Positions 1 through 64,000 of a DNA stretch of 64,000 nucleotides are shown here, one piece after another (position 1 is the stretch's first letter; every line of letters begins with the position of its first letter). The notes beneath the pieces were generated by a model. That model saw only the letters and a program-made list of their open reading frames with translations. It searched no databases and was not told the origin of the DNA. This stretch comes from Lachnospiraceae bacterium. Lineage in GTDB: Bacteria > Bacillota > Clostridia > Lachnospirales > Lachnospiraceae. The stretch covers positions 1 through 64,000 of the forward strand of contig FUZG01000012.1 of the NCBI GenBank assembly GCA_900168235.1, in the 5' to 3' direction. Made by a program: the position numbers and the translations under genes.

Positions 1-249
1 TTCTTTGACGTCATAGACCGCCGATATAACAAAGAAGGTCCGAATACGATGATCTTCACAAGTAATCTTGGACCGGATAAGTGGGGAGAATACTTCAGCG
101 AGGACTCATCGTTATTGTGCTCACTGGACAGAATCTTCGATGTAGCTACAGTATTTATGATCAAAGGTAACAGCTATCGTGGGAAACGTTGTGAAACGAT
201 TTCTCTTTCGGCAGGGGATCCTGTATCGATAGCAAAATCAAAGCCTTAA
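1..249 (+). CDS. istB: IS21-family helper ATPase IstB, C-terminal part
   Basis: This is the C-terminal end of an IstB-like AAA+ ATPase, the target-selection helper that works with the IstA transposase of IS21 elements. The frame is open from the first base, so the N-terminus and Walker motifs lie left of the window. Recognisable blocks are IDRRYNKEGPNT, TSNLGPDKW, LDRIFD and the terminal KGNSYRGKR. The gene is followed by three copies of an 18-bp repeat that fit the multiple terminal repeats of an IS21 end. Family assignment rests on motif recognition and is firm. Whether the element is active cannot be judged from this fragment. Confidence 0.85.
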   Translation, partial: FFDVIDRRYNKEGPNTMIFTSNLGPDKWGEYFSEDSSLLCSLDRIFDVATVFMIKGNSYRGKRCETISLSAGDPVSIAKSKP

Positions 250-272
250 AAGGAAGGAGTCAGCCGCTGCGT

Positions 273-338
273 TGGCGATTTCTGAACGACTGAAATTGGT
301 TATTTCTAAGCGACTATGGGTGGCGATTTCCGCCCGAC
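273..338. repeat. IS21 multiple terminal repeats, three copies at 24-bp period
   Basis: Three 18-bp copies of TGGYKATTTCYRMSCGAC start at 273, 297 and 321, exactly 24 bp apart. Position directly after istB and the regular spacing fit the transposase-binding repeats at the right end of an IS21 element. The element should end a little beyond 338, but the terminal dinucleotide and target duplication were not identified. Confidence 0.75.
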
Positions 339-402
339 TCCAACATCAGCTTGCAATTAGATAAATATAATTGCAGGTCTGACGCTTTTTCATTTTAAAA
401 CA

Positions 403-747
403 TTATGATCGGATGGGAGTATTAGTTTTCTTTAGTTCTTCTATATATTCAAGACCGAAGATTTCAATTTGCTCAAGAACCTTTCTGAACTTCTCTCCCA
501 TGTCGCTTAAGCTGTATTCTACTCGTGGAGGCACTTCGGCATATACCTTACGTGTTATTAGTCGATCATCTTCTAATTGCCGAAGCTGTCGAGTCAGCAT
601 ACTCCTTGTTATATCGGGGATGTTCCTTTCTAATTCATTGAAACGTTGTGTTCCAGTGCTTAATTGAAATAGGATAACGATAGCCCATTTGCCCTGAAGT
701 ACGCGTTGGGTAGTTGCGAACGGGCAAGATCCATAAACACTTTTCAT
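403..747 (-). CDS. HxlR-family winged-helix regulator
   Basis: A 114-residue HxlR-type transcriptional regulator. The family signature CPFATTQRVLQGKW sits at the N-terminus, followed by FNELERNIPDITRSMLTRQLRQLE for the winged helix and a C-terminal dimerisation helix. Cys8 is in the position used for redox sensing in some HxlR proteins such as HypR; whether it is used here is unknown. The start at 747 is chosen because an AAGGAG ribosome site lies 7 nt upstream; a longer frame to 780 lacks one. It is divergent from the cupin gene at 888, which it may control, as HxlR genes often regulate the facing gene. Confidence 0.85.
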   Translation of the reverse strand: MKSVYGSCPFATTQRVLQGKWAIVILFQLSTGTQRFNELERNIPDITRSMLTRQLRQLEDDRLITRKVYAEVPPRVEYSLSDMGEKFRKVLEQIEIFGLEYIEELKKTNTPIRS

Positions 748-887
748 TTTTTTCTCCTTTATTTTCCACAATAGTATCAAAAATGAGACTATGTATTATA
801 AATGTTCGTACTTGTGAAAATGAGTCCAATGTTTAAAATGATGATATAGCAAATGAAAACAAATTGCAAACAAATGGAGGAAAAATA

Positions 888-1241
888 ATGTCAAATTATA
901 GCAAAGTAAGTGTAGTAGAAAACCCAAGAACAGAGCTTCATGATCAGCTTGGTCTTACAGGCGCAGAGGTGAGTATCAATCATCTTCCGGCAGGTGCAAG
1001 TGTTCCGTTTGTACATGCTCACAAGAATAATGAGGAAATCTATATCATTTTGTCAGGAAAAGGAAAGGCTGTGATTGATGGTGATGAAATTGTTCTGGCA
1101 AAAGGCGATGTTATCAGGGTTTCACCGGAAGGAAAGAGACAATTATTTGCGGCTGAGGATTCGGAAATCAGTTATGCTTGTATCCAGGTAAAAGCTGGTT
1201 CTATTGAAGGTTATACTGCAGATGATGCGATTATGTGCTGA
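888..1241 (+). CDS. Small cupin-domain protein
   Basis: A 117-residue single-domain cupin. The first cupin motif is visible as HAHKNNEEIYIILSGKG (two His and a Glu as likely metal ligands), followed by a conserved Gly and the DVIRVSPEGKR strand. A GGAGG site lies just upstream of the ATG at 888, so this start is preferred over 864. No substrate can be deduced. Divergent pairing with the HxlR regulator at 403-747 suggests a small regulated unit that responds to a reactive or xenobiotic compound, but that is inference only. Confidence 0.8.
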   Translation: MSNYSKVSVVENPRTELHDQLGLTGAEVSINHLPAGASVPFVHAHKNNEEIYIILSGKGKAVIDGDEIVLAKGDVIRVSPEGKRQLFAAEDSEISYACIQVKAGSIEGYTADDAIMC

Positions 1242-1367
1242 TAAAACAAAAAGTATATAAAATAAAGTCAGGGTTTTATTACAGCATATTGGAAAGAGGT
1301 TCCATTCATAAAAATCTTCAAGATAAGAGTTCTATTATTTCCACTAATCGGTTTACATAATTGTACT

Positions 1368-1411
1368 TGTAGAGGTCGTGTAGAGGAAATGTAGAGGCTG
1401 TGTAGATGGAA
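1368..1411. repeat. 11-bp-phased direct repeats TGTAGAG-N4, four units
   Basis: Units start at 1368, 1379, 1390 and 1401: TGTAGAG three times and TGTAGAT once, each followed by 4 variable bases. The 11-bp period places all heptamers on one face of the helix. The last unit begins exactly 39 nt before the ATGGACAA at 1440, the same geometry as the array at 8112-8166. Probably a regulator-binding array; the regulator is unknown. Confidence 0.6.
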
Positions 1412-1439
1412 AGTTCTTTTTAACTCTGTTATTATTATC

Positions 1440-1500
1440 ATGGACAAGCAAGACGCAAGACACAATAACGGTGTTGAGCAACTTGCTTGTTTTTCTTTTG
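1440..1500 (+). ncRNA. Candidate short hairpin transcript or 34-residue peptide gene
   Basis: A TGTTAT box at 1427-1432 lies 13 nt before ATGGACAA at 1440. The segment then forms a stem (ACAAGCAAG 1444-1452 with CTTGCTTGT 1482-1490) followed directly by TTTTCTTTTG, as in an intrinsic terminator. The same stretch is also an open frame starting MDKQDARHNNG and containing FSFAEE. The locus at 8195 has the same start, a different stem, and the same TTTTCTTTTGCA end. There is no Shine-Dalgarno sequence, so a small RNA is slightly favoured over a peptide. Confidence 0.4.
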
Positions 1501-1530
1501 CAGAAGAATTAAATATGGACATTATGGAGA

Positions 1531-1576
1531 GCGTCAGCTCGTGATTTAAGTTCACGGGTCTGGCGCTTTCTTTTTG
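1531..1576 (+). terminator. Hairpin terminator before the DUF5688 gene
   Basis: GCGTCAGCTCGTGA (1531-1544) pairs with the stretch ending TCTGGCGC at 1566, with one bulge, and is followed by TTTCTTTTT. It ends transcription from the 1440 unit or attenuates entry into the gene at 1636. Confidence 0.6.
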
Positions 1577-1635
1577 CCCAAAATTCGGATGACGATCCGG
1601 AGTAGCCAACAAATGAGCACAAAGGAGAAGAGTCT

Positions 1636-2028
1636 ATGATTTATGAAGAATTCAAAGGGAACTTTAAGGATGACATCAAGGAAGCACTTTCAGACAAGGG
1701 ATTTGATGTAACTATCAAGGAGAACAGGACAGAGAAGCTGAATGAGTCTTTTGATTCGATCAGCGTCACACCAGAGGGAAGCCGTATCGGAGTGAACCTG
1801 AATATGGAATCAGCATATAAGGCGTATGAGAACGGAACTCCTTACGAAGATGTTGTTACAAAAGCTGCTGAGTCTGTCGCATCAAACCTTGAGAATGTGC
1901 CGGATTTCGATATTGAATCTCTTACAGACTATAGCATCATGAAGGAAAACATAGTTACAGGAGAACGGCTAAAAGAAAATCCATTTATTGAATTACACGA
2001 TATTTTAGATGGAAAGATGGAGAAATAA
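1636..2028 (+). CDS. DUF5688-family protein, shortened
   Basis: A 130-residue protein resembling the N-terminal part of DUF5688 proteins, which are common in Lachnospiraceae and usually much longer. It starts MIYEEFKGNFKDDIKEAL and has the helical block YKAYENGTPYEDVVTKAAE. An AAAGGAG site precedes the ATG. The frame stops after DILDGKMEK and nothing resembling the missing C-terminal part follows before the promoter at 2090, so it appears truncated, probably by insertion of the radical SAM cassette downstream. Function of the family is unknown to me. Confidence 0.6.
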   Translation: MIYEEFKGNFKDDIKEALSDKGFDVTIKENRTEKLNESFDSISVTPEGSRIGVNLNMESAYKAYENGTPYEDVVTKAAESVASNLENVPDFDIESLTDYSIMKENIVTGERLKENPFIELHDILDGKMEK

Positions 2029-2089
2029 AAAAATTCAAATTTGTCGGGATGGGCATAGCCTTTTATATTGGAAGTTATGATATGTGTGC

Positions 2090-2138
2090 TTGACAAAAAT
2101 ACTCCTATATCGTAGTATAATGCTACGATATAGGAGTA
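2090..2138 (+). promoter_or_regulatory. Promoter with a perfect 16-bp inverted repeat around the -10 box
   Basis: TTGACA at 2090-2095 and TATAAT at 2116-2121 are separated by 20 bp. TACTCCTATATCGTAG (2100-2115) and its exact reverse complement (2123-2138) flank the TATAAT, which forms most of the 7-base loop. The right arm also contains the AGGAG ribosome site of the MarR gene at 2146. A dimeric regulator, most simply the MarR protein itself, would cover the spacer, the -10 box and the transcription start. Confidence 0.8.
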
Positions 2139-2145
2139 TTAAATT

Positions 2146-2583
2146 ATGAAGACAAATGGTGGATTTCTTGTTACAAAAATAAAACAGCTGGGTGATCGTA
2201 TATTTGAAAGGATACTGGCAGAAAAAAACATTGATGCATTTAACGGAGCTCAGGGAAGGATTCTTTATGTCTTATGGCAGGAAGATGGTGTTCCTATTAA
2301 AATTATTTCCGAGAAAAGCGGACTTGCAATTACTTCACTTACAACCATGCTTGAGCGGATGGAAAAAAACGGACTGATAAGCCGCAAAACTGATGAAGCT
2401 GATAAGAGAAAAACTCTTCTGTTCCTCACAGATAAAGCCAAAGAACTTAAAGAAGCTTATGACTCCGTATCAAATGAGATGGGGAATATTTATTATCGTG
2501 ATTTTACGGATAAAGAGATTCTTCAGTTTGAAGAGTATCTTAACCGCATCAGGGTAAACCTTGAGGAATGGAGTGACAAATGA
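2146..2583 (+). CDS. MarR-family regulator of the radical SAM mobile pair
   Basis: A 145-residue MarR winged-helix regulator. The recognition region runs IKIISEKSGLAITSLTTMLERME, followed by the wing RKTDEADKRKTLLFLTDKAKE. AGGAG lies 9 nt upstream of the ATG, inside the operator palindrome. Its stop overlaps the start of the first radical SAM gene (ATGA at 2580-2583), so the three genes form one translationally coupled operon. This matches the MarR regulator annotated with radical SAM mobile pair systems. Autoregulation through the 2100-2138 palindrome is inferred from position and symmetry. Confidence 0.85.
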   Translation: MKTNGGFLVTKIKQLGDRIFERILAEKNIDAFNGAQGRILYVLWQEDGVPIKIISEKSGLAITSLTTMLERMEKNGLISRKTDEADKRKTLLFLTDKAKELKEAYDSVSNEMGNIYYRDFTDKEILQFEEYLNRIRVNLEEWSDK

Positions 2584-3278
2584 GTATCTGTATTAAAGAT
2601 CAGATTCAGAACATGAATCTTGTTATAGGGTGCACTGTTGGATGTCCGTACTGCTATGCCAGAAACAATACGAGGCGTTATCACATCATAGATGATTTTG
2701 AAAAGCCACAGTTTTTTCAAGGAAAGCTTCGTATGATGGAAAAGAAAAAGCCGCAGAATTTTCTGCTGACCGGCATGAGCGATCTCTCGGGCTGGCATGA
2801 GGAATGGAGAGAGGAAGTCTTTAAAAAGATAGCAGTGAATCCTCAGCATCAGTTTCTTTTTCTTACCAAACGACCGGATCTTCTGTCTTTTGAAACAGAT
2901 CTTGATAATGCATGGTTTGGCGTTACAGTTACGAGAAAGTCTGAGTTATGGCGTATTGATGCACTGCGGAGCAATGTGAAGGCAAAAAAATATCATGTTA
3001 CCTTTGAGCCTTTGTTCGATGATCCGGGTAAGGTTGATCTTACAGACATTGACTGGATTGTGGTGGGAACCATGACAGGTGCAAAGAGCAGGACTGTTAA
3101 AACAGATCCCGGGTGGGCTTATTCATTGACAGAACAGGCTCATGAACTGAACATTCCTGTATTCTGGAAAGAAGATCTTGTTCCGATTATGGGAGAAGAA
3201 ATGATACAGGAAATGCCGGATGCTTTTAACAAAGTGCTGGAGGAACAGAGAATATGGAACAACCAGAAATCAAAGTAA
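2580..3278 (+). CDS. Radical SAM mobile pair protein A
   Basis: A 232-residue protein with the radical SAM iron-sulfur motif C18-x3-C22-x2-C25 (GCTVGCPYCYAR). The rest is short for the superfamily and includes FLFLTKRPDLL, WFGVTVTRKSE and HVTFEPLFDDPG, which resemble DUF5131 and spore photoproduct lyase-like proteins. It overlaps both neighbours: 4 nt with marR upstream and 25 nt with protein B downstream. It corresponds to component A of the widely transferred but functionally uncharacterised radical SAM mobile pair. A role in repair or modification of DNA, or of another ligand, is speculative. Confidence 0.85.
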   Translation: MSICIKDQIQNMNLVIGCTVGCPYCYARNNTRRYHIIDDFEKPQFFQGKLRMMEKKKPQNFLLTGMSDLSGWHEEWREEVFKKIAVNPQHQFLFLTKRPDLLSFETDLDNAWFGVTVTRKSELWRIDALRSNVKAKKYHVTFEPLFDDPGKVDLTDIDWIVVGTMTGAKSRTVKTDPGWAYSLTEQAHELNIPVFWKEDLVPIMGEEMIQEMPDAFNKVLEEQRIWNNQKSK

Positions 3279-4177
3279 ATCATATAGAAACAAAAAGTGT
3301 AATGACAAAATCGAATACTCCTATTGGAGGATATTCGGTGAATCCCTATGTGGGGTGTCCCCATGCCTGTAAATACTGCTACGCATCTTTTATGAAACGC
3401 TTTACAGGGCATACGGAGGAATGGGGAACCTTCATGGATGTGAAAGACTGGCCTGAAATAAAGAATCCAAAGAAGTATGCCGGCCAGAAGGTGATCATTG
3501 GAACAGTTACGGATGGTTATAATCCGCTAGAGGAAACATATAAAAATACAAGAAGACTTCTGGAAGAACTAAAGGACAGTGGTGCGGACATACTTATCTG
3601 CACAAAGTCAGACCTTGTACTAAGAGATCTGGATCTGCTAAAAGAGATCAATGAAAATAGCAGACTTACAGTATCATGGTCAATCAATACTCTCGATGAA
3701 GAGTTTAAAGATGATATGGATGCGGCAGTAAGCATAGAAAGAAGGCTTGCTGCAATGAAAGAGGTATATGCGGCAGGCATTCGTACAATTTGCTTCATTT
3801 CACCCGTGTTCCCGGGGATTACGGATATAGAAGCAATCATAGACAGGACAAAAGATCAGTGTGACCTTGTATGGCTTGAGAATCTGAATCTTCGCGGAGG
3901 TTTTAAGGCAGATATCATGAAATACATTTCCGATAAACATCCAGATCTGGTGCCACTGTATGACGAAATCTATAATAAAAAGAACCGCAGCTATTTTGAA
4001 GCGCTGGAAAAGAAAGCAGAAGAGCTGGCTAAAAAGTATGATTGCAGGTTTGTTGATAATGAAACTCCGTATGAGAGAGTAGAGAAAGGACATCCAACAA
4101 TCGTAGATTACTTTTACCACGAAGAAGTAAGAGGAACTGCGAATAGTGGAAAGAGAAATGTAATACATAATCCTTGA
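3254..4177 (+). CDS. Radical SAM mobile pair protein B
   Basis: A 307-residue radical SAM protein with the motif C35-x3-C39-x2-C42 (VGCPHACKYCYA), followed by conserved blocks VIIGTVTDGYNPLE, ILICTKSDLVLRD and SWSINTLDEE typical of the SplB/Rv2578c-like branch. The start lies inside the gene for protein A, which indicates translational coupling. Substrate and reaction are unknown for the family. The downstream region (4178-4252) carries no further cassette gene, so the unit consists of marR, A and B. Confidence 0.85.
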   Translation: MEQPEIKVNHIETKSVMTKSNTPIGGYSVNPYVGCPHACKYCYASFMKRFTGHTEEWGTFMDVKDWPEIKNPKKYAGQKVIIGTVTDGYNPLEETYKNTRRLLEELKDSGADILICTKSDLVLRDLDLLKEINENSRLTVSWSINTLDEEFKDDMDAAVSIERRLAAMKEVYAAGIRTICFISPVFPGITDIEAIIDRTKDQCDLVWLENLNLRGGFKADIMKYISDKHPDLVPLYDEIYNKKNRSYFEALEKKAEELAKKYDCRFVDNETPYERVEKGHPTIVDYFYHEEVRGTANSGKRNVIHNP

Positions 4178-4252
4178 TGGAAGAATAAACCGGAAGTTAA
4201 TCGCACAAATTCAAGTTTATATGGAGAAACAGAGGGGATGTATGGGGCTTGA

Positions 4253-4534
4253 TCAATCAAACCCCAGCTTCCATTGAGACCTATCTACAAAGTAGTATAG
4301 CCGCACGAATTTCTTATATCCCAGCACATCTATCTTGCATTCATAGATGTTGGTCCCGCGTGAGACGTAGAGGCAGTCTTTGGTCGTGTAAGCTCCGTCT
4401 ACTTCATTTAGTTTATATCCTTTTATTGTGAATCGCTGATAGGCTCCGTCTTCATCGAGAATCTGAAATCTCAGAGGAATGATGGAACCATCGGATTTGT
4501 GTTCGCATATTACATCAACTTTATTTATAACCAT
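4253..4534 (-). CDS. Small conserved hypothetical protein
   Basis: A 93-residue protein of unknown function. It reads as a compact beta-rich domain: IPLRFQILDEDGAYQRFTIK, LYVSRGTNIYECKI, then KKFVRLYYFVDRSQWKL. I recognise this layout from unnamed small Firmicute proteins but cannot assign a role. No clear ribosome site precedes the ATG at 4534. It stands alone, convergent with the radical SAM operon. Confidence 0.55.
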   Translation of the reverse strand: MVINKVDVICEHKSDGSIIPLRFQILDEDGAYQRFTIKGYKLNEVDGAYTTKDCLYVSRGTNIYECKIDVLGYKKFVRLYYFVDRSQWKLGFD

Positions 4535-4949
4535 TAGATATTATTGAAAATATAAGTTTTTTCAGAGTCAATAGATAGAATGTAGGGTTTAATAATTAAA
4601 ATTTATGATAATGTTTAAAATTTTTTTATAAAAGCTGAGGGCAATTATACCGATAAATATTAAAACGAACATATTAATGAGGCAATGTTGTTTTTTAAAA
4701 TTTATAGCAAGATGATCAAGGGCATTACCGAAAAATCGGTATGCCCCTTTGTTTATCTGTAGATAGGAATACAAAAAGATTATTCAAGTAGGCAACTGTT
4801 TGAAAGAATTTCTTAAAATACGAGAAATATCTTTTGATATTATAGGGCGGTCAATGCTCATTTTATTTTGAAATCCAGGTTAATCAGGATTTTGTTAAAT
4901 AAAAGGAGTGTCGGATAGATACTATTACTATTTGTAAGGATGATAATAG
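4535..4949. other. Intergenic stretch without a recognisable gene
   Basis: Very AT-rich. It contains one hairpin: GGGCATTACCGA at 4720-4731 pairs with TCGGTATGCCC ending at 4746, with one bulged base and a weak T stretch after it. No protein-coding signal is convincing here. A promoter for the zinc-ribbon gene at 4950 presumably lies in the last 100 bp, but I see no clear boxes. Confidence 0.5.
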
Positions 4950-5276
4950 ATGTATTGCTATAAATGTGGTTTTTACGTTGGTGAAGTTGTTAATTTCTGT
5001 GCTAGATGTGGAACATCATTAAAAGGTCTTAATACTGTAAAAAATAATATTAGTGATTCACTAGAAAATCATATAGATACACAGGAAAATGCTTGGGATA
5101 TTATGGACTTGGAAATTGATGAAATCAACTTACAAACGGAAGAACAAATAAATGATATATTTAATGCTTCAGAATCGTTAATAGTAAAAGCGGTTTTAGA
5201 TGACAGTATAGATAAAGTACTCGCAATAAAGGATGACTCAATATCAGAGTATGGATTATGTAGTGTGTACGGATAA
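4950..5276 (+). CDS. Zinc-ribbon protein
   Basis: A 108-residue protein with an N-terminal zinc ribbon, CYKCGFYVGEVVNFCARCG (two CxxC knuckles), followed by an acidic region without clear features. An AAGGA site precedes the ATG. It starts a run of small genes (4950-7258) that are unusually AT-rich and read as a unit of membrane or envelope proteins. Zinc ribbons of this kind commonly head such membrane proteins. Specific function unknown. Confidence 0.6.
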   Translation: MYCYKCGFYVGEVVNFCARCGTSLKGLNTVKNNISDSLENHIDTQENAWDIMDLEIDEINLQTEEQINDIFNASESLIVKAVLDDSIDKVLAIKDDSISEYGLCSVYG

Positions 5277-5300
5277 TATTAATGAGAAAGGTTATCAATA

Positions 5301-6121
5301 ATGGATGAATTTATTTTATGCATAAAGAAATTCATAAATAGTATAAAAGAATGCCTAATAAAAACACCCATAAACAGCTCGCACGATGATAATTCAGATG
5401 ATGTTTCAAAAATAATGAATGAACTGGAGAAGATTGATGAAGATATAGAAATTGAATTCAGTCAAATCGGACATATATATATTAATCATGTAATTTCTAC
5501 TAAGAATTTTGGTGGTATCGATGTTCAAAAAAATTTAAGAAGAATAGGTGCTGGTCAGAAAAAAAAAAAGAATTAGAAAAAATCCTTTCAGAAAAAAAGG
5601 AAAAGTATTATGAGAGTAAGGAATTTATACAATCCTCTGATAATTCCTGCAAAAACTCTTATGAAAGTACGAAATATAAGGAAAAAAATAAAGATTCTCA
5701 AGAATTGAGAAACAATGCGGAGAAGAAATCTTTAGAAACTGAGATAATAAAAAGACAAATTAATTCTAAGAAGCAACTGCTAAATATTCATAGGTTTCTT
5801 TTGATTGTCGGAATGATAGGAATAATAACAAATTTGCTTATTCTATCATATCGGATAGTTATATATGGAAGTCGGGTTAGTAGTTTAGAACCTGAAGATA
5901 CGTATATTTTTTATGGAGGCTTCAATGATTATGCTGATGCTCAAACTAAGATTAATAATTGGATAGAGAGTGTAGAAATAGAAAAATATCAGTCTGCAAA
6001 CAGAGGAACTATATCATGGCTGCTGCTTTTTGTCATTTTACTGTCATATAGTGCTATTTATATTTCGATATTAAAGAAATCGATAAGAATACTGACAAAA
6101 AAATATCAAATGCTTTCCTGA
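5301..6121 (+). pseudogene. Two-TM coiled-coil protein interrupted by a frame change at an A11 run
   Basis: The first frame starts at 5301 and ends at 5576, just after 11 consecutive A residues at 5559-5569. The -1 frame is open through the same point (LEKILSEKKEKYYESKEF) and continues without a stop to 6121. Joined, the product would be about 273 residues: an acidic N-terminus, a charged coiled-coil region, and two membrane segments (FLLIVGMIGIITNLLIL and SWLLLFVILLSYSAIY) near the C-terminus. One extra A would restore a single frame. This may be a true frameshift, slippage during transcription, a phase-variable tract, or a sequencing error. No family recognised. Confidence 0.55.
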
Positions 6122-6150
6122 CAGTAATACTTCCAGCGAGGAATTATAAT

Positions 6151-7038
6151 ATGTATAAGAAATTATTTGCTTTTTTATCTGTATTGCTTTTGATCAGTGT
6201 TATGATATTTTTTACTATAATCGTCATAGATATAAAAAGAGATACAAAAAAAGATATAAACAGAGATAAAGCCGAAATACAATCGGAGCAACAATATGCA
6301 CATTCGAATCAAATAGAGAGTATTGATTTTCAGACTGCTGAGTATATTCCATGTAATATCGACGAAGTATTAGAGTATTTCCATAACGAAGGATATAGTG
6401 CTGGAATGGAAAAATATCAATATCTAAATGTGACTGGGAGGGTAAGGAATTGTTATGCTACTGGCTCTGATGAGATAGGATACGAAATTAGAATTGAACT
6501 TGCACGACCATCTGAAAAAAGAACTCGAGGGCCTGATTCCTTAAGGACAGGTCCAGAAGTAATTGTATGTACATTGAATAATTCTTTTGATAAAGAATTG
6601 GCAGCACAGGTTCGGGAAATAAATCGTAATGACATCATAACTGTTAAAGGTGAGATACTCTATCCTGACAAACAAGCAATAATTCTTAATACATCTATAC
6701 TTATGATTTTGAAATCCGTAGGTAAATCTGTTATTGATAATCAAGAAATTCGGACTTTCAACTCGAGAGTTGATAATGGTCTTGCTAGTGACTATCTAAA
6801 TTTGACAGAGGAAGAACAAAAAGAGTATATAGCGTTATATACAGGTTGTGATAAAGACAATCTATATATCTACGAATACAAAGAAATAGATGGCGGGTCT
6901 GCTGCATTGTATGCATATATAGATAATAATGGTGATCAAGCTGACTTTTTATTAGCTTTGAAGAGGGATGGAACTGTCAAATGCAAGTATCCGGATGGAG
7001 TTTCTAAAGATGCAAAGGGTATTCTGATTGAACAATAG
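6151..7038 (+). CDS. Membrane-anchored protein with an OB-fold (tRNA_anti-like) region
   Basis: A 295-residue protein with one N-terminal membrane segment (residues about 4-28) and the remainder predicted outside. The central region YLNVTGRVRNCYATG, followed by EVIVCTLNNSFDKELAAQV and DIITVKGEI, has the strand pattern of the tRNA_anti-like OB fold seen in surface proteins of Firmicutes. A C-terminal segment, LTEEEQKEYIALYTGCDKD, leads to a second beta-rich part. It lies 29 bp after the split two-TM gene and is probably cotranscribed. Function unknown. Confidence 0.6.
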   Translation: MYKKLFAFLSVLLLISVMIFFTIIVIDIKRDTKKDINRDKAEIQSEQQYAHSNQIESIDFQTAEYIPCNIDEVLEYFHNEGYSAGMEKYQYLNVTGRVRNCYATGSDEIGYEIRIELARPSEKRTRGPDSLRTGPEVIVCTLNNSFDKELAAQVREINRNDIITVKGEILYPDKQAIILNTSILMILKSVGKSVIDNQEIRTFNSRVDNGLASDYLNLTEEEQKEYIALYTGCDKDNLYIYEYKEIDGGSAALYAYIDNNGDQADFLLALKRDGTVKCKYPDGVSKDAKGILIEQ

Positions 7039-7075
7039 CTCGGGAAATAATATCAAATTATGAAAGGAAAAGGAT

Positions 7076-7258
7076 ATGATTACGAAAATTATACGCATTG
7101 TCGGAACTGTTTTAATGATTTTTGGTTTGATAGGCATAGTAGGAAATACTATAGGGCTTTTATCAAGTGGGTTTCATGGTGGATATGGTGGGACTTTGAT
7201 ACTGTGCATTATTATTTTTATCGTTGGTACTGTTGTCAGAAAGAAAGCTAAAAAATAA
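7076..7258 (+). CDS. Small two-TM membrane protein
   Basis: A 60-residue hydrophobic protein with two membrane segments (IIRIVGTVLMIFGLIGIVG and TLILCIIIFIVGTVV) joined by a Gly-rich turn and ending in a basic tail. AAAGGA lies 7 nt before the ATG at 7076, which favours this frame over the overlapping one at 7060. It is the last gene of the 4950-7258 run and is followed by the terminator at 7382. Function unknown. Confidence 0.55.
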   Translation: MITKIIRIVGTVLMIFGLIGIVGNTIGLLSSGFHGGYGGTLILCIIIFIVGTVVRKKAKK

Positions 7259-7381
7259 AAATGTAATTTGAGTTTTTCTTATATATAAATTTTTATAATT
7301 TTTCTAAGAGGTTCTTGTTTTTGGGTTTTCACTAAGACTCTAGTTCGAAACCCCACCCCCTTCTTACATGAGACAATAAAG

Positions 7382-7427
7382 ACCGTCATACCGGTTACTT
7401 AGAGTAGCTGGTATGGCGGTTTTTTTG
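7382..7427 (+). terminator. Rho-independent terminator
   Basis: ACCGTCATACCGG (7382-7394) pairs with CTGGTATGGCGGT (7408-7420), with G-U pairs, followed by seven T. It closes the 4950-7258 gene run. The rest of 7259-7603 carries no gene I can support. Confidence 0.85.
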
Positions 7428-7603
7428 TGCCATTTTCTATGGCGATAGAACATGGTATATGAACCGACCCAGACAAGTCGTTAAACTGTCTTATTTTTGT
7501 GCCCGGAATTATAAAGGAGCCGGGATAATCATTAACAATTCTTATGAAAGGAGAATATGTAATTATTTCACATTAACCTTGTGCTATATCAGCACACTAT
7601 TAA

Positions 7604-7933
7604 GAAAAGGAAATCAAGGCTGCAACAGAGGCAATCCTTGGTGATGGATATGAGTTAGCAGAATTGTTGTCTATTGGGGATAGGACAAGTATTTCATTAT
7701 ATGAAAGAAATAAAAGATCTATATATGGAGAGACAGCGGTAGATATTGCAAAATTGCTCAATAGCAGCATAAATTTTATATTAGAGGGCGAGGAACCAGT
7801 AGATCCACTGTTGGAAAAATTAATTCAGCTATGGAAATCTGTAGAATCAGAAGATGTTAAGAATATGATTCTTGCACAGGTAGAAAAGGCTGTGGAACTG
7901 GATCAGAAAATGAGAAAAGAGAAGAGTATCTAG
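7604..7933 (+). pseudogene. XRE-type regulator lacking its first helices
   Basis: The frame opens after a stop at 7601 and reads LAELLSIGDRTSISLYERN, which matches the second half of an XRE helix-turn-helix. The protein then continues SIYGETAVDIAKLLNSSINFILEG, the usual end of this domain, plus a short C-terminal helix. The first helices and a proper start codon are missing; a TTG at 7664 could serve as a start but would cut the domain. It is read as a broken mobile-element repressor. Confidence 0.5.
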
Positions 7934-8046
7934 AAAAAGAGCTAAAGAATGCGCTTCCAAGGGTGCAGTGCCTGGAGCTAATACCAGAGCATATGACAGG
8001 GAAGCTGGTTAATGAATCATAGGAAGATAAATCTGAATATTGTTCA

Positions 8047-8086
8047 AGAGCTGATGGAGACTAACAATCTCTGTCAGCTCTTTTAT
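8047..8086 (+). terminator. Rho-independent terminator
   Basis: AGAGCTGATGGAGA (8047-8060) pairs with TCTCTGTCAGCTCT (8068-8081) with two wobble or mismatched positions, followed by TTTTATT. It follows the XRE remnant and precedes the second 11-bp array. Confidence 0.75.
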
Positions 8087-8111
8087 TGATTAATGGCGAT
8101 TTTTGGTGGCA

Positions 8112-8166
8112 TGTCCGCAAAATGTCCGCATAATGTCTGCAAAATGTCCGCTTGATGTCTGTTTTC
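8112..8166. repeat. 11-bp-phased direct repeats TGTCYGC-N4, five units
   Basis: Units start at 8112, 8123, 8134, 8145 and 8156 (TGTCCGC, TGTCCGC, TGTCTGC, TGTCCGC, TGTCTGT), each followed by four bases. The last unit begins 39 nt before ATGGACAA at 8195, identical to the 1368 array, though the heptamer differs. Read on the minus strand the array encodes GHFADIMRTFCGH, a linker type I associate with some Lachnospiraceae Fic/AlbA proteins, so a coding origin is an alternative. Confidence 0.6.
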
Positions 8167-8194
8167 TGCCGTTTTTGGGTGTGTTATATTTACA

Positions 8195-8252
8195 ATGGAC
8201 AAAGAAATGAGGAAAACAAAAACACCTCAACCGAAAAGTCCATTTTCTTTTG
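8195..8252 (+). ncRNA. Second candidate short hairpin transcript or peptide gene
   Basis: TGTTAT at 8182-8187 lies 13 nt before ATGGACAA at 8195. ATGGAC (8195-8200) pairs with GTCCAT (8238-8243), and an inner stem TGAGG/CCTCA sits within; TTTTCTTTTG follows. The same bases encode MDKEMRKTKTPQPKS followed by FSFAKEIQI. Start, T-rich end and the upstream array geometry match the 1440 locus, while the stem sequence differs. The 8253-8401 interval up to the Fic gene has no other clear feature. Confidence 0.4.
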
Positions 8253-8401
8253 CAAAAGAGATACAAATCTGACAAGTTTACTTTTGACAGGTTGAAATCA
8301 GAGTATGGAATATATGCTGTGCGAGGACCAAGGGGGATTCCTAATAGCCTCAGCGTAGCTTTAAAATAAAGAAATGCATTTCTTAAGGAGCATTTGAATA
8401 T

Positions 8402-9547
8402 ATGAAAGATAACAAGAAAATAAGGAAAATTAATGAGATTAATGAGATTAATGAAGATCCTTTTGAGGAATATATCAGATTAGGGGAACCAGGTAAAGCT
8501 GATAAGGCTTATGCGTGGCAGACCGCTGTAGGTTTGCAGGATGTGGATAAACTACAGCCATCTGAATATCTTTTGGATACTGCAAAAGAAAATATTGATG
8601 GCAACATCAGTATTGATGAGGTAAAAAAGAGGATTGACAGCTACTACAGAGAGTCAGCTAATCACGTCCCTGATGGCACAGAAGAGGCAGATAAGGTTGC
8701 AGTGCATATTGTAGAGATTTTATCTGACAGTTCCTTTGTATTTTCACCGGCACAGTATATTTCCATCCATCGCAGGCTTTTTACAGGAGTTTATTCACAT
8801 GCAGGTAAAATCAGAGACTATAACATCCGTAAAGATGAATGGGTGTTGGATGGTGCATCTGTAATGTATGGAGGAGCACTGGAGCTTCGTGAGACCTTAG
8901 AGTATGACTTTAAAACGGAGCAGGAGTTTTTCTATGTGGATCTGACTATGAGCGAGATTATAAAGCATTTAGCCCGCTTTGTTTCACGCCTTTGGCAGAT
9001 TCATATCTTTTGTGAAGGAAATACGAGGACTACGGCTGTTTTTTTCATAAAATACCTAAGGTCGATGGGCTTTGATGTGACTAATGATGTATTTGCTAAG
9101 AATGCCTGGTATTTCAGAAATTCACTTGTAAGGGCAAATTACAGGGATGTAAAAAATGGCGTATATGAGGATATGTCTTTTTTGGAGACATTTCTTAGGA
9201 ATCTCCTTATGGGAGAGCATAACGAGCTTAAAAACAGGTACATGCATATAAGATGGGAAGAAACAGCACATTCAACGTCTAAACAGCACATTGGACAACA
9301 CATTCAAGAACAAAACAGCATTTTGAATCTGTTGGATACCAAAGAAATCTCATCTAAGATGAAGAGCAATATTACAAAGTTGTATGAAGCTTTTGGGATG
9401 GAAAAGATATTCGGAAGAAGTGATGTAATAGAGGTGCTTGGAATAACTGAAAGACCTGCTTCAACACTGCTTGGAAAGATGTATTCTCTGGGATTAACTG
9501 AGAAAATAACCGGGGCAGGAAAGGGAAAATATCGGTTCATTGTATGA
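8402..9547 (+). CDS. Fic-domain protein with C-terminal winged helix
   Basis: A 381-residue Fic/DOC protein, the family that transfers AMP or other phospho-groups to target proteins. The active loop near residue 200 reads HIFCEGNTRTTA: the catalytic His, Phe, Glu, GN and first Arg are present, but the usual Pro after His and the final Arg of HPFxxGNGRxxR are replaced. The N-terminal region contains TAKENIDGNISIDEVKKRI and the C-terminus (ITKLYEAFGMEKIF to the end) looks like a winged helix. A short INE repeat occupies the start. It may be a toxin-like or regulatory enzyme; no separate antitoxin gene is visible. Confidence 0.85.
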   Translation: MKDNKKIRKINEINEINEDPFEEYIRLGEPGKADKAYAWQTAVGLQDVDKLQPSEYLLDTAKENIDGNISIDEVKKRIDSYYRESANHVPDGTEEADKVAVHIVEILSDSSFVFSPAQYISIHRRLFTGVYSHAGKIRDYNIRKDEWVLDGASVMYGGALELRETLEYDFKTEQEFFYVDLTMSEIIKHLARFVSRLWQIHIFCEGNTRTTAVFFIKYLRSMGFDVTNDVFAKNAWYFRNSLVRANYRDVKNGVYEDMSFLETFLRNLLMGEHNELKNRYMHIRWEETAHSTSKQHIGQHIQEQNSILNLLDTKEISSKMKSNITKLYEAFGMEKIFGRSDVIEVLGITERPASTLLGKMYSLGLTEKITGAGKGKYRFIV

Positions 9548-9736
9548 TGTTATATTTTAAAGAAGGGTGATGAGTTAATTAACAGTGTTTTGACAATCTG
9601 CAAGAATGAAGATATAAAATCTGCTACATATTCAGGCATAGGCGGATGTGGGAGTGCAGAAGCTACATACCATATGGCTTCATTTGATTACGCCTATAAC
9701 TGTATAGCAGTTATGGAATGGTTGTTCCAGCAGTAA
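9548..9736 (+). pseudogene. PPC/DUF296 domain fragment
   Basis: An open frame without start codon reads ILKKGDELINSVLTICKN, then IKSATYSGIGGCGSAE, which matches the first strands of the PPC (DUF296) DNA-binding domain. The match ends there and the frame runs out at 9736. It is a fragment of a gene lost by rearrangement; its end overlaps the small membrane gene at 9718 in another frame. Confidence 0.45.
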
Positions 9737-9942
9737 GAGTAGCCATAAAGCTTGGAAGCGTGGTTGCAGGAGTATGTACTTTAATCTTTGGCATACTTGC
9801 AGTTTTTGTGCTTATCAATAAGATGTGGCTGCAATTAGGAATCCTGGCACTAATATATGGTGCTATGATGGTTGTACTTTTTGATGCCGCTGAGGTGCAG
9901 GTATGGATTGATGTGGCTACAGATTTGTTACGTGACGTATAA
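9718..9942 (+). CDS. Small membrane protein
   Basis: A 74-residue protein with two membrane segments (VVAGVCTLIFGILAVFVLI and LQLGILALIYGAMMVVLF) and a short C-terminal helix. There is no strong ribosome site and the start overlaps the DUF296 fragment, so it may itself be a remnant. I do not recognise a family. A hairpin at 9966-9994 (GAAGGTCATAGC with GCTGTGACCTTC) follows. Confidence 0.35.
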   Translation: MVVPAVRVAIKLGSVVAGVCTLIFGILAVFVLINKMWLQLGILALIYGAMMVVLFDAAEVQVWIDVATDLLRDV

Positions 9943-10001
9943 GATTAGAACACTATACTATAGAAGGTCATAGCTTCATACTGCTGTGACCTTCATGAAA
10001 A

Positions 10002-10874
10002 TTACTTGAAAGTCTTTTTTATCTGCTCCAGAAATTTTTCCGCAATAGGAGTAAAGGTCTGATACTTGTTCCATATCAGATACAGCTCTGATTTTAGTTC
10101 AGGTGAAAGCGGTCTGAATACCATGTCAGTTCCTTCGGTGTTTATCAGGTTCTTGAAAGTAAGTAAGATTCCAAGGTTTTCTCTTGCAAATACAGAGCCG
10201 TTATAAGATAGCCTGAAGGATCCTTCAAGTTTTAGCTCAGGAAATCTATCTTTAGCCCATATTTTGATTTCATTGTTCCAGCTTTGCTCAGAGACAAACA
10301 GAGGCTGTCCTATCAGGTCAGAGACATGGATGGATTTTTTCTTTGCAAGGGGATGAGATGAAGATATGATTGCTCCCCATACATCAGCTTCCGGAAATTT
10401 TACATATTCGTATTTGTTGCTGTCAGGTGTTTCACATAGTACAGCAAAGTCTAAAATGCCCTTATCAAGCTTTTCAGTAACCTGCTCAGTATCTCCGCTG
10501 GTTATATGATAAGTGAGGTTAGGGTATTTTTCTTTTAACTTATAGATCTCTCTGGCAAGGTATCTGATCTGATAGCTCTCAGCAAGTCCAAAATAAATAT
10601 CCCCACCTGTTATATCATCCAGGGAGTTAAATTCCTGTTCTATCTTATCGGACATGGCAACAAGATCCTGAGCCCTGTCACGAAGGAGCATCCCTTCGTC
10701 CGTAAGCGAAATGCTGAAACTGTGCCTTACAAACAGTTTCTTTCCAAGTTCTTCCTCTAATGCTTTTAACGTCTTTGAAAGAGTGGGCTGTGATACATGA
10801 AGCTGATCAGCAGCCTTTGACATGTTTTCTTCCCTGGCAACTGCAAGGAAGTATTTGAGATTTTTTATTTCCAT
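10002..10874 (-). CDS. LysR-family transcriptional regulator
   Basis: A 290-residue LysR regulator. The N-terminal helix-turn-helix is clear (FLAVAREENMSKAADQLHVS followed by QPTLSKTLKALEEELGKKLF), with a periplasmic-binding-like effector domain behind it. The start at 10874 has GGAGG 5 nt upstream; the longer frame from 10886 would place this site inside the gene. It faces the hydrolase/flavodoxin/lipoprotein group at 11150-13536, which it probably controls. The effector is unknown. Confidence 0.9.
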   Translation of the reverse strand: MEIKNLKYFLAVAREENMSKAADQLHVSQPTLSKTLKALEEELGKKLFVRHSFSISLTDEGMLLRDRAQDLVAMSDKIEQEFNSLDDITGGDIYFGLAESYQIRYLAREIYKLKEKYPNLTYHITSGDTEQVTEKLDKGILDFAVLCETPDSNKYEYVKFPEADVWGAIISSSHPLAKKKSIHVSDLIGQPLFVSEQSWNNEIKIWAKDRFPELKLEGSFRLSYNGSVFARENLGILLTFKNLINTEGTDMVFRPLSPELKSELYLIWNKYQTFTPIAEKFLEQIKKTFK

Positions 10875-10993
10875 GAAAACCTCCATAAAGCTGACAATTT
10901 ATGTGTTATTCCAAAAACGAATATCATGATATTTATTTTATTCATTAGCGAAAATCTGGTCAAGGATTTACTATGGAGTCAGAAGGAGCAAAA

Positions 10994-11139
10994 GTTACTG
11001 TTCAGACGCAACCGGAGCACTACGCTGCGGAGGTTGCGACCAAGAAAGATGAAAAGCCATTGGATTTTGCCCATCGCCGGAGGCGATTTAATTGGCAAAA
11101 TCCGTTACGTGAGCGAGCTGGAAGCGAGTGAACAGTAAC
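10994..11139 (+). ncRNA. Structured leader element E1 (variable-stem family)
   Basis: Nested perfect helices: closing stem GTTACTGTTCA (10994-11004) with TGAACAGTAAC (11129-11139); P1 CGCAACC (11007-11013) with GGTTGCG (11032-11038); P2 GGATTTTGCC (11062-11071) with GGCAAAATCC (11094-11103); and an inner ATCGCC/GGCGAT (11073-11087). The P1 loop carries AGCACTACGCTGC. The element ends 10 nt before the ATG at 11150. It shares loop and layout with E5 at 53937, with compensating base changes in P1. Confidence 0.6.
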
Positions 11140-11149
11140 GAGCAAAAAG

Positions 11150-11365
11150 ATGGATACAGAAAAGATTCTTGAAGGCCTTTCGGACATGGGCTGCAATGAG
11201 AAAGAAATAAACTTTATGAAAAAGATGTATGAAGAAGGTGACACCGATACACTTCTTCGAGATCTTAGAAAATGCCGGTGCCATCTTATGGATGAGCTTC
11301 ATGACAGCCAGAAAAAAGTAGATAACATGGATTTTTTGATAAGACAGATTCAGAAAGAAAAATGA
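11150..11365 (+). CDS. Small helical hypothetical protein
   Basis: A 71-residue helical protein: LSDMGCNEKEINFMKKMYEE, a middle CRCHLMDELHDSQKKVDNMD, and a basic C-terminus. Similar small proteins accompany regulators and oxidoreductases in Lachnospiraceae, but I cannot name the family. The ribosome site is weak because structured element E1 ends only 10 nt upstream, so translation may be controlled by that structure. The stop lies 17 nt before the start of the hydrolase gene at 11383, consistent with one operon. Confidence 0.55.
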   Translation: MDTEKILEGLSDMGCNEKEINFMKKMYEEGDTDTLLRDLRKCRCHLMDELHDSQKKVDNMDFLIRQIQKEK

Positions 11366-11382
11366 TTCAGGAGGATGACAAA

Positions 11383-12384
11383 ATGATCAGAAAAGAAGAA
11401 CTAAACCTTGTAACCGAGTGGGATAAGACCTTTAAGAAAAGTGATAAGGTTGACCACAGCAAAGTAACATTCGTAAACAGATATGGAATCACCCTGGCAG
11501 CAGATATGTATGTTCCTAAGAATGCAGAGGGCAAGCTTTCTGCAATTGCTGTATGCGGGCCATTCGGAGCAGTTAAGGAGCAGTGTTCCGGTCTTTATGC
11601 TCAAACAATGGCTGAGAGAGGATTTTTGACGATAGCCTTTGACCCTTCTTTTACAGGAGAGTCCGGTGGGAATGTAAGATACATGGCATCTCCTGATATC
11701 AATACAGAAGACTTCATGGCAGCAGTTGATTTCCTTTCACTTAATGAAAAGGTAGATCCAGATAGGATTGGAATCATCGGTATCTGTGGTTGGGGCGGAA
11801 TGTCAATCAATACGGCAGCTCTTGATACAAGGATCAAAGCGACTGCAGCTATGACAATGTATGACATGACAAGAGTAAATGCCAAGGGATATTTTGACTC
11901 AGAAGACAGTGAAGAAGCAAGATATCAGCATAAGGCAGCTATGTGTGCGCAGAGACTGGAGGACCTTAAGGCTGGTGAATATAAGCTTGGCGGCGGAGTA
12001 GTAGATCCACTTCCGGAGGATGCACCTTTCTTTGTAAAAGACTACTATGACTATTACAAGACTGACAGAGGATATCACAAGAGAAGTCTTAATTCCAACG
12101 GTGGTTGGAATGTGATCGGCTGTGAGTCCTTCGTTAATCAGCCAATCCTTAAGTACAGCAATGAGATCAGAAGTGCAGTGTTACTTGTACATGGAGAAAA
12201 AGCACATTCATGCTATTTCTCAAAGGATGCATATGCAGATATGATCAAAGACAGCAAGTATGCAGACAATAAGGAACTTATGATAATCCCTGATGCGGTG
12301 CATACAGATCTTTACGATGGCGGGGATAAAGATTATATTCCGTTTGATAAGCTGGAGAGCTTCTTTAAGGAGAATTTGAAATAA
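11383..12384 (+). CDS. Alpha/beta hydrolase, YcjY-like, with Cys nucleophile
   Basis: A 333-residue alpha/beta hydrolase. The nucleophile elbow IGICGWGGMS places Cys135 where most members have Ser, as in dienelactone-hydrolase-like enzymes. A late strand LLVHGEKAH and the block DAVHTDLYD supply candidate acid and His residues. AGGAGG lies 8 nt before the ATG at 11383, favoured over 11362. It is followed after 12 bp by a flavodoxin-like reductase gene, a pairing often under LysR control in Firmicutes. Substrate unknown. Confidence 0.8.
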   Translation: MIRKEELNLVTEWDKTFKKSDKVDHSKVTFVNRYGITLAADMYVPKNAEGKLSAIAVCGPFGAVKEQCSGLYAQTMAERGFLTIAFDPSFTGESGGNVRYMASPDINTEDFMAAVDFLSLNEKVDPDRIGIIGICGWGGMSINTAALDTRIKATAAMTMYDMTRVNAKGYFDSEDSEEARYQHKAAMCAQRLEDLKAGEYKLGGGVVDPLPEDAPFFVKDYYDYYKTDRGYHKRSLNSNGGWNVIGCESFVNQPILKYSNEIRSAVLLVHGEKAHSCYFSKDAYADMIKDSKYADNKELMIIPDAVHTDLYDGGDKDYIPFDKLESFFKENLK

Positions 12385-12396
12385 GGATGGGATGAT

Positions 12397-12939
12397 ATGA
12401 GCAAAGTATTAGTTATTTCAACAAGCCTTCGTGTAAAAAGTAATTCGGATATACTTACAGAAAAGCTTATAGAGGGAGCAAAAGCGTCAGATCATGACGT
12501 GGAGCACATAAGCCTAAAAGGGAAGAATATAGGATTTTGTATAGGATGCCTGGCATGTCAGAGCTCGCAGAAATGTGTGCTAGGTGATGATGCGGTAGAG
12601 ATTGCAGAAAAAGTAAAGAATGCAGACACTCTCGTTTTTGCAACACCTATTTATTATTACGAGATGAGCGGCCAGATGAAAACTCTTTTGGACAGGCTCA
12701 ATCCGCTGTATCCTTCAGACTATAAGTTTAGGAATGTATATATGCTCTCTGTTGCGGCTGAGGATGAAGAGTTTGTGCCTAAAAAAGCTGAAAGTGGACT
12801 TCAGGGATGGATTGACTGCTTTGAAAAGGCTCAGTTTTCAGGCTCCTTATTCTGCGGTGGCATAGGTGATATGGGTGAGGCATCGAAAAAAACTGAAGAG
12901 TTAAACGAAGCCTTCGAATTTGGTAAAGCTCTAAAATAA
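12397..12939 (+). CDS. NADPH-dependent FMN reductase-like flavoprotein
   Basis: A 180-residue flavodoxin-fold protein of the iron-sulfur flavoprotein/FMN-reductase type. The first strand VLVISTSLRVKSNSD binds FMN phosphate, the segment FCIGCLACQSSQKC carries the Cys cluster of this subfamily, and ATPIYYYEMSGQMKTLLDR is the conserved second loop. It is cotranscribed with the hydrolase upstream and the lipoprotein downstream (12 bp gaps). It likely reduces quinones, flavin or an organic substrate. Confidence 0.85.
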   Translation: MSKVLVISTSLRVKSNSDILTEKLIEGAKASDHDVEHISLKGKNIGFCIGCLACQSSQKCVLGDDAVEIAEKVKNADTLVFATPIYYYEMSGQMKTLLDRLNPLYPSDYKFRNVYMLSVAAEDEEFVPKKAESGLQGWIDCFEKAQFSGSLFCGGIGDMGEASKKTEELNEAFEFGKALK

Positions 12940-12951
12940 AGGAAGTCTGCG

Positions 12952-13536
12952 ATGAAAACGAAAATGAATTTTCTGGCATTCTGTATGACCATAATGTTTT
13001 GCATGAGCGCCTGTGCAGGGACAACCAAAAACACAAGTGATGATCAGGGTGCCGTAAATGAAATATCAGCATCAGAAAATATTGAAATAGAAAGCTCGGA
13101 AAAGAATGTCATGTCGGAGGGAACAGCTATGTATCAGCTGGCAGAAAAAGATGAATCAGTAGATGATGAAGCTATTGGAGATAGTACAATGATAATGAAG
13201 ATTGGCGATACAAAAGTTAATGTGGAATGGGAAGACAATCAGGCTGTGGAAGCGTTGCGTGATATGGCTAAAGACGGTAATGTTACCATTCAGATGTCAA
13301 TGTATGGCGGTTTTGAACAGGTGGGTTCCATAGGACAGAGTTTGCCACGAGATGATAAGCAGACAACAACGAGTTCAGGCGACGTTGTACTATACTCCGG
13401 AAATCAGATGGTAGTGTTCTATGGTTCTAATAGCTGGTCATATACACGGTTAGGTCACATATCTGATAAGGATGAGGCTGGCATGACTGAGTTGCTTTCA
13501 AATGGCGATGTTACAATAACTATTAGCATGGGATAG
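12952..13536 (+). CDS. Lipoprotein with cyclophilin-like fold domain
   Basis: A 194-residue secreted protein with a lipobox ending MSAC at about residue 20. The C-terminal 110 residues match the cyclophilin-like fold family (Cyclophil_like2): MIMKIGDTKVNVEWEDN, MYGGFEQVGSIGQSLP, and VVLYSGNQMVVFYGSNSW. Such domains are commonly encoded next to flavodoxin and hydrolase genes, as here. Role unknown. A terminator follows at 13573. Confidence 0.8.
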   Translation: MKTKMNFLAFCMTIMFCMSACAGTTKNTSDDQGAVNEISASENIEIESSEKNVMSEGTAMYQLAEKDESVDDEAIGDSTMIMKIGDTKVNVEWEDNQAVEALRDMAKDGNVTIQMSMYGGFEQVGSIGQSLPRDDKQTTTSSGDVVLYSGNQMVVFYGSNSWSYTRLGHISDKDEAGMTELLSNGDVTITISMG

Positions 13537-13572
13537 GAATTATTAAAGTAGAAATATATTGGTACAAAAACG

Positions 13573-13610
13573 GTGGCTATAAGTCGAAAGATTTATAGTC
13601 ACTAATTTTT
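13573..13610 (+). terminator. Rho-independent terminator
   Basis: GTGGCTATAA (13573-13582) pairs with TTATAGTCAC (13593-13602), followed by TAATTTTTT. It closes the hydrolase/flavodoxin/lipoprotein operon. Confidence 0.8.
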
Positions 13611-13624
13611 TAAAAAATTATTTT

Positions 13625-13695
13625 GATGTAACTATTGACATTACATCTTTTGGGGTGATATATTTGCGTCATCAGATGAAACTGTAACGGTTACA
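13625..13695 (+). promoter_or_regulatory. Palindromic GTAAC operators and -35 box
   Basis: GATGTAA (13625-13631) and TTACATC (13641-13647) form an inverted repeat around TTGACA at 13635-13640. A perfect palindrome TGTAACGGTTACA lies at 13683-13695. They precede a gene remnant and the Rrf2 gene at 14126; Rrf2 autoregulation is plausible but not shown. Confidence 0.5.
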
Positions 13696-13890
13696 TCAAT
13701 GGACTTTTTAACATTCGAGGATGGAGATAAGGTTTTCCTTCAGACAGTATATAATTTTGCAGGAGCAGGAGAGCAGGTCGGATTCGATGTTTTTAGATTC
13801 GATGCAGACGGTAAGATTGCAGAGCACTGGGATGTAATGGAGACATTAGCTGATAAGTCTACATGGGCTAATGAAAACGGAAAGTTTTAA
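13639..13890 (+). pseudogene. SnoaL/NTF2-like protein, C-terminal remnant
   Basis: The frame reads FLTFEDGDKVFLQTVYNFAG and FDVFRFDADGKIAEHWD, the conserved C-terminal half of small SnoaL-like (NTF2-fold) proteins. The N-terminal half is absent, and the upstream sequence is instead operator-like. An ATG at 13699 would give a 63-residue product, too short to fold as the usual domain. It is read as a remnant that retains the natural stop codon. Confidence 0.5.
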
Positions 13891-14098
13891 CTCAGTCGGG
13901 GTAAAAGCTCCGACTGAGTTAAACGCTCCGCGAGGATGCGCACGGATTCGGACAGGAATTTGTCTGCTGAAGCAGACCCGAATCCGGCGCGCAAGACTCG
14001 CGAGCGAGTCTTGACTGTAACCATTGCAACTACATCTGTCACGACGTAAAATGATGGCAGGAGGGCGCAAATCGTCCAGTGGACGATTGTTCTGCGCC
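13889..14098 (+). ncRNA. Structured leader element E2 (variable-stem family)
   Basis: Starts with a hairpin AACTCAGTCGG/CCGACTGAGTT (13889-13920), then the core CGCTCCGCGAGGATGCGCAC (13924-13943). P2 is GGATTCGG (13944-13951) with CCGAATCC (13978-13985) and encloses GTCTGC/GCAGAC. Then come CAAGACTCGC (13992-14001)/GCGAGTCTTG (14004-14013) and a nested hairpin GGCGCA-AATCGTCC/GGACGATT-TGCGCC (14064-14098). It ends 27 nt before the Rrf2 start. Confidence 0.55.
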
Positions 14099-14125
14099 GA
14101 CCGAAATGGAATGGAGAGATTAAAA

Positions 14126-14566
14126 ATGCAGATATCAAGCAGATTTACGGTTGCACTTCATATTTTTACATGTGTGGATACATTTAAGGATGAACACAAG
14201 GTAACGAGCGATTTTCTTGCAGCCAGTATAAATACGAATCCTGTCATCATTAGAAAGATACTTACTCAGCTTAAGAACGCAGGGCTAATAAATGTTATCA
14301 GAGGAACAGGCGGAATAGAGCTTACAAGAGATCTTAAAGATATAACTTTTTATGATGTGTATCAGGCAATTGAGCCTTTGGAGGATGGAGATTTATTCAG
14401 ATTTCATGAATCACCAAATCCAGAGTGCCCTGTTGGTAGGAATATCCATTTACTTTTGGATGATAAGTTGAAAAGCATCCAGGAAGCGATGGAATCAGAG
14501 ATGAAAAAATACACTCTTAATGATTTAAGATCCGGAATGCAGGAACTGTTGGCAAAAGAAGCTTAA
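14126..14566 (+). CDS. Rrf2-family transcriptional regulator
   Basis: A 146-residue Rrf2 regulator. The domain opens MQISSRFTVALHIFTCVDTF, has the recognition segment NPVIIRKILTQLKNAGLINV and the wing GTGGIELTRDLKDITFYDVY. Only one Cys (ECPVGRN) lies in the sensor region, so it is not the three-Cys cluster type like IscR; it is closer to the YwnA group. The ATG at 14126 has GGAGAG upstream and is preferred over an upstream frame that would run through element E2. It stands between structured elements E2 and E3. Confidence 0.9.
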   Translation: MQISSRFTVALHIFTCVDTFKDEHKVTSDFLAASINTNPVIIRKILTQLKNAGLINVIRGTGGIELTRDLKDITFYDVYQAIEPLEDGDLFRFHESPNPECPVGRNIHLLLDDKLKSIQEAMESEMKKYTLNDLRSGMQELLAKEA

Positions 14567-14571
14567 CAATG

Positions 14572-14604
14572 AGACTCTGAGGTGTTTACTTCAGAGTCTT
14601 TTTT
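14572..14604 (+). terminator. Rho-independent terminator
   Basis: AGACTCTGA (14572-14580) pairs with TCAGAGTCT (14591-14599), followed by TTTTTT. It ends the Rrf2 transcript and abuts element E3. Confidence 0.9.
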
Positions 14605-14733
14605 ATGATATGAAATTTCTCCGAAATTCCTATATCATAAAAAACGCTCCGCTATGGATGCGCACTCGCGCGATAGGTAAATGTTGCATAAATGCAACCG
14701 CGCTCGGCGCGAGCATGTTGCAAGCAACATGCT
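14604..14733 (+). ncRNA. Structured leader element E3 (variable-stem family)
   Basis: A hairpin built on TATGATAT/ATATCATA with AAATTTC/GAAATT (14604-14639) is followed by the core ACGCTCCGCTATGGATGCGCAC (14643-14664), nearly the same as E2. Then come TTGCAT/ATGCAA (14684-14697) enclosed by CTCGCGC and GCGCGAG, and AGCATGTTGC/GCAACATGCT (14712-14733). It ends 20 nt before the ATG of the macro-domain gene at 14754. Confidence 0.55.
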
Positions 14734-14753
14734 TTCTTGGAAGGATGTGGAAT

Positions 14754-15179
14754 ATGTCAAAGAATACAACACAGGACGAACGCCTTGATTATCTCGTAGA
14801 AGAGTTTAAGGCAGATTCTGCTGAATATAAGGATTTAAAGACTCCAAATAGTACGGAAGATAAAAGACGAATCTTAAGGTCACTTATGAATATTCGTATG
14901 CCAAAAGAATTATCTTCTGAGGTCATGAAAGTACAGGATGAATATCTGACTGAAAGAGCGGCTGAAAAGGGTGTGGTGAATCTGTCAGACATCCCGGTTA
15001 TCAGGGACGGACTATCCATCTGGCAGGGTGATATTACGAGACTTTCGGTGGATGCTATTGTGAATGCTGCAAATTCGCAGATGCTGGGCTGTTTTGTTCC
15101 GATGCACACCTGTATAGATAAAGCGGCACCTACCTCAATCACACAGGCATACAACAAAAGAATGGCAAGGTGCTCGTAA
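14754..15179 (+). pseudogene. Macro-domain ADP-ribose hydrolase, truncated
   Basis: A 141-residue product with the N-terminal extension and first part of a zinc-type macro domain: SIWQGDITRLSVDAIVNAANS and MLGCFVPMHTCIDKAA are the conserved ADP-ribose-binding and zinc-site segments. After that the sequence diverges and stops; the remaining two thirds of the domain is missing. Right after the stop, an AlbA_2 fragment without start begins, so a deletion has joined two unrelated genes. AAGGA precedes the ATG. Confidence 0.7.
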
Positions 15180-15180
15180 A

Positions 15181-15552
15181 CCTTGCATTACCTGTAGAAA
15201 AGAAGCATATCTCATAGTTGGAGTGGAAGACGATTTCAATGTTATGGGGGTAGCTGAATGGAAAAAGTCTAACGAAATATATGACTGGATGAAATCTGTT
15301 GCTTTTGCAGGAGATAATGTTCCAAAAATTGAATTAAAAAAGGTATTTTATAAATATAAAAAATTGGATGTTCTTGTTATAAAACAATCGTGTAGTGTGC
15401 CTTTCTATATCGATAAAAATTATATGGGCGTTAATCCGTTTCAGATATATACCAGAGTAGGAGATACAAATACACCTAAGAATACTCAAGCTAGTTATGC
15501 GGATGTAGAAAGGCTATGGGGATATCATAGAAGTAGGAATAATAATCAATAA
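15181..15552 (+). pseudogene. AlbA_2 (Schlafen-like) domain protein, 5-prime truncated
   Basis: The open frame begins without a start codon and reads KEAYLIVGVEDDFNVMGV, the core strand of the AlbA_2 domain, then VPKIELKKVFYKYKKLDVLV and PFQIYTRVGDTNTPKN, also typical. It ends naturally at 15552. The first part of the domain is missing at the junction with the macro-domain remnant. These proteins are usually ATP-binding regulators or defence-linked. Confidence 0.6.
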
Positions 15553-15565
15553 AGTAAACTGTCGA

Positions 15566-15594
15566 GATCTCACCTTAATGGTGGGATCATTTCG
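15566..15594 (+). terminator. Weak hairpin terminator
   Basis: GATCTCACC (15566-15574) pairs with GGTGGGATC (15580-15588), one wobble, followed by ATTTCGTTT. It separates the remnants from the HNH nuclease gene. Confidence 0.45.
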
Positions 15595-15719
15595 TTTAAA
15601 ATCTTACCAGACAAAAAATTGCTGTTAGAGAGCAGATTACATGTAGTAAAATTTTCTTGATCATAGGAGTTAATCGGGCAAAATGAAGCGTGTAAAGGGG
15701 AAGTGCAATAGGGGGAAGA

Positions 15720-16853
15720 ATGCAATTACCGTATTCCGACGAATTGAATATTGGATATTTGAGCAGGCTTTTTGATAATACGACAAATTGCTATAAATTC
15801 TTTTGGTTTCAAGCCATCTTAAATAAGCTGGATGGAAAGAATAACAGTTTTTCATTTGACGAGCTTATCAATGAGATGATCGCCGATGCCTGGTATATGG
15901 TAACAGAGTATCATTTACGACTTGGACCGTTAGGTATCACTGATAATTTGGAAGAAGTGGTGAAGTATATTTATGCGGAGTATAAATATAAATCTTCGGA
16001 GAAGAGGGAAAAAATAATTGAATATCTCCAAGGAATGGATGACAAAAAAGTACTGAAGTACAAATCTGATCTGACATTGAATGTACCATATCGTTTACAG
16101 GTCCCTTTTTATGATGATATCAAGATTGAAAGGAACATGTGGAATGGTTCTAAGAAGAATCTGACCGATGAGATCAATCGTCAGCAAAGGCTAATGTATT
16201 ATTTTGTCTTGATATCCGGGCTTGGAACTAAAATTGAAGTAGATTCGTTGTGGGCGGAATATTTATATAAAAACAGAGAAATCTTAAAAGGCTGGACACA
16301 ACTGAAACTTATCCAGTATTTGCAAAATAAAAATCCAAGCGTACCGGGAATAGCAGATAAAATTGAAGCTCCTGCTGCAAGAGATATCGAGCGGGTGAGA
16401 AAATATTGGAAGGTGATCATTCAGGTTGACCCTTCGTTGAGGGATATCTATGGAGGTGAATTGTTAAAGGATGTAAATATATCGGTTGATCATTTTGTGC
16501 CATGGCAATATGTCGCACATGATGAATTATGGAATTTGCACCCTACAACGAAATCGATCAATAGCAGCAAGAGTAATTCTCTGCCTTCATGGAAAATGTA
16601 CTTTGAATCGCTGGGGAACATGGAATATAGTGCCTATGAACTTAGAGCAAAGAATGAGGTTGTTGCTCATGAGTTTGATAAAATAGCGCCATATCATTTG
16701 AATAACCAGGAGATTCGGAATCAGCTTTACGCTAAGGGCTTAAACAGAAATGAGTTTATAGGACGGCTTGAGCATGTTATAAAGCCTATTTATGAAACGG
16801 CACAAACTTTGGGCTTTAAGGAGTGGGTTTACGATGGCGGAAATAATTTATAA
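15720..16853 (+). CDS. HNH-endonuclease domain protein
   Basis: A 377-residue protein. The C-terminal third carries an HNH nuclease signature: ISVDHFVPWQYVAHDELWNL, then HPTTKSINSSKSNSLP, in which DH and the later N and K/S residues fit the HNH_4-type zinc-metal finger (core His near residue 257). The N-terminal part is helical and unassigned, possibly for target recognition. A strong GGGGGAAGA site precedes the ATG. The next gene (MazG-like) overlaps its end by 20 bp, so they are translated together. It looks like a defence-type nuclease. Confidence 0.75.
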   Translation: MQLPYSDELNIGYLSRLFDNTTNCYKFFWFQAILNKLDGKNNSFSFDELINEMIADAWYMVTEYHLRLGPLGITDNLEEVVKYIYAEYKYKSSEKREKIIEYLQGMDDKKVLKYKSDLTLNVPYRLQVPFYDDIKIERNMWNGSKKNLTDEINRQQRLMYYFVLISGLGTKIEVDSLWAEYLYKNREILKGWTQLKLIQYLQNKNPSVPGIADKIEAPAARDIERVRKYWKVIIQVDPSLRDIYGGELLKDVNISVDHFVPWQYVAHDELWNLHPTTKSINSSKSNSLPSWKMYFESLGNMEYSAYELRAKNEVVAHEFDKIAPYHLNNQEIRNQLYAKGLNRNEFIGRLEHVIKPIYETAQTLGFKEWVYDGGNNL

Positions 16854-17154
16854 CAAATTGGTTCGTGATAAGATCCCGGAAGTGATAGAAGCTGATGGCA
16901 AGAAGTGCGAAACAGAGATTATGTCTGAAGAGGAATATCTGAAAGCGCTTGATACAAAGTTGGATGAAGAATTGGCGGAGTATCATAGGGACCAGAATAT
17001 TGAAGAATTAGCGGACTTGCTGGAAGTGGTCTATGCGTGTGCCAAGGCAAGAGGTTATTCGCTGGAAGAATTGGAAAAAGAACGTACAAAGAAAGTCATA
17101 AAACGAGGCGCGTTTGAAAAGAAAATATTTTTGAAGAAGGTATGTGATACTTAA
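16834..17154 (+). CDS. MazG-like nucleotide pyrophosphohydrolase
   Basis: A 106-residue protein of the phosphoribosyl-ATP pyrophosphatase/MazG-like fold: YNKLVRDKIPEVIEADGKKC followed by LDEELAEYHRDQNIEELADL, where the E-E...E-x2-D pattern binds magnesium. The ATG at 16834 has AAGGAG upstream and lies within the end of the HNH gene. Such small enzymes hydrolyse non-canonical NTPs and often accompany nuclease or defence genes. Start by overlap suggests dosage matched to the nuclease. Confidence 0.8.
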   Translation: MAEIIYNKLVRDKIPEVIEADGKKCETEIMSEEEYLKALDTKLDEELAEYHRDQNIEELADLLEVVYACAKARGYSLEELEKERTKKVIKRGAFEKKIFLKKVCDT

Positions 17155-17157
17155 TAA

Positions 17158-17361
17158 TTGTTTGCGAAATATAAGGATGCTGATAAACAGCTGCAGGAAA
17201 AGAAAAGCCTTTATTATATTGATGATTCCTTTAAGAAGATAGTTGTGGCAAAAACAGGCTTAAAACCTTCCTACGATGAGAAGGGAGTTATGATTATAGA
17301 TCTGTTTGACTTTCTTATGGATAATGTCGAGCCTAGCGTAACTTGTTTTCGGAGCACTTAG
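17158..17361 (+). CDS. Short hypothetical protein, probably a fragment
   Basis: A 67-residue frame starting at a TTG, 3 bp after the MazG-like gene. It reads KSLYYIDDSFKKIVVAKTG and KGVMIIDLFDFLMDNVE. No family recognised and no good ribosome site. It may be a truncated last gene of the HNH unit. Confidence 0.3.
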   Translation: MFAKYKDADKQLQEKKSLYYIDDSFKKIVVAKTGLKPSYDEKGVMIIDLFDFLMDNVEPSVTCFRST

Positions 17362-17484
17362 CGAGGTATTTAATATTGTCTTAAGTTTTAAGCATCAGAC
17401 GAATTTTCAGAATCAACAGGAGTAGAATAACGTTATAACAGGGATTTTAAATTTTAATTATATACACAATGAGGTTGAGGAAAA

Positions 17485-17877
17485 ATGATTATGCGTGTAC
17501 TCAAAGGAGTCGTTATTTCCATTGTAGGTATTCCGCTCTTGTTAATTGCATTTATGATTGTTATAGAATTTGTCGGATATTTTGCGAATCATGCTGCGAC
17601 CGACAGACAGACAAAAGAACTGAGGAACGTAATTTTACAGGAAATAGATGATGCAGAGATCATAGATGAGTACTCTGAAACCGGCAATACATCAGGAACC
17701 GGAAACCATGTAGACTGTTTATCAAGGATATCTTTTTCTTCGGATAAGAACCAGGAGACCATAGCTGAAATTCTTGACACGAATTACGAATATCTGGAAC
17801 TCAAAAGCGAAAAAGGCATTTATATTGTTACATTAAATACTAGCGCTCCATTTCCGGATAATATCGAAGGGCATTAA
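17485..17877 (+). CDS. Membrane-anchored hypothetical protein
   Basis: A 130-residue protein with one N-terminal membrane segment (VLKGVVISIVGIPLLLIAF and on to about residue 33) and an external domain of about 95 residues. A GAGGA site precedes the ATG. It lies between the HNH pair and the helicase but its AT content and single-gene spacing suggest independent expression. No family recognised. Confidence 0.5.
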   Translation: MIMRVLKGVVISIVGIPLLLIAFMIVIEFVGYFANHAATDRQTKELRNVILQEIDDAEIIDEYSETGNTSGTGNHVDCLSRISFSSDKNQETIAEILDTNYEYLELKSEKGIYIVTLNTSAPFPDNIEGH

Positions 17878-17945
17878 GATAATTCAGATCTGGTTAATAC
17901 ATTCCCTAAAAGGTAAAATTAAATGGTATGAAAGGGGAATGTATC

Positions 17946-20891
17946 ATGGCGAACGATCATCGACAACTGCGTGACGGTTTTGAAACCGCATTTATAAATG
18001 GAGCATATTCATCAAATCTGGCATATAGACCGCAGTTTCTGTCAAATAATTACGAGCGCGGGCAAAAGGTACTGTCATCCATTGAGGATGAATTGCTGCG
18101 CTGCGAAGAATTTTATATAAGTGTTGCGTTTATTACAAAGAGTGGAATTACACCTCTCCTGCAAACCTTCAGGGAGTTGTCAGATAGGGGAATAAAGGGA
18201 AAAATTCTCACTACCAATTACCTGAATTTTACCGACCCGGAAGCGATGGATACACTTGCGGGGTTAAAAAACATAGAACTTCGTATGTACATTGCTGATG
18301 AAGAAGCGGGCTTTCATACAAAAGGCTATATTTTTCATGAAGGCGGAATCTACAGGATAATTGTCGGCAGTTCAAACATGACGCTCAGTGCATTGACTCG
18401 AAATAAAGAGTGGAATACAAAGATAGTATCTACCGACGAAGGCGAATACGCTGAAAGTATCCTTCTCGAGTTTAATGAATTATGGGATAGCCAGCATACA
18501 AAGAACTACGACCAATTCATTGATTCCTATCGTGAAGCATGGAAGATTTCCAAAGCTCAGAGAAAAGCTGCAAAAGAGCAGTTGGAAGAAAGCAATGTAA
18601 TTGATTATGAAGTCTACAAATTAAAGCCAAATAAGATGCAGAACGCTTTCATCCAGAATATGAGAAAGCTTGTTGCTGATGGAGAAAATAAAGCATTACT
18701 CATATCTGCGACAGGAACAGGAAAAACATATGCATCTGCTTTTGCTTTACGAGATAAAAATCCAGAAAAAATTCTTTTCTTAGTCCACAGAGAACAGATT
18801 GCCAAGCAGGCAATGAAGAGCTATAAGAAGGTTTTTGGTAAAAATAAAACTTATGCATTGCTGTCCGGAAATTCAAAACAGTATCAGGCAGATATCATAT
18901 TTTCCACAATGAATATGATGGCGAAGGATGAGACTCTTGAGCATTACAGCCCTTCGGAATTTGATACTATTGTAGTCGATGAGGTGCATAGAGCCGGTGC
19001 TTCAAGCTATCAGAAAATAATGTCTTATTTTAAGCCTTCTTTATGGCTTGGAATGACGGCAAGTCCGGACAGAACCGACGGGTTTGATATATATTCTCTT
19101 TTTGATCACAATATTGCATATGAAATCAGGCTTCAGCAGGCGCTTGAAGAAGACTTATTATGCCCTTTTCACTATTTTGGTATAACAGATATTTCCATTA
19201 ATGGAGAAGCTGTTGACGATAATGAACTTGATCATTTTAATCTTCTTACCTCAGATGAAAGAGTAAGACACATTATTGATAATGCTGAATATTTTGGGCA
19301 TAGCGGTGATCGTGTTAAGGGACTTGTTTTTTGCAGCAGAAAAGAAATCGGTCAGGAATTATCCGAAAAATTTAATTCTCGCGGTTATAGGACAGCATTT
19401 TTGTCAGGAGATGATTCGCAGGAGAAAAGAGAAGATACCATCGAAAGGCTCACGTCCGATGATAGAGAGGATCTGCTGGACTACATTTTCACCGTGGATA
19501 TTTTCAATGAAGGTGTAGACATACCTGAGATCAATCAGGTGATCATGCTTCGTCCCACCGAAAGTCCGATTATATTTATTCAGCAGCTCGGCCGAGGCCT
19601 TAGAAAATCAGATGACAAGGATTATGTTGTTATTCTAGATTTCATTGGAAATTATTCGAATAACTACATGATCCCTATAGCCTTATCCGGTGACCGTTCC
19701 TATAACAAGGACAATATGAGGCGTTTTGTTTCAGACGGAACAAGGATCATTCCCGGAAGCTCATCGATTCATTTTGACGAGATTTCAAGAAAACGAATTT
19801 ATGAGTCTATTGATGCAGCCAAAACCCAGACAAAAAAGCTTCTTATGGAATCATACCGTGACCTTAAGTTCCGTTTGGGCAAAATACCTGCCATCAAAGA
19901 TTTTGCAGAATACGGATCTATCGATATTCAGAAAATCTTTGATTACAGCGGTTCCTATCATAATTTTCTGACAGATAATGAACCGGACTATGATGTGGTA
20001 TTATCGGATTCGGAATCTGTCATAATTGAATTTCTTTCACGAAAGTTATCTAAGGGAAAGAGGCTTGAGGATCTGCAGATTTTGAAAAGTCTCATAGGTA
20101 CAACGCTTCGTTTGACGGTGTATCAGACTAAATTTAGTGAGATATGGGATAAAATATCTCAAAACAAAGATGTACAAAATTCTGTGGTCCGAGTGCTTGC
20201 AAATAAGTTTTCGAAGACACAGGAACAACAAAAATATGCGCCTTGTAATTTTGTTGAAGAGAGTGCTGATGGATTACGTCTGACTGAAAGTTTCAGTACG
20301 CTATTACAAAACCAGCAGTTTGCAAAGATGGTCATGGAGATCCTTGATTATGGTATCTCTGAGTATCATAAAAACTACTCAAAGAATTACAAGGATACTA
20401 ATTTCCAGCTGTATCAGAAATATACTTACGAGGATGTATGTTATCTGCTGAATTGGAAGCAGAATCAAAATGCCCAGAATCTTGGCGGATATTTTTATGA
20501 TACGGACACAAAAACACTGCCGGTGTTTATCAATTATGAAAAATCCGAAGATGCTATAGCATATGAGGACAGATTCGTTTCGCCGGATGAGATCATCGCG
20601 CTGTCAAAGCATCCGAGAAAGGTTACATCCTCCGATGCGGATCATTTTTATAAAAGGACGGAAGCTGATAAAGATAATCGCATTTTCTTATTTGTCAGAA
20701 AAAATAAGGATGACCATGAAGCGAAAGAGTTTTACTTCCTTGGTGAAATAGAAGCGCACGACGCTCCGACTCCAATAAAGATGAAAGTGGTTGAAAAAAA
20801 CGGCAATATAAAAGAAGATGATGCCTTCGAGATACAATATCATCTGGATCATCCGGTCCGGGAAGATCTTTACGAATACATCACAGGTTAA
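17946..20891 (+). CDS. PLD-like nuclease / SF2 helicase / DUF3427 protein
   Basis: A 981-residue multidomain protein. Residues about 1-190 form a phospholipase-D-like nuclease half with HTKGYIF (His near 124) and IVGSSNMTLSAL. Residues about 220-600 are a superfamily 2 helicase: Walker A SATGTGKT near 253, DEVH near 345, and the arginine-finger motif QQLGRGLRKSDD near 546. The rest matches DUF3427. The start at 17946 has AAAGGGG 8 nt upstream. DUF3427 helicases are frequently adjacent to a MutT-like gene, as here. A DNA-repair or anti-phage role is likely; which one cannot be decided from sequence. Confidence 0.9.
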   Translation: MANDHRQLRDGFETAFINGAYSSNLAYRPQFLSNNYERGQKVLSSIEDELLRCEEFYISVAFITKSGITPLLQTFRELSDRGIKGKILTTNYLNFTDPEAMDTLAGLKNIELRMYIADEEAGFHTKGYIFHEGGIYRIIVGSSNMTLSALTRNKEWNTKIVSTDEGEYAESILLEFNELWDSQHTKNYDQFIDSYREAWKISKAQRKAAKEQLEESNVIDYEVYKLKPNKMQNAFIQNMRKLVADGENKALLISATGTGKTYASAFALRDKNPEKILFLVHREQIAKQAMKSYKKVFGKNKTYALLSGNSKQYQADIIFSTMNMMAKDETLEHYSPSEFDTIVVDEVHRAGASSYQKIMSYFKPSLWLGMTASPDRTDGFDIYSLFDHNIAYEIRLQQALEEDLLCPFHYFGITDISINGEAVDDNELDHFNLLTSDERVRHIIDNAEYFGHSGDRVKGLVFCSRKEIGQELSEKFNSRGYRTAFLSGDDSQEKREDTIERLTSDDREDLLDYIFTVDIFNEGVDIPEINQVIMLRPTESPIIFIQQLGRGLRKSDDKDYVVILDFIGNYSNNYMIPIALSGDRSYNKDNMRRFVSDGTRIIPGSSSIHFDEISRKRIYESIDAAKTQTKKLLMESYRDLKFRLGKIPAIKDFAEYGSIDIQKIFDYSGSYHNFLTDNEPDYDVVLSDSESVIIEFLSRKLSKGKRLEDLQILKSLIGTTLRLTVYQTKFSEIWDKISQNKDVQNSVVRVLANKFSKTQEQQKYAPCNFVEESADGLRLTESFSTLLQNQQFAKMVMEILDYGISEYHKNYSKNYKDTNFQLYQKYTYEDVCYLLNWKQNQNAQNLGGYFYDTDTKTLPVFINYEKSEDAIAYEDRFVSPDEIIALSKHPRKVTSSDADHFYKRTEADKDNRIFLFVRKNKDDHEAKEFYFLGEIEAHDAPTPIKMKVVEKNGNIKEDDAFEIQYHLDHPVREDLYEYITG

Positions 20892-20909
20892 TAGAAACAG
20901 GAAAATCAA

Positions 20910-21317
20910 ATGAAGACAGTAAAAGTAGTATGTGCAGTTATTGAGAAAAACGGAAAGATATTTGCAACCCAGAGAGGATATGGTGAATTTAAAGATGGCT
21001 GGGAATTTCCCGGCGGAAAAATCGAAGATGGCGAAACGCCGGAAGAAGCTATAGTAAGAGAAATAAAAGAAGAGCTAAATACAGACATCGAGGTTAGAAA
21101 ATATATTGCCACATCTGAGCACGATTACCCGATGTTTCATATCTCTATGCAGTGTTTCCTCTGCAGCATAAAAAATGGAAGTCTCGAACTTCTGGAACAC
21201 GAGGCGGCAAAGTGGGTTTCTGTAAATGAACTCCGCACTGTAGATTGGCTTCCGGCAGATGAGATTCTGATTGACGATATTGCAGAGATGGTGATGTTCC
21301 TGTGTTCCGAAAAATAA
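20910..21317 (+). CDS. MutT-like NUDIX pyrophosphohydrolase
   Basis: A 135-residue NUDIX enzyme. The box GGKIEDGETPEEAIVREIKE followed by EL matches Gx5Ex7REUxEExGU. N-terminal VVCAVIEKNGKIFATQRGYG and GWEFPGG fit the (deoxy)nucleoside triphosphate/8-oxo-dGTP diphosphohydrolase group. It starts 18 bp after the helicase stop and is surely in the same operon. With the helicase it may form a repair pair that removes damaged nucleotides. Confidence 0.9.
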   Translation: MKTVKVVCAVIEKNGKIFATQRGYGEFKDGWEFPGGKIEDGETPEEAIVREIKEELNTDIEVRKYIATSEHDYPMFHISMQCFLCSIKNGSLELLEHEAAKWVSVNELRTVDWLPADEILIDDIAEMVMFLCSEK

Positions 21318-21417
21318 TTTAAATTTGCCATTGATTTATGATCAGGGTTGCATTATTATACTATTAATAATTGCACGCAATCAAATTGAGCTAAATCAAT
21401 AAAAGGAGGAACCGTCA

Positions 21418-21957
21418 ATGATCTATGATTACAAGGTAACTACAGGAAAAGGGGAAGAACTGAGCCTTTCAGAGTACAAAGGAAAAGTGATCCTCGTTGT
21501 TAATACTGCAACAGGTTGTGGTTTTACACCGCAGTATAAGCCCATTGAAGATCTGTACTTAAACTACCATGACAAGGGATTGGAGATTCTTGATATTCCT
21601 TGTAATCAGTTTGGCGGACAGGCTCCGGGAACAGATGAAGAGATCCATGAATTTTGCACCATGCACTATAACACTACATTCCCTCAGATGAAGAAGGCTG
21701 ATGTAAATGGTGAGAATGAGCTGCCTCTTTACACTTATCTCAAGTCTCAGAAGGGATTTGAAGGATTCCAGGATCATAAGTACAGAGAAGTTCTTGAGAA
21801 GATGTTCGCAGAAGCAGATCCTGAATGGGATAAAAAGCCTGATATCAAGTGGAACTTTACAAAATTTGTGATCGACAGAGAAGGAAAGGTTGTTGCACGC
21901 TTCGAGCCTACAGCAGATGTAGCTGACGTAGAAGCCTGCATAAAGTCCTTATTGTGA
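21418..21957 (+). CDS. Glutathione peroxidase family (Cys type)
   Basis: A 179-residue GPx-family peroxidase. The active-site segment is NTATGCGFTPQY with Cys34 in place of selenocysteine; the partner motifs CNQFGGQ and the WNFTKFVID block with its Trp and Asn are present. AAAGGAGG precedes the ATG. Bacterial members usually use thioredoxin rather than glutathione. It probably protects this anaerobe from peroxides, in line with the flavodoxin gene just downstream. Confidence 0.95.
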   Translation: MIYDYKVTTGKGEELSLSEYKGKVILVVNTATGCGFTPQYKPIEDLYLNYHDKGLEILDIPCNQFGGQAPGTDEEIHEFCTMHYNTTFPQMKKADVNGENELPLYTYLKSQKGFEGFQDHKYREVLEKMFAEADPEWDKKPDIKWNFTKFVIDREGKVVARFEPTADVADVEACIKSLL

Positions 21958-22000
21958 TAAATGACTGCCGGAGTTATTTGAGCAGATAGCGGAGGAAAAA

Positions 22001-22438
22001 ATGGCAACACTCGTAGCATACTTTAGTGCAGAAGGTAAAACAGCGAAGGTCGCAAAAGATCTTGCAAAAAGAATAGGCGCAGATGTTTTTGAGATTGTAC
22101 CGCAGGAACCTTATACATCAGCTGATATCAAGTGGGTAAATCCGCTTGCACGCTGCAATAAGGAGCAGATGGGCGGAAAAGATGTCCCGGTAAGTGGAAA
22201 AATAGAAGATTTTTCAAAGTATGACACAGTATATATTGGATTCCCCATTTGGTATGGTCAGGCACCGAGAGTAATTCATACTTTTGGAAAAGGATACGAC
22301 TGGACCGGGAAGACTGTGCATGCTTTTGCTACATCCGCAGCAAGCGGAATAGGAAAGACTGCGGAGAAGCTTCAGCCGTCGCTGCCCGGAGTATCTTCTC
22401 TTGATGCAAAGCTGGTTCATAGCGCAGACGAAATTTAA
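22001..22438 (+). CDS. Flavodoxin-like protein, slightly short C-terminus
   Basis: A 145-residue flavodoxin: FMN-phosphate loop AYFSAEGKTAKVAKDLA, PQEPYTSADIKWVNP, and the aromatic loop IGFPIWYGQAPRVIHTFG. The C-terminus stops at HSADEI, some 10-15 residues before most relatives, and the following bases belong to a fragment of a different gene, so the end may be affected by a deletion. GCGGAGG precedes the ATG. Confidence 0.85.
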   Translation: MATLVAYFSAEGKTAKVAKDLAKRIGADVFEIVPQEPYTSADIKWVNPLARCNKEQMGGKDVPVSGKIEDFSKYDTVYIGFPIWYGQAPRVIHTFGKGYDWTGKTVHAFATSAASGIGKTAEKLQPSLPGVSSLDAKLVHSADEI

Positions 22439-22547
22439 CGATCAGAGCAGCAACACTTCTTTTATGATAACTTCAGTAGAAGAGGCGATTTCTGAATTAT
22501 CCCAGGGCATGACATTAAAGGCAGGAACAGTGATCGCAGGGGAATAA
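22431..22547 (+). pseudogene. Fumarylacetoacetate hydrolase family, C-terminal fragment
   Basis: In a frame different from the flavodoxin gene the sequence reads NDQSSNTSFMITSVEEAISE then LSQGMTLKAGTVIAGE. This matches the FAH-family segment near QxSNTSDMIF and YLSQGMTLxPGDVIATG. Only about 38 codons remain. It fuses to the flavodoxin end, evidence of a deletion between two genes. Confidence 0.6.
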
Positions 22548-22548
22548 A

Positions 22549-23460
22549 TTATTCTGCAAGCCGTTTGTACAATTCGTCCGCATATCGCACATACCCTTCT
22601 TCTGTAGGGTGGATATCGGTATTTTCTGAGTCCGGATCTTCGATCACCATTTGATCGCCGTTGATATAGGAAAAACCATTCTCCTCTGCAATTCGTGCGA
22701 TCGCCTGACGGTATGGGTACAGACGGCTTTCTTCATTGGGTTCTGATTCAAAATAACCATTAGGTGTCGGCGTTATAAAAATGATGTCGGTTCCCGTAAA
22801 TTTTTCTTTAAGGTAGAGACAGAGCTCGTTAAGAGCGGTCTCCATACTTTCAACGCTGTGATAATTTCCGCAGTCATTTGCTCCGCCTGCAATGATCAGA
22901 TAGTCATAGGAAAGATCAGTATTCTTCACGACCTCCACGATACTTGCAGGTTCATTTCCGCCGCCCGTAAAGCTGGAACCGCCTTTTGCAAAATTATCAT
23001 ATTCAGCATTTACCTTTTCGCAAAACAATTTAGGGTAGGTGTTTTTGGTGAATCCTCCATTAACAGTCGCGCCAAAGGTTATAGAATCTCCGAAAAAAGC
23101 GATCCGCTTTCCTTCAAAATCATATCTGTTCAGTAAAAGATCCCCGTACTCATTTTCTTCCCTGAAAGGTTCATTTTCCAGAGTTTCCGCAGTAGGAGCG
23201 TCGTAGGATGGCTTTTCTTCATCATCTTCCGGCTTGAAAAATCCGCCTTCCTTAGTGACTGTGCGGATATCAGGATCCGGTTCATCTGCAGTTTCCGTAT
23301 CTTCTTCTATTTCTGCATTTTCGCTTGCGAGCGAAGCTTCTTCTGTATTATCGACCTGCGTTTTAGGAGCTGTCATACGCTTTCTGTCAGTATCCGCCTG
23401 AAAAAAGCACATAAACATGATCGTTAAAAATGACAGGACCATTATGAGCTTGAATTTCAA
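22549..23460 (-). CDS. Secreted SGNH/GDSL hydrolase
   Basis: A 303-residue exported esterase-type protein. One N-terminal membrane or signal segment (FKLIMVLSFLTIMFMCFF) is followed by an acidic linker and an SGNH hydrolase domain: block I IAFFGDSITFGATV, Gly block GGSSFTGGG, block III IIAGGANDCGNY and block V NTDIHPTEEGY provide Ser, Gly, Asn and Asp/His. It probably acts on acetylated glycans or lipids at the cell surface. It converges on the FAH fragment. Confidence 0.9.
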   Translation of the reverse strand: MKFKLIMVLSFLTIMFMCFFQADTDRKRMTAPKTQVDNTEEASLASENAEIEEDTETADEPDPDIRTVTKEGGFFKPEDDEEKPSYDAPTAETLENEPFREENEYGDLLLNRYDFEGKRIAFFGDSITFGATVNGGFTKNTYPKLFCEKVNAEYDNFAKGGSSFTGGGNEPASIVEVVKNTDLSYDYLIIAGGANDCGNYHSVESMETALNELCLYLKEKFTGTDIIFITPTPNGYFESEPNEESRLYPYRQAIARIAEENGFSYINGDQMVIEDPDSENTDIHPTEEGYVRYADELYKRLAE

Positions 23461-23839
23461 TTATTTAACCTCTTGTGTATTACATGATAAAGAACTCTTA
23501 CATATTAATACAAAAACGATGTCAGGAGTATAAGCTATAAATATTATCGAACATTATAAGAATTACCTTTATTATTCTTAAGATTACGTAATGTTGCAGA
23601 CAAATGGCGGGTATCCTGATATTATGATGATGCTTATGGGCAAATTTTTGTACATCAACGCAGCCGTTTATTTGTAAAAAGCGGAAAAATAAGGTTGTTC
23701 AGAAGAAAAAACATAATATCAGAGTTAATGTGATAAAACTGTGATAGTTGTGTTGCTATTATTTCTTCAGAACAAAGAACACGGGCAAAGAAAAGCCCAT
23801 AGATACAATATCTTCTGAAAATCTGAGAGGAGAAAAAAG
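23461..23839. other. Intergenic stretch between divergent genes
   Basis: AT-rich region holding the promoters of the SGNH gene (leftward) and the lipoprotein gene at 23840 (rightward). No clear -35/-10 pair, repeat or small gene could be assigned with confidence. A GAGAGGAG ribosome site precedes 23840. Confidence 0.4.
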
Positions 23840-25492
23840 ATGAAGAGGATAGCAGTATTAATGATAGTCGGTGTAATGTTAGGGATCACAGCATGCGGAA
23901 GCAAGGCAGCTACAGAACCGACTGACGCACTGGCATTTGGAACAATGGGAGATCTTACAGCAGGAGAAGCATCCGAAGGTCTTGCAGCAGGAACAGAGGC
24001 ATCCGGAGAATATGTAGAAGATACAGTTATTTCATCCGAGCTGCTCACAATAAAAATGCCTGATGAATTTAAGGGAAAATTCCTTGCATTTGTTGATGGA
24101 AATATCATCAGCTTTTTTGACAAGGAGAGTAACGAAGCAGGCTATGGCGGATTTGCTTTCTCTGTAGCGGTGGATAAAGATAATACTCTTATTCCCGGAG
24201 GAATGTACACTAAGGTTGGTGAGATCGTTACCGCAGATGGACAGTTCTACAATGTTTGTAAGGGTTATCCCTCAGAGATCCAGTGGGACTCCACTAAGTA
24301 TAACGATATAACCGAGGCTGTGGACTACAATAAGCTCTATGAAGCAGCCGATGACATTATCTCAACCGCACAGGCAAATGATGGCGGAACATTTATGTAT
24401 GGCGCAGGAACTTCAGGCGAGGAACTGTATGCCTACACCGTTTCAAAGTATATCGAAGCTCTGAGCAACGGCTGGGATGCAAACAAATTCGAAGAAGAGG
24501 GACTTAGCCCTGAGTTTTACGCTATCGCACAGGCTGAGGGAGACAGCGCTCTTGATAAGATCGGCTTCGTGTATAAGGACATCACTAACGACGGTGTTGA
24601 CGAGCTCCTTGTAGGACCTGTTTCAGACTCAGATGAGCCCAGCGTGATTTATGATATCTACACTATTGTAGACAGACAGCCGGCACTTGCAGTCAGCGGA
24701 ACAGCCAGAGACAGATATTACGGTCTGAGCTATGGCGGTGTTGCAAATGCATTTTCTGGCGGTGCCGAAGAAAATGGTGTAAGGGTTTACAATATCGAGC
24801 CCAATTCAACAGAGCTCATGCATCAGTACACAATCAAGTATGATGCTTATACAGATGCTAAAAATCCGTGGTTCATTAACTACAGCGATGATGAAGACAG
24901 CTTTGAAGCAATGACAGAAGACGAATACAATTCAAGGATCAACATGCTCGAAGAAGAGTATCTGAAGCTTGACTATACACCTCTGTCAGAGATCGCAGCC
25001 ATTGATTATTCAAAGGTTGACCTTTCAAAGTACGGCACATTTACAAACATGCTTGACGATTTCAAGAAGGGCATGGGATATGCAAATGTAGAGCTTGGAG
25101 ATACCGACGTTTTTTTAGCATCAACGGCAGCTTACAAGGATGAGAATGATAAAAAGTATTCGATCGATGCATCGCTTTTTATGTATACGGATACGGGAAT
25201 TGTCTATCTTGGTAAGATAGAATCTGCCGGAACCGCGTATCCGTTAGCTGTAGCAGATGGCTGCATCTACACATGCGGACATCACAATGTTGAGAAATAT
25301 ACAGTTAAGGATGGCAAACTCATCACTGTAGAAGAAGCGGTAGAAACTTTTGATAATGACGGCAATGCATCATATACATACAGCACCGATAAAGACGGTG
25401 AAAAGACTGTTGAAGATGATTCAGAGCTTACAAGACTCTTTGATGAATACGGAAAAGCAGAGATTGTTGAGTTTTACGTAGAGAAACAGTGA
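23840..25492 (+). CDS. Large lipoprotein of unknown function
   Basis: A 550-residue lipoprotein with lipobox GITAC near residue 20. An N-terminal domain (about 60-170) reads as a beta sandwich; a middle segment FVYKDITNDGVDELLVGPVS resembles the acidic calcium-type loops of FG-GAP/VCBS-like repeats; the rest has no recognisable motif. It is monocistronic, with a terminator at 25531. Probably a surface protein; substrate unknown. Confidence 0.7.
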   Translation: MKRIAVLMIVGVMLGITACGSKAATEPTDALAFGTMGDLTAGEASEGLAAGTEASGEYVEDTVISSELLTIKMPDEFKGKFLAFVDGNIISFFDKESNEAGYGGFAFSVAVDKDNTLIPGGMYTKVGEIVTADGQFYNVCKGYPSEIQWDSTKYNDITEAVDYNKLYEAADDIISTAQANDGGTFMYGAGTSGEELYAYTVSKYIEALSNGWDANKFEEEGLSPEFYAIAQAEGDSALDKIGFVYKDITNDGVDELLVGPVSDSDEPSVIYDIYTIVDRQPALAVSGTARDRYYGLSYGGVANAFSGGAEENGVRVYNIEPNSTELMHQYTIKYDAYTDAKNPWFINYSDDEDSFEAMTEDEYNSRINMLEEEYLKLDYTPLSEIAAIDYSKVDLSKYGTFTNMLDDFKKGMGYANVELGDTDVFLASTAAYKDENDKKYSIDASLFMYTDTGIVYLGKIESAGTAYPLAVADGCIYTCGHHNVEKYTVKDGKLITVEEAVETFDNDGNASYTYSTDKDGEKTVEDDSELTRLFDEYGKAEIVEFYVEKQ

Positions 25493-25530
25493 ACTGTATA
25501 TTAGAAAGATAAATAACGGGTAAACGTAGG

Positions 25531-25562
25531 AAGGACCGCTGTAAAAAACAGTGGTCCTTCCT
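25531..25562 (+). terminator. Rho-independent terminator
   Basis: AAGGACCGCTG (25531-25541) pairs with CAGTGGTCCTT (25549-25559), one wobble, followed by CCTC. The T run is weak, but stem and position after the lipoprotein gene fit. Confidence 0.65.
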
Positions 25563-25566
25563 CAAT

Positions 25567-25765
25567 TCATCTAACTCTGAAAAAATCCATGTCTTCTTTT
25601 AGATTATCAGAGATCTGCGTTACCGCTGACTTTGACGGCAGGCTGACCGTCAAATTCTGTGATCTCTTCATCAACTCACGTAATTGAGCACTGGAATCAA
25701 CATATTCCGCATAAAATATTTGATGCCAGGGACAAAAAGGGCCATTGTCTCTGGCATCGATCCAC
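25567..25765 (-). pseudogene. LytTR DNA-binding domain remnant
   Basis: The reverse strand has an open frame without start: WHQIFYAEYVDSSAQLREL, LTVSLPSKSAVTQIS and DMDFFRVR before a stop. This matches the LytTR pattern IxYxExxxH...ELxVxxxxxxxxxxLxxFFRVHRSYIVN, cut off just before the last strands. Its 5-prime end lies in a hairpin GATGCCAGGGACA/TGTCTCTGGCATC (25719-25756). The remaining part of 25493-25936 has no gene. Confidence 0.4.
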
Positions 25766-25936
25766 GGGGGGGATGTGTTACAAGAAAAAGTATAGTGTCA
25801 GACTATCTGCCTTGCTTATCGGATTTTGACTTGCGATTTCTCACATTTTGATAATGCAAAAAATGAGGAGCATAAGGTCGGATATTGATAAGTAATGTTT
25901 GCAAGATAGTATCTAAAATAAAACAATATGCGCATC

Positions 25937-26806
25937 TCATTTATCATCAACAACATAGAGACTGCGGTATTCTCTTGGAGACATGCCCTTCTCAGCCCTG
26001 AATACTCTGTTAAAGCTTGGTATGCTCTGAAATCCTGAAAGCATGGCAACCTCTGTCAGAGGCCTGTCGTTAGAGATCAAAAGTTCGGTGGCTTTCTCCA
26101 TTCTGATCATATTCAGCCATTTACTGTAGTTCATGCCTGCGACATTCTTGAATAATCTGGAAAAATAATCCTTGCTGATGCCTGCCATTTTTGCCATTGA
26201 AGTCTGTGACAGGTCATCGGCGGTCAGATTATTTTTAATATAGTCTGTGACGGAAATCATTCTACGCATCACATCCTCATTTATTCCGTCATCAGCTATT
26301 TTGCGCAGTTCCGGAACAAATTCATTTTTATGTTCATCAAGTTTCAGCATGATCTCCATGAGGAGCATGCAGCATTTCAGCTCCTTATCGGAAGAGTCTG
26401 AAAAATAGATGGTTTTCATTTGGCGGGAAATAGATGCCAGATCTGCAGCGAGCTCCGGGTGTGAATTTGCACAGATCGTGTGCAGATTTCTATAGAAATG
26501 CATGATCCGCTGGAGATCAAAAAGAGAGTTCATAAAAGCATTGCTGAACATGATGATCAGAGCTTCTTCGAGGTTGCTGTCGATAACCTCATGCATCTCC
26601 CTGGGCCATATCAGAACAATATCTCCGGGGGAGAGTACATATGTATTTTGATTAACTTTGAACACATTGGATTCACCCGGACCTACTAATATCATTTCTC
26701 CGTAGGTATGCCAGTGCATGCTGTAGTTTCGGGTTTTTTTACCTGTAAAAAGAGCTATGGCTCCGGCCTTGGAGGAGATATTTCTCTGATACTTTATATA
26801 GTCCAT
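25937..26806 (-). CDS. AraC-family transcriptional regulator
   Basis: A 289-residue AraC regulator: N-terminal cupin sensor (HWHTYGEMILVGPGESNVF, LSPGDIVLIWPREMHE) and C-terminal double helix-turn-helix (QTSMAKMAGISKDYFSRLFK and TEVAMLSGFQSIPSFNRVF). AAGGATG precedes the start. It is divergent from the permease at 27177 and probably controls it; the shared intergenic region contains several GATCWA half-sites. Confidence 0.9.
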   Translation of the reverse strand: MDYIKYQRNISSKAGAIALFTGKKTRNYSMHWHTYGEMILVGPGESNVFKVNQNTYVLSPGDIVLIWPREMHEVIDSNLEEALIIMFSNAFMNSLFDLQRIMHFYRNLHTICANSHPELAADLASISRQMKTIYFSDSSDKELKCCMLLMEIMLKLDEHKNEFVPELRKIADDGINEDVMRRMISVTDYIKNNLTADDLSQTSMAKMAGISKDYFSRLFKNVAGMNYSKWLNMIRMEKATELLISNDRPLTEVAMLSGFQSIPSFNRVFRAEKGMSPREYRSLYVVDDK

Positions 26807-27008
26807 TTTTTTGTCATCCTTTCGTCAAAAACAGGCTGAATAAGCTGTGTCTGGCTTTTAATAATGTGTGCGCAGATTAGATAATCTACACAAGAGATAT
26901 CGTCTGTAGTGAAATAAAAAATAACCGTTTAAACGAACTCTTTTTGTATTCATGATCTAAATGAACATAAAATAGATCAAGTACTAAATAAAATACATCA
27001 AAATTTCG

Positions 27009-27071
27009 TTGACAAAGACTGATGAACTGTATACAATTATATCTCGTGAGACCCCTGCAAAGCAGGGGTCT
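27009..27071 (+). promoter_or_regulatory. Promoter and 5-prime stem-loop of the permease gene
   Basis: TTGACA (27009-27014), 17 bp, TACAAT (27032-27037). Just after the expected start lies a perfect stem-loop AGACCCCTGC-AAA-GCAGGGGTCT (27049-27071), which would sit at the extreme 5-prime end of the mRNA and probably stabilises it; with no T run it is not a normal terminator. Upstream, repeats of GATCWA at about 26954-26978 may bind the AraC regulator. Confidence 0.7.
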
Positions 27072-27153
27072 TGCTTCATTTAGAACACTATTGACAACAC
27101 AATTCTGTTTTGTGACGAAGAAGCGTTATTTTTTAAGAAAAGGAGTTGAAGTG

Positions 27154-27192
27154 ATGTATTCAGTGGCGGGTACATCATGCAGTACGAAATGA
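27154..27192 (+). CDS. Leader peptide upstream of the permease (12 codons)
   Basis: MYSVAGTSCSTK is preceded by AAGGAG at good spacing, better than anything before the permease start at 27177. Its stop TGA (27190-27192) overlaps an in-frame permease ATG at 27189 (ATGA). It likely couples translation of the permease to that of the leader. Confidence 0.45.
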   Translation: MYSVAGTSCSTK

Positions 27193-28730
27193 AAGAGAAA
27201 AAACTTGGGCTAATGTCCCTCATTTTGATGATCTTTACATCGGTCTACGGATTTAATAATATTCCGAGATCCTATTATCTTATGGGTTATGCTGCGATTC
27301 CGTGGTTTGTTATCGCAGGCATCCTGTTCTTTGTACCGTTCGCATTTATGATCGCAGAATTTGGTTCTGCGTTCCGTCATGAGACAGGCGGTATGTACTC
27401 TTGGCTCAGCAAATCAGTTGGCCCGAAATATGCATTTATCGGAACATTCATGTGGTACACATCCTACGTTCTGTGGATGGTAAATGTTTCCTCAGGTATC
27501 TGGGTACCCGTTTCAAATATAATCTTTGGTCAGGACAATACATCAAGCTGGTCTCTGTTTGGATCACAGTTCCTTTCTGGCTCCAGACTGCTCGGTATCA
27601 TGGCTGTGCTGTTCTTCATCCTTATCACATACTTTGACACAAAGGGTATCGACAAGATCAGCAAGGTTACATCAGTCGGCGGTTCGGCAGTTCTCGCTAT
27701 CAACATCATGGTCGTTATCGGTTCCATCGTAATGATCATTGCCCGCCGCGGTCAGCTCGAGCAGCCGTTCCTTGGATTAGAGTCCATAAAGACACCGCTC
27801 AACGCAGCTTATCAGGGCAGCCCGATAATGATCCTGTCCTTCGTCGTATACGCACTTTTCGCTTACGGCGGAATCGAAGCTGTCGGCGGACTTGTAGATA
27901 AGACTGAGAATCCGAAGAAGAACTTCCCGAAGGGAATCGTTACAGCAGCAATGGTGATCGTTGTTGGTTATGCGCTCCTCATCATGCTGGTAGGTTCCTT
28001 CACAAATTATAAAGAGATCCTCGGAACAGACAGCATCACACTCGGAAATGTTTCCTACGTTATCATGTCAAACTTCGCAGCATCATTCGGAAAGGCTTTC
28101 GGAGCATCTGAGGCTCTTCAGCTCGCTCTTGCCCGCGGATTTGCACGTGTATATGCGCTGATAATGCTCCTTGCTCTTCTGGGCGCGATGTTCACACTGG
28201 TTTACTCTCCGTTAAAACAGCTTATCGACGGTACACCGAAGGAGCTTTGGCCCGGCAAGATGGGCGAGATCTCAGAGGACGGTATGCCCAGAAATGCTAT
28301 GTGGATCCAGTGCACTATCGTTAGCGTAATGATCCTTATGGTTTCATTCGGCGGTGATACAATGCAGCAGTTCTTCCTCATCCTTACCGCTATGGTAAAC
28401 GTAGGTATGACTGTTCCCTACATGTTCATTTCCTTCGCTTTCCCGAAGTTCAAGAAGATGGAAGGAATCGACAGAAGCTTTGTTGTTTATAAATCTCAGA
28501 AATCAGCTTGCTTCTGGGGATACGTTGTAACATTAACACTGTTATTTGCAAATGTATTCGCTATCATCCAGCCGGCTCTTGATGGTGACATCAAGACTAC
28601 ATTCTGGTCATTGAGCGGTCCGGTGATCTTTGGCGTAGCAGCATGGATCATCTACACACGTTATGAAAAGCGTATCTCATCAGAAAAAACAGATAGAAAG
28701 ATCAACGGCAAAATAGCCGAAGAAATGTAA
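27177..28730 (+). CDS. yjeM: APC amino-acid permease, YjeM-like
   Basis: A 517-residue APC-superfamily transporter with about 12 membrane segments. MIFTSVYGFNNIPRSYYLMG and GGMYSWLSKSVGPKYAFIG are the hallmark unwound helix and second helix of the glutamate/GABA-type YjeM group. Two starts are possible: 27177 and the coupled ATG at 27189. Control by the divergent AraC gene at 25937 is likely. Substrate is predicted only from family: glutamate, GABA or a related amino acid. Confidence 0.85.
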   Translation: MQYEMKEKKLGLMSLILMIFTSVYGFNNIPRSYYLMGYAAIPWFVIAGILFFVPFAFMIAEFGSAFRHETGGMYSWLSKSVGPKYAFIGTFMWYTSYVLWMVNVSSGIWVPVSNIIFGQDNTSSWSLFGSQFLSGSRLLGIMAVLFFILITYFDTKGIDKISKVTSVGGSAVLAINIMVVIGSIVMIIARRGQLEQPFLGLESIKTPLNAAYQGSPIMILSFVVYALFAYGGIEAVGGLVDKTENPKKNFPKGIVTAAMVIVVGYALLIMLVGSFTNYKEILGTDSITLGNVSYVIMSNFAASFGKAFGASEALQLALARGFARVYALIMLLALLGAMFTLVYSPLKQLIDGTPKELWPGKMGEISEDGMPRNAMWIQCTIVSVMILMVSFGGDTMQQFFLILTAMVNVGMTVPYMFISFAFPKFKKMEGIDRSFVVYKSQKSACFWGYVVTLTLLFANVFAIIQPALDGDIKTTFWSLSGPVIFGVAAWIIYTRYEKRISSEKTDRKINGKIAEEM

Positions 28731-28740
28731 TGATAAAAAG

Positions 28741-28776
28741 AGGCAAAGGTGCGTAAAAGCATCTTTGCCTTTTCTT
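28741..28776. terminator. Bidirectional terminator
   Basis: AGGCAAAGGTGC (28741-28752) pairs with GCATCTTTGCCT (28759-28770), followed by TTTTCTT on the plus strand and preceded by A-rich sequence. It separates the convergent permease and ATP-grasp genes. Confidence 0.85.
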
Positions 28777-28783
28777 ATTATTT

Positions 28784-29689
28784 TTATTTGTTTACATCAG
28801 GGAGCGGGATCATGTCTCCGATGATCCGTGCATATTCAGGCGGATTCCATTCAGAGTGCTTTCCGCTTCCGGGAGTAAAAGTCATCTCACCGAATTTTAT
28901 AGAACCATCGTCTAAAACATAGAGATCGACTCTGACAAACGGGAAGCCTGCGCAAAGTTTTTCCGCGAGCTCTGTTAATTTGTCGAGACATTCAGGCTTT
29001 GGCGGGATCTCCTCAAACTCAGGGTAGATACCATCAGTGAAGGGCTCCGGTTTCCAATCCATACTTAAAAACAAAACCTTAGGCTGTCCTGTAAGGCGGT
29101 CGCCGATGTACTCGATAAACTTAGGCTTTCCATCAAAGCAGTAAATTTTGTAGTCAAAAAGATTATTTCCGCCGTTTTCGATGAATTTCTCTGCGACGAT
29201 CTTACGCTTGATATCATGGTACTGAAGCTCAAATCCCTCGATGAAAGCGAAGTCGGTATTCATCCATCGGTTGAATTTACGGCGTGCAGACGGGATATCT
29301 AATTTGGATTTATCCTGCACGATCATGTTCCAGCCGGAAGCATGATTGGCTTTGAGAACGAATCTGTTGGGAAGAGCAGAAAAATCAATATCGTCGAACC
29401 TGTCCCAGGCACCGAGAAGCGGTATCAGGTACTCTTCGCCAATGGTCTTTGTAACCCATTCTCTCACGGCATATTTATCGGAAAGAGTGGTCTTGAGCGG
29501 ATTTCTGTCGTTGAGCTTGAGCCACTGGATCTTTTCGTCAAAGGTCTTTGGATCATCAAGGTTCAGGTCACAGCCCGTAACCTTCTTGAACCACTTTTTG
29601 AGGGCGTTGGGATAATCCTTTTCGTTCAGGGACTTATTATAAAGATAATTAATAAACATCAGTCCCTTATCTATAATTGCTGAAAACAT
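28784..29689 (-). CDS. TupA-like ATP-grasp protein
   Basis: A 301-residue protein of the TupA-like ATP-grasp family, found in teichuronopeptide or capsular polysaccharide pathways. Characteristic blocks: FDEKIQWLKLNDRNPLKTTL, DKYAVREWV, FVLKANHASGWNMIV, KIVAEKFI, DYKIYCFDGKPKFI and RVDLYVLDDGSIKFGEMTF. These cover ATP binding and the metal-binding C-terminal acid residues. It is a lone gene here, with no glycosyltransferases nearby, so its acceptor cannot be named. Confidence 0.85.
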   Translation of the reverse strand: MFSAIIDKGLMFINYLYNKSLNEKDYPNALKKWFKKVTGCDLNLDDPKTFDEKIQWLKLNDRNPLKTTLSDKYAVREWVTKTIGEEYLIPLLGAWDRFDDIDFSALPNRFVLKANHASGWNMIVQDKSKLDIPSARRKFNRWMNTDFAFIEGFELQYHDIKRKIVAEKFIENGGNNLFDYKIYCFDGKPKFIEYIGDRLTGQPKVLFLSMDWKPEPFTDGIYPEFEEIPPKPECLDKLTELAEKLCAGFPFVRVDLYVLDDGSIKFGEMTFTPGSGKHSEWNPPEYARIIGDMIPLPDVNK

Positions 29690-29790
29690 ATATTGCCTTT
29701 CTTTGTTTTTACATCATCACATACCTGATGATTTTAAATAAAGAACGGGATTAATGCAATACTGCAGCGGATGATATTTAGAAGAACTAT

Positions 29791-29878
29791 CAAGACCGCT
29801 GCGTTACGGTAAAAAATGACCGGGCAGCGGTCCTCTTGACAGGCGGGTTCAGAATGATAATATGTTAGTTAGAACTAA
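29791..29878 (+). promoter_or_regulatory. Promoter with hairpin and palindromic operator
   Basis: GACCGCTGC and GCAGCGGTC form a 9-bp stem at 29791-29834. TTGACA (29836-29841), 16 bp, TAATAT (29858-29863). A perfect 6-2-6 palindrome TTAGTTAGAACTAA (29865-29878) sits on the expected transcription start. It drives the methyltransferase operon at 29987. Confidence 0.65.
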
Positions 29879-29938
29879 TAGTGCGCGGTGCAGGGTCGAA
29901 AGCAATTTTGATCAGGGCACCATAAGTTTATACATGAG

Positions 29939-29952
29939 TTAGTTGGCACTAA
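29939..29952 (+). promoter_or_regulatory. Second operator copy
   Basis: TTAGTTGGCACTAA, arms TTAGT/ACTAA, is nearly the same as the palindrome at 29865 and lies 74 bp downstream in the leader. The pair fits a TetR- or MarR-type repressor not encoded nearby. Confidence 0.5.
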
Positions 29953-29986
29953 TTGGATTGCGCAGTGAGGGAAAAGGAGAAAAAAC

Positions 29987-30781
29987 ATGGATATAACATT
30001 GGGTGATGTTCAGACGACAGCTTTGATACCGCTTGCGATCAAGGCAAATGAGACTAAGAGAAGTAATGCGCGTGTAAAAGACAGAAAGGCAACGGAGATA
30101 ATTGAAAAACTTGGAGTAGACACAGAGCCTTATGATAAGTTCATGTCACATGAGGGTGTGATAGCAAGGACCATCATGCTGGACAGACAGCTTAGAAATA
30201 TTATCAAGGAAAATCCTGATACTGTAGTTGTTAATATTGCGGCAGGATTTGATAACCGTTTTGAAAGAGTGGATAATGGGCAGATTCTTTGGTTCGATAT
30301 TGACCTTCCTGATGTGATCGCTGTGAGAAAAAAGGCGTTTGAAGAAAGAGAACGTGTTCAGATGATCGCAGGAAACGTTTTACAGGATGGCTGGTGCGCA
30401 GTAGTAAAAAAAGCATTGGCGGGACGCAGATCCAGACCGGTTTTTTTAGCAGAGGGACTTTTCATGTATTTAACAATGGATGAGATACAGAAATTCTTAT
30501 CAGTGCTCAAATCAAATTTTGCAGAGGGCGTCCTTATTGCAGAGCAGAACGATATAATTCTCGTAAAACAGGGAAAACATCACGATACCGTTAGGAACAC
30601 CGCTGCGACATTTAAATCAGGCACAAAATCAGGCCATGAAATTGAAGAGCTTGTAGATGGAATACGCCTCGTTGATGAGCACAGCTTTAATGAAGAGATG
30701 AAGAAGTATTCTGTCAGAGCAAAGATTTTTGCATTTCTCTTCCCGAGTTTAAACGACCGTTGGGCAACATTTGAGTGGTGA
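29987..30781 (+). CDS. LCM-family SAM-dependent methyltransferase
   Basis: A 264-residue methyltransferase of the leucine carboxyl methyltransferase/TcmP-like family. VVVNIAAGFDNRFERVD is the SAM-binding loop, LWFDIDLPDVIAVRKKAFEE the acidic strand, and FLAEGLFMYLTMDEIQKFL the conserved GxxxYL segment. Bacterial members O-methylate carboxylates or polyketide-like small molecules. AAAAGGAG precedes the ATG. Coupled to the HXXEE protein gene directly behind. Confidence 0.85.
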   Translation: MDITLGDVQTTALIPLAIKANETKRSNARVKDRKATEIIEKLGVDTEPYDKFMSHEGVIARTIMLDRQLRNIIKENPDTVVVNIAAGFDNRFERVDNGQILWFDIDLPDVIAVRKKAFEERERVQMIAGNVLQDGWCAVVKKALAGRRSRPVFLAEGLFMYLTMDEIQKFLSVLKSNFAEGVLIAEQNDIILVKQGKHHDTVRNTAATFKSGTKSGHEIEELVDGIRLVDEHSFNEEMKKYSVRAKIFAFLFPSLNDRWATFEW

Positions 30782-30783
30782 GC

Positions 30784-31287
30784 ATGTATTTATGGCTTTT
30801 TCCGGTCATATTTATCTTTCATGACATGGAGGAAATTGTAGGTATTACAGACTTTATGCAACGCAACCGGAAGTCGATCGAAGCCCGCTTTCCGATTGCA
30901 AAGAAGATGCTTGCTGTTTATAAAAACCTGACTACAGAAGCTTTTGCGCTTGCGGTTTATGAGGAATTTCTGGTGATCGCTGTAATATGCATACTTGCAG
31001 AAGTTACAGGGAATGAATTTTGTTTTGGGATCTGGTATGGTGCCTTCACAGGATTCACTATACATCTGGTAATACATCTTCTGCAGGCAGTTATCATCAG
31101 GAAAGTATTCCCGGGGGCAGTGACATCCGTACTATGCCTCATTCCAAGCATCGCTCTTTTAATTCGTACTTCAGGTCACAGCAGTAACTTTTGGATATCA
31201 GGATGCCTCTGCGGTATTATAATTATAAGCAGCAATCTGAAGCTTGCTCATGTGATCATGCAGAAAAGAGTGCAGCATTATTTATAA
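30784..31287 (+). CDS. HXXEE-domain membrane protein
   Basis: A 167-residue integral membrane protein with the family motif HDMEE in helix 1, a second conserved pair YEEF and a third IHLVIHLLQAV, fitting the HXXEE family of predicted membrane metalloenzymes. About five hydrophobic segments. The stop of the methyltransferase lies 2 bp before this ATG, so the two are coupled. Function unknown; the pairing hints at modification and handling of the same small molecule. Confidence 0.8.
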   Translation: MYLWLFPVIFIFHDMEEIVGITDFMQRNRKSIEARFPIAKKMLAVYKNLTTEAFALAVYEEFLVIAVICILAEVTGNEFCFGIWYGAFTGFTIHLVIHLLQAVIIRKVFPGAVTSVLCLIPSIALLIRTSGHSSNFWISGCLCGIIIISSNLKLAHVIMQKRVQHYL

Positions 31288-31302
31288 TGACGGAGGGCGT
31301 AA

Positions 31303-31587
31303 ATGTACGAAAGAGATAATTCCTACAATGACATCAGATACAAGTCACTCATGAAATGGCTTGATGACATCGAGAAAGATGAAGATTTAGTTGTAAGCGG
31401 AGGTGTGCCCCTTGCCAGAGATTATATTCAGTATCTGCTGGATGAAAACAAGAGTCTTCGCAATGAGAATGAGCTGAAAAAGAAGTATCTGAAGAAAATT
31501 GTTGAAGATAGGAAGCATGCGGATACGGAGTGGTATTCGGAAACAAGCTCTCAGCAGAGGAGAAAGCAGAGTTCAAAGAAAAGCTGA
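31303..31587 (+). CDS. Small coiled-coil hypothetical protein
   Basis: A 94-residue acidic/basic helical protein starting MYERDNSYNDIRYKSLMKWL. GGAGGG precedes the ATG and it follows the HXXEE gene by 15 bp. Its last 20 codons overlap, in another frame, a fragment of an ATP-grasp gene, so the natural C-terminus may have been replaced. No family recognised. Confidence 0.45.
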   Translation: MYERDNSYNDIRYKSLMKWLDDIEKDEDLVVSGGVPLARDYIQYLLDENKSLRNENELKKKYLKKIVEDRKHADTEWYSETSSQQRRKQSSKKS

Positions 31588-31712
31588 TCACGGAGCCCAG
31601 AAGATTTATCGCACAGGAAGTGATTGATTTCCTCGATATAGACATCATGGAAAAGGGCGAGATACTGCCGAGGAAAGCAGATCTTCGGGCATTTGTGCTG
31701 ATGTCTCAGTAG
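31530..31712 (+). pseudogene. Circularly permuted ATP-grasp fragment
   Basis: Frame reads SAEEKAEFKEKLITEPRRFI, AQEVIDFLDIDI and LPRKADLRAFVL, matching the conserved core of circularly permuted ATP-grasp proteins (type 2), which form operons with alpha-E proteins. Only about 60 codons survive, ending before the metal-binding half. The next fragment at 31727 is from an alpha-E gene, which supports this reading. Confidence 0.5.
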
Positions 31713-31726
31713 AAAATACAGACAGA

Positions 31727-31834
31727 CTGTTTTGGCTTGGCAGATACACGGAACGAGTTTACGGACCCGTATACGTCGGAAGTTTTGCAGACAGTAACTG
31801 CGACGGAAGATGCAGTGTTGGTATTTCAATATGA
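31727..31834 (+). pseudogene. Alpha-E domain fragment
   Basis: LFWLGRYTERVYGPVYV matches the nearly invariant N-terminal motif of alpha-E (DUF403) proteins. The frame ends soon after. With the preceding ATP-grasp fragment it marks a decayed peptide-ligase-type locus. The interval 31835-32065 has a further open frame ending CKTDHIY that I cannot assign. Confidence 0.5.
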
Positions 31835-31980
31835 CAGTCCCATCGCCTATAAAAATACAGCGCTTTTCAAGCTGATTCCGGGCAAGGGGTGTAAAACAGA
31901 TCATATCTATTAAAGCGGGCGGATGCGTATCTGCAAGCCGTCCGTTTCCCATGCATGAGGTTAAAATCTTTACTGCTCAC

Positions 31981-31994
31981 GTCAAAAATTTGAC
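31981..31994 (+). promoter_or_regulatory. Palindromic site before the LytTR gene
   Basis: GTCAAA-AA-TTTGAC, arms of 6 bp, 85 bp ahead of the LytTR regulator. A candidate autoregulatory site; promoter boxes were not resolved. Confidence 0.4.
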
Positions 31995-32065
31995 CTCTTA
32001 TCCCAAATTGTTGTAGAAAAAATCCTGCCATGTAAAATAATAATCACAGGGAGGCGCCAATAATT

Positions 32066-32527
32066 ATGAAGATAAATATTGACGTAGATAACTCATTGCA
32101 GGAGGATGCGGTTACGATCCATTGCCGTGAGATAACAGACGAGATCATCGAGTTGCAGCGTTTATTATCGGAACGGCATACCAAAGGGCAGACGATATCA
32201 GCCTACATCGATGACACGGAATATTATGTGGAAGTGCGGTCTGTGATTTTTTTGGAGGCAGACGGAAATTACATATCGCTCCACACCGCGAGAGAAATCT
32301 ACAGGATCCGACAACGTTTATACGAACTTGAAGAAATCCTTCCGAGAGGATTCTTTAGGGTATCGAAATCCACTATAGTCAACACAGATGCAATAAGCTC
32401 CATCAGGAAAAACATCATGGGCGCAAGTGAGATATCCTTTAGAAACTGTCAGAAGAAAGCGTACGCGTCGAGGAACTATATCAAATCGTTATTACAGATC
32501 ATGGATGAAAAGAGGTTAAAAAAATGA
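32066..32527 (+). CDS. LytTR-domain transcriptional regulator
   Basis: A 153-residue regulator with only a short N-terminal part and the LytTR DNA-binding domain: SVIFLEADGNYISLHT, IYRIRQRLYELEEILPRGFF, RVSKSTIVNTDAISSI. There is no receiver domain, as in small LytTR systems paired with membrane inhibitor proteins. GGAGGC precedes the ATG. Its stop overlaps the start of the LiaF-like gene (ATGA, 32524-32527); the partner likely senses envelope state. Confidence 0.85.
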   Translation: MKINIDVDNSLQEDAVTIHCREITDEIIELQRLLSERHTKGQTISAYIDDTEYYVEVRSVIFLEADGNYISLHTAREIYRIRQRLYELEEILPRGFFRVSKSTIVNTDAISSIRKNIMGASEISFRNCQKKAYASRNYIKSLLQIMDEKRLKK

Positions 32528-33246
32528 ATGAGAAGAGAGAATGGAATTTTCATAATATCGCAGTGGGATTGACACTGATAGCTGTGGCTATATGCCTGCT
32601 GATAAGTAAAACAGCCGCATTTCAGCAGTTTCCGATGATAAAGGTTGGGCTCTGTATCCTGATCGCCTTTAATTTTATCGAGTCTGCATACAAGAAAAGC
32701 TTCTTTGGAATGTCCTTCTCGGCAGGACTTGCGACCTGTGTTTTCCGCGAAGAACTGGGACTCGTGGATGTGCACTATGCCATTATCCTTATAGCTTTTG
32801 TACTTATCGGCATCGGACTTTCACTGATATTTAAGAAAAAGAAGCGCATTATTTACGACAGTATGAATTACAAAAACTACGGCACCTGTAAGACATCCCG
32901 CTGGGAAAATGACGGCAGATTTAAGATCGAGAACACGCTCGGCACAAAGACTGAGTACATCCAGATAAAAGACATCCGTTCCGGAAAAATTTCAAACGCC
33001 CTCGGAACAATGGCGGTTTACTTCAACGGCTCCTCGATAGCACCGACAGGCTCCTACTTCCACATCGAAAATGGGCTCGGAACCCTCGCAGTCTACTTCC
33101 CGAGAGAGTTCAGAGTAGCATTTAAGTCCAACAACGGACTTGGAAAGATCGACATCCACGGTCAGTGCTCAACCGACCCCAATGCCCCGGTCATCAACGC
33201 CGACGTCGACAACGGCCTCGGGAAGATTGACTTCTACTTTGAATAA
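32524..33246 (+). CDS. LiaF-like membrane protein with beta-repeat tail
   Basis: A 240-residue protein with about four N-terminal membrane segments (DUF5668-like) and a soluble tail with five copies of a strand repeat NxLGxxxxYF/IH (IENTLGTK, SNALGTMAVYF, ENGLGTLAVYF, NNGLGKIDIH, DNGLGKIDFYF), which is the LiaF C-terminal fold. Coupled to the LytTR gene upstream, it probably controls that regulator in response to envelope stress. A terminator follows at 33255. Confidence 0.8.
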   Translation: MNEKREWNFHNIAVGLTLIAVAICLLISKTAAFQQFPMIKVGLCILIAFNFIESAYKKSFFGMSFSAGLATCVFREELGLVDVHYAIILIAFVLIGIGLSLIFKKKKRIIYDSMNYKNYGTCKTSRWENDGRFKIENTLGTKTEYIQIKDIRSGKISNALGTMAVYFNGSSIAPTGSYFHIENGLGTLAVYFPREFRVAFKSNNGLGKIDIHGQCSTDPNAPVINADVDNGLGKIDFYFE

Positions 33247-33254
33247 CTGACATG

Positions 33255-33290
33255 AGCGACCTCAGTAAGACAACTGAGGTCGCTATTTTT
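33255..33290 (+). terminator. Rho-independent terminator
   Basis: AGCGACCTCAGT (33255-33266) pairs perfectly with ACTGAGGTCGCT (33273-33284), followed by ATTTTT. Confidence 0.95.
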
Positions 33291-33315
33291 GGCTTTATGG
33301 ATCAATGTTGCTGGG

Positions 33316-33361
33316 AAAGTCACGCCCCAAGTCGAAAGGTTACCATCGAAAGCCCGGCGGG
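33316..33361 (+). repeat. 46-bp repeat, copy 1 (left of the proline island)
   Basis: This 46-bp segment, with the core AAGTCGAAAGGTTACCATCG, matches 44908-44953 at 44 of 46 positions in the same orientation. Together with the inverted fold-back copies it frames the proline island. Confidence 0.8.
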
Positions 33362-33609
33362 ATTTTCCGAATCCCGGTCACGCTGTACTAATCCTTCGCG
33401 CCGAGTGTACTGCCACATTGATGATCAGGCAAATAACTTGTATAAATAACGCTATGCTTCGTCAGCTTCAATCGCCGTAGCCCGCTACGACTCATTCAGC
33501 TTCCTTGCATATCATCATTTATACAGCGTTATTCGTCTAAAAATCAATGTGCCAGTACACTTGGAATCGCGCTCACGAAGTACAGCGGACAGTGTATCCG
33601 TCAAATCCC
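33359..33609. repeat. Large fold-back element A1
   Basis: Arms extend over more than 100 bp each. GGGATTT (33359) pairs with AAATCCC (33603-33609); CGCTGTACT with AGTACAGCG; AGTGTACTGCCACATTGAT (33404-33422) with the segment at 33543-33561, one mismatch; an AATAAC...GTATAAAT block pairs with ATTTATAC...GTTATT further in. No coding frame is convincing. Unique in the window but built like B3 at 45273. Confidence 0.7.
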
Positions 33610-33725
33610 AAACGCCTCAAATGCTTTCTTAGGCAAGCCTTTCGCCTCGAGGCTGATTTTCGCAGAATGTTCATTTGTTGCTATATTTCTTATGGCTAAG
33701 GAATGTTTAAGCGCACTTTCAGCTG

Positions 33726-33945
33726 GCGTTAATCAGGAAGCGGAGAGCGTTGCTTTCCATAAGCATCCCGTAAAGAACCGCACAGGTGAGATCCACTGCA
33801 TACGAAGACTTGGCACGCAGGGCAAGAGCTATGCTGGAAGCGAATGTCCTGCGTGCTTATGTCGAAGTCAGCAGTTAGCTCACCGTTGTGTCGGTTCTCC
33901 GGGATGTGTTGGAAACAACGCCCTACGCTTCCGTCAACGCGTCAC
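33726..33945 (+). repeat. Inverted-arm element A2, copy 1 of a ~215-bp repeat
   Basis: About 220 bp with self-complementary arms: GGAAGCGGAGAGCGTTGC pairs with the segment AACAACGCCCTACGCTTCC, and ACCGCACAGGTGAG with CTCACCGTTGTGTCGGT, while GCACGCAGG and CCTGCGTGC close the inner stem. The reverse complement of 44965-45176 matches by eye at about nine tenths of positions. It lies about 165 bp before the PrdC-like gene; another hairpin GCAGTATAAG/CTTATACTG follows at 33996-34050. Confidence 0.75.
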
Positions 33946-34108
33946 CCCCGCCACTCCCGCCACCCACCGTTAGCCGGTCATAACAATTTCGAATGAGCAG
34001 TATAAGAATTTGTCGTTTTACGATTGGGGGTGTGGTGCTTATACTGTCAGTAATCCGACAGAACAATGAAACTAACGGATAAAAATTGAATCATGAAAGG
34101 AGGAAGCC

Positions 34109-35431
34109 ATGAGTAATACCTATGAATTTCCTCTAAAACAGCATATCGGAGGAGAAGCTGTCCCGTGTGTCGTCGAAGGAGATGAGATACACAAGGGACA
34201 GCTTCTTGCATATCAGGGGGAAGGACTTGGAAGCAGTATCTACTCCAGCGTTTCGGGAAAAGTGATCGGCGTCGAGAAAGGCCTGATAAAAGTCGTAGCT
34301 GACGCAGAACAGCCGGAAGAGTATGAGAAGCTAAAAAGCACAACTCCGCTGGAGCTCATAAAAGAATCCGGTCTTGTAGGACTTGGAGGTGCAGGATTTC
34401 CCGCCTATGCAAAATTCTCAAAGCCATTCAAAAACGGCGGAACGGTGATCATAAATGCAGCAGAGTGTGAGCCAATACTAAGCCACAATATTGCCCGTAT
34501 CGAGAAAAAGCCGGAGCAGCTCATACGCGGACTCAGGATCGCGATGGAAGTGTCCGGAGCAGATAAAGGTGTGATCGCCATAAAGGAATATCATACCGAG
34601 GCGATAAAGGAACTTAAAAAAGCAAACAGTGATCCGTCGATCAGGATAAAAACTCTGGAAGACATTTATCCCATGGGCGAAGAAAGAGCGATAATCCGCG
34701 AAGTCATGGGGAAACTCCTTCCGGTCACTGCACTTCCTTTAGAAGCAGGAGCGATCGTCATAAACGCAGAAACAGCATGCAGGATTCAGGAAGCTGTGGA
34801 TCTGAAAAAACCTTTTATAGAAAAAGATATGACAGTCGCAGGAAAGATCCGCGGGAATGAAAAGTTGATACAGATATTTTTGGATGTACCTCTCGGAACA
34901 AAAGTTTCTGACATGTTTGAGAAGGCAGGCGGCGATATCGGTCACGGGCTGAGTGATGGATACGGCGAGATCATCATGGGAGGTCCGTTCACAGGGAAAC
35001 GGACTTTTCCTGATGCACCTGTAATAAAGACCACAGGCGGACTCATAGCATCAGAGTGTTTCCCAAAAGGTCCTGAAAAAATCGGACTGCTGGTATGTGC
35101 CTGCGGTGCAAATAAAGAAAGACTGGAAGAACTTGCAGAAAGCATGGGATCAAAAGTTGTCGGCACAGAATATTGTAAGCAGGCAGCAGAAGTCGGGAGC
35201 ACGAGAAAATGTGAGAATCCCGGAAGATGTCCCGGTCAGGTTCAGAAAGTAATGGCATTGAAAAAAGCAGGAGCAGAAGCACTTCTCATAAGCAACTGCA
35301 CAGACTGTTCCAATACAGTAATGTCCTGTGCGCCAAAGCTCGGGTTTCCCGTATATCACTGCACAGACCAGGCGCTCAGAGCAGTAAATCATAAACTTAT
35401 CCGCCGTATAAAAGATTCACAGGCAGGATAA
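34109..35431 (+). CDS. prdC: PrdC-like electron-transfer protein
   Basis: A 440-residue RnfC/PrdC-type protein. It starts with the sandwich-barrel region FPLKQHIGGEAVPCVVEGDE and the NADH-binding-like stretch VGLGGAGFPAYAKFSKPFKN, then INAAECEPILSHN. The C-terminal region is Cys-rich: VCACGANKE, KCENPGRCPG, and NCTDCSNTVMSCAPK. In proline-fermenting clostridia PrdC passes electrons to proline reductase. GGAGG precedes the ATG. First gene of the island, cotranscribed with prdA-like 22 bp downstream. Confidence 0.85.
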   Translation: MSNTYEFPLKQHIGGEAVPCVVEGDEIHKGQLLAYQGEGLGSSIYSSVSGKVIGVEKGLIKVVADAEQPEEYEKLKSTTPLELIKESGLVGLGGAGFPAYAKFSKPFKNGGTVIINAAECEPILSHNIARIEKKPEQLIRGLRIAMEVSGADKGVIAIKEYHTEAIKELKKANSDPSIRIKTLEDIYPMGEERAIIREVMGKLLPVTALPLEAGAIVINAETACRIQEAVDLKKPFIEKDMTVAGKIRGNEKLIQIFLDVPLGTKVSDMFEKAGGDIGHGLSDGYGEIIMGGPFTGKRTFPDAPVIKTTGGLIASECFPKGPEKIGLLVCACGANKERLEELAESMGSKVVGTEYCKQAAEVGSTRKCENPGRCPGQVQKVMALKKAGAEALLISNCTDCSNTVMSCAPKLGFPVYHCTDQALRAVNHKLIRRIKDSQAG

Positions 35432-35453
35432 AGATATAGAGGAGGATGAAAAA

Positions 35454-37253
35454 ATGTCTATCACAAAAGAAACACTAAAGCTTCATATGAAAGATCCTGC
35501 GATCTTTTGCTGCAGGAGAGAAAAGGGACTTGTGATAAGCGAAGCAGATCTGGAAGACCCGAGTCTCTTTGATGACATGGTAGATGCAGGCCTCCTGACA
35601 CTGAGTCCTGATGGGCTCAAGATCGAGCAGGTGCTTGGAAGTACGCTTTTACAGGATGTAGAAGCACTGACACCTATCACAGCAGAGGTGCTGGATAAAG
35701 TAAATGAAACAGCATCACCTGCACCGGAGAAAGCAGTTGAGAAAAAGACGGCAGAAACAACAGTGCCGGTCATCAGAACAGAAAATAAAGGAGACGGCAT
35801 GATCCATATCGAAATCGCAAAAGCAGATCATATCGAAGGTCTGAAGCTTGACGTACCCGCATTTGCGGCAGGTTCGGCACCCGGGGCAGCTCTGACAGAG
35901 AGCTTCGTACCCGTTCCCGGAGCAGCACCCTCAGGTGAAAAGAAAGTGATCCGTAAGCTGATAAAGAAGCACATGAAGATCATAAAGGTAGAACTCGGTG
36001 ATAAGACATCTATAAAAGACGGAGTTCTCACCATTGATAAGTCAGTAGTAGATAAGGCAGTTTTAGAAGATCCCCTCTGCAAGAGCCTCGCGCTGGATGT
36101 GATTTATCCTGATCAGCGGCATCAGTACACAGAGACCATCATGGATGTCTGCCCTATCGCAACAAAGGTCGAGGGTGAGCTCGGTGAAGGCGTGACAAAA
36201 GTAGCAGACGGCGTTGTATTTATGCTGACAGGCGTAGATGAAGACGGTGTACAGGTTCATGAGTTTGGTTCATCAGAAGGATATCTGGACGAAAAAATGT
36301 ACTTCGGTCATCCGGGATGTGCTGATGAAAACGACATCATCATCCGTTGTCACGCAGTGATCGAGAGACTTACAGGAATGACCAGACCGGGTCCCTTTGC
36401 GGCACATAAGTGTCAGGATTACGTGATCCAGACCATCAGAGATGAGCTTAAAAAGTACGACGGCGAGATCGTTCGTGAAGAAATCTGTGAGGACGTTCGC
36501 AGAAGCGGAAATCCGAGAGTCGTTCTCGTTAAGGAGATCATGGGACAGGGCGCGATGCATGACAATGTAATCTGCCCGTCAGAACCTTGCGGTATCCTCG
36601 GCGGTCAGAAGAACGTTGACTGCGGAAATGTACCCATCATGCTAACACCGAATCAGGTTCGTGACGGTTCTATCCATGCACTCACCTGTATCGGGCCCGC
36701 AACTAAGGAAATGACACGTCACTATATCCGTGAGCCCCTTGTAGAAGGACTCGCAGGAGATACAGAGCTCGACCTTATCGGAGTTGTTTTTGTAGGTTCC
36801 CCGCAGGTAAATGATGAAAAGCTCTGGGTTTCAGAGAGACTTGGTTCACTTCTTGAGTCCCTCGATATCGACGGATGCATCATCACCACAGAAGGTTTTG
36901 GAAATAACCACATCGATTTTATCCAGCACATCGGTCAGGCAGGAAAGAGAGGTATTCCGGTAGTAGGTGTTTCCTTCTGTGCTTATCAGGGTCAGCTGGT
37001 AGTAGGAAATGAGTACGCATCTGCCATGGTTGAGGAAAACATGGATAAGGGCGGATTTGAAAATAACGTTGCAGGATGCTCATGTGTCACAAAGGAAGTT
37101 GCAGCACGTGCGATTCAGATGCTGAAAAACAAGATGGCAGGTGTTGAGATCAAGCCCGCTGAAAAGAAGTGGAACAACGACGTTATCAACGCAAACAACA
37201 GACTGTTAGGACTCCCGGAAACAGTCCTGCTTGATAACGGAACTTTACACTGA
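35454..37253 (+). CDS. prdA: PrdA-like D-proline reductase proprotein
   Basis: A 599-residue protein homologous to PrdA, the D-proline reductase subunit that cleaves itself to form a pyruvoyl cofactor. HALTCIGPATKE contains Thr411-Cys412, at the position of the known processing site, so maturation should occur. Other blocks: PFAAHKCQDYVIQTI, CPSEPCGILGGQKNVDCGN, and FCAYQGQLVVGNEYASAMVE. AGGAGGATG lies before the start; the stop overlaps the next ATG by one base. The enzyme should act with PrdB. Because the partner is a Cys form, whether the substrate is proline or a relative is open. Confidence 0.85.
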   Translation: MSITKETLKLHMKDPAIFCCRREKGLVISEADLEDPSLFDDMVDAGLLTLSPDGLKIEQVLGSTLLQDVEALTPITAEVLDKVNETASPAPEKAVEKKTAETTVPVIRTENKGDGMIHIEIAKADHIEGLKLDVPAFAAGSAPGAALTESFVPVPGAAPSGEKKVIRKLIKKHMKIIKVELGDKTSIKDGVLTIDKSVVDKAVLEDPLCKSLALDVIYPDQRHQYTETIMDVCPIATKVEGELGEGVTKVADGVVFMLTGVDEDGVQVHEFGSSEGYLDEKMYFGHPGCADENDIIIRCHAVIERLTGMTRPGPFAAHKCQDYVIQTIRDELKKYDGEIVREEICEDVRRSGNPRVVLVKEIMGQGAMHDNVICPSEPCGILGGQKNVDCGNVPIMLTPNQVRDGSIHALTCIGPATKEMTRHYIREPLVEGLAGDTELDLIGVVFVGSPQVNDEKLWVSERLGSLLESLDIDGCIITTEGFGNNHIDFIQHIGQAGKRGIPVVGVSFCAYQGQLVVGNEYASAMVEENMDKGGFENNVAGCSCVTKEVAARAIQMLKNKMAGVEIKPAEKKWNNDVINANNRLLGLPETVLLDNGTLH

Positions 37254-37696
37254 TGATCGACTACATCATTAATCCGGTCCGGATGGGAGGCCTCGTAAAA
37301 GAGGTCACGGATGACAGAGTAAAGGTTCATGTACACGGGAGACTCGGTGTCATCACAGTTCCCAAGGGACTGGTAATGGGAAGCGAAGATCTGGTTCCGG
37401 GGCATGAGATGGAATTTTATTTCAGCTATATACGGGTGGTGGAAGACCCATACGATTACGACAGCGCAGATATGACCACCGACCACGAGATAGCGCCATG
37501 CCTTATCGGAGGAAAGATCACAGAAGTAAATGATACAGCGGCAAAAGTTGAAATGATGGATGGCCTCGGAACAGTAGCAGTTCCCAGAAGATGGTATTTT
37601 ACCCCGATGCCCTTAAAAGAAGGTCAGGACACAGAATTTTACTTTAGCTGCATGAAGGTCACAGGTAAGCGTGATATTCCGGCAGAGTCCATCTAA
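37253..37696 (+). CDS. CBO2463/CBO2479-type proline-cluster protein
   Basis: A 147-residue protein made of two similar halves: MIDYIINPVRMGGLVKEVTD with MEFYFSYIRVVED, and CLIGGKITEVNDTAAKVEMM with TEFYFSCMKVTG. It resembles the small CBO2463/CBO2479-domain proteins found only next to prd genes in clostridia. It overlaps prdA by one base (TGATG) and precedes prdB by 33 bp, so it is part of the reductase unit. A structural or assembly role is inferred from context. Confidence 0.75.
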   Translation: MIDYIINPVRMGGLVKEVTDDRVKVHVHGRLGVITVPKGLVMGSEDLVPGHEMEFYFSYIRVVEDPYDYDSADMTTDHEIAPCLIGGKITEVNDTAAKVEMMDGLGTVAVPRRWYFTPMPLKEGQDTEFYFSCMKVTGKRDIPAESI

Positions 37697-37729
37697 AGGA
37701 AAGCGTGAAACCGATTTAGATAGAGGAGA

Positions 37730-38458
37730 ATGTGTATGTTGACAACAGTAGAAGGAATGCAGTCAGAAATCTTTGTTCCGGTAACTCCGAAGCCTGTATT
37801 TTCAGAATTAAAAAAGCCTCTCAGCGAGTGTAAAGTGGCTTTCATCACAGCAGGCGGTATTCATAGAAAAGATCAGACACCGTTTAACACATCGGGCGAT
37901 TTCTCATACAGAACTATCCCCTTTGATTCAGAAGCGGATGAGCTCATGGTAACTCACGGCGGATTTGATAACTCAGATATCAATAAGGATGTAAATGCGA
38001 TGTTCCCGATAGACCGTCTGCATGAGCTGGTGGATGAGGGATTTATCGGATCTCTTCCAAAAGAAACCTACACCTTCATGGGCGGCGGCGGAAACGTTGA
38101 AAAGTTCAAGAACGAAACAGGTCCTGAGATCGCGAGAAAGCTTAAGGAACAGGGAGTAGATATCGTTCTCTGTACAGGAGGATGCGGAACATGTCACAGA
38201 TCAGCGACTATAGTCACCAGATGCTGTGAGGAAGAAGGCATGAGCTGTGTAGTTATAGCAGCACTTCCGCCAATCGCCCGCCAGCAGGGAGCACCCCGTA
38301 TCACAGCGCCTCACGTGCCCATCGGATCAAATGCAGGTGAGCCGAACAACATCCCCATGCAGACAGCCATCGTAAAGGAGTCACTGGAGTGGGTCAGAGA
38401 CTGCCCGAGCTACAACCAGATGAAAGTACTTCCCTATGAGTACAGACACAATGTCTGA
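37730..38458 (+). CDS. prdB: PrdB-like D-proline reductase subunit, cysteine form
   Basis: A 242-residue homologue of PrdB, the catalytic subunit that is a selenoprotein in classic proline fermenters. The redox motif here is TGGCGTCHRSA: the codon at residue 152 is TGC, giving Cys-Gly-Thr-Cys where selenoprotein forms carry Sec-x-x-Cys. There is no in-frame TGA. Further blocks: VAFITAGGIHRKDQTPFN, NTSGDFSYRTIP and MGGGGNVEKF. Length matches the family. AGAGGAG precedes the ATG. A Cys form is usually slower but independent of selenium. Confidence 0.85.
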   Translation: MCMLTTVEGMQSEIFVPVTPKPVFSELKKPLSECKVAFITAGGIHRKDQTPFNTSGDFSYRTIPFDSEADELMVTHGGFDNSDINKDVNAMFPIDRLHELVDEGFIGSLPKETYTFMGGGGNVEKFKNETGPEIARKLKEQGVDIVLCTGGCGTCHRSATIVTRCCEEEGMSCVVIAALPPIARQQGAPRITAPHVPIGSNAGEPNNIPMQTAIVKESLEWVRDCPSYNQMKVLPYEYRHNV

Positions 38459-38503
38459 TGGGTGTGTCCGGCGCGAAAAGCCGGAAAGAGAGGAATAGAC
38501 AGC

Positions 38504-39151
38504 ATGGATCTTGGCTTTTTATCGAAATTACTGCCCATGCTATTCAGCGGGTTAAAAGTGACTATCCTGATAGCGGTCGCCGGAATCATTTTTGGATTTC
38601 TACTCGGCACTCTCGCAGGTTTTGCGCTGGAGAGCAGGATAAAGATATTTAACGGCATCGCAAATATTTACATATGGGTAATCAGGGGAACACCGCTTAT
38701 AGTGCAGGCATTGTATGTATACTATGTCATCCCGAAGATACTGGGGATCGACCTTTCCAGCAATATTTCGGGTATCCTGGTCATTACGTTAAATTCAGGA
38801 GCGTTCATTGCCGAGATCGTGAGAGGCGCGCTGAACAGCATCGATGCAGGGCAGAGAGAAGCGGGACTGTCCCTGGGACTCACGGCAGCACAGACAACCT
38901 GGCACATCATAGTCCCTCCGGCATTTCGCTCGATCCTGCCGGCGCTCTTCAATCAGTTCATCATCTCGGTAAAGGACACGGCGCTCCTGTCCGTGATCGT
39001 TGTAAATGAGATCACTCATGAGGCGCAAAATTATGCATCACTGAGTTATAAGACAATCCCCACATATACCACGCTGGCGGTTTTCTACCTGCTCCTGATC
39101 TCAATCCTTATCGTGCTCCAGAAAATGGTAGAGAGAAAAATAATGAGGTGA
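38504..39151 (+). CDS. Amino-acid ABC transporter permease
   Basis: A 215-residue HisMQ/GlnP-type permease with about five membrane segments and the coupling-helix motif [20 protein letters not shown]. The ATG at 38504 has AGAGAGGA upstream and is preferred over 38462. It precedes its ATPase by 5 bp and, with the binding lipoprotein at 40550, forms a polar amino-acid importer placed inside the proline cluster, so proline or a precursor is the likely cargo. Confidence 0.9.
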
Positions 39152-39155
39152 TGAT

Positions 39156-39899
39156 ATGGGAACTCTGATAAAGATCAATAACATAATGAAAAGCTTCGGT
39201 GATCTGGAGGTCCTGCGGGATATCAGCATGGACGTGGAAGAGGGCGAAGTTATCGTTATAATCGGTCCTTCCGGATCGGGAAAGAGCACATTTTTACGCT
39301 GTATAAACCAGCTGGAAAATCCCACGAGCGGTGAGATCTGGTACAAAGAAAAAAATGTGATGGATCCCGCTCAGATGAAGCTCCGGGACTATCGGGAAGA
39401 GGTTGGAATGGTATTCCAGAGATTTAATCTTTTCCCTATGAAAACAGTTCTGCAGAACGTGATGCTGGCACCGGTACTCACGAAAAAGAAGAACAAGGCA
39501 CAGGCAAAAGAGAAAGCAATGGAATTACTGGAAAAAGTCGGGCTTGCGGACAAAGCAAATGTTAAGCCTGCAACTCTTTCCGGCGGACAACAGCAGAGAG
39601 TAGCAATAGCAAGGGCGCTGGCGATGGAACCGACAGCGCTCCTTTTTGATGAACCAACTTCGGCACTTGATCCTGAGCTTGTAGGTGATGTCCTTCAGGT
39701 AATGAAGGATCTCGCAAAAGAGGGAATGACAATGATCGTGGTGACTCACGAGATGGGTTTTGCCCGGGATGTGGCGGACCGCGTGATCTTTATGGCGGAC
39801 GGATACATCGTAGAAGAGGGCGCACCGGATGTCATTTTTACTGATCCAAAGAATGAAAGGACCAGAGCATTTTTGTCCAGAGTGCTGGATAAGAATTAA
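39156..39899 (+). CDS. glnQ: Amino-acid ABC transporter ATPase, GlnQ-type
   Basis: A 247-residue ABC ATPase with Walker [11 protein letters not shown]-loop [20 protein letters not shown], signature [16 protein letters not shown], Walker [20 protein letters not shown] and switch His in [16 protein letters not shown]. All parts of the glutamine/arginine/polar-amino-acid subfamily are intact. Overlaps or abuts its neighbours in the same operon. Confidence 0.95.
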
Positions 39900-39917
39900 A
39901 AACGGAGGAAATTCAGG

Positions 39918-40514
39918 ATGAGTAAGTTTTACATTACCATTGCGAGACAGTTTGGAAGTCTCGGACGTCCTATAGCAAGGGAATTATCTGAGATGCTGGG
40001 CATCGAGTACTACGACAGGGATATCGTTGAAGAAGCTTCAAAGAAGCTCCAGCTCCCTGTATCGGTCATAAATTCTGAGGAAGAAAAAAGTGTGAAGAGC
40101 AGTTTTTTGAACATGCTATTTCCCCTTGGAACAGACTCGGTGGATAAGCAGGACAAGATATTTGATGTGCAGAAAAAGATCATTACGGATTTTGCGGCGA
40201 AGGATTCAGCTATATTTGTTGGACGGTGCGCGGATTACATCCTGAAGGATTATGAAAACGTGCTGAATATTTTTATATATGCTCCAAAAAATGAAAGGTA
40301 TCTGAACTGCGTAAATGCGCTGAAGATGAACCCGAAGGAAGCAAAAAAGATGATGGAAGAAGTTGACCGCGCAAGGGAGCAGTACTGGCACCGCTATGCA
40401 GGACATTCTTCTGCGGATTTTGAATCCACACATCTGATGATAAATTCCAGTCTGTTCGGTATCCATGATACAGCAAAGATCCTCGCGGATATTGCCAGGG
40501 ACAGATTCCTATAA
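39918..40514 (+). CDS. Cytidylate kinase-like family protein
   Basis: A 198-residue P-loop-type protein of the cytidylate-kinase-like group: FYITIARQFGSLGRPIAREL, IEYYDRDIVEEASKKL, IFVGRCADYILKDYENVLNI. In this group the first loop reads RQFGSLG rather than a classical Walker A. It sits between ATPase and binding protein of the transporter, an unusual place. Many Lachnospiraceae carry such proteins in operons of unrelated function; true substrate unknown. Confidence 0.8.
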   Translation: MSKFYITIARQFGSLGRPIARELSEMLGIEYYDRDIVEEASKKLQLPVSVINSEEEKSVKSSFLNMLFPLGTDSVDKQDKIFDVQKKIITDFAAKDSAIFVGRCADYILKDYENVLNIFIYAPKNERYLNCVNALKMNPKEAKKMMEEVDRAREQYWHRYAGHSSADFESTHLMINSSLFGIHDTAKILADIARDRFL

Positions 40515-40549
40515 ACGGTACCGGTGTAGCTAAAAAAGGAGGACAGATT

Positions 40550-41473
40550 ATGAAAAGATCACTAAACAGAACATGGCTCGGAAAGGGGCTCGCGGCGGTA
40601 ATGGCTGTGATTATGGCGGGATCACTCACAGCCTGCGGAAGTGCAGCAGCAGGCAGCGCATCGGCTGCGACAAAGGCTTCTGAGAGCAGTGCGGCAGGAA
40701 GCTCGGAAGCAGGCAGTTCAGAAGCGGGAACGGCAGCAGACGGCTCGGTGGAAGGTGCACTGAAAGGTGTAACACTCACCTTCGGAACATCAGGACTTTT
40801 TGCACCGTTTTCCTACTATGACGAGGATGGAAATCTGATCGGTTTTGACATTGATTTCTGTAATGCACTGAAGGATTATCTGGGATTTGAGATCGAGGGC
40901 GAGATGCAGGCGATGGATTACTCAGCGCTTTCCACATCTCTTGCAGAAGGAAAGCTGGACTTTGGAATGGCAGCCCTCTGCGCGACAGACGAGAGAAGAG
41001 AGGTTATGGGCTTCACAAAGACCTATTGTGACTCAGGTCTTTCAGTAGGAATCAATAAAGAGACATCACCGAAGGAGCTTACATCGGTAGATATGCTCAC
41101 AAGCGGCGATTATAAGGTTGCAGTTGAAAAAGGAACAGCTTCCCACATGTACATGCAGAAGATCGGTGTTCCGGAGAGTGCTCTTGAAGTTCATGACGAG
41201 ATCACTACAGCGTATGAGTCTCTTGAGCAGGGCAAAGTCGATGCAGTGATTCAGGACACACCGGGTCTTGCTTACTATATCAAGACAGCACCCGGCACAA
41301 AGGCAGAGATCGTTGGCGAACCTTTCAATCAGGGTCAGTCACCCTATGCCGTTGCAGTCTCATTTAAGTGTGAGGGAGCAAATCCCGGGATCACAGAGAC
41401 TTTTGACCGGGCTATCGATGAGCTGATCGCAAACGGCACATTTGAGGAACTGTCTAAAAAGTGGCTTGAGTAA
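40550..41473 (+). CDS. Amino-acid ABC transporter substrate-binding lipoprotein
   Basis: A 307-residue lipoprotein: signal ending GSLTAC near residue 29, an Ala/Ser/Gly-rich linker, then a family-3 solute-binding domain (PFSYYDEDGNLIGFDIDFCN, MDYSALSTSLAEGKLDF, VAVEKGTASHMYMQK, YESLEQGKVDAVIQD). It supplies the permease and ATPase upstream. An Arg/Asp pair typical of amino-acid carboxylate/amine binding is present (ATDERREVM). Confidence 0.9.
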   Translation: MKRSLNRTWLGKGLAAVMAVIMAGSLTACGSAAAGSASAATKASESSAAGSSEAGSSEAGTAADGSVEGALKGVTLTFGTSGLFAPFSYYDEDGNLIGFDIDFCNALKDYLGFEIEGEMQAMDYSALSTSLAEGKLDFGMAALCATDERREVMGFTKTYCDSGLSVGINKETSPKELTSVDMLTSGDYKVAVEKGTASHMYMQKIGVPESALEVHDEITTAYESLEQGKVDAVIQDTPGLAYYIKTAPGTKAEIVGEPFNQGQSPYAVAVSFKCEGANPGITETFDRAIDELIANGTFEELSKKWLE

Positions 41474-41476
41474 AAA

Positions 41477-42346
41477 TTATGGTTCGATCTCCTCTATCAG
41501 CAGATCGATAAAGTGTCTGGCAGCGGGAGACAGAGAAGAAGCGGAGCGGTAAGCGATACCGAGTTCACGTGAATAGTAAGGTTCGAGCGGGAAGGCATCG
41601 AATGAAAAGTCGTTGCCTTCCACGACGAGCTTTGGAAGGATGGATAGACCTAAGTCATTGGCAACCATTGAAACGATGGCGCTGTCATCTTTTGAGGAAA
41701 AGCGTTCATTAGGAGTGACGCCTGAGTCTTCCAGAGCGAAGTGGATGTCATAGTCAGTGCCTTCTGCAGAAATGATGAAGGGCTTGTCGTGCATCTGTGA
41801 AATGGGAAAAGAAGTAGTGCCTTCCTTGGCATAACCTTTTGGAAGTACGGCAACGAGCGGATCTTCTGCAAGATGGATCCATTCCAGACTCTCGGTATGA
41901 CGCCTGCTCAGCAGGCCAAAGTCAGCGATACTGTCATTGATCCAGGATACGATGTCATCCGTACCGCCTTCCAGAAGTTCTACTTCGATACCGGGGTACT
42001 GTTTCTGGAAACGGTGCAGGACTTTCGGAAGCCACATACGTGAAGTGCTGGCGAACGCAGCGATGGTGAGATGTCCTATCTCCAGTCCGTTAAGGAGTGA
42101 CACAGTCTGGGATAGCTGCTCATTTACGGACAGCAGACGGCGGACGATAGGCAGGATCACTTCAGCATTTGGAGTGAGCTCGATGCCCTGACGGGTCCTG
42201 TTAAAAAGTGAGAATCCAAGTTCATTCTCCATCGATTTCAGGATATGGCTCACGCCGGGCTGGGTATAACCCATATTGTCGCCGCTCTTGGTGAAATTTT
42301 TTGTCTCAGCTACGTCTGCAAACAGAAGGTATTTATTGATATCCAT
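41477..42346 (-). CDS. LysR-family regulator of the proline island
   Basis: A 289-residue LysR protein: MDINKYLLFADVAETKNFTK then NMGYTQPGVSHILKSMENEL for DNA binding and a type-2 periplasmic-like sensor domain. Start at 42346 is chosen for GAGGAC upstream and domain match; the frame to 42448 would add an unlikely Cys/Ser-rich tail. It lies between two transcription units of the island and is divergent from the racemase gene, so it probably controls racemase/aminotransferase and perhaps the reductase. No PrdR-type sigma-54 activator is present. Confidence 0.9.
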   Translation of the reverse strand: MDINKYLLFADVAETKNFTKSGDNMGYTQPGVSHILKSMENELGFSLFNRTRQGIELTPNAEVILPIVRRLLSVNEQLSQTVSLLNGLEIGHLTIAAFASTSRMWLPKVLHRFQKQYPGIEVELLEGGTDDIVSWINDSIADFGLLSRRHTESLEWIHLAEDPLVAVLPKGYAKEGTTSFPISQMHDKPFIISAEGTDYDIHFALEDSGVTPNERFSSKDDSAIVSMVANDLGLSILPKLVVEGNDFSFDAFPLEPYYSRELGIAYRSASSLSPAARHFIDLLIEEIEP

Positions 42347-42370
42347 AGGCAAGTCCTCACTTTGGGTAAG

Positions 42371-42400
42371 AAAAAAGGGCATTCCCGAATGGGAACACCC
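42371..42400 (-). terminator. Intrinsic terminator in the lysR leader
   Basis: On the minus strand GGGTGTTCCC-ATTC-GGGAATGCCC is followed by six T, 25 nt before the lysR start. As it is in the 5-prime leader, it would prematurely stop lysR transcription unless antiterminated. Six bases before the stem read CAACGA, only loosely similar to a T-box antiterminator. Confidence 0.75.
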
Positions 42401-42548
42401 TCGTTGGCTGGATCGTTTGTTTCGTTGAATTATACGGAACAATGACATAACTGTCTAGAATGTAATTTAATGATTTAACTGTTTTTCTGAATGACAAAAT
42501 TGATCAATTTTATTGTTTTAGTGCCGGGATAACCGGGAAAGGAGCGAT

Positions 42549-43646
42549 ATGAAACTAAACCCGACAGCAGATGGCTACAAGTATCACCTTAAAACTATCG
42601 ATTCTCATACAGAAGGCGAATCCACCCGCATCTGCTATGACGGTTTTCCGGAGCTTCCCGGCAGGACAATGATGGACAAGAAAAATTATCTGGTGGAGCA
42701 TTATGACTTTCTCAGGACGGCACTGATGCTCGAGCCCAGAGGACACAGGGACATGTTTGGTGCGCTCCTTACAGAGCCCGTTCACGAAGAAGCGGATTTT
42801 GGTGTGATCTTTATGGACAGCGGATCATGCCTGAATATGTGCGGACACGGAAGTATCGGCACAGCGTCGATGCTGGTGGAGACAGGAATGGTTCCGGTGC
42901 ATGAGCCGTACACGGAAGTAGTGCTCGATGCGCCGAGCGGGATCATCCGTACCCGTGTCCATGTGGTGGACGGCAGAGCTGTAGATGTGACCATAAGAAA
43001 TGTCCCCGCTTTCCTGTACAAAGAAGATATGCAGATAGACATGCCGGGATACGGAAGGATCTCGTATGACATTGCTTTTGGCGGATCTTTTTTCGCACTG
43101 GTTGATGCAGACCTGATAGGGCTTGAGCTTGAAACTGAAAATATCGGAGAGCTCACGGATCTAGGTATGGAACTTATCCGCCGGATAAACAGTGAGGTTG
43201 AGGTGCGTCACCCCTATCTCGACATTACGACAGTGGACTTGATCGAGTTTTTCTCCCACACGGCATCGGACGTTGCGGACATGAAAAACTGCGTGATATT
43301 CGGAGACGCACAGGCGGACAGGTCGCCTTGCGGAACAGGGACCAGCGCAAAGCTCGCAGCACTTTATGCGAAGGGAGAGCTGGGACTTAATGAAAGATTT
43401 GTTTATGAGAGCATCACCGGTTCGCTTTTCGTAGGAGAAGCAGTGCAGGAAGTTGATATTGACGGATTCAGGGGTGTCATCCCGAGGATAACGGGTAGCG
43501 CCTGGATAACAGGTCTTAATGAATGGATAATCGACGAACAGGATCCGCTCCGATACGGATTTCTGCTGGGCGAGAATGAATCCGGTGAAATGAATACTGA
43601 GGACGAAATGGCGAACCCGCCCTGGGAAATGATCGTTTCACTGTGA
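42549..43646 (+). CDS. Proline racemase family enzyme (two-Cys form)
   Basis: A 365-residue proline-racemase-type protein. Both catalytic Cys are present: Cys98 in NMCGHGSIGTA and Cys261 in DRSPCGTGTSAK, which favours racemase/epimerase over dehydratase activity. The conserved IDSHTEGESTRI start and GGSFFALVDA block are intact. GGAGCG precedes the ATG. In proline fermentation this enzyme makes D-proline for PrdA/B. A 4-hydroxyproline epimerase function cannot be excluded. Confidence 0.9.
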   Translation: MKLNPTADGYKYHLKTIDSHTEGESTRICYDGFPELPGRTMMDKKNYLVEHYDFLRTALMLEPRGHRDMFGALLTEPVHEEADFGVIFMDSGSCLNMCGHGSIGTASMLVETGMVPVHEPYTEVVLDAPSGIIRTRVHVVDGRAVDVTIRNVPAFLYKEDMQIDMPGYGRISYDIAFGGSFFALVDADLIGLELETENIGELTDLGMELIRRINSEVEVRHPYLDITTVDLIEFFSHTASDVADMKNCVIFGDAQADRSPCGTGTSAKLAALYAKGELGLNERFVYESITGSLFVGEAVQEVDIDGFRGVIPRITGSAWITGLNEWIIDEQDPLRYGFLLGENESGEMNTEDEMANPPWEMIVSL

Positions 43647-43676
43647 TGAGCAAGTTTTTGTACGGAGGATATGAGC

Positions 43677-44909
43677 ATGAGATTAAAGGATTTAGGATTA
43701 ACAGCGCAGGACATAAAGGACAAGGTTCAGAAGTACATGATCGAAACCTATGAGCGTTTTGATTTTATCGCTGAGACTGCCGCAGACCAGTATATTTACG
43801 ATGAGAACGGCACGCCGTATTTGGATTTCTACGCAGGAATCGCGGTAAATTCTGCGGGAAACTGCAATAAAAAGGTGGTCGAGGCGGTAAAGGACCAGGT
43901 CTCCGACATCATGCACACTTTCAATTATCCGTATACCATCCCGCAGGCACTCCTTGCAGAAAAGGTCTGTACCACCATCGGAATGGACAAGATTTTTTTC
44001 CAGAACTCCGGCACTGAGGCGAATGAAGCCATGATCAAGATGGCGCGTAAGTACGGTATTGAAAAGTACGGTCCGAATAAGTACCACATCGTCACAGCAA
44101 AGATGGGCTTCCATGGCAGAACCTTCGGCGCAATGTCTGCAACAGGTCAGCCGGGCAATGGCTGTCAGGTTGGTTTCGGTCCCATGACATATGGTTTTTC
44201 CTACGCCCCCTACAATGATCTGCAGGCTTTCAAGGATGCCTGCACGGAAAACACCATCGCTGTAATGGTCGAGCCTGTACAGGGTGAGGGCGGTGTTCAT
44301 CCCGCCACAAAGGAATTTCTCTGCGGACTCCGTGAGTTCTGCGATGAAAAGGGAATGTTGCTCCTTATCGATGAAGTCCAGACCGGATGGTGCAGGACAG
44401 GCGCTCCCATGAGCTACATGAACTACGGCATAAAGCCGGATATTGTTTCCATGGCAAAGGCACTCGGCGGAGGAATGCCGATCGGCGCGATTTGTGCAAC
44501 AAGCGAAGTTGCAAAGGCTTTCACTCCGGGTTCCCACGGCACTACCTTCGGCGGCCATCCGGTGAGCTGTGCGGCAGCACTTGCCGAGGTGACAGAGCTT
44601 CTGGAGCGTAACCTCGCAGGAAATGCAAAGAAAATGGGTGAGTACTTCATGTCAAAGCTCGAAACTCTTCCTCACGTAAAAGAGGTCAGAGGGCAGGGGC
44701 TCCTCGTTGGCGTAGAGTTCGACGACACTATTTCAGGCGTCGAAGTGAAACACGAATGTTTACACCGATATCTTCTCATCACAGCCATCGGAGCGCACAC
44801 CATCCGAATGATCCCGCCTCTCATCATCGACGAAGCCGACTGCGACGCAGCAGTTGACATCATCCGCGAGGCGGTCAAGGCGCTGGCTAAGTCCGAGGCT
44901 ATTGCGTAA
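43677..44909 (+). CDS. Class III (ornithine/GABA-type) aminotransferase
   Basis: A 410-residue PLP aminotransferase: FQNSGTEANEAMIKMARKY and GFHGRTFGAMSATG bind PLP phosphate, LLIDEVQTGWCRTG gives the Asp, SMAKALGGGMPIGAI the Schiff-base Lys, and TTFGGHPVSCAAALA the Thr. GGAGG stands 8 nt before the ATG at 43677 but only 2 nt before 43671. Placed after proline racemase, it could act on 5-aminovalerate, the product of proline reduction, or on ornithine. The stop codon overlaps the start of the 46-bp repeat. Confidence 0.85.
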   Translation: MRLKDLGLTAQDIKDKVQKYMIETYERFDFIAETAADQYIYDENGTPYLDFYAGIAVNSAGNCNKKVVEAVKDQVSDIMHTFNYPYTIPQALLAEKVCTTIGMDKIFFQNSGTEANEAMIKMARKYGIEKYGPNKYHIVTAKMGFHGRTFGAMSATGQPGNGCQVGFGPMTYGFSYAPYNDLQAFKDACTENTIAVMVEPVQGEGGVHPATKEFLCGLREFCDEKGMLLLIDEVQTGWCRTGAPMSYMNYGIKPDIVSMAKALGGGMPIGAICATSEVAKAFTPGSHGTTFGGHPVSCAAALAEVTELLERNLAGNAKKMGEYFMSKLETLPHVKEVRGQGLLVGVEFDDTISGVEVKHECLHRYLLITAIGAHTIRMIPPLIIDEADCDAAVDIIREAVKALAKSEAIA

Positions 44910-44953
44910 AGTCAAGCCTCAAGTCGAAAGGTTACCATCGAAAGCCCGGCGGG
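44908..44953 (+). repeat. 46-bp repeat, copy 2 (right of the proline island)
   Basis: Direct copy of 33316-33361 with two differences. It begins within the stop codon of the aminotransferase, which marks a sharp boundary of the island. Confidence 0.8.
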
Positions 44954-44964
44954 GGTTTTAACAA

Positions 44965-45176
44965 GTGACGGAAGCGGGGAGCGTTGTTTCCAACACATCC
45001 CGGGGAACCGGCACTACGGTGAGCTAACTGCTTACTTCGACTACAGCACGCAGGACATTCGCTGTCGGAATAGCTCTTGCCCTGCGTGCAAAGTCTTCGT
45101 ATGCAGTGGATCTCACCTGTGCGGTTCTTAACGGGATGCTTATGGAAAGCAACGCTCCCCGCTTCCTGACGTTTGC
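44965..45176 (-). repeat. Inverted-arm element B2, copy 2 of the ~215-bp repeat
   Basis: Reverse-complement copy of 33726-33945 with small differences scattered over the length, including paired changes in opposite arms (for example the AGCTATTCCGACAGC region in the loop). It has the same self-complementary arms, GGAAGCGGGGAGCGTTG with CAACGCTCCCCGCTTCC. Confidence 0.75.
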
Positions 45177-45272
45177 TAAAATGGCAAGTTAAAGCTTTTT
45201 GATAAGAAATGCATGCGAATACCTTGATAAAGGTATGGCATGCAGATTTTCCACTAGCGCGAGACGAAGTCA

Positions 45273-45488
45273 GCGTTGCAGGACAGCATCATGCCCGGCG
45301 AGCCATTGGAAGCGGAGGCAGGAAGCGCGAGCATAGCGCAGGCGCGAAGAGCACTGTTTGAAGGCACTTTGTACGTCGCCCGAAGGGCATACGAGCAAAG
45401 TGCCTGAGTTGCGGTCGCGGCTGCTGATAGGCGGCGGAGCGCTGACAACGGAGCGACGGTGAGCGGACATGATGCTGCCCTGTAACGC
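45273..45488. repeat. Large fold-back element B3
   Basis: GCGTTGCAGGACAGCATCAT and on to 45293 pairs with 45468-45488 over 21 bp with two mismatches. Inside, GGCACTTTG (45363-45371) pairs with CAAAGTGCC (45396-45404) and encloses GCCC-GAA-GGGC. A separate hairpin around AATACCTT/AAGGTAT lies at about 45212-45242. No gene is convincing in 44954-45748. Confidence 0.7.
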
Positions 45489-45557
45489 GTCACCTCTGCC
45501 ACCCTACTTCCATCACCACCTGTCAATTTAAACCCACCCCGCGAACTTTTAATAATG

Positions 45558-45582
45558 ACTTTTTAAAGAAACTTTTTAAAGA
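45558..45582 (+). promoter_or_regulatory. Direct repeats ACTTTTTAAAGA before the ROK gene
   Basis: Two exact 12-bp copies at 45558 and 45571 (13-bp period), with TATACT at 45609-45614 downstream as a candidate -10. The reverse complement of a related motif, AACTTAAAAAG, recurs before the ABC operon at about 47080. Likely ROK-regulator sites. Confidence 0.5.
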
Positions 45583-45748
45583 GTATGTTAAAAATAAGTC
45601 AAATGGTGTATACTGATGTCAGAGAGAGGAGACATGTATCTATTTTGCACGGGCACGCGGTAGATATGTGTCATGGAGCGTGACATCGGTGAGGGAAAGG
45701 AACGGCTTCCGGCCCTTGCATCATTTGATAAAGTTCGGGGTAAACGAT

Positions 45749-46885
45749 ATGGCAGATAGAGCAGAGCTCAGGAGAGCGAATAAGCATGAAGTGTATATGA
45801 TGCTGCTTCGTCAGGGGAAGATGCCGGTGCAGAAGATATCGGTTCTGACCGGGATCAGTATTCCTACGGTGACACAGCATCTGAATAGTCTCATAGAAGA
45901 AGGTGCAGTGAGAATACTGGAAGAAAGACAGACAACAGGCGGAAGGATGGCAAGGGAATACCAGTGCATCACGGATGCCAAGTATGCGATGGGTATCGAT
46001 ATCACCCAGAATCATCTGACCATCGCAGTGCTCGATCTTGCGGGGGAAGTCGTAGGGATATTAAACCGGATACAGTTTAATTTCGAGGATAAGCCTGAGT
46101 GCTATAAAGAAATAGTGGCAAGAGCGCGGAAACTGCTCATAGAAAACAGTATCGCATCAGACAAGATACTCGGCGTGGGACTTTCGCTTCCCTGTATCGT
46201 GGACTACGAAGCGAATCGCGTAGTTTACAGCAAAGTCGTGGATGTTCCGGCGGATATCTCGGAGCGGTTCAAGAAAGCAACGCCGTATGAAATCACGGTA
46301 TTTAACGATGCAAACTCTGCGGGATATGCGGAAATGTACTTCAGGAACGGTCAGGAAGACACCTATTCCGGACGCAATCTCTTTTATCTCATGCTCAGTA
46401 ATTCTGTGGGCGGCGCAAGCCTCTATGACGGAAAGATAATACTCGGTGATGATTGCAGGAGCGCGGAGATAGGCCATACAAAGCTCGTTCCGAAGGGAAA
46501 GAAATGCTACTGCGGTCAGAGAGGATGTGTAAACGCTTACTGTAATGCGAAGAATCTGGCGGATCATACTGACGGTAATCTGGAAGAGTTCTTTAAGCGT
46601 ATGGAGCAGGGAGATGCCCAGTTAAAGAAAGCGTTTAACGACTATCTTGATTACCTTGCCATAACAGTAGTAAATCTCCGTATGGTATATGACTGCGACA
46701 TTATCCTTGGCGGATACGTTGGCGGTCAGATGGAAGCTCACATGGATGAGCTGAAAAAGAAAGTAAAGAAACTGGATCCCTACGATGAATCACCGGACTT
46801 TTTAAAGCCATGCGTCATAAAAAGAGAGGCGTCCGCGGTGGGCGCGGCGCTCAGTTTCATTAGTGATTATATAGATAATATATAA
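45749..46885 (+). CDS. ROK-family transcriptional regulator
   Basis: A 378-residue XylR/NagC-like regulator: N-terminal winged helix (PVQKISVLTGISIPTVTQHL), then a ROK sugar-kinase-like domain with MGIDITQNHLTIAVLDLAGE, GVGLSLPCIVDYE, EIGHTKLVPKGKKCYCGQRG and a zinc-binding Cys cluster ending CVNAYC. The start at 45749 aligns best with relatives; an upstream frame to 45668 lacks homology. It precedes the sugar ABC operon and is probably its repressor. Confidence 0.85.
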   Translation: MADRAELRRANKHEVYMMLLRQGKMPVQKISVLTGISIPTVTQHLNSLIEEGAVRILEERQTTGGRMAREYQCITDAKYAMGIDITQNHLTIAVLDLAGEVVGILNRIQFNFEDKPECYKEIVARARKLLIENSIASDKILGVGLSLPCIVDYEANRVVYSKVVDVPADISERFKKATPYEITVFNDANSAGYAEMYFRNGQEDTYSGRNLFYLMLSNSVGGASLYDGKIILGDDCRSAEIGHTKLVPKGKKCYCGQRGCVNAYCNAKNLADHTDGNLEEFFKRMEQGDAQLKKAFNDYLDYLAITVVNLRMVYDCDIILGGYVGGQMEAHMDELKKKVKKLDPYDESPDFLKPCVIKREASAVGAALSFISDYIDNI

Positions 46886-46900
46886 AAGATAAGCAAAATA

Positions 46901-46955
46901 ACCCTGATATTTACCAGTGCGAGACAGCATGTTGATAAATATCAGGGTATTTTTA
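46901..46955 (+). terminator. Rho-independent terminator
   Basis: ACCCTGATATTTA (46901-46913) pairs perfectly with TAAATATCAGGGT (46936-46948) around a 22-nt loop, followed by ATTTTT. Ends the ROK gene. Confidence 0.85.
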
Positions 46956-47005
46956 TGTGCAATATTACCTTAAATGAACGATTTAAAGAATTTTGTTAAG
47001 TAATA

Positions 47006-47110
47006 TTGACATAAAACTCAAATAGGACTATCATGTGCTCATAAGATATTAAAGTTAATTAAAAAAGTAAATTAAAAACAAACTTAAAAAGAAAGGTCAT
47101 CTATCAGGCA
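47006..47110 (+). promoter_or_regulatory. Promoter of the sugar ABC operon
   Basis: TTGACA (47006-47011), 17 bp, TATCAT (47029-47034). Downstream (about 47050-47095) lie A-rich repeats GTTAATTAAAAAAGT and AACTTAAAAAG, similar to the ROK-gene repeats in reverse complement; binding here would block elongation. Confidence 0.65.
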
Positions 47111-47146
47111 GTATAAAAATCGAGGTAAGAGATAGGGGAGGAAAAG

Positions 47147-48670
47147 ATGGCAGACGATATCAAACTCCGGGTCGAAGGTATAGAAAAATCATTCCCGGGT
47201 GTAAAGGCTCTGGATCGTATCAATTTCTCGGTACGGAAGGGAACGGTACATGCTCTTTGCGGTGAGAACGGTGCCGGTAAGTCCACACTTATGAAGATCA
47301 TAAACGGACAGTACAAACCGGATGCGGGTCAGATCTACATCGACGGAAAAGCGGTAACGATCAGAAATCCCATAGAGGCGTCAGAGTACGGCATAGCGAT
47401 GATCCCTCAGGAACTGAATTACGTTCCGGAGCTCACGGTAGAGGAAAACCTGTTTTTAGGAAAGCTTCCGGTAAATAAATTCGGCGGAGTTGACTGGAAG
47501 AAGGTTCATAACGATGCGGTGAAGTTTATCGAAGAAGAGAAACTTCCATACGGACCGAAGCAGAAGCTCAAGACATTGACAGTATCGGACATCCAGATGC
47601 TGGAGATCATAAAGGCGGTCAGCAACAAAGCAGAAGTGATAATCATGGATGAGCCGACATCATCGATCACTGAGCGCGAGGTCGCATCACTCTTCAAAAA
47701 GATAGAAGAGCTGAAAAAACAGGGAGTCGCCATCGTTTACATCTCTCACAAGATGGACGAGGTTTTCAAGATCGCAGATGATATCACGGTACTCCGTGAC
47801 GGAACGGTCGTTTCATCCGACAGGGCAGCGGATATAGAGCTGGACACAGTCATTACCAGAATGGTCGGCAGAAAAATGGACAGCGTTTATCCGAAGGAAA
47901 AACTGGAGCTCGGAGACAAGATCTTCGAAGTAAAGAACTTCAGCGAAAAGAACATGTTCGCAAAGATCAACTTTGAAGCCAGAAAGGGTGAGATCGTAGG
48001 ATTTGCCGGACTCGTAGGAGCAGGCAGAACAGAGACTATGAGAGCAATCTTCGGTCTGGACCATCATGATACAGGGGAAGTCATCATAGATGGAAAGAAA
48101 GTAGATATAAAGAGTCCTGAGGATGCTATCCAGAACGGACTTGTAATGCTGGCAGAGAGCAGACGTGAGGATGGAATCATCCCGGTAAGAAGCGTAAAAG
48201 AAAATGCCAGCCTCGCAAACTTAAAGAGATTCATTTTTGGAGGATTCGCACACAAGGTCAGAGAAAAAGATGATGTCACAAAGGTCTTTCAGCAGATGAA
48301 CGTAAAGACCCCGACACTGGATACACCCATCGCATCACTGTCCGGCGGAAATCAGCAGAAAGTGCTTCTTGCGAGATGGATACTCTGTGAGCCGAAGGTC
48401 ATGATACTGGACGAGCCCACAAGAGGAATCGACGTAGGAGCGAAGTTTGAAATCTACAAACTTATGACAGATATCGTAAAGCAGGGAAAGACCATCATAA
48501 TGGTATCTTCCGAAATGCCGGAGCTTATCGGTATGTGTGACAGGATCTACGTAATGTCACAGGGCTACATCACCGGATGCATCGAAAGAGAAAGCTTCAA
48601 TCAGGAATCCATCATGAGATATGCAATGAAAGAGACGAAAGAAAGCGAGCGGGAGGAATTTGTATCATGA
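47147..48670 (+). CDS. Sugar ABC transporter ATPase, RbsA/XylG-type
   Basis: A 507-residue double ABC ATPase: first half Walker A CGENGAGKSTLMKI with degenerate signature TVSDIQMLEI and DEPTSSIT; second half GLVGAGRTETMRAIFG in place of Walker A, signature LSGGNQQKVLLARWI and DEPTRGIDVGAK. This arrangement is standard for carbohydrate uptake type 2 transporters. Overlaps the permease gene by 4 bp. Confidence 0.95.
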   Translation: MADDIKLRVEGIEKSFPGVKALDRINFSVRKGTVHALCGENGAGKSTLMKIINGQYKPDAGQIYIDGKAVTIRNPIEASEYGIAMIPQELNYVPELTVEENLFLGKLPVNKFGGVDWKKVHNDAVKFIEEEKLPYGPKQKLKTLTVSDIQMLEIIKAVSNKAEVIIMDEPTSSITEREVASLFKKIEELKKQGVAIVYISHKMDEVFKIADDITVLRDGTVVSSDRAADIELDTVITRMVGRKMDSVYPKEKLELGDKIFEVKNFSEKNMFAKINFEARKGEIVGFAGLVGAGRTETMRAIFGLDHHDTGEVIIDGKKVDIKSPEDAIQNGLVMLAESRREDGIIPVRSVKENASLANLKRFIFGGFAHKVREKDDVTKVFQQMNVKTPTLDTPIASLSGGNQQKVLLARWILCEPKVMILDEPTRGIDVGAKFEIYKLMTDIVKQGKTIIMVSSEMPELIGMCDRIYVMSQGYITGCIERESFNQESIMRYAMKETKESEREEFVS

Positions 48671-49671
48671 AGAGTATGAAATTAAGCGGGGTTTTTCAGA
48701 AATATGCGATCTATCTGGTCCTGCTGGTATTGTTTGCGGCATGCAGTCTTATAAGTCCCTACTTCTTAAAGAGCAGCAACATGATAAACGTAACGAGGCA
48801 GCTCTGTGTGGGACTTCTTATCGCTTATGGTGAAATGATCCTGATCGTCGGAGGATTCATCGACCTGTCGGTGGGCTCGGTACTGGCTCTCGCCGGATGT
48901 CTCGCCACCACGACATTCAAAGCAACACAGTCATTATTACTTGCAGTGCTTGTGGCAGTAGTAGTCAGTATCCTCTGCAACATGTTCAACGCAGTATTCG
49001 TAGCAAACTTTAACGTACCGGCCTTCATCGCAACACTCGGTATGCAGCAGATAGCAAGAGGTCTTGCACTTTACTACACAGATGGTCAGAACATCCTCCA
49101 GCTCGGCGGATTCGTAAAGATCGGACAGGGCATGATCGGTTCGTTCCTTCCGGTTCCGGTACTTATAGTACTGGTAGTCACATTAGGTGTCTGGTACATC
49201 ATGAGCAATACCAGATTCGGACGAGGCGTATATGCCATCGGCGGTAACAGAAGAGCAGCAGAAGCAAGTGGTATCAATACAAAGAAGAGTATTTACAAAG
49301 CATTTTTGATCAACGGTATCCTGGCAGGACTTGCAGGCGTGATCTTTATGGCCAGAAACAATGCAGGTCTTCCGAACGGAGCAGTTGGATATGAGATGAC
49401 AGGTCTCACAGCAGCGATCGTGGGCGGAACTTCCATGACAGGCGGTATCGGAACTATTCCGGGTACCATCGCCGGAGCATTTATCATCGGTTTCCTTGAG
49501 AATGTAATGAACCTTGTAGGTATAAATGCTTACATTCAGGAGATCATCGAAGGCGGAATCATCGTACTCGCGGTTGCGTTTGACGTAGTAAGTAAATCAA
49601 AGCAGTCACACAAGACCATCATGGTAGCTGATGACAAAAAGAAAGGAGTAGATCAGAAAAGCGCAGCGTAA
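48667..49671 (+). CDS. Sugar ABC transporter permease, RbsC-type
   Basis: A 334-residue permease with about ten hydrophobic segments, and the family motifs GGFIDLSVGSVLALAG, FVANFNVPAFIATLGMQQI and GVYAIGGNRRAAEASGIN. ATGA overlap (48667-48670) with the ATPase. With the binding protein at 49773 it makes a complete CUT2 importer, probably for a pentose or polyol judging from the dehydrogenase at the end of the operon. Confidence 0.95.
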   Translation: MKSMKLSGVFQKYAIYLVLLVLFAACSLISPYFLKSSNMINVTRQLCVGLLIAYGEMILIVGGFIDLSVGSVLALAGCLATTTFKATQSLLLAVLVAVVVSILCNMFNAVFVANFNVPAFIATLGMQQIARGLALYYTDGQNILQLGGFVKIGQGMIGSFLPVPVLIVLVVTLGVWYIMSNTRFGRGVYAIGGNRRAAEASGINTKKSIYKAFLINGILAGLAGVIFMARNNAGLPNGAVGYEMTGLTAAIVGGTSMTGGIGTIPGTIAGAFIIGFLENVMNLVGINAYIQEIIEGGIIVLAVAFDVVSKSKQSHKTIMVADDKKKGVDQKSAA

Positions 49672-49772
49672 AGAACGGTAATAGAACTTTTTCAAAAAAC
49701 TTATAAATGGGGTTAAGCATGCAGAGAGCATGTTTGGCGATAAAAACACGCAAATAACGAGGAGGATATCTA

Positions 49773-50891
49773 ATGAAAAGGAAAGTTGTAAGTATCGTAA
49801 TGTCAATCGCAATGGCAGCAATGCTGACAGCATGCGGAGGTTCTACAGGAAGTGCACCGGCAGCAGATGCAAAGGCATCAGCTCCGGCAACAGAGCAGGC
49901 AGCAGATGCAAAGGCTGAAACACCGGCAGCAAGCGGTGAGAAGAAGCGTATCTGTTTCGTGGCAAGAGCATCGGCTGATACTTTTGCAGCATGGCTCACA
50001 AATGAAATGCAGAAAGCGGCAGGAACCTATGATGATATCGAACTTACCTGCGTATCCGGTGATGCGGATGATAATACAGAGAACGGACTTCTTGAGGATG
50101 CTATCACAAAGGAATATGACCTCGTGATCGTTCAGTCCAATAACAATGCCGCACAGGCTCCTTACGTACAGAAGCTCATAGAAGCAGGTATCCCTGTTAT
50201 CACAACTAACCCGACAACACATCAGAACGATCTTGACGGCGGCGATGACCTTTCCGTAATGGCAGGCACAGGTACAGTAGATGCTGATCCTGAGGCACAG
50301 GCAGCAGTTGGAGCTGACAGAGCAGTTAAGGAGATTCCTGAGAACGCAAACGTAGTAGTTCTCCGCGGACCGTCCGGAAACTATCACGCTGAGAAGCGCC
50401 GTGAGGCATGGGATACACACTTCTTTGACAAGAGAAAAGACGTAAATATCCTTTACGAAGATTATGCAAACTGGAACTCTGATGAAGCTCTGACACTTAT
50501 GGAAGCATGGGTTCAGTCCGGAACACACATCGATGCTATCATTTCCATGAACGACAACATGGCAGCAGGCGCTATCGAAGCAGTTCGTGACAACACAGAC
50601 TATGTAGTAGACGGAAAGTCAAACTTCCTTGCATACGGCGTTGACGGAACAGCACAGGGATGCCTCCTCATCAAAGAAGGTCTCCTTACATGCACAGCAC
50701 TTCAGGACGCTTCCGAACTTGCAAAGAAGAACATGGAATATGCTGAAAAGGTTGTAAACGGCCAGATGGCAGTTACAGATGTAAATGACTTCGTAGATGC
50801 ACCTGAGATCAATTCAGATAACGTTGAAGATTACATCAAGATCTATGTAGACAACGGCGAGATCGCAGCAGACGGATCTCTCGCAAACTAA
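49773..50891 (+). CDS. Sugar-binding lipoprotein of the ABC importer
   Basis: A 372-residue lipoprotein with lipobox MLTAC near residue 21 and an Ala-rich linker, then a ribose-binding-protein fold: FVARASADTFAAWLTNEMQK, VIVQSNNNAAQAPYVQKLIE, IPVITTNPTT, DAIISMNDNMAAGAIEAV. GGAGGA precedes the ATG. Part of the CUT2 operon. Confidence 0.9.
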   Translation: MKRKVVSIVMSIAMAAMLTACGGSTGSAPAADAKASAPATEQAADAKAETPAASGEKKRICFVARASADTFAAWLTNEMQKAAGTYDDIELTCVSGDADDNTENGLLEDAITKEYDLVIVQSNNNAAQAPYVQKLIEAGIPVITTNPTTHQNDLDGGDDLSVMAGTGTVDADPEAQAAVGADRAVKEIPENANVVVLRGPSGNYHAEKRREAWDTHFFDKRKDVNILYEDYANWNSDEALTLMEAWVQSGTHIDAIISMNDNMAAGAIEAVRDNTDYVVDGKSNFLAYGVDGTAQGCLLIKEGLLTCTALQDASELAKKNMEYAEKVVNGQMAVTDVNDFVDAPEINSDNVEDYIKIYVDNGEIAADGSLAN

Positions 50892-50985
50892 ACCGTAACT
50901 AATAAATAACGTATTCGGGGCTGTCGGTAGCGGGAAATATCGGCAGCCTGACTTAAAAGGTATTACTTCAGGAGGATTTCAGATT

Positions 50986-52035
50986 ATGGGAACTATGAAA
51001 GGTGCTTTCATGCGCGGCTTGGACAATATGATCATCAAGGATGTGGAGAAGCCCACCGCAGGAAAAGGAAAGGTAGTTGTTTCACTTGAATATATCGGCA
51101 TCTGCGGATCAGATGTTCATTACTATCACAGCGGTCGTGTAGGCGCTTACGAAGTGGATCTGTCACAGGATTACATGCTGGGACATGAAGCTGCAGGAAC
51201 AGTAGTTGAAGTTGGAGAAGGCGTTACAAATCTTAAAGTCGGCGACAAGGTTTGTCTTGAGCCCGGAATCGTTGACGGAACATGCGAATTTTGTAAAGAA
51301 GGAAAATATAACCTCTGCCCGGATGTACAGTTTCTTGCAACACCTCCCGTTGCAGGCTGTAACGAAGAGTTTATAGAATTTCCTTCAGACTACTGCTTCA
51401 AGCTTCCTGAGAACATGACCACTAAGCAGGGTGCGCTGATCGAGCCCCTTTCAGTTGGATTCCACGCAGCAAATCAGGCAAATGTAGGTGTTGGTGAAAC
51501 AGTAGTGATCCTCGGTGCAGGAACAATCGGAATGACAACACTTCTCTCCTGTAAGGCTCACGGCGCAGGAAAGATCATCGTTGCAGACCTGATCCCTGCA
51601 AAGCTCGAGCTTGCTAAGAAGATGGGTGCTGACGTAGTCATCAACAGCGGTGAGCAGGATGTAATGGAAGAAGTTAAGAAAGCTACCGACGGAGCCGGAG
51701 CTGAGAAGGTATTTGAGACAGCAGGAAGCGATGTAACGATCAAGCTCACACCGTTCCTCGCAAAGAGAGGCGGAACAGTTTGTCTCGTAGGTCTCTCCGT
51801 AAAGCCTGAGATCCCTTACAGTTTCGCACAGGTAATGGATAAGGAGCTTACTATCACTTCAGTATTCCGTTACAGAAATATTTATCCGAAGGCTATCGCT
51901 GCAGTTGCAAAGGGTGCTATCGATGTATTACCTCTGGTAACACATGAGTATGACTTCGCACAGATAAACGAAGCATATAAGGAAGCCCTGACAAACAAGA
52001 CTGATGCCCTGAAGGTAATGCTCAAGGTAAAGTAA
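50986..52035 (+). CDS. Zinc-dependent sorbitol/xylitol dehydrogenase
   Basis: A 349-residue medium-chain dehydrogenase. Catalytic zinc ligands: Cys in IGICGSDVHYYHSGR, His-Glu in MLGHEAAGTVVEVGEG and Glu in LIEPLSVGFHAA. The structural zinc loop PGIVDGTCEFCKEGKYNLC has Asp in place of the first Cys, as in members that lost that zinc. NAD loop ILGAGTIGMTTLLS. It oxidises polyols such as sorbitol or xylitol to ketoses, giving the likely cargo of the upstream importer. Confidence 0.9.
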   Translation: MGTMKGAFMRGLDNMIIKDVEKPTAGKGKVVVSLEYIGICGSDVHYYHSGRVGAYEVDLSQDYMLGHEAAGTVVEVGEGVTNLKVGDKVCLEPGIVDGTCEFCKEGKYNLCPDVQFLATPPVAGCNEEFIEFPSDYCFKLPENMTTKQGALIEPLSVGFHAANQANVGVGETVVILGAGTIGMTTLLSCKAHGAGKIIVADLIPAKLELAKKMGADVVINSGEQDVMEEVKKATDGAGAEKVFETAGSDVTIKLTPFLAKRGGTVCLVGLSVKPEIPYSFAQVMDKELTITSVFRYRNIYPKAIAAVAKGAIDVLPLVTHEYDFAQINEAYKEALTNKTDALKVMLKVK

Positions 52036-52056
52036 AAGAAAAACGCACGTGTACAA

Positions 52057-52099
52057 AAAGGAGATGCAAAGACGTCCCATACGTCCGGCATCTCCTTTA
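52057..52099. terminator. Bidirectional terminator
   Basis: AAAGGAGATGC (52057-52067) pairs perfectly with GCATCTCCTTT (52088-52098), between the convergent dehydrogenase and LTA-synthase-like genes. Confidence 0.85.
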
Positions 52100-52109
52100 T
52101 GCTGTATTC

Positions 52110-53912
52110 TTATTGATCACACTTTGCATCAAAAAGCTCGTAATACTGGAGCTTCTGATATTCGTTCAGATAGGAAACAGAATCCTTTATAGAATTTGAC
52201 TCACCCTTGCTGTTTATAGTCCTGATCGCAGATACGACCGGATAATCCTTTTCAAAGGTTGTGAGCATGTGCTGATAGCTGTTAAGCGGGACGCCTGCCG
52301 CATCAAAAACATAATTACCGAGGTAATTCAGGGATGTTTCGATACCGGATCTCTCTTCTATATCGTAATTAGCCCAGATGATGAAAGGAACACGGTAAAG
52401 ATTATTTGTGTCAGTCTCATCAAGCTCTTTGTAATTCTTTCCGTTGAGCTCGTAGATCTTTCGGAGAACAGAAGCGGTAGGCTGGTGATCGCCAAACATC
52501 ACTACGATGGTCTTTCTGTCGGAATCTTTAAGCTTCTCCGTGAAATCCTGAAGTGCTTCATCGGAGAGTTTTACGAGGGAAAGATAGTTGCTTAAGCGCT
52601 TAACATATTTATCCTCTATGTCATCAAGTCCGTCTACAAATACCGTACGCTCAAAATTCTCAGGGTCCCCATCATATGCAGAGTGATTCTGCATAGAAAC
52701 GCTGAATGAGAAAACAGGAGCATCGGCATCCTCGCGGTTATCGAGTTCGTAACCTATCTGGTCAAAAAGGCTCGCGTCTGAAATATAATCACGTACAATG
52801 GTGGGATTAAACTGATAAAAATATTCATCAAAGTGAGTCTCATCAAATCCCAGTCTCGGATAAACATATTCACGGTTCCAACCGCTCGCTTCATAATCAT
52901 GCATGCCTATGGTCTGATAACCGAGTGATTTCAGATATCTAGGCATCGCATTTATATCCTTATTTACATAGGTCTGATATGCGATACTGCTTTCCGGAAG
53001 GAATGCCATTGTGTGACCTGTAAGAAACTCAAATTCAGAGTTTGGCGTATTTCCGCCGTTTACAGAGACATTTACGTAGCCTGTCACCGCGTTTTCTCCG
53101 CCGTTCTGCAGGGAGTGGATAAATGGCATGTAATCTACATTAGTAGAAAAATCAGCATCTACGGCGGGATCAGAAAAGGCTTCGTTCATCACCACTACAA
53201 TGTCAGGATAATCTTCGGAACTGGTTTCACTGCTGACATTAACGCTCTCAAGTATTTCTTTCTCAGCCGAAGCACTGTACCCTTCGGGCTTTGCAACGGA
53301 CAGGTACTTTATCTTATTAAGGAAGCCCATCAGATAGCCGTTGTACTGAGTTGTCACATAGAGTCTGAATTTACCCTCGTGAAAGCCTATCTTTTTACAA
53401 AATTCATCAGACTGCAGTCCTACGGTAAAGGCGGTAAGACACGCGATACAAAGCGCAGATACCAGAAGTCTTACCTTGAGTGTCTTGAAAATCTTTTCGA
53501 CATCAGCTTTGCAGAAACATATCACGCCGAACAGTGCAGCGCACATAAGTGATCCGGCTATCATTCGTGGTGCCGGTGTGTAGCTGAAATTATTTGCGAC
53601 GCTCATTGCCGTTCCAAAGGACAGGATATCCCAGGGCTGGATGTATGAATCCCTGAAAATGAATACATATGCATCTGCCATGGCAACAAACCAGAAAAAT
53701 ACCAGTTCAATGATAAGGGAGAGCCTTACCTTGCGGGTTATCGCGATGAGAAGCCATGCGATCAACTCGTAAAAAATAACGTTTGCAGCCTGCATCCGCA
53801 GTTTAACAGTGTCTGTGATATTAAATATGATGAACTGCGTTGCGTAAAAAATAAGTGCAGGTGCAAGGATCAGTATCAGCCAGTCAACAGCCTTTCTTAT
53901 ATTTTTAGTCAT
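52110..53912 (-). CDS. LTA-synthase-family membrane sulfatase
   Basis: A 600-residue protein with about five N-terminal membrane helices and an extracellular sulfatase-type domain: NVSVNGGNTPNSEFEFLTG carries the catalytic Thr, GMHDYEASGWNREYVYPRLG and FSVSMQNHSAYDG are typical, and VVMFGDHQPT holds metal ligands. Family members make glycerolphosphate polymers or transfer phosphoglycerol/phosphoethanolamine to cell-surface glycans. AAGGACG precedes the start. Structured element E5 lies in its leader. Confidence 0.9.
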   Translation of the reverse strand: MTKNIRKAVDWLILILAPALIFYATQFIIFNITDTVKLRMQAANVIFYELIAWLLIAITRKVRLSLIIELVFFWFVAMADAYVFIFRDSYIQPWDILSFGTAMSVANNFSYTPAPRMIAGSLMCAALFGVICFCKADVEKIFKTLKVRLLVSALCIACLTAFTVGLQSDEFCKKIGFHEGKFRLYVTTQYNGYLMGFLNKIKYLSVAKPEGYSASAEKEILESVNVSSETSSEDYPDIVVVMNEAFSDPAVDADFSTNVDYMPFIHSLQNGGENAVTGYVNVSVNGGNTPNSEFEFLTGHTMAFLPESSIAYQTYVNKDINAMPRYLKSLGYQTIGMHDYEASGWNREYVYPRLGFDETHFDEYFYQFNPTIVRDYISDASLFDQIGYELDNREDADAPVFSFSVSMQNHSAYDGDPENFERTVFVDGLDDIEDKYVKRLSNYLSLVKLSDEALQDFTEKLKDSDRKTIVVMFGDHQPTASVLRKIYELNGKNYKELDETDTNNLYRVPFIIWANYDIEERSGIETSLNYLGNYVFDAAGVPLNSYQHMLTTFEKDYPVVSAIRTINSKGESNSIKDSVSYLNEYQKLQYYELFDAKCDQ

Positions 53913-53936
53913 TTTACTTCTCGTCCTTTTCTAAAT

Positions 53937-54076
53937 AAATCGTATCTGTTCAGTATCTTCACAGATACGATTTCGCATACCCATGCAAATTTGCCTTCGG
54001 CAAAGAGCATGCTCACTCTCATATCATGTTCTCACATCCTCAGTAGCAAGTGCTTCGGACTGTGTTGAACAGTTAC
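53937..54076 (-). ncRNA. Structured leader element E5 (variable-stem family)
   Basis: Read on the minus strand: GTAACTGTTCA (54076-54066), P1 CACAGTCC with GGATGTG (bulged G) around a loop with AGCACTTGCT, P2 GCATG/CATGC enclosing TTTGCC/GGCAAA, then a 13-bp terminal hairpin AAATCGTATCTGT/ACAGATACGATTT. TGAACAGATAC at 53952-53942 can instead pair with the first segment (10 of 11), so closing stem and terminal hairpin exclude each other. It ends 24 nt before the LTA-synthase-like start. Confidence 0.6.
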
Positions 54077-54276
54077 AAAACATCAACGCTCTATTATAGA
54101 ACACATTATGGAAGAGTTTCAAACGGACATTTATAACCTGAATCTCTGCTTTTGGGAAAATAAGAAAATCTCAATAAAGAAACAATAAATTTGAAATAAA
54201 CTCGTGAAGTGTTGAAATTATAATAAATTTTGAAATCAAATGTTCAAAAAAATGTGAATTGATCTAAGGGAAAGTC

Positions 54277-55035
54277 GTGTTGGGAAATTCAAAACAAATG
54301 AGGCGAAAGAAAATGATAATAATTACATTGGCAGCGGTGATATTTATCACAATAGCTTTAATCCCGGTGTTACACAACAATAGCGGAATCCGGCTTATTG
54401 AAAAAGAATCATACTTTGATAACTTTGAAGTTGTCGATGGAGAGACGAGGATAACCTGCGTATTATCAATAAAAAATAATACGAATAAATTTGTTTCGTT
54501 AAGTGTTAATGCGATATTTGATCAGGATTATCAAAATGGACTGGTCTCGGACAGATCTGTTGAAGGGGTGTGGAGCGATACAGGCGCGGCAGAAATTTCT
54601 CTGGCGCCAAAAGAGAAAGCTTCATATAAGAAGATAGTCTTTTCATCAAAAAATGCAGGCTGTGACACCAAAACGGATAGAAATCTTCCGGAGATTCAAC
54701 TCAATAAAACAGAGAATTTTGAAGAGGTCATATGGGATTATAGAAATAAGGTGGCACACGAAATTGAGGAAGGCAGCTATGAGGTTAATGACGGTGTAAT
54801 AGAGCTTCCGAACGAGAAAATATACGAAAAAGTATCTGATACAAAGCGTGTGATCCTTGCGATGGATGGAAGCAGGGCAGTTATGTATTTTTATAAAAGT
54901 GCGGGTATATTAGAGGATTCGTGCGGTTATATCTATTATTCGGATAAGATTGATGAGAGCCTTTGTAAGGATACCTATGAATTTATAAATAAAGAGCATC
55001 TTTGGGGAAACTGGTACTCTTGCAGTACACAATAA
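54277..55035 (+). CDS. Membrane-anchored hypothetical protein
   Basis: A 252-residue protein with a short basic N-terminus, one membrane segment (MIIITLAAVIFITIALIPVL) and an external part. Residues about 45-130 look like an immunoglobulin-like beta domain (VDGETRITCVLSIKNNTNKF, FVSLSVNAIFDQ). A GTG at 54277 with AAGGGA upstream is chosen; ATG at 54298 is an alternative. Four Cys in the C-terminal part. No family recognised. Followed by a terminator at 55048. Confidence 0.6.
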   Translation: MLGNSKQMRRKKMIIITLAAVIFITIALIPVLHNNSGIRLIEKESYFDNFEVVDGETRITCVLSIKNNTNKFVSLSVNAIFDQDYQNGLVSDRSVEGVWSDTGAAEISLAPKEKASYKKIVFSSKNAGCDTKTDRNLPEIQLNKTENFEEVIWDYRNKVAHEIEEGSYEVNDGVIELPNEKIYEKVSDTKRVILAMDGSRAVMYFYKSAGILEDSCGYIYYSDKIDESLCKDTYEFINKEHLWGNWYSCSTQ

Positions 55036-55047
55036 TAGGATCAAAAG

Positions 55048-55087
55048 TCCTGAGATCCGCGATGGCAGCGGGTCTTGGGATTTTTTT
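55048..55087 (+). terminator. Rho-independent terminator
   Basis: TCCTGAGATCCGC (55048-55060) pairs with GCGGGTCTTGGGA (55068-55080), G-U rich, followed by seven T. Confidence 0.8.
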
Positions 55088-55150
55088 AAATTTACGTAAG
55101 GCTGGCTGATACATTGATCAAAACAGTTTTTTTCTTATTGATGTATTTTT

Positions 55151-55199
55151 TGCATTTATTATGCATTTTTATAGAAAAATAAATCAACTTTGCTATAAT
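55151..55199 (+). promoter_or_regulatory. Extended -10 promoter and inverted repeat
   Basis: TGCTATAAT with TATAAT at 55194-55199 is an extended -10; no good -35 is seen. TGCAT-N5-ATGCA at 55151-55165 is a small inverted repeat 29 bp upstream of the -10, a possible operator for the DUF3798 ABC operon. Confidence 0.55.
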
Positions 55200-55239
55200 C
55201 AAAAGTATAGCACGTTAATACGTCAAAGGAGGAAAGCGT

Positions 55240-56541
55240 ATGAGAAAGTTTTTAAGCGTCATGACAGCCACTGTTATGCTTGCTGTTGCTCTGTCAGCAT
55301 GCGGCAATTCAGGCGGCGCAACAATCAAGACTGTTGAAGAAGATGCTTCTGCAGCAGCTGCCAGCACAACAGCGGCAGAGGAAGCAAAAGAGTCAACAGC
55401 AGCTGCTGAGACTGAGGCTTCAGCAGAGGGAGATTACCACATCGGTATCGTAACAGGTTCTGTTTCACAGTCTGAGGATGACAGACGAGGAGCAGAGGCA
55501 TTTCAGGCAAAGTATGGTGAGGACAGAGTAATCCTTGCAACATATCCTGATAACTTCACAGAAGAGCTGGAGACAACTATCCAGACTATCGTAAACCTGT
55601 CTGATGATGAGGACATGAAGGCCATCATCGTAAATCAGGCTATCCCGGGAACAACAGAAGCATTCCGTCAGATCAAGGAGAGAAGACCTGACATTATCTG
55701 CATCGCAGGTGAGTCACACGAGGATCTTCCTGAAATCGGAAGCGCTGCTGACCTTGTCTGCAACAATGACTTCGTAGCACGTGGATACCTTATCATCCGT
55801 ACAGCTCACGAGCTTGGATGTGACACATTCGTTCACATTTCATTCCCGCGTCATCTGTCTTATGAGACAATGAGCCGTCGTGTTGCCATCATGAAGGCTG
55901 CCTGCGAAGAGTTCGGTATGAAGTTCGTTATGGAGTCTGCTCCCGATCCGACAACTGACGTTGGTGTACCCGGAGCACAGGCTTACATCGCTGAGCATGT
56001 TCCTGAATGGGTTGAGAAATATGGTCAGAATTCTGCATATTTCTGTACAAATGATGCTCACACAGAGCCGCTTCTCCGCGGACTTCTTGAGAACGGCGGT
56101 TACTTTATCGAAGCTGACCTTCCGTCACCTCTTATGGGATATCCCGGAGCACTTGGTCTTGACCTGACAGAGGAAGCAGGAGACTTTGAGAAGATCCTTG
56201 CAAAGGTTGAGAGCTCTGTAGTAGAAAAGGGCGGCGCAGGCAGATTCGGAACATGGGCATATTCCTATGGATACACTGTTTCCGCAGGTCTTGCACAGCA
56301 CGCTATGAACGTTATCGACGGTAAGAGCGAGCTTACAGATATCGATGATATCTCAAAGGCTTACGAGGAGTTCTCACCGGGTGCTGCATGGAACGGATCA
56401 AACTACACAAATGCTGATACAGGCGTAAAGGCAGACAATACATTCCTTATCTATCAGGATACTTACATCATGGGCGATCCGGGTCACTACATGGGATCAA
56501 CAGATGTTGAAGTACCGGAGAAGTACTTCACAACAAAGTAA
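55240..56541 (+). CDS. DUF3798 binding lipoprotein
   Basis: A 433-residue lipoprotein with signal ending ALSAC near residue 21 and an Ala/Glu-rich linker. The rest matches DUF3798, a binding-protein-like family: GIVTGSVSQSEDDRRGAEAF, VNQAIPGTTEAFRQIKERRP, FPRHLSYETMSRRVAIMKAA, YFCTNDAHTEPLL. It heads an operon with an ATPase, two permeases and a small membrane protein. Cargo is unknown; nucleoside- or sugar-like ligands are plausible from the transporter class. Confidence 0.85.
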   Translation: MRKFLSVMTATVMLAVALSACGNSGGATIKTVEEDASAAAASTTAAEEAKESTAAAETEASAEGDYHIGIVTGSVSQSEDDRRGAEAFQAKYGEDRVILATYPDNFTEELETTIQTIVNLSDDEDMKAIIVNQAIPGTTEAFRQIKERRPDIICIAGESHEDLPEIGSAADLVCNNDFVARGYLIIRTAHELGCDTFVHISFPRHLSYETMSRRVAIMKAACEEFGMKFVMESAPDPTTDVGVPGAQAYIAEHVPEWVEKYGQNSAYFCTNDAHTEPLLRGLLENGGYFIEADLPSPLMGYPGALGLDLTEEAGDFEKILAKVESSVVEKGGAGRFGTWAYSYGYTVSAGLAQHAMNVIDGKSELTDIDDISKAYEEFSPGAAWNGSNYTNADTGVKADNTFLIYQDTYIMGDPGHYMGSTDVEVPEKYFTTK

Positions 56542-56572
56542 ATCGCGAAAGTAATAATATGTATCTTTAACG

Positions 56573-56599
56573 CGTGGGGAGATTTCTGATCTCCCCACG
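56573..56599 (+). promoter_or_regulatory. Intercistronic hairpin
   Basis: CGTGGGGAGAT-TTCTG-ATCTCCCCACG, a perfect 11-bp stem with no T run, between binding-protein and ATPase genes. Such hairpins usually protect the upstream mRNA so that binding protein is made in excess. Confidence 0.7.
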
Positions 56600-56624
56600 T
56601 TGTACAAAGGGAGAGGTATTAGAA

Positions 56625-58211
56625 ATGGGAAGCGTACCGCTTTTAGAAATGCGAAATATAAAGAAGGACTTTTTTGGAAATCAGGTCCTTTCAGACATTA
56701 ACCTTACCCTGAACGAAGGAGAGGTCATCGGACTCGTCGGAGAAAATGGCGCAGGTAAGTCAACTTTGATGAAGATACTGTTCGGTGCAGATGTTATAAG
56801 AGAGACCGGAGGATACGGCGGAGATATCCTTCTTAATGGAGAAAAAGTATCTTTCGCATCACCTTTTGATGCCATTGCAGCGGGTATTGGAATGGTTCAT
56901 CAGGAATTTTCACTTATACCCGGGTTTTCTGCTACAGAAAACATTTTGCTTAATAGAGAATCAAAAAGAAAGAGTGTTTTATCTGAGATCATCAGCGACA
57001 GAATGGATACGCTGAACCGCAAGGAAATGGACACACGTGCCCAGGATGCGATCAAAAAAATGGGCGTTAATATAGATCAGGACATGCGGATAAACAATAT
57101 GCCTGTCGGACATAAGCAGTTTACCGAGATCGCGCGAGAGCTTTCAAAGAAGCAGCTGAAGCTTTTGATCCTTGATGAGCCTACAGCGGTTCTGACAGAG
57201 AAAGAGGCGGAGGCACTTCTGGAGTCTATCCGCGGTATGTCAAAGAGAGGCATAGCTGTTATCTTTATCACTCACAGACTGGGTGAGATCCTGTCCGTAT
57301 GCGACAAAGTCGTGACTATGAGAGACGGCTATATCGTTAATGAGTCTCCTGCAAAGGATACAAATGTTGCAGAGATAACTCACTGGATGGTTGGCAGAAG
57401 CGTAGACGGAGCAGATGTAAATTACGTAACTGAGGATACAGGCAAGGACAAGAGGACTATCCTTTCTATCAGAAAGCTCTGGGTTGATATGCCCGGAGAA
57501 ACAGTCCGAAACGTTAATCTTGATGTCAGGGAAGGTGAGATACTTGGAATCGGTGGTCTTGCAGGACAGGGAAAACTTGGAATCCCTAATGGTGTCATGG
57601 GTCTTTATCAGGCAGGCGGTCAGGTAACTTTTGACGGAGAGGAGATACCTCTTAATGATCCGAGAAAGTGTCTTGATTCAAACTTTGCCTTTGTATCAGA
57701 GGACAGAAGAGGTGTAGGACTTCTGCTGGATGAGTCGCTGGAGTGGAATGTTTCATTCCCGGCCATGCAGGTCCAGAATAAATACTTAAAGAGCTTCTTT
57801 GGCGGACTCATCAAGTGGAGAGATGACGCAGCGATAAAGGAAGTTACAAAGAAGTATATCGATGAGCTGAAGATCAAATGCACGAGCTCAACCCAGAAAG
57901 CAAAGGAACTTTCAGGCGGAAACCAGCAGAAGGTCTGCCTTGCAAAAGCTTTTGCGCTTGAGCCGAAACTTCTCTTTGTCAGTGAGCCTACGAGAGGAAT
58001 CGATGTAGGCGCAAAGGCACTGGTACTTGATGCGCTGAAAAAGTTCAACAAGGAAAAAGGCGTTACTATCGTAATGGTTTCTTCGGAGCTTGAAGAACTC
58101 AGACAGACATGTGACAGGATCGCTGTTGTTTCAGGAGGAAAGGTTGCAGGAATACTTCCCGCAGGCGAATGTCTTGAAAGATTCGGCGAACTGATGCTGC
58201 AGAACTGTTAA
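56625..58211 (+). CDS. ABC transporter ATPase (double, RbsA/YufO-like)
   Basis: A 528-residue double ABC ATPase. First half: VGENGAGKSTLMKILFG, HQEFSLIPGFSATENI, DEPTAVLTEKEAEALLESI. Second half: GGLAGQGKLGIPNGVMG, LSGGNQQKVCLAKAFA, EPTRGIDVGAKALVLDAL. Insertions near residue 100 are typical of the basic-membrane-protein/nucleoside branch. GGGAGAGG lies 8 nt before the ATG at 56625; the longer frame to 56574 crosses the hairpin. Confidence 0.9.
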   Translation: MGSVPLLEMRNIKKDFFGNQVLSDINLTLNEGEVIGLVGENGAGKSTLMKILFGADVIRETGGYGGDILLNGEKVSFASPFDAIAAGIGMVHQEFSLIPGFSATENILLNRESKRKSVLSEIISDRMDTLNRKEMDTRAQDAIKKMGVNIDQDMRINNMPVGHKQFTEIARELSKKQLKLLILDEPTAVLTEKEAEALLESIRGMSKRGIAVIFITHRLGEILSVCDKVVTMRDGYIVNESPAKDTNVAEITHWMVGRSVDGADVNYVTEDTGKDKRTILSIRKLWVDMPGETVRNVNLDVREGEILGIGGLAGQGKLGIPNGVMGLYQAGGQVTFDGEEIPLNDPRKCLDSNFAFVSEDRRGVGLLLDESLEWNVSFPAMQVQNKYLKSFFGGLIKWRDDAAIKEVTKKYIDELKIKCTSSTQKAKELSGGNQQKVCLAKAFALEPKLLFVSEPTRGIDVGAKALVLDALKKFNKEKGVTIVMVSSELEELRQTCDRIAVVSGGKVAGILPAGECLERFGELMLQNC

Positions 58212-58244
58212 GTAAAATTACACTTGTTTAGAGGAGTATTAGTG

Positions 58245-59315
58245 ATGAGTGAACAAACACAGCCGATCACACTTAAGGAAAGGGTTCGTGGCGCAGCAGA
58301 GGAGTTTGGTCTTCCGAGACTGATAATAACCGGTTTCCTTGTGCTTTTGCTCATAGTATCACCCTTTGTCGGAGCTGATCTTCCGACACAGATATCAAAT
58401 ATCATCAACCGCTTTAGCTGGAATGGAATACTGGTTTTAGCGATGGTTCCCATGGTGCACTCCGGATGCGGACTGAATTTCGGTCTCCCGCTCGGTATCA
58501 TTTCGGGACTTCTCGGAGCTACCTTATCCATTGAGCTTGGATTTTCAGGGTCATTTTCATTCTTTATGGCGGCACTTTTAGCTACACCTTTTGCCCTTGT
58601 ATTCGGAACAGTTTACGGATGGCTTTTAAATAAGATAAAGGGCGGAGAAATGATGATCGCAACATACGTTGGATTTTCATCGGTTTCTCTCATGTGCATG
58701 ATGTGGCTTCTCCTTCCCTACCACAGCCCGAACATGGTTTGGGGAATGGCAGGTAAGGGCCTTAGAACAACAATATCTCTTGAAGGATATTACACACAGG
58801 CGCTCGCAAAGATCCTTCAGATCAACATCGGAAATCTTTCGATTCCGACAGGAGCTATCCTTTTCTTTGCGCTCCTGGCATTTGGCATGTGGGCATTCCT
58901 TCATACAAAGACCGGAACAGCTATGACTGCTGTAGGTTCAAACCCTGAGTTTGCCAGATCTGCAGGTATCAATGTAGACAAGATAAGGATCATCTCAGTT
59001 GTGATGTCTACATGGCTCGCAGCTATCGGAATCCTTGTGTATGAGCAGGGATTTGGATTTATCCAGCTTTATATGGCACCTTTCTACATGGCGCTTCCTG
59101 CTGTTTCAGCTATCCTTATCGGAGGAGCGACAGTAAACAAAGCGTCCATCATGAACGTTATCATCGGTACGATCCTTTTCCAGGGTATCGTTACCATGAC
59201 ACCTACTGTAATGAACAATATGATCCACCTCGACATGAGTGAGGTTATTAGAATCATTGTTTCCAACGGAATGATCCTGTATGCACTTACGAGAAAGACG
59301 GAGGGAACAAAATGA
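58245..59315 (+). CDS. ABC transporter permease 1 of the DUF3798 system
   Basis: A 356-residue permease of the BPD_transp_2 class with about nine hydrophobic helices: VHSGCGLNFGLPLGIISGLLG, KGGEMMIATYVGFSSVSLM, VGSNPEFARSAGINVDKIRI. GAGGAG precedes the ATG at 58245. It overlaps permease 2 by 4 bp (ATGA), so the two probably form a heterodimer. Confidence 0.9.
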   Translation: MSEQTQPITLKERVRGAAEEFGLPRLIITGFLVLLLIVSPFVGADLPTQISNIINRFSWNGILVLAMVPMVHSGCGLNFGLPLGIISGLLGATLSIELGFSGSFSFFMAALLATPFALVFGTVYGWLLNKIKGGEMMIATYVGFSSVSLMCMMWLLLPYHSPNMVWGMAGKGLRTTISLEGYYTQALAKILQINIGNLSIPTGAILFFALLAFGMWAFLHTKTGTAMTAVGSNPEFARSAGINVDKIRIISVVMSTWLAAIGILVYEQGFGFIQLYMAPFYMALPAVSAILIGGATVNKASIMNVIIGTILFQGIVTMTPTVMNNMIHLDMSEVIRIIVSNGMILYALTRKTEGTK

Positions 59316-60415
59316 ATAAGTACAACGTAAGCGATATCTTAAGAAGATTTTCCGTTCCCATCATGTTTGTCCTGATCTGCGTGATCTGCGCGCCGATATC
59401 CGGACTGTCACCGAGCTATCTTGCAAATGAGATCGTGACAAGAATGGGAAGAAATGCGTTCCTGATACTGAGTCTCCTTATCCCAATCATGGCGGGAATG
59501 GGACTGAATTTCAGCATGACTCTGGGAGCCATGGCAGGTGAGATAGGTCTGATACTTGTCTGCGACTGGCAGATCATCGGTATCCCGGGAATGATACTCG
59601 CGATGATCATTTCCATCCCGATCTCTGCGCTCCTCGGACTTTTCTGCGGAAAGGTCCTGAACATGGCAAAGGGCAGAGAGATGATCACGAGTTACATTAT
59701 AAGCTTCTTTATAAATGGTATATATCAGCTCGTAGTGCTCTACCTTATGGGACCTGTCATCCCGATAAAGCACAGCACAATAAAGCTTCCCAGAGGCTAT
59801 GGTGTCAGAAATACAGTATCTCTGCTGTCAATGAGACAGAAGCTGGATAACCTTATCCCGCTTTCCATCGCAGGAGTAAAAATTCCTGTGGCTACATTTA
59901 TCATCGTATTTTTACTCTGTCTCGTGATCGTATGGTTCAGAAAGACCAAACTCGGACAGGATATGAGAGCAGTGGGACAGGATATGGAAGTTGCGAAGGA
60001 TGCAGGTATCAATGTAGAGCGCACAAGAATCATTTCCATGGTGCTTTCTACAGTATTTGCCGGAGTCGGTATGATAATCTACCTTCAGAACATGGGAAAT
60101 ATCGCGACTTACAGTTCACACTCACAGATCGGAATGTTCTGTATCGCAGCGCTTCTTGTAGGCGGTGCTTCCGTTGACAAGGCATCGATCGGAAATGTAT
60201 TTCTCGGAATCGTACTGTTCCACACAATGTTCATCGTAGCGCCGAAGGCAGGAACAGTCATCACAGGCGACTCCATGATCGGTGAGTATTTCCGTGTATT
60301 CGTTTCATACGCAGTCATCACAGTTGCACTTGTAATGTATGAGACTAATAAGAGAAAAAATAAGAGTAAGGCCGGAGAACAGCTGGCATTAGATCAGGAG
60401 GCAGCAAATGAATAA
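59312..60415 (+). CDS. ABC transporter permease 2 of the DUF3798 system
   Basis: A 367-residue paralogue of permease 1: MAGMGLNFSMTLGAMAGEIG, KGREMITSYIISFFINGIYQ, VGQDMEVAKDAGINVERTRI, ALLVGGASVDKASIGNV. The stop overlaps the next gene by 8 bp. Both permeases share the same order of motifs, so they arose by duplication. Confidence 0.9.
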   Translation: MNKYNVSDILRRFSVPIMFVLICVICAPISGLSPSYLANEIVTRMGRNAFLILSLLIPIMAGMGLNFSMTLGAMAGEIGLILVCDWQIIGIPGMILAMIISIPISALLGLFCGKVLNMAKGREMITSYIISFFINGIYQLVVLYLMGPVIPIKHSTIKLPRGYGVRNTVSLLSMRQKLDNLIPLSIAGVKIPVATFIIVFLLCLVIVWFRKTKLGQDMRAVGQDMEVAKDAGINVERTRIISMVLSTVFAGVGMIIYLQNMGNIATYSSHSQIGMFCIAALLVGGASVDKASIGNVFLGIVLFHTMFIVAPKAGTVITGDSMIGEYFRVFVSYAVITVALVMYETNKRKNKSKAGEQLALDQEAANE

Positions 60416-60887
60416 GGCGAATAAAAAGACATGGATATATCGCTTTGCGGCACTTGCTGCAGTACTTCTGGTCGCAGCGGCCATGTTTATCATAGGCAGA
60501 GGACATACGGTTTATTTTGACAACAAGATGCCTGAAAATGCATCCGGAAACATAGAGGTTCCTTACAGTATCGAAGTCTTTGTTAATGGAGAGAAAGTAG
60601 CGAAATTAAAGGACGGCGACAGAGGCATGGCAGAGACCATGGGACAGAACTTCAAGATGGAGCTCCTTGTCACAAAGGAAAAGGGCGGAAAAACTTCCAA
60701 GATTGAGGTTGGAATGTCCCTTCCCTACAACATGGACGGCATTATTCTGAATCTTCCGGCAATGCTTGCCGGTATGGACGAGAGTCAGTACCTCACAGAA
60801 TTTATCCCGACACCTTCAAGCGAGGATACGGAGGACGAGGAAGTCGTAACAGACGACACCGAAGGACTTATGGATTTTGGAGAATAA
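60408..60887 (+). CDS. DUF6672-like single-TM protein
   Basis: A 159-residue protein with one N-terminal membrane helix (FAALAAVLLVAAAMFIIG) and an external beta-rich part, VYFDNKMPENASGNIEVPYS and VFVNGEKVAKLKDGDRGMAE, ending in an acidic tail. It occurs at the end of DUF3798 transporter operons, matching what I know as DUF6672. An accessory role in the transporter is inferred from overlap with permease 2. Confidence 0.7.
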   Translation: MNKANKKTWIYRFAALAAVLLVAAAMFIIGRGHTVYFDNKMPENASGNIEVPYSIEVFVNGEKVAKLKDGDRGMAETMGQNFKMELLVTKEKGGKTSKIEVGMSLPYNMDGIILNLPAMLAGMDESQYLTEFIPTPSSEDTEDEEVVTDDTEGLMDFGE

Positions 60888-60905
60888 GATAAAAATGAGT
60901 TGAAG

Positions 60906-60942
60906 AGAGCCATCACGGTTTGTCGTGATGGCTCTTTGTCTT
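60906..60942. terminator. Bidirectional terminator
   Basis: AGAGCCATCACG (60906-60917) pairs with CGTGATGGCTCT (60924-60935), followed by TTGTCTT, between convergent genes. Confidence 0.85.
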
Positions 60943-62335
60943 ATACCGACCCGAAGCTGTCATAGTATATACATCTATGGCTGCAGCCTCCATTAAAAAG
61001 CTTTTTGCAGGCTTTCATACAATAGGTTGCTTCCTCTTCGCTCTGGTTCCGACCTATTCGTTTTCTTATGTACCCGATATTTTCAAAGTTTGCTTCCTTT
61101 CCGGGTATTAATGCGGCACAGGCATTAACCCAGATCACATTGCAGTCGTCATGAGCACACAGGTCAAGAGACAGCTTAAAGTCGTGAGAGCCTGTGGAAT
61201 ATGCAGGAGCTATGATCAGTGTGAGCATAAAACTTCTCATGATGCGCTCCATATATTCATTAGTAAGGAAATCCTTACAGATCATGACTGCGAAACGGCC
61301 GATCCCTTCGTAGTGAAAGATCGCTATCTTTGTGTCCTGCCTCAGATTCTCCCTATATTGTCCATGACTTGTTTTAATGAAAAACGGATTATGCTTATGC
61401 TGTCTCGTAAGTACGGAGCCATGCCTGTCGAGAACTGAAGAATAGTTGTATCCATCGATACTACAGGAGGGGAGTACGATGATCGAAGGTATATGTTTGG
61501 CTTGCTCACCGTCGAGAGCTCTGAGCTTATTTTGTATAAATGTCTCCATTGTAGGATTGCCAAGCATCTCCGGGAATACTATCAGCTCGCTGCCTTTTTC
61601 TCCTGCAAGTAAAATCTTTTTCCACACAAGTTCGTTGTCTGCCTTCGCAAGTGCGGGATTGTAGTTAATGTTAAAAATCTGGAAATGCTCGGTTTTTTTG
61701 TAGTGAATATCAAAATTTGATTTTGCATTCAGCGGTGATGCCGCAACGTTAAGCTGTTTCGTTTTCTCGAAGGTTGGAAAAGATCCCCGGGGAATAAATA
61801 TGTGCTCAGCCTCAATGTCAGGCACATCCTCAACCACCAGAAGGTAACTAAGATAACTGTCGATCCTTACATATGAGAAAGAATGTCTGTGTTTTCTGGA
61901 CCATACGCAGCGCATCTTTGGCAAAAGGGAAATCCCGGTTGTATTCCGGTTTGTATTGATCTCTGTAGATACGAGCTTCTCTTCAAGAATTTCCCGTTCA
62001 TCATAAAGAAGAACCGACACAGTTTCATCCAGAGCCTGCAGAAACCGTATAATTCCGTTCTTATCTTTTGTTTTTAAAAGCAAGTCTTTGAAATTATATA
62101 GCTTTTCGATGTATTCCTGAGTTATATCAGGCTCAAAAACAGGAATGTACTTGTTCTTATTACTCATATAGAGATCAGTATTTTCCTGTATAAAATTATC
62201 AATGCGGATTTTTTCCTTTATAGAAATGCTTTTATATAAAACAAGGTATTCCTTACCTATGGAACTAATTAAAAATGAGCATAATTCAGCAATTATGTTA
62301 TATATCAAGATTCTGTAAGGAATGTGTTGTTCCAT
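60941..62335 (-). CDS. Carbon-nitrogen hydrolase (nitrilase-like) protein
   Basis: A 464-residue protein. The second half is a nitrilase/CN-hydrolase domain with the triad Glu in ELIVFPEMLG, Lys in LTRQHKHNPF and Cys in FAVMICKDFL, followed by IIAPAYSTGSHDFKLSL. The first 200 residues are unassigned. It ends with a cluster of four Cys (CMKACKKL, GGCSHRC). Such domains also occur fused to defence-type reverse transcriptases (DRT type 1); no reverse transcriptase is present here. The 5-prime end overlaps a nucleoside-hydrolase fragment, so the true start could be further in. Confidence 0.65.
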   Translation of the reverse strand: MEQHIPYRILIYNIIAELCSFLISSIGKEYLVLYKSISIKEKIRIDNFIQENTDLYMSNKNKYIPVFEPDITQEYIEKLYNFKDLLLKTKDKNGIIRFLQALDETVSVLLYDEREILEEKLVSTEINTNRNTTGISLLPKMRCVWSRKHRHSFSYVRIDSYLSYLLVVEDVPDIEAEHIFIPRGSFPTFEKTKQLNVAASPLNAKSNFDIHYKKTEHFQIFNINYNPALAKADNELVWKKILLAGEKGSELIVFPEMLGNPTMETFIQNKLRALDGEQAKHIPSIIVLPSCSIDGYNYSSVLDRHGSVLTRQHKHNPFFIKTSHGQYRENLRQDTKIAIFHYEGIGRFAVMICKDFLTNEYMERIMRSFMLTLIIAPAYSTGSHDFKLSLDLCAHDDCNVIWVNACAALIPGKEANFENIGYIRKRIGRNQSEEEATYCMKACKKLFNGGCSHRCIYYDSFGSV

Positions 62336-62750
62336 CGTAACGAGAACCCCTTTCGTTCATCTTAGTGTAGTTTTTGAGTATTTCATGGTGCTGTGCGTAC
62401 CATTCTTCTCCGCCCTGACGCTGATACATGAATTTTCCGTTAGGGTTCGGAGTGAAGTTTACTGTAGCATCATCATTTATTGTGAGGTCACCCCGTTCGG
62501 AGTAAACAAAAGTGCCAGGGAATACAGCATTGAGTACACAAAGGTGATCCCACATACGCTGTCCGGTTTCACAGTTTTTGTACATATAGGTCTGCTTTAT
62601 CGGATGTACATTTACATCCGCGAGGTCAGATAGAACTTCAGAAGGCTTGTATTCGAGAGCGTCGCCTACAGGACTTGGTGACAGATAGGTAGTCACGTTG
62701 GAAGGAAGCCCTGCATCCATCATCTTATTTCGGCATATTGCTCCATACAA
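62298..62750 (-). pseudogene. Nucleoside hydrolase, C-terminal remnant
   Basis: Reads MWDHLCVLNAVFPGTFVYSE and LTINDDATVNFTPNPNGKF, similar to the end of inosine-uridine-type nucleoside hydrolases (WDPLAVLYAV region). The N-terminal DTD metal site is missing and the C-terminus runs into the CN-hydrolase gene. It is read as a fragment left by a deletion; the assignment is tentative. Confidence 0.4.
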
Positions 62751-62771
62751 TAGAGTGTTTATATGATGTCA

Positions 62772-62947
62772 GGGTCAAAAGGTCAAAATCCGATTGTGCT
62801 TGCACAAAGAGGATTGAGACCTTGGGACCCGCAAAACACGAGCAAGTAGCGTTATTACGCGGAATGCGAGTGTTTTAGGATTGCGGGAATTGCATAGCAA
62901 TGAAGCAATCCGTGACATCAGTAAGGGGCAAAATTTACTTTTGACCC
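62772..62947 (+). ncRNA. Structured element E6 (variable-stem family)
   Basis: Closing stem GGGTCAAAAG (62772-62781) with CTTTTGACCC (62938-62947); P1 GTCAAAATCC (62782-62791) with GGATTGAGAC (62811-62820) around a CTTGC-containing loop; P2 CCCGCAAAACAC (62828-62839) with GTGTTTT...GCGGG (62870-62887), and GGATTGC/GCAATCC (62878-62911) as a further stem. Same order as E1 and E5. It is 248 nt upstream of the next plus-strand start, beyond the promoter at 63005. Confidence 0.5.
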
Positions 62948-63004
62948 TTACATCTTTATATGTAAAAAAATTGTTGCGTAGTTCAAGAAGGAACAAAATA
63001 AGTA

Positions 63005-63135
63005 TTGACATATGAAAAAAAGGGCTGTATAGTAAAAATCACATATGGAACGGATTCCACATAAGAAAAAGTATAAAACATGCACAATATAAAGATGTGT
63101 GTTTTTATTTTTAGAGTGCTGTGGAACGGGTTCCA
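63005..63135 (+). promoter_or_regulatory. Promoter with two LacI-type operators
   Basis: TTGACA (63005-63010), 17 bp, TATAGT (63028-63033). Palindromes TGGAACGGATTCCA (63046-63059) and TGGAACGGGTTCCA (63122-63135) lie 76 bp centre to centre, suitable for looping by a LacI/GalR repressor not encoded in the window. Confidence 0.8.
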
Positions 63136-63194
63136 TAAAAGGAGGAAATTGTTTTATTTATCCGCATGAGAAGGGCGGAGAAAGGGAGTTACGA

Positions 63195-64000
63195 ATGAAA
63201 AAGAATTTAATGACGGTATTGGCAGCTTTAATGGCTGTATCACTCACAGCATGTGGTGGTGCATCTGCAAATACTACAGCATCCACAGCAGCTGCATCTG
63301 AGACATCGGCAGGTGCTGCATCATCAAGCGCTGCATCATCAAGTGATGCTGCAAATCTTACGATCTGGAGTCCGACTGATAAAGAATCAGTTGAAAACTG
63401 GTGGACTGAGAAGATCGGAGAGTGGAATGCAGCTAATCCGGATATACAGGTTACGAGAGAAGCAATCGACCGTTCCGATTCATACGCATACGACAATAAG
63501 GTAGCTACAGCTGTAACATCCAGTTCTCTGCCGGATATCTTTTTTGTTGATGGACCACAGGTTTCATACTATGCGGCTAATGGAATCATCGTACCTCTTG
63601 ATGATTATTTCACAGCAGATGATCTGAAGGATTTTGTTCCGTCAACAGTTGCTCAGTGCACCTATGATGGAAAAATTTATGCAATGTCTGCAACAGAATC
63701 ATCTGTAGCTTTTTATTACAACAAGGATATGTTAAGAGAGGCCGGTGTTGATGTTGATGACCTGGACAGCAGAACAGTAGATAATCCGATCACCTGGTCA
63801 GAAATGAGAGATATTGCAGAAAAATGTACAACAGCTGATCATGTTGGAACACATATCATCATGGATCATGGCGAAGGTCTTCCGTATGCACTGGAACCCA
63901 TGTACATTTCAAATGGCAAGGATTACATCAATGACAGCGGTGACACGGCAGAAGGATATGTAAACAGCGATGAAGCGGTTAAGACAAGTGCTTTTCTTGC
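63195..64000 (+). CDS. Sugar ABC transporter binding lipoprotein, partial
   Basis: Starts MKKNLMTVLAALMAVSLTAC with a lipobox at residue 20 and an Ala/Ser-rich linker, then a family-1 solute-binding domain: LTIWSPTDKESVENWWTEKI, SSSLPDILFVDGPQVSYYA, AMSATESSVAFYYNKDMLRE. GAAAGGGAG precedes the ATG. The gene runs beyond the window. It heads a sugar uptake operon under the LacI-type operators upstream. Confidence 0.9.
   Translation, partial: MKKNLMTVLAALMAVSLTACGGASANTTASTAAASETSAGAASSSAASSSDAANLTIWSPTDKESVENWWTEKIGEWNAANPDIQVTREAIDRSDSYAYDNKVATAVTSSSLPDIFFVDGPQVSYYAANGIIVPLDDYFTADDLKDFVPSTVAQCTYDGKIYAMSATESSVAFYYNKDMLREAGVDVDDLDSRTVDNPITWSEMRDIAEKCTTADHVGTHIIMDHGEGLPYALEPMYISNGKDYINDSGDTAEGYVNSDEAVKTSAFL

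Follow-up and report, generated by a model that had tools for sequence, protein, structure and literature searches.

Five folded segments, E1, E2, E3, E5 and E6, lie in the window, by which we mean the whole 64,000-nucleotide stretch that was analysed (Lachnospiraceae bacterium, contig FUZG01000012.1). The segments and the features attached to them are listed by position.

10986-10993, no strand: left target-site duplication of E1, GAGCAAAA (8/8 match; single copy in relatives)
10994-11139, plus strand: E1, a 146-bp miniature inverted-repeat element (MITE) with terminal inverted repeats (TIRs) GTTACTGTTCA..TGAACAGTAAC, inner hairpins P1 and P2 and a small last hairpin; unfilled site known
11140-11147, no strand: right target-site duplication of E1, GAGCAAAA (8/8 match; single copy in relatives)
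13887-14014, plus strand: E2, a 128-bp unit of the core family, with hairpin hpA (13887-13922), core (13923-13943) and hairpin hpB (13993-14012)
14571-14605, plus strand: intrinsic terminator (stem 14571-14600) and T-tract TTTTTTA, the insertion target of E3
14606-14739, plus strand: E3, 134 bp of inserted DNA as judged against the unfilled site of genome G004, with core (14644-14665), hpB (14712-14733) and right end CTTTCTTG
53942-54076, minus strand: E5, a 135-bp MITE with TIRs GTAACTGTTCA / GTATCTGTTCA
62758-62764, no strand: left duplication of E6, TTTATAT (7 bp)
62764-62920, plus strand: match to Rfam RF01699 (Clostridiales-1) inside E6, 128.2 bits against a gathering score of 48
62765-62954, plus strand: E6, whole 190-bp element with ends GATGTCAGGGTCAAAAG..CTTTTGACCCTTACATC
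62955-62961, no strand: right duplication of E6, TTTATAT (7 bp)

Folded, repeated elements are present at all five sites, as an earlier note on this DNA had proposed (folding relative to shuffled sequence: z -8.5 for the E2 stretch, 13886-14110, and z -9.9 for the E6 stretch, 62760-62955). That note took the five to be one family, whereas the data divide them into three: E1 with E5 (TIRs of one type, and target duplications of 8 bp among their family members), E2 with E3 (a common core, and insertion without duplication) and E6. Its narrower likenesses were borne out, namely the end sequences and P1 hairpin common to E1 and E5, and the core ACGCTCCGC..GGATGCGCAC common to E2 and E3. Boundaries required revision: the E2 unit is 13887-14014 rather than 13889-14098, and E6 reaches 62954 rather than 62947. 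The described position of the elements, ending 10-30 nt before a start codon, is correct locally for E1, E3 and E5, but does not hold across the family: among 29 E1-family loci the next ORF downstream lies anywhere from 1 to 1114 nt away.

The suggestion that the elements are undescribed fails for E6, which is RF01699, and stands for E1-E3 and E5 to the extent that none has an Rfam match at gathering score. A relaxed threshold gave three matches to these four, all far below gathering score and taken as chance: the best was sau-19 (26.6 of 80 bits, over the hpA stem of E3), followed by SNORD107 and Aar. None of the four matched RF01699 even at a relaxed threshold, and no paper describing elements of these kinds was among the literature matches listed, drawn from a scope without most subscription journals.

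Elements with inverted ends: E1, E5 and E6

E1 and E5 are MITEs: they have terminal inverted repeats, no transposase gene and many copies, E1 having 46 matches within the source genome and model matches in 30 of 48 genus genomes (with stricter filters and limited candidates per genome, copy numbers from the genus-wide search are lower bounds). Duplications are of fixed length. Of 30 E1-family loci one (L030) was dropped for having no pair of ends; the target duplication matches at 8/8 positions in 21 of the remaining 29, at 7/8 or more in 24, and at 6/8 or fewer in 5. E5's own duplication has decayed (GATGTTTT/GATTTATT, 6/8); relatives of E5 that are 83-90% identical occur in genomes G004, G005, G030 and G001, and the four relatives examined have duplications of 8/8, 7/8, 7/8 and 6/8. 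The E1 site is unfilled in five relatives (L292 in G024, a second unfilled-looking site, was left out of the alignment). There, an SD-like AAGGAG lies directly 5' of the ATG at 11151; in the window the two are now apart because E1 inserted between them. The claimed covariation of P1 is evident in the E1/E5 type, with both sides changed in 4 of 7 pairs among 19 rows.

A search for autonomous E1 copies in 20 stretches of the source genome, mostly around unpaired TIRs, gave none. The stretches contain known copies, solo ends, Clostridiales-1 chimeras, small derivatives and likely chance matches, and the inverted E1 TIR pairs in them with at least six matching flank bases are known copies only. 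E1-type ends are nevertheless found on autonomous elements of other genus genomes: IS66-like transposase elements (PF03050) have ends identical to those of the E1 family over up to 16 bases, and two of them (L140 and L135) also carry 8/8 duplications, while a third (L137) has no duplication. Only a divergent PF03050 group has an E1-type end pair; the high-scoring group, considered as partner, has none. In the partners the DDE_Tnp_IS66 domain is above the Pfam cut-off, and their scores of 124-173 bits are below the NCBIfam IS66 equivalog cut-off of 180 bits. The source genome itself has no IS66 match at 1e-10. IS66 elements generate 8-bp duplications and have ends starting GTAA. From the TIR type and the 8-bp duplication, both observed, an IS66-like DDE transposase probably mobilises E1 and E5 in trans.

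E6 matches RF01699 end to end, and 21 of 29 RF01699 matches in the source genome are over the cut-off. Together with its neighboring hairpin, E6 looks transposon-like, being a repeat of 190 bp that is bounded by inverted ends and flanked by a 7-8 bp duplication. Where both ends of an RF01699 copy were found, flanks share at least seven bases in 5 of 13 cases, compared to 1 of 156 mismatched pairs (14 of 27 loci were dropped for missing one end). No partner transposase was found for RF01699. Rfam types the family as an sRNA gene. We take the three columns that classify it in Weinberg 2010 to be RNA, cis-regulatory and switch. In the part of that paper used here, the Clostridiales-1 entry is y/n/n (PMC2864571).

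The E2/E3 core family and its insertion sites

The family of E2 and E3 has no Rfam match and is common in Lachnospiraceae (taxon spread was judged from 80 of 120 record titles, using loci up to L261). Among 21 listed E2-type copies, 18 are 128 bp long, two are 127 bp and one is 209 bp, the unit start having been set by default wherever hpA was not recognised. A relative, G024, has an unfilled E2 site, the extra DNA here being 13891-14015. Because G024 matches 14016-14604 without E2, the supposed last hairpin of E2 (about 14065-14100) is native DNA. The unfilled sites of E2 and E3 show that both insert without target duplication, and near-identical copies of the family sit in unrelated flanks.

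Covariation above background, found also for P1 of the E1 family, is strong in E2/E3. From 75 full copies, reduced to 43 by similarity, 30 plus E3 were aligned: 91.0% of cells are paired, 30 of 44 pairs have changed on both sides, and double-changed cells number 176, compared to 47.8 in shuffled alignments (0 of 500 shuffles reach that number). In a test for chance pairing of the hpA arms, pairing falls from 0.959 with the own partner to 0.487 after arms are swapped (28 of 129 core matches were left out for missing flank; the control count is 12 and the denominator at most 101). Such covariation fits folded single-stranded DNA and structured RNA equally well.

Members of the E3 type are shown to insert immediately 3' of the hairpin of an intrinsic terminator, within its T-tract. 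At E3, hpA pairs with the target T-tract, and terminator and tract (14571-14605) are present without E3 in G004, G001 and G024. Of 64 T-runs of E3-type copies, 34 have a hairpin scoring at least 7 in front of them, compared to 116 of 3000 controls; 20 further E3-type matches have no T-run of at least four upstream. In the complete genome G024, diverged E3 satellites lie behind a hairpin of score 10 or more in 15 of 15 cases, compared to 28 of 400 control T-tracts (these are 15 of at least 18 matches to model R2, at 40-46 bits, and with stricter filters copy numbers are lower bounds). Further copies from G030, G005, G004 and the source genome are behind a hairpin in 15 of 20 cases (9 of 10 in G030). 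Assignment at some single loci was partly by eye; the counts given are scripted. E2-type copies do not show this rule: none of L390, L397 and L398, which are E2-type and related copies, follows a hairpin that scores 10, and neither do L384 and L399.

The right end of E3-type copies tends to be a terminator-like hairpin and T-tract of their own, so that insertion would leave both a terminator and a new target. Copies behind other copies support this step: two copies of the insertion sequence described below (L454 and L457) and one element (L389) are located behind the terminal hairpin of another copy.

Candidate transposases and rival explanations

A 1.57-kb element, present in G024 in 12 near-identical copies, shares the T-tract target and left-end motif of E3. 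Its transposase is of the IS91 type, a Y2 enzyme with an N-terminal zinc-binding domain (PF04986, 142.7 bits; PF14319, 87.5 bits; both over cut-off). The copies are behind a hairpin of score 10 or more in 10 of 12 cases, compared to the same 28 of 400 controls, and by script 2 of 12 have no close hairpin; 12 pairs of ends were compared in finding no duplication. TATAGGAAATTYC stands at the left junction of both E3-type and IS91-like elements, and both have a terminator-like hairpin at the right; the sequence of this hairpin and the core are not common to them (the right end of the IS91-like element is TTTTTTAT). Neither the IS91-like element (none with up to four substitutions) nor the 15 G024 satellites carry the core, so the link to E3 rests on the common target and the short end motif. 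CTTG or GTTC occurs near the right end of 23 of 74 E3-type and 12 of 17 E2-type tails, compared to 32 of 470 controls, 34 matches having been skipped; 51 of 74 E3-type tails have neither. These are the reverse complements of CAAG and GAAC, which the part of PMC3189936 used here gives as the tetranucleotides targeted by IS801 (IS91 family). The source genome has no match to the G024 protein, and no such transposase was found at 1e-4 in 120 core loci of other genomes plus one viral contig; E2-type copies gave no partner transposase.

We read E3, on the sequence evidence, as a putative non-autonomous satellite of an IS91-type element. The IS91-type (HUH) transposase would move E3-type copies as single strands and would recognise hairpins rather than sequence, which would leave the stems free to covary. 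An IS200/IS605-type (Y1) transposase, the kind of enzyme proposed for REP sequences, is unlikely to be what moves E2 and E3 instead. The lack of duplication, hairpins at both ends and a target left on the 5' side would all suit such an enzyme, Y1 genes are widespread, occurring in 22 of 48 genus genomes, and the E2 type has no partner yet; however, the core or tested hairpins were in none of 30 Y1 loci examined from a longer list, and it is the IS91-type element that has the E3-type target and end motif. The same element, being at hand with the same target, makes it very doubtful that E2 and E3 are satellites of a stem-loop-targeting retroelement. A group IIC intron would be an example: these attack DNA stem-loops and insert 3' of them (PMC10190682, in the part used), and E3-type copies do lie 3' of stem-loops.

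The earlier note also allowed for cis-acting RNAs (riboswitch, leader or 3'-UTR element) selected beside particular genes. Strong E2/E3 covariation is compatible with this, as are the placement of E2/E3 at the 3' end of an upstream gene (a same-strand ORF precedes 56 of 70 placed loci) and a same-strand downstream ORF in 22 of 29 E1-family copies. But E2/E3 neighbors are unrelated (the 77 upstream ORFs split into 72 clusters and the 77 downstream ones into 75), and no neighboring gene class is conserved, which argues against a cis-regulator. (ORFs of at least 90 codons were called by a crude script; only the 77 loci with 500 bases each side were used, 6 of them inside ORF calls; and L170, a likely chance match in Gemmatimonadetes, was left out of the placement, neighbor-cluster and tail-tetranucleotide counts.) Near-identical copies in unrelated flanks, duplications and unfilled sites stand against it too, as does E1, which lies between AAGGAG and the start codon of an ORF that has no E1 there in relatives. 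The idea is largely refuted and we consider it highly improbable. Intergenic DNA is rich in small hairpins, and E1-E6 might be ordinary hairpins and terminators alike by chance; copy numbers, duplications, unfilled sites and covariation relative to shuffles refute this almost beyond doubt.

Our overall explanation, which we consider probable, is that E1-E6 fall into three families of mobile elements, all of them non-autonomous, and that their strong folding is chiefly a property of DNA in transposition. The alternative label in the earlier note, fold-back mobile repeats, thus proves apt for E1, E5, E2 and E3 (duplications, unfilled sites, candidate partner transposases), and is likely so for E6 on account of its duplications. 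All three kinds seem to borrow the enzymes of other elements, and one of them settles directly behind transcription stop signals in gut and rumen bacteria. A more specific proposal, to which we give an even chance, is that an IS91-type HUH lineage specialised on terminator T-tracts, its own far-end terminator preserving termination and recreating the target, and spawned satellites recognised by hairpin shape that now serve as portable 3'-end terminators across the Lachnospiraceae. Should this hold, terminators offer an HUH transposon a safe harbour, and structural conservation by itself, usually read as marking a new RNA, can be a product of transposition through single-stranded DNA; doubt would then fall on RF01699 as an sRNA, and on other clade-limited 'RNA' families known by covariation only. 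A terminator-seeking, gene-sparing transposase may also serve as an insertion tool in anaerobes.

Each family has known counterparts. Unlike its Rfam description, RF01699 here sits inside an element of 190 bp that has inverted ends and duplicated flanks. E1 and E5 resemble IS66 elements and derived MITEs in their 8-bp duplication, ends starting GTTA/GTAA and DDE_Tnp_IS66-domain partner; they differ in a multi-hairpin interior, in having 146-bp and about 200-bp forms, and in a partner that scores under the equivalog cut-off for IS66 proper. With the IS91 family (IS91, IS801), the candidate partner shares Y2_Tnp and Zn_Tnp_IS91 domains, and E2/E3 share insertion without duplication and, at part of their right ends, the complement of the IS801 tetranucleotides. 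The target, however, is an intrinsic-terminator T-tract, and the satellites measure about 130 bp and have stems that covary, whereas IS801 miniature forms, in the part of the source used, are plain end fragments (PMC3189936). REP sequences with TnpA-REP (HUH Y1) are likewise palindromic and proposed to be non-autonomous and HUH-dependent (PMC8266576, in part), but E2/E3 are larger, have a constant core and, in the E3 type, terminator targets, with no Y1 link in 30 loci. Stem-loop targets without duplication are also known for IS1272 (PMC5678879, in part), which takes the place of the stem-loop; in the present case the terminator hairpin is kept, with the element inside its T-tract. Group IIC introns similarly insert 3' of DNA stem-loops (PMC10190682), but are retroelement ribozymes with a maturase, whereas E3, at 134 bp, is probably partnered by an HUH transposase.

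Assignment of the five elements to families

Five folded intergenic elements of the window, read in the earlier note as a single family of cis-acting RNAs or fold-back mobile repeats, belong to three mobile families rather than one RNA family:

10994-11139: E1, of the E1/E5 family
13887-14014: E2, of the E2/E3 family
14606-14739: E3, of the E2/E3 family
53942-54076, minus strand: E5, of the E1/E5 family
62765-62954: E6, an RF01699 element

What is new is the E2/E3 family: its E3 type seeks out terminators and has a candidate partner of the IS91 type.

The five stretches were searched against Rfam, and then against their own genome (the source assembly) and 47 other genomes from its genus, probably Butyrivibrio. 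The sole Rfam match at gathering score was that of E6 to RF01699 (Clostridiales-1; 128.2 bits). A relaxed Rfam search gave sau-19 (26.6 of 80 bits, E 0.09) on the stem of hairpin A in E3, SNORD107 (21.1 of 50 bits) and Aar (24.4 of 60 bits), all so far under the gathering score that they were treated as chance matches.

Two other repeats were seen in the window. The longer, at 33316-33936 and 44908-45169, has 51-nt direct copies (92%) and 204-nt inverted arms (92% complementary); it gave no Rfam match at gathering score and is possibly one more structured mobile family. At 8111-8154 a tandem 11-mer-based repeat like ATGTCCGCAAA is present three times.

The E1/E5 family and RF01699

The 3.79-Mb own genome contains 46 matches to E1 DNA. 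Copies begin with the left end GTTACTGTTCA, or near variants, and carry an inverted repeat at the other end; a left and a right end could be matched up in 29 of 30 fetched loci, the remaining locus (L030) being without a left end. Across these 29 loci the 8-bp flanks are identical in 21, agree at 7/8 positions in three and at 6/8 or fewer in five. E1 itself is flanked left and right by GAGCAAAA, and the site is uninterrupted in five relatives, with a single GAGCAAAA in G001, G004, G005 and G024 and a single GAGCAATA in G030. In the unfilled site AAGGAG stands immediately 5' of the ATG at 11151, which opens a short ORF (~71 codons, by eye): the 146-bp insert plus duplication has thus displaced a Shine-Dalgarno-like sequence 154 bases from the ORF.

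There are two size forms, 146 bp and ~200 bp. In the 39-pair structure 94.1% of cells are paired and 23 are double-changed, a result equalled by none of 500 shuffles (a control that relatedness inflates). A covariance model of the E1 type (R1) finds matches in 30 of the 48 genus genomes, with up to at least 65 per genome. E5 represents a distinct 135-bp subfamily with ends of the E1 type and flanks agreeing at 6/8 bases; its relatives (83-90% identical) are present in four genomes, and the four examined show duplications of 8/8, 7/8, 7/8 and 6/8. Neighbouring ORFs at 29 E1-family loci are tandem on the same strand in 15 cases, divergent in seven, tandem on the opposite strand in six and convergent in one, an orientation bias.

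Genes for PF03050 (DDE_Tnp_IS66) occur in 18 of the 48 genus genomes; none was found in the own genome at 1e-10. A divergent group, whose proteins score above the Pfam cut-off and below the NCBIfam IS66 cut-off, resides in elements of 2.2-2.4 kb with ends GTTACTGTTCA, GTTACAGTTCA, GTTACTATTCA or GTTACCATTCA, and up to 16 bases agree between these ends and those of the E1 family. Two such elements (L140 and L135) have 8/8 duplications and one (L137) is without duplication; most others run into a contig end at one side or both. We infer that an IS66-like transposase moves E1 in trans.

RF01699 is probably, though with less certainty, a mobile repeat too. The own genome has 29 matches, 21 of them above the cut-off, and E6, taken together with its adjoining hairpin, measures 190 bp, has GATGTMAGGGTC as inverted ends and is flanked by duplicated TTTATAT. 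At 13 of 27 loci the two ends could each be located, and the flank bases in common number eight in L041 and L044, seven in E6, in L055 and, once shifted, in L039, six in three loci and fewer in five. Seven or more are shared by 5 of 13 own pairs vs 1 of 156 mismatched pairs. No partner was found for RF01699. Composite copies were also seen in the own genome: L093 (C26) and L094 (C11) join an E1 right end to Clostridiales-1-like sequence, and L053 (C5:161358-161559) is a long-form E1-family copy inserted into a Clostridiales-1 (RF01699) copy.

The E2/E3 family, its target and its candidate partner

The core ACGCTCCGCN{1,6}GGATGCGCAC is present in at least 120 genome-contig stretches, and also on one viral contig; the 80 core-match titles listed are mostly Lachnospiraceae or genera thereof, with a few others. 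The layout runs from hairpin A through a mini hairpin, CTCC[GCNNN]GGA, and P1, P2 and P3 to a final hairpin B. Covariation lies above background: over 31 aligned rows and 44 pairs the score is 0.366 vs 0.130 for shuffled data (0.03 to 0.10 for the slid structure), with 91.0% of cells paired vs 76.6%, and 30 pairs changed on both sides vs 18.0. Hairpin A lies directly beside the core in 83 of the 101 loci whose flank was long enough (12 on a control window placed further upstream); each arm pairs solely with its own partner (0.959 vs 0.487). A subtype ending TATAGTAAGCG..ACTATA was seen in G008 (L375-L379), a genome with 57 model matches, many at contig ends.

Sites without the element were found for E2 in G024 and for E3 in G004, G001 and G024 (the right flank in G001 agreeing for only ~13 bases); none of those compared shows a target duplication. 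G001 and G004 carry E2 at the same position, and several genera hold near-identical E2-type copies with unrelated flanks. Neighbours are diverse, forming 72 clusters of 77 upstream and 75 of 77 downstream, and of 70 loci that could be placed, 56 have a same-strand ORF ahead of the element.

Where E3 is missing, its site is a T-tract, that of the terminator at 14571-14600. A hairpin of score at least 7 stands directly before the T-run in 34 of 64 E3-type core hits (those with a T-run from other genomes, the own genome and the window; 20 more are without one) vs 116 among 3000 other T-runs. G024 is a complete genome; all 15 copies fetched there from 18 model hits – the satellites – have a hairpin of score at least 10 whose end lies no more than 16 bases from the junction, vs 28 of 400 TTTT[AG] controls; they are a diverged subtype in which the exact core is absent, with 0/15 within four substitutions. 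Of 20 further copies 15 pass the same test, including 9/10 in G030, a genome with six copies whose core is near that of E3. The failures are L384, L399, L390, L397 and L398; because the last three have E2-like or TTAAAG-type ends, the E2 type falls outside the terminator rule.

The left-junction motif of hairpin A, TATAGGAAATTYC, occurs at 33 places in G024: 15 in satellites, 12 in one ~1.57-kb repeat and six in other sequence. The repeat encodes a 382-codon ORF (Y2_Tnp plus Zn_Tnp_IS91); 12 near-identical copies exist in G024, one at 93% in G023 and a partial one in G040, and none in the own genome. Ten of the 12 have the junction hairpin by script; an eleventh (L456) lies behind a longer hairpin, and the G023 and G040 copies likewise behind terminator-like hairpins (all by eye). 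The right end, GTGCCGAAGGCACTTTTTTAT, is identical across all 12. Satellite and IS91-like candidate partner therefore have target, left motif and terminator-like right end in common; the E2/E3 core was not found in the candidate partner.

No partner has been found so far for the E2 type. Divergent IS91-type transposases (28-32% identity) with differing flanks were seen in the same genus at L443 (ORF with two stops), L444, L445, L446, L448 and L459, and are possible partners. ORFs of ~250-280 codons with weak Y1_Tnp matches (L316-L320) adjoin other repeats, and presumably resemble REP-associated transposases.

Proposed mechanism and comparison with IS801

E2/E3 elements insert without duplication, the E3 type at terminators, and have covarying hairpins at each end; an element with an HUH-type transposase and the E3-type target is co-resident with the satellites. 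Transposition may proceed as a single strand recognised by hairpin shape, guided by pairing between the A-rich foot of hairpin A and the T-tract of the target. The terminal T-tract would then regenerate the target, a step supported by two IS91-like copies (L454, L457) and the element L389, each positioned behind another copy's terminal hairpin.

CTTG or GTTC is present in the tails of 23 of 74 E3-type copies, 12 of 17 E2-type copies, none of three copies of a third type and 32 of 470 controls. Since 51 of the 74 E3-type tails are without either, support for an IS801-like tetranucleotide is only partial. On the transposase strand the two motifs read CAAG or GAAC, and PMC3189936 gives both among four tetranucleotides of IS801.
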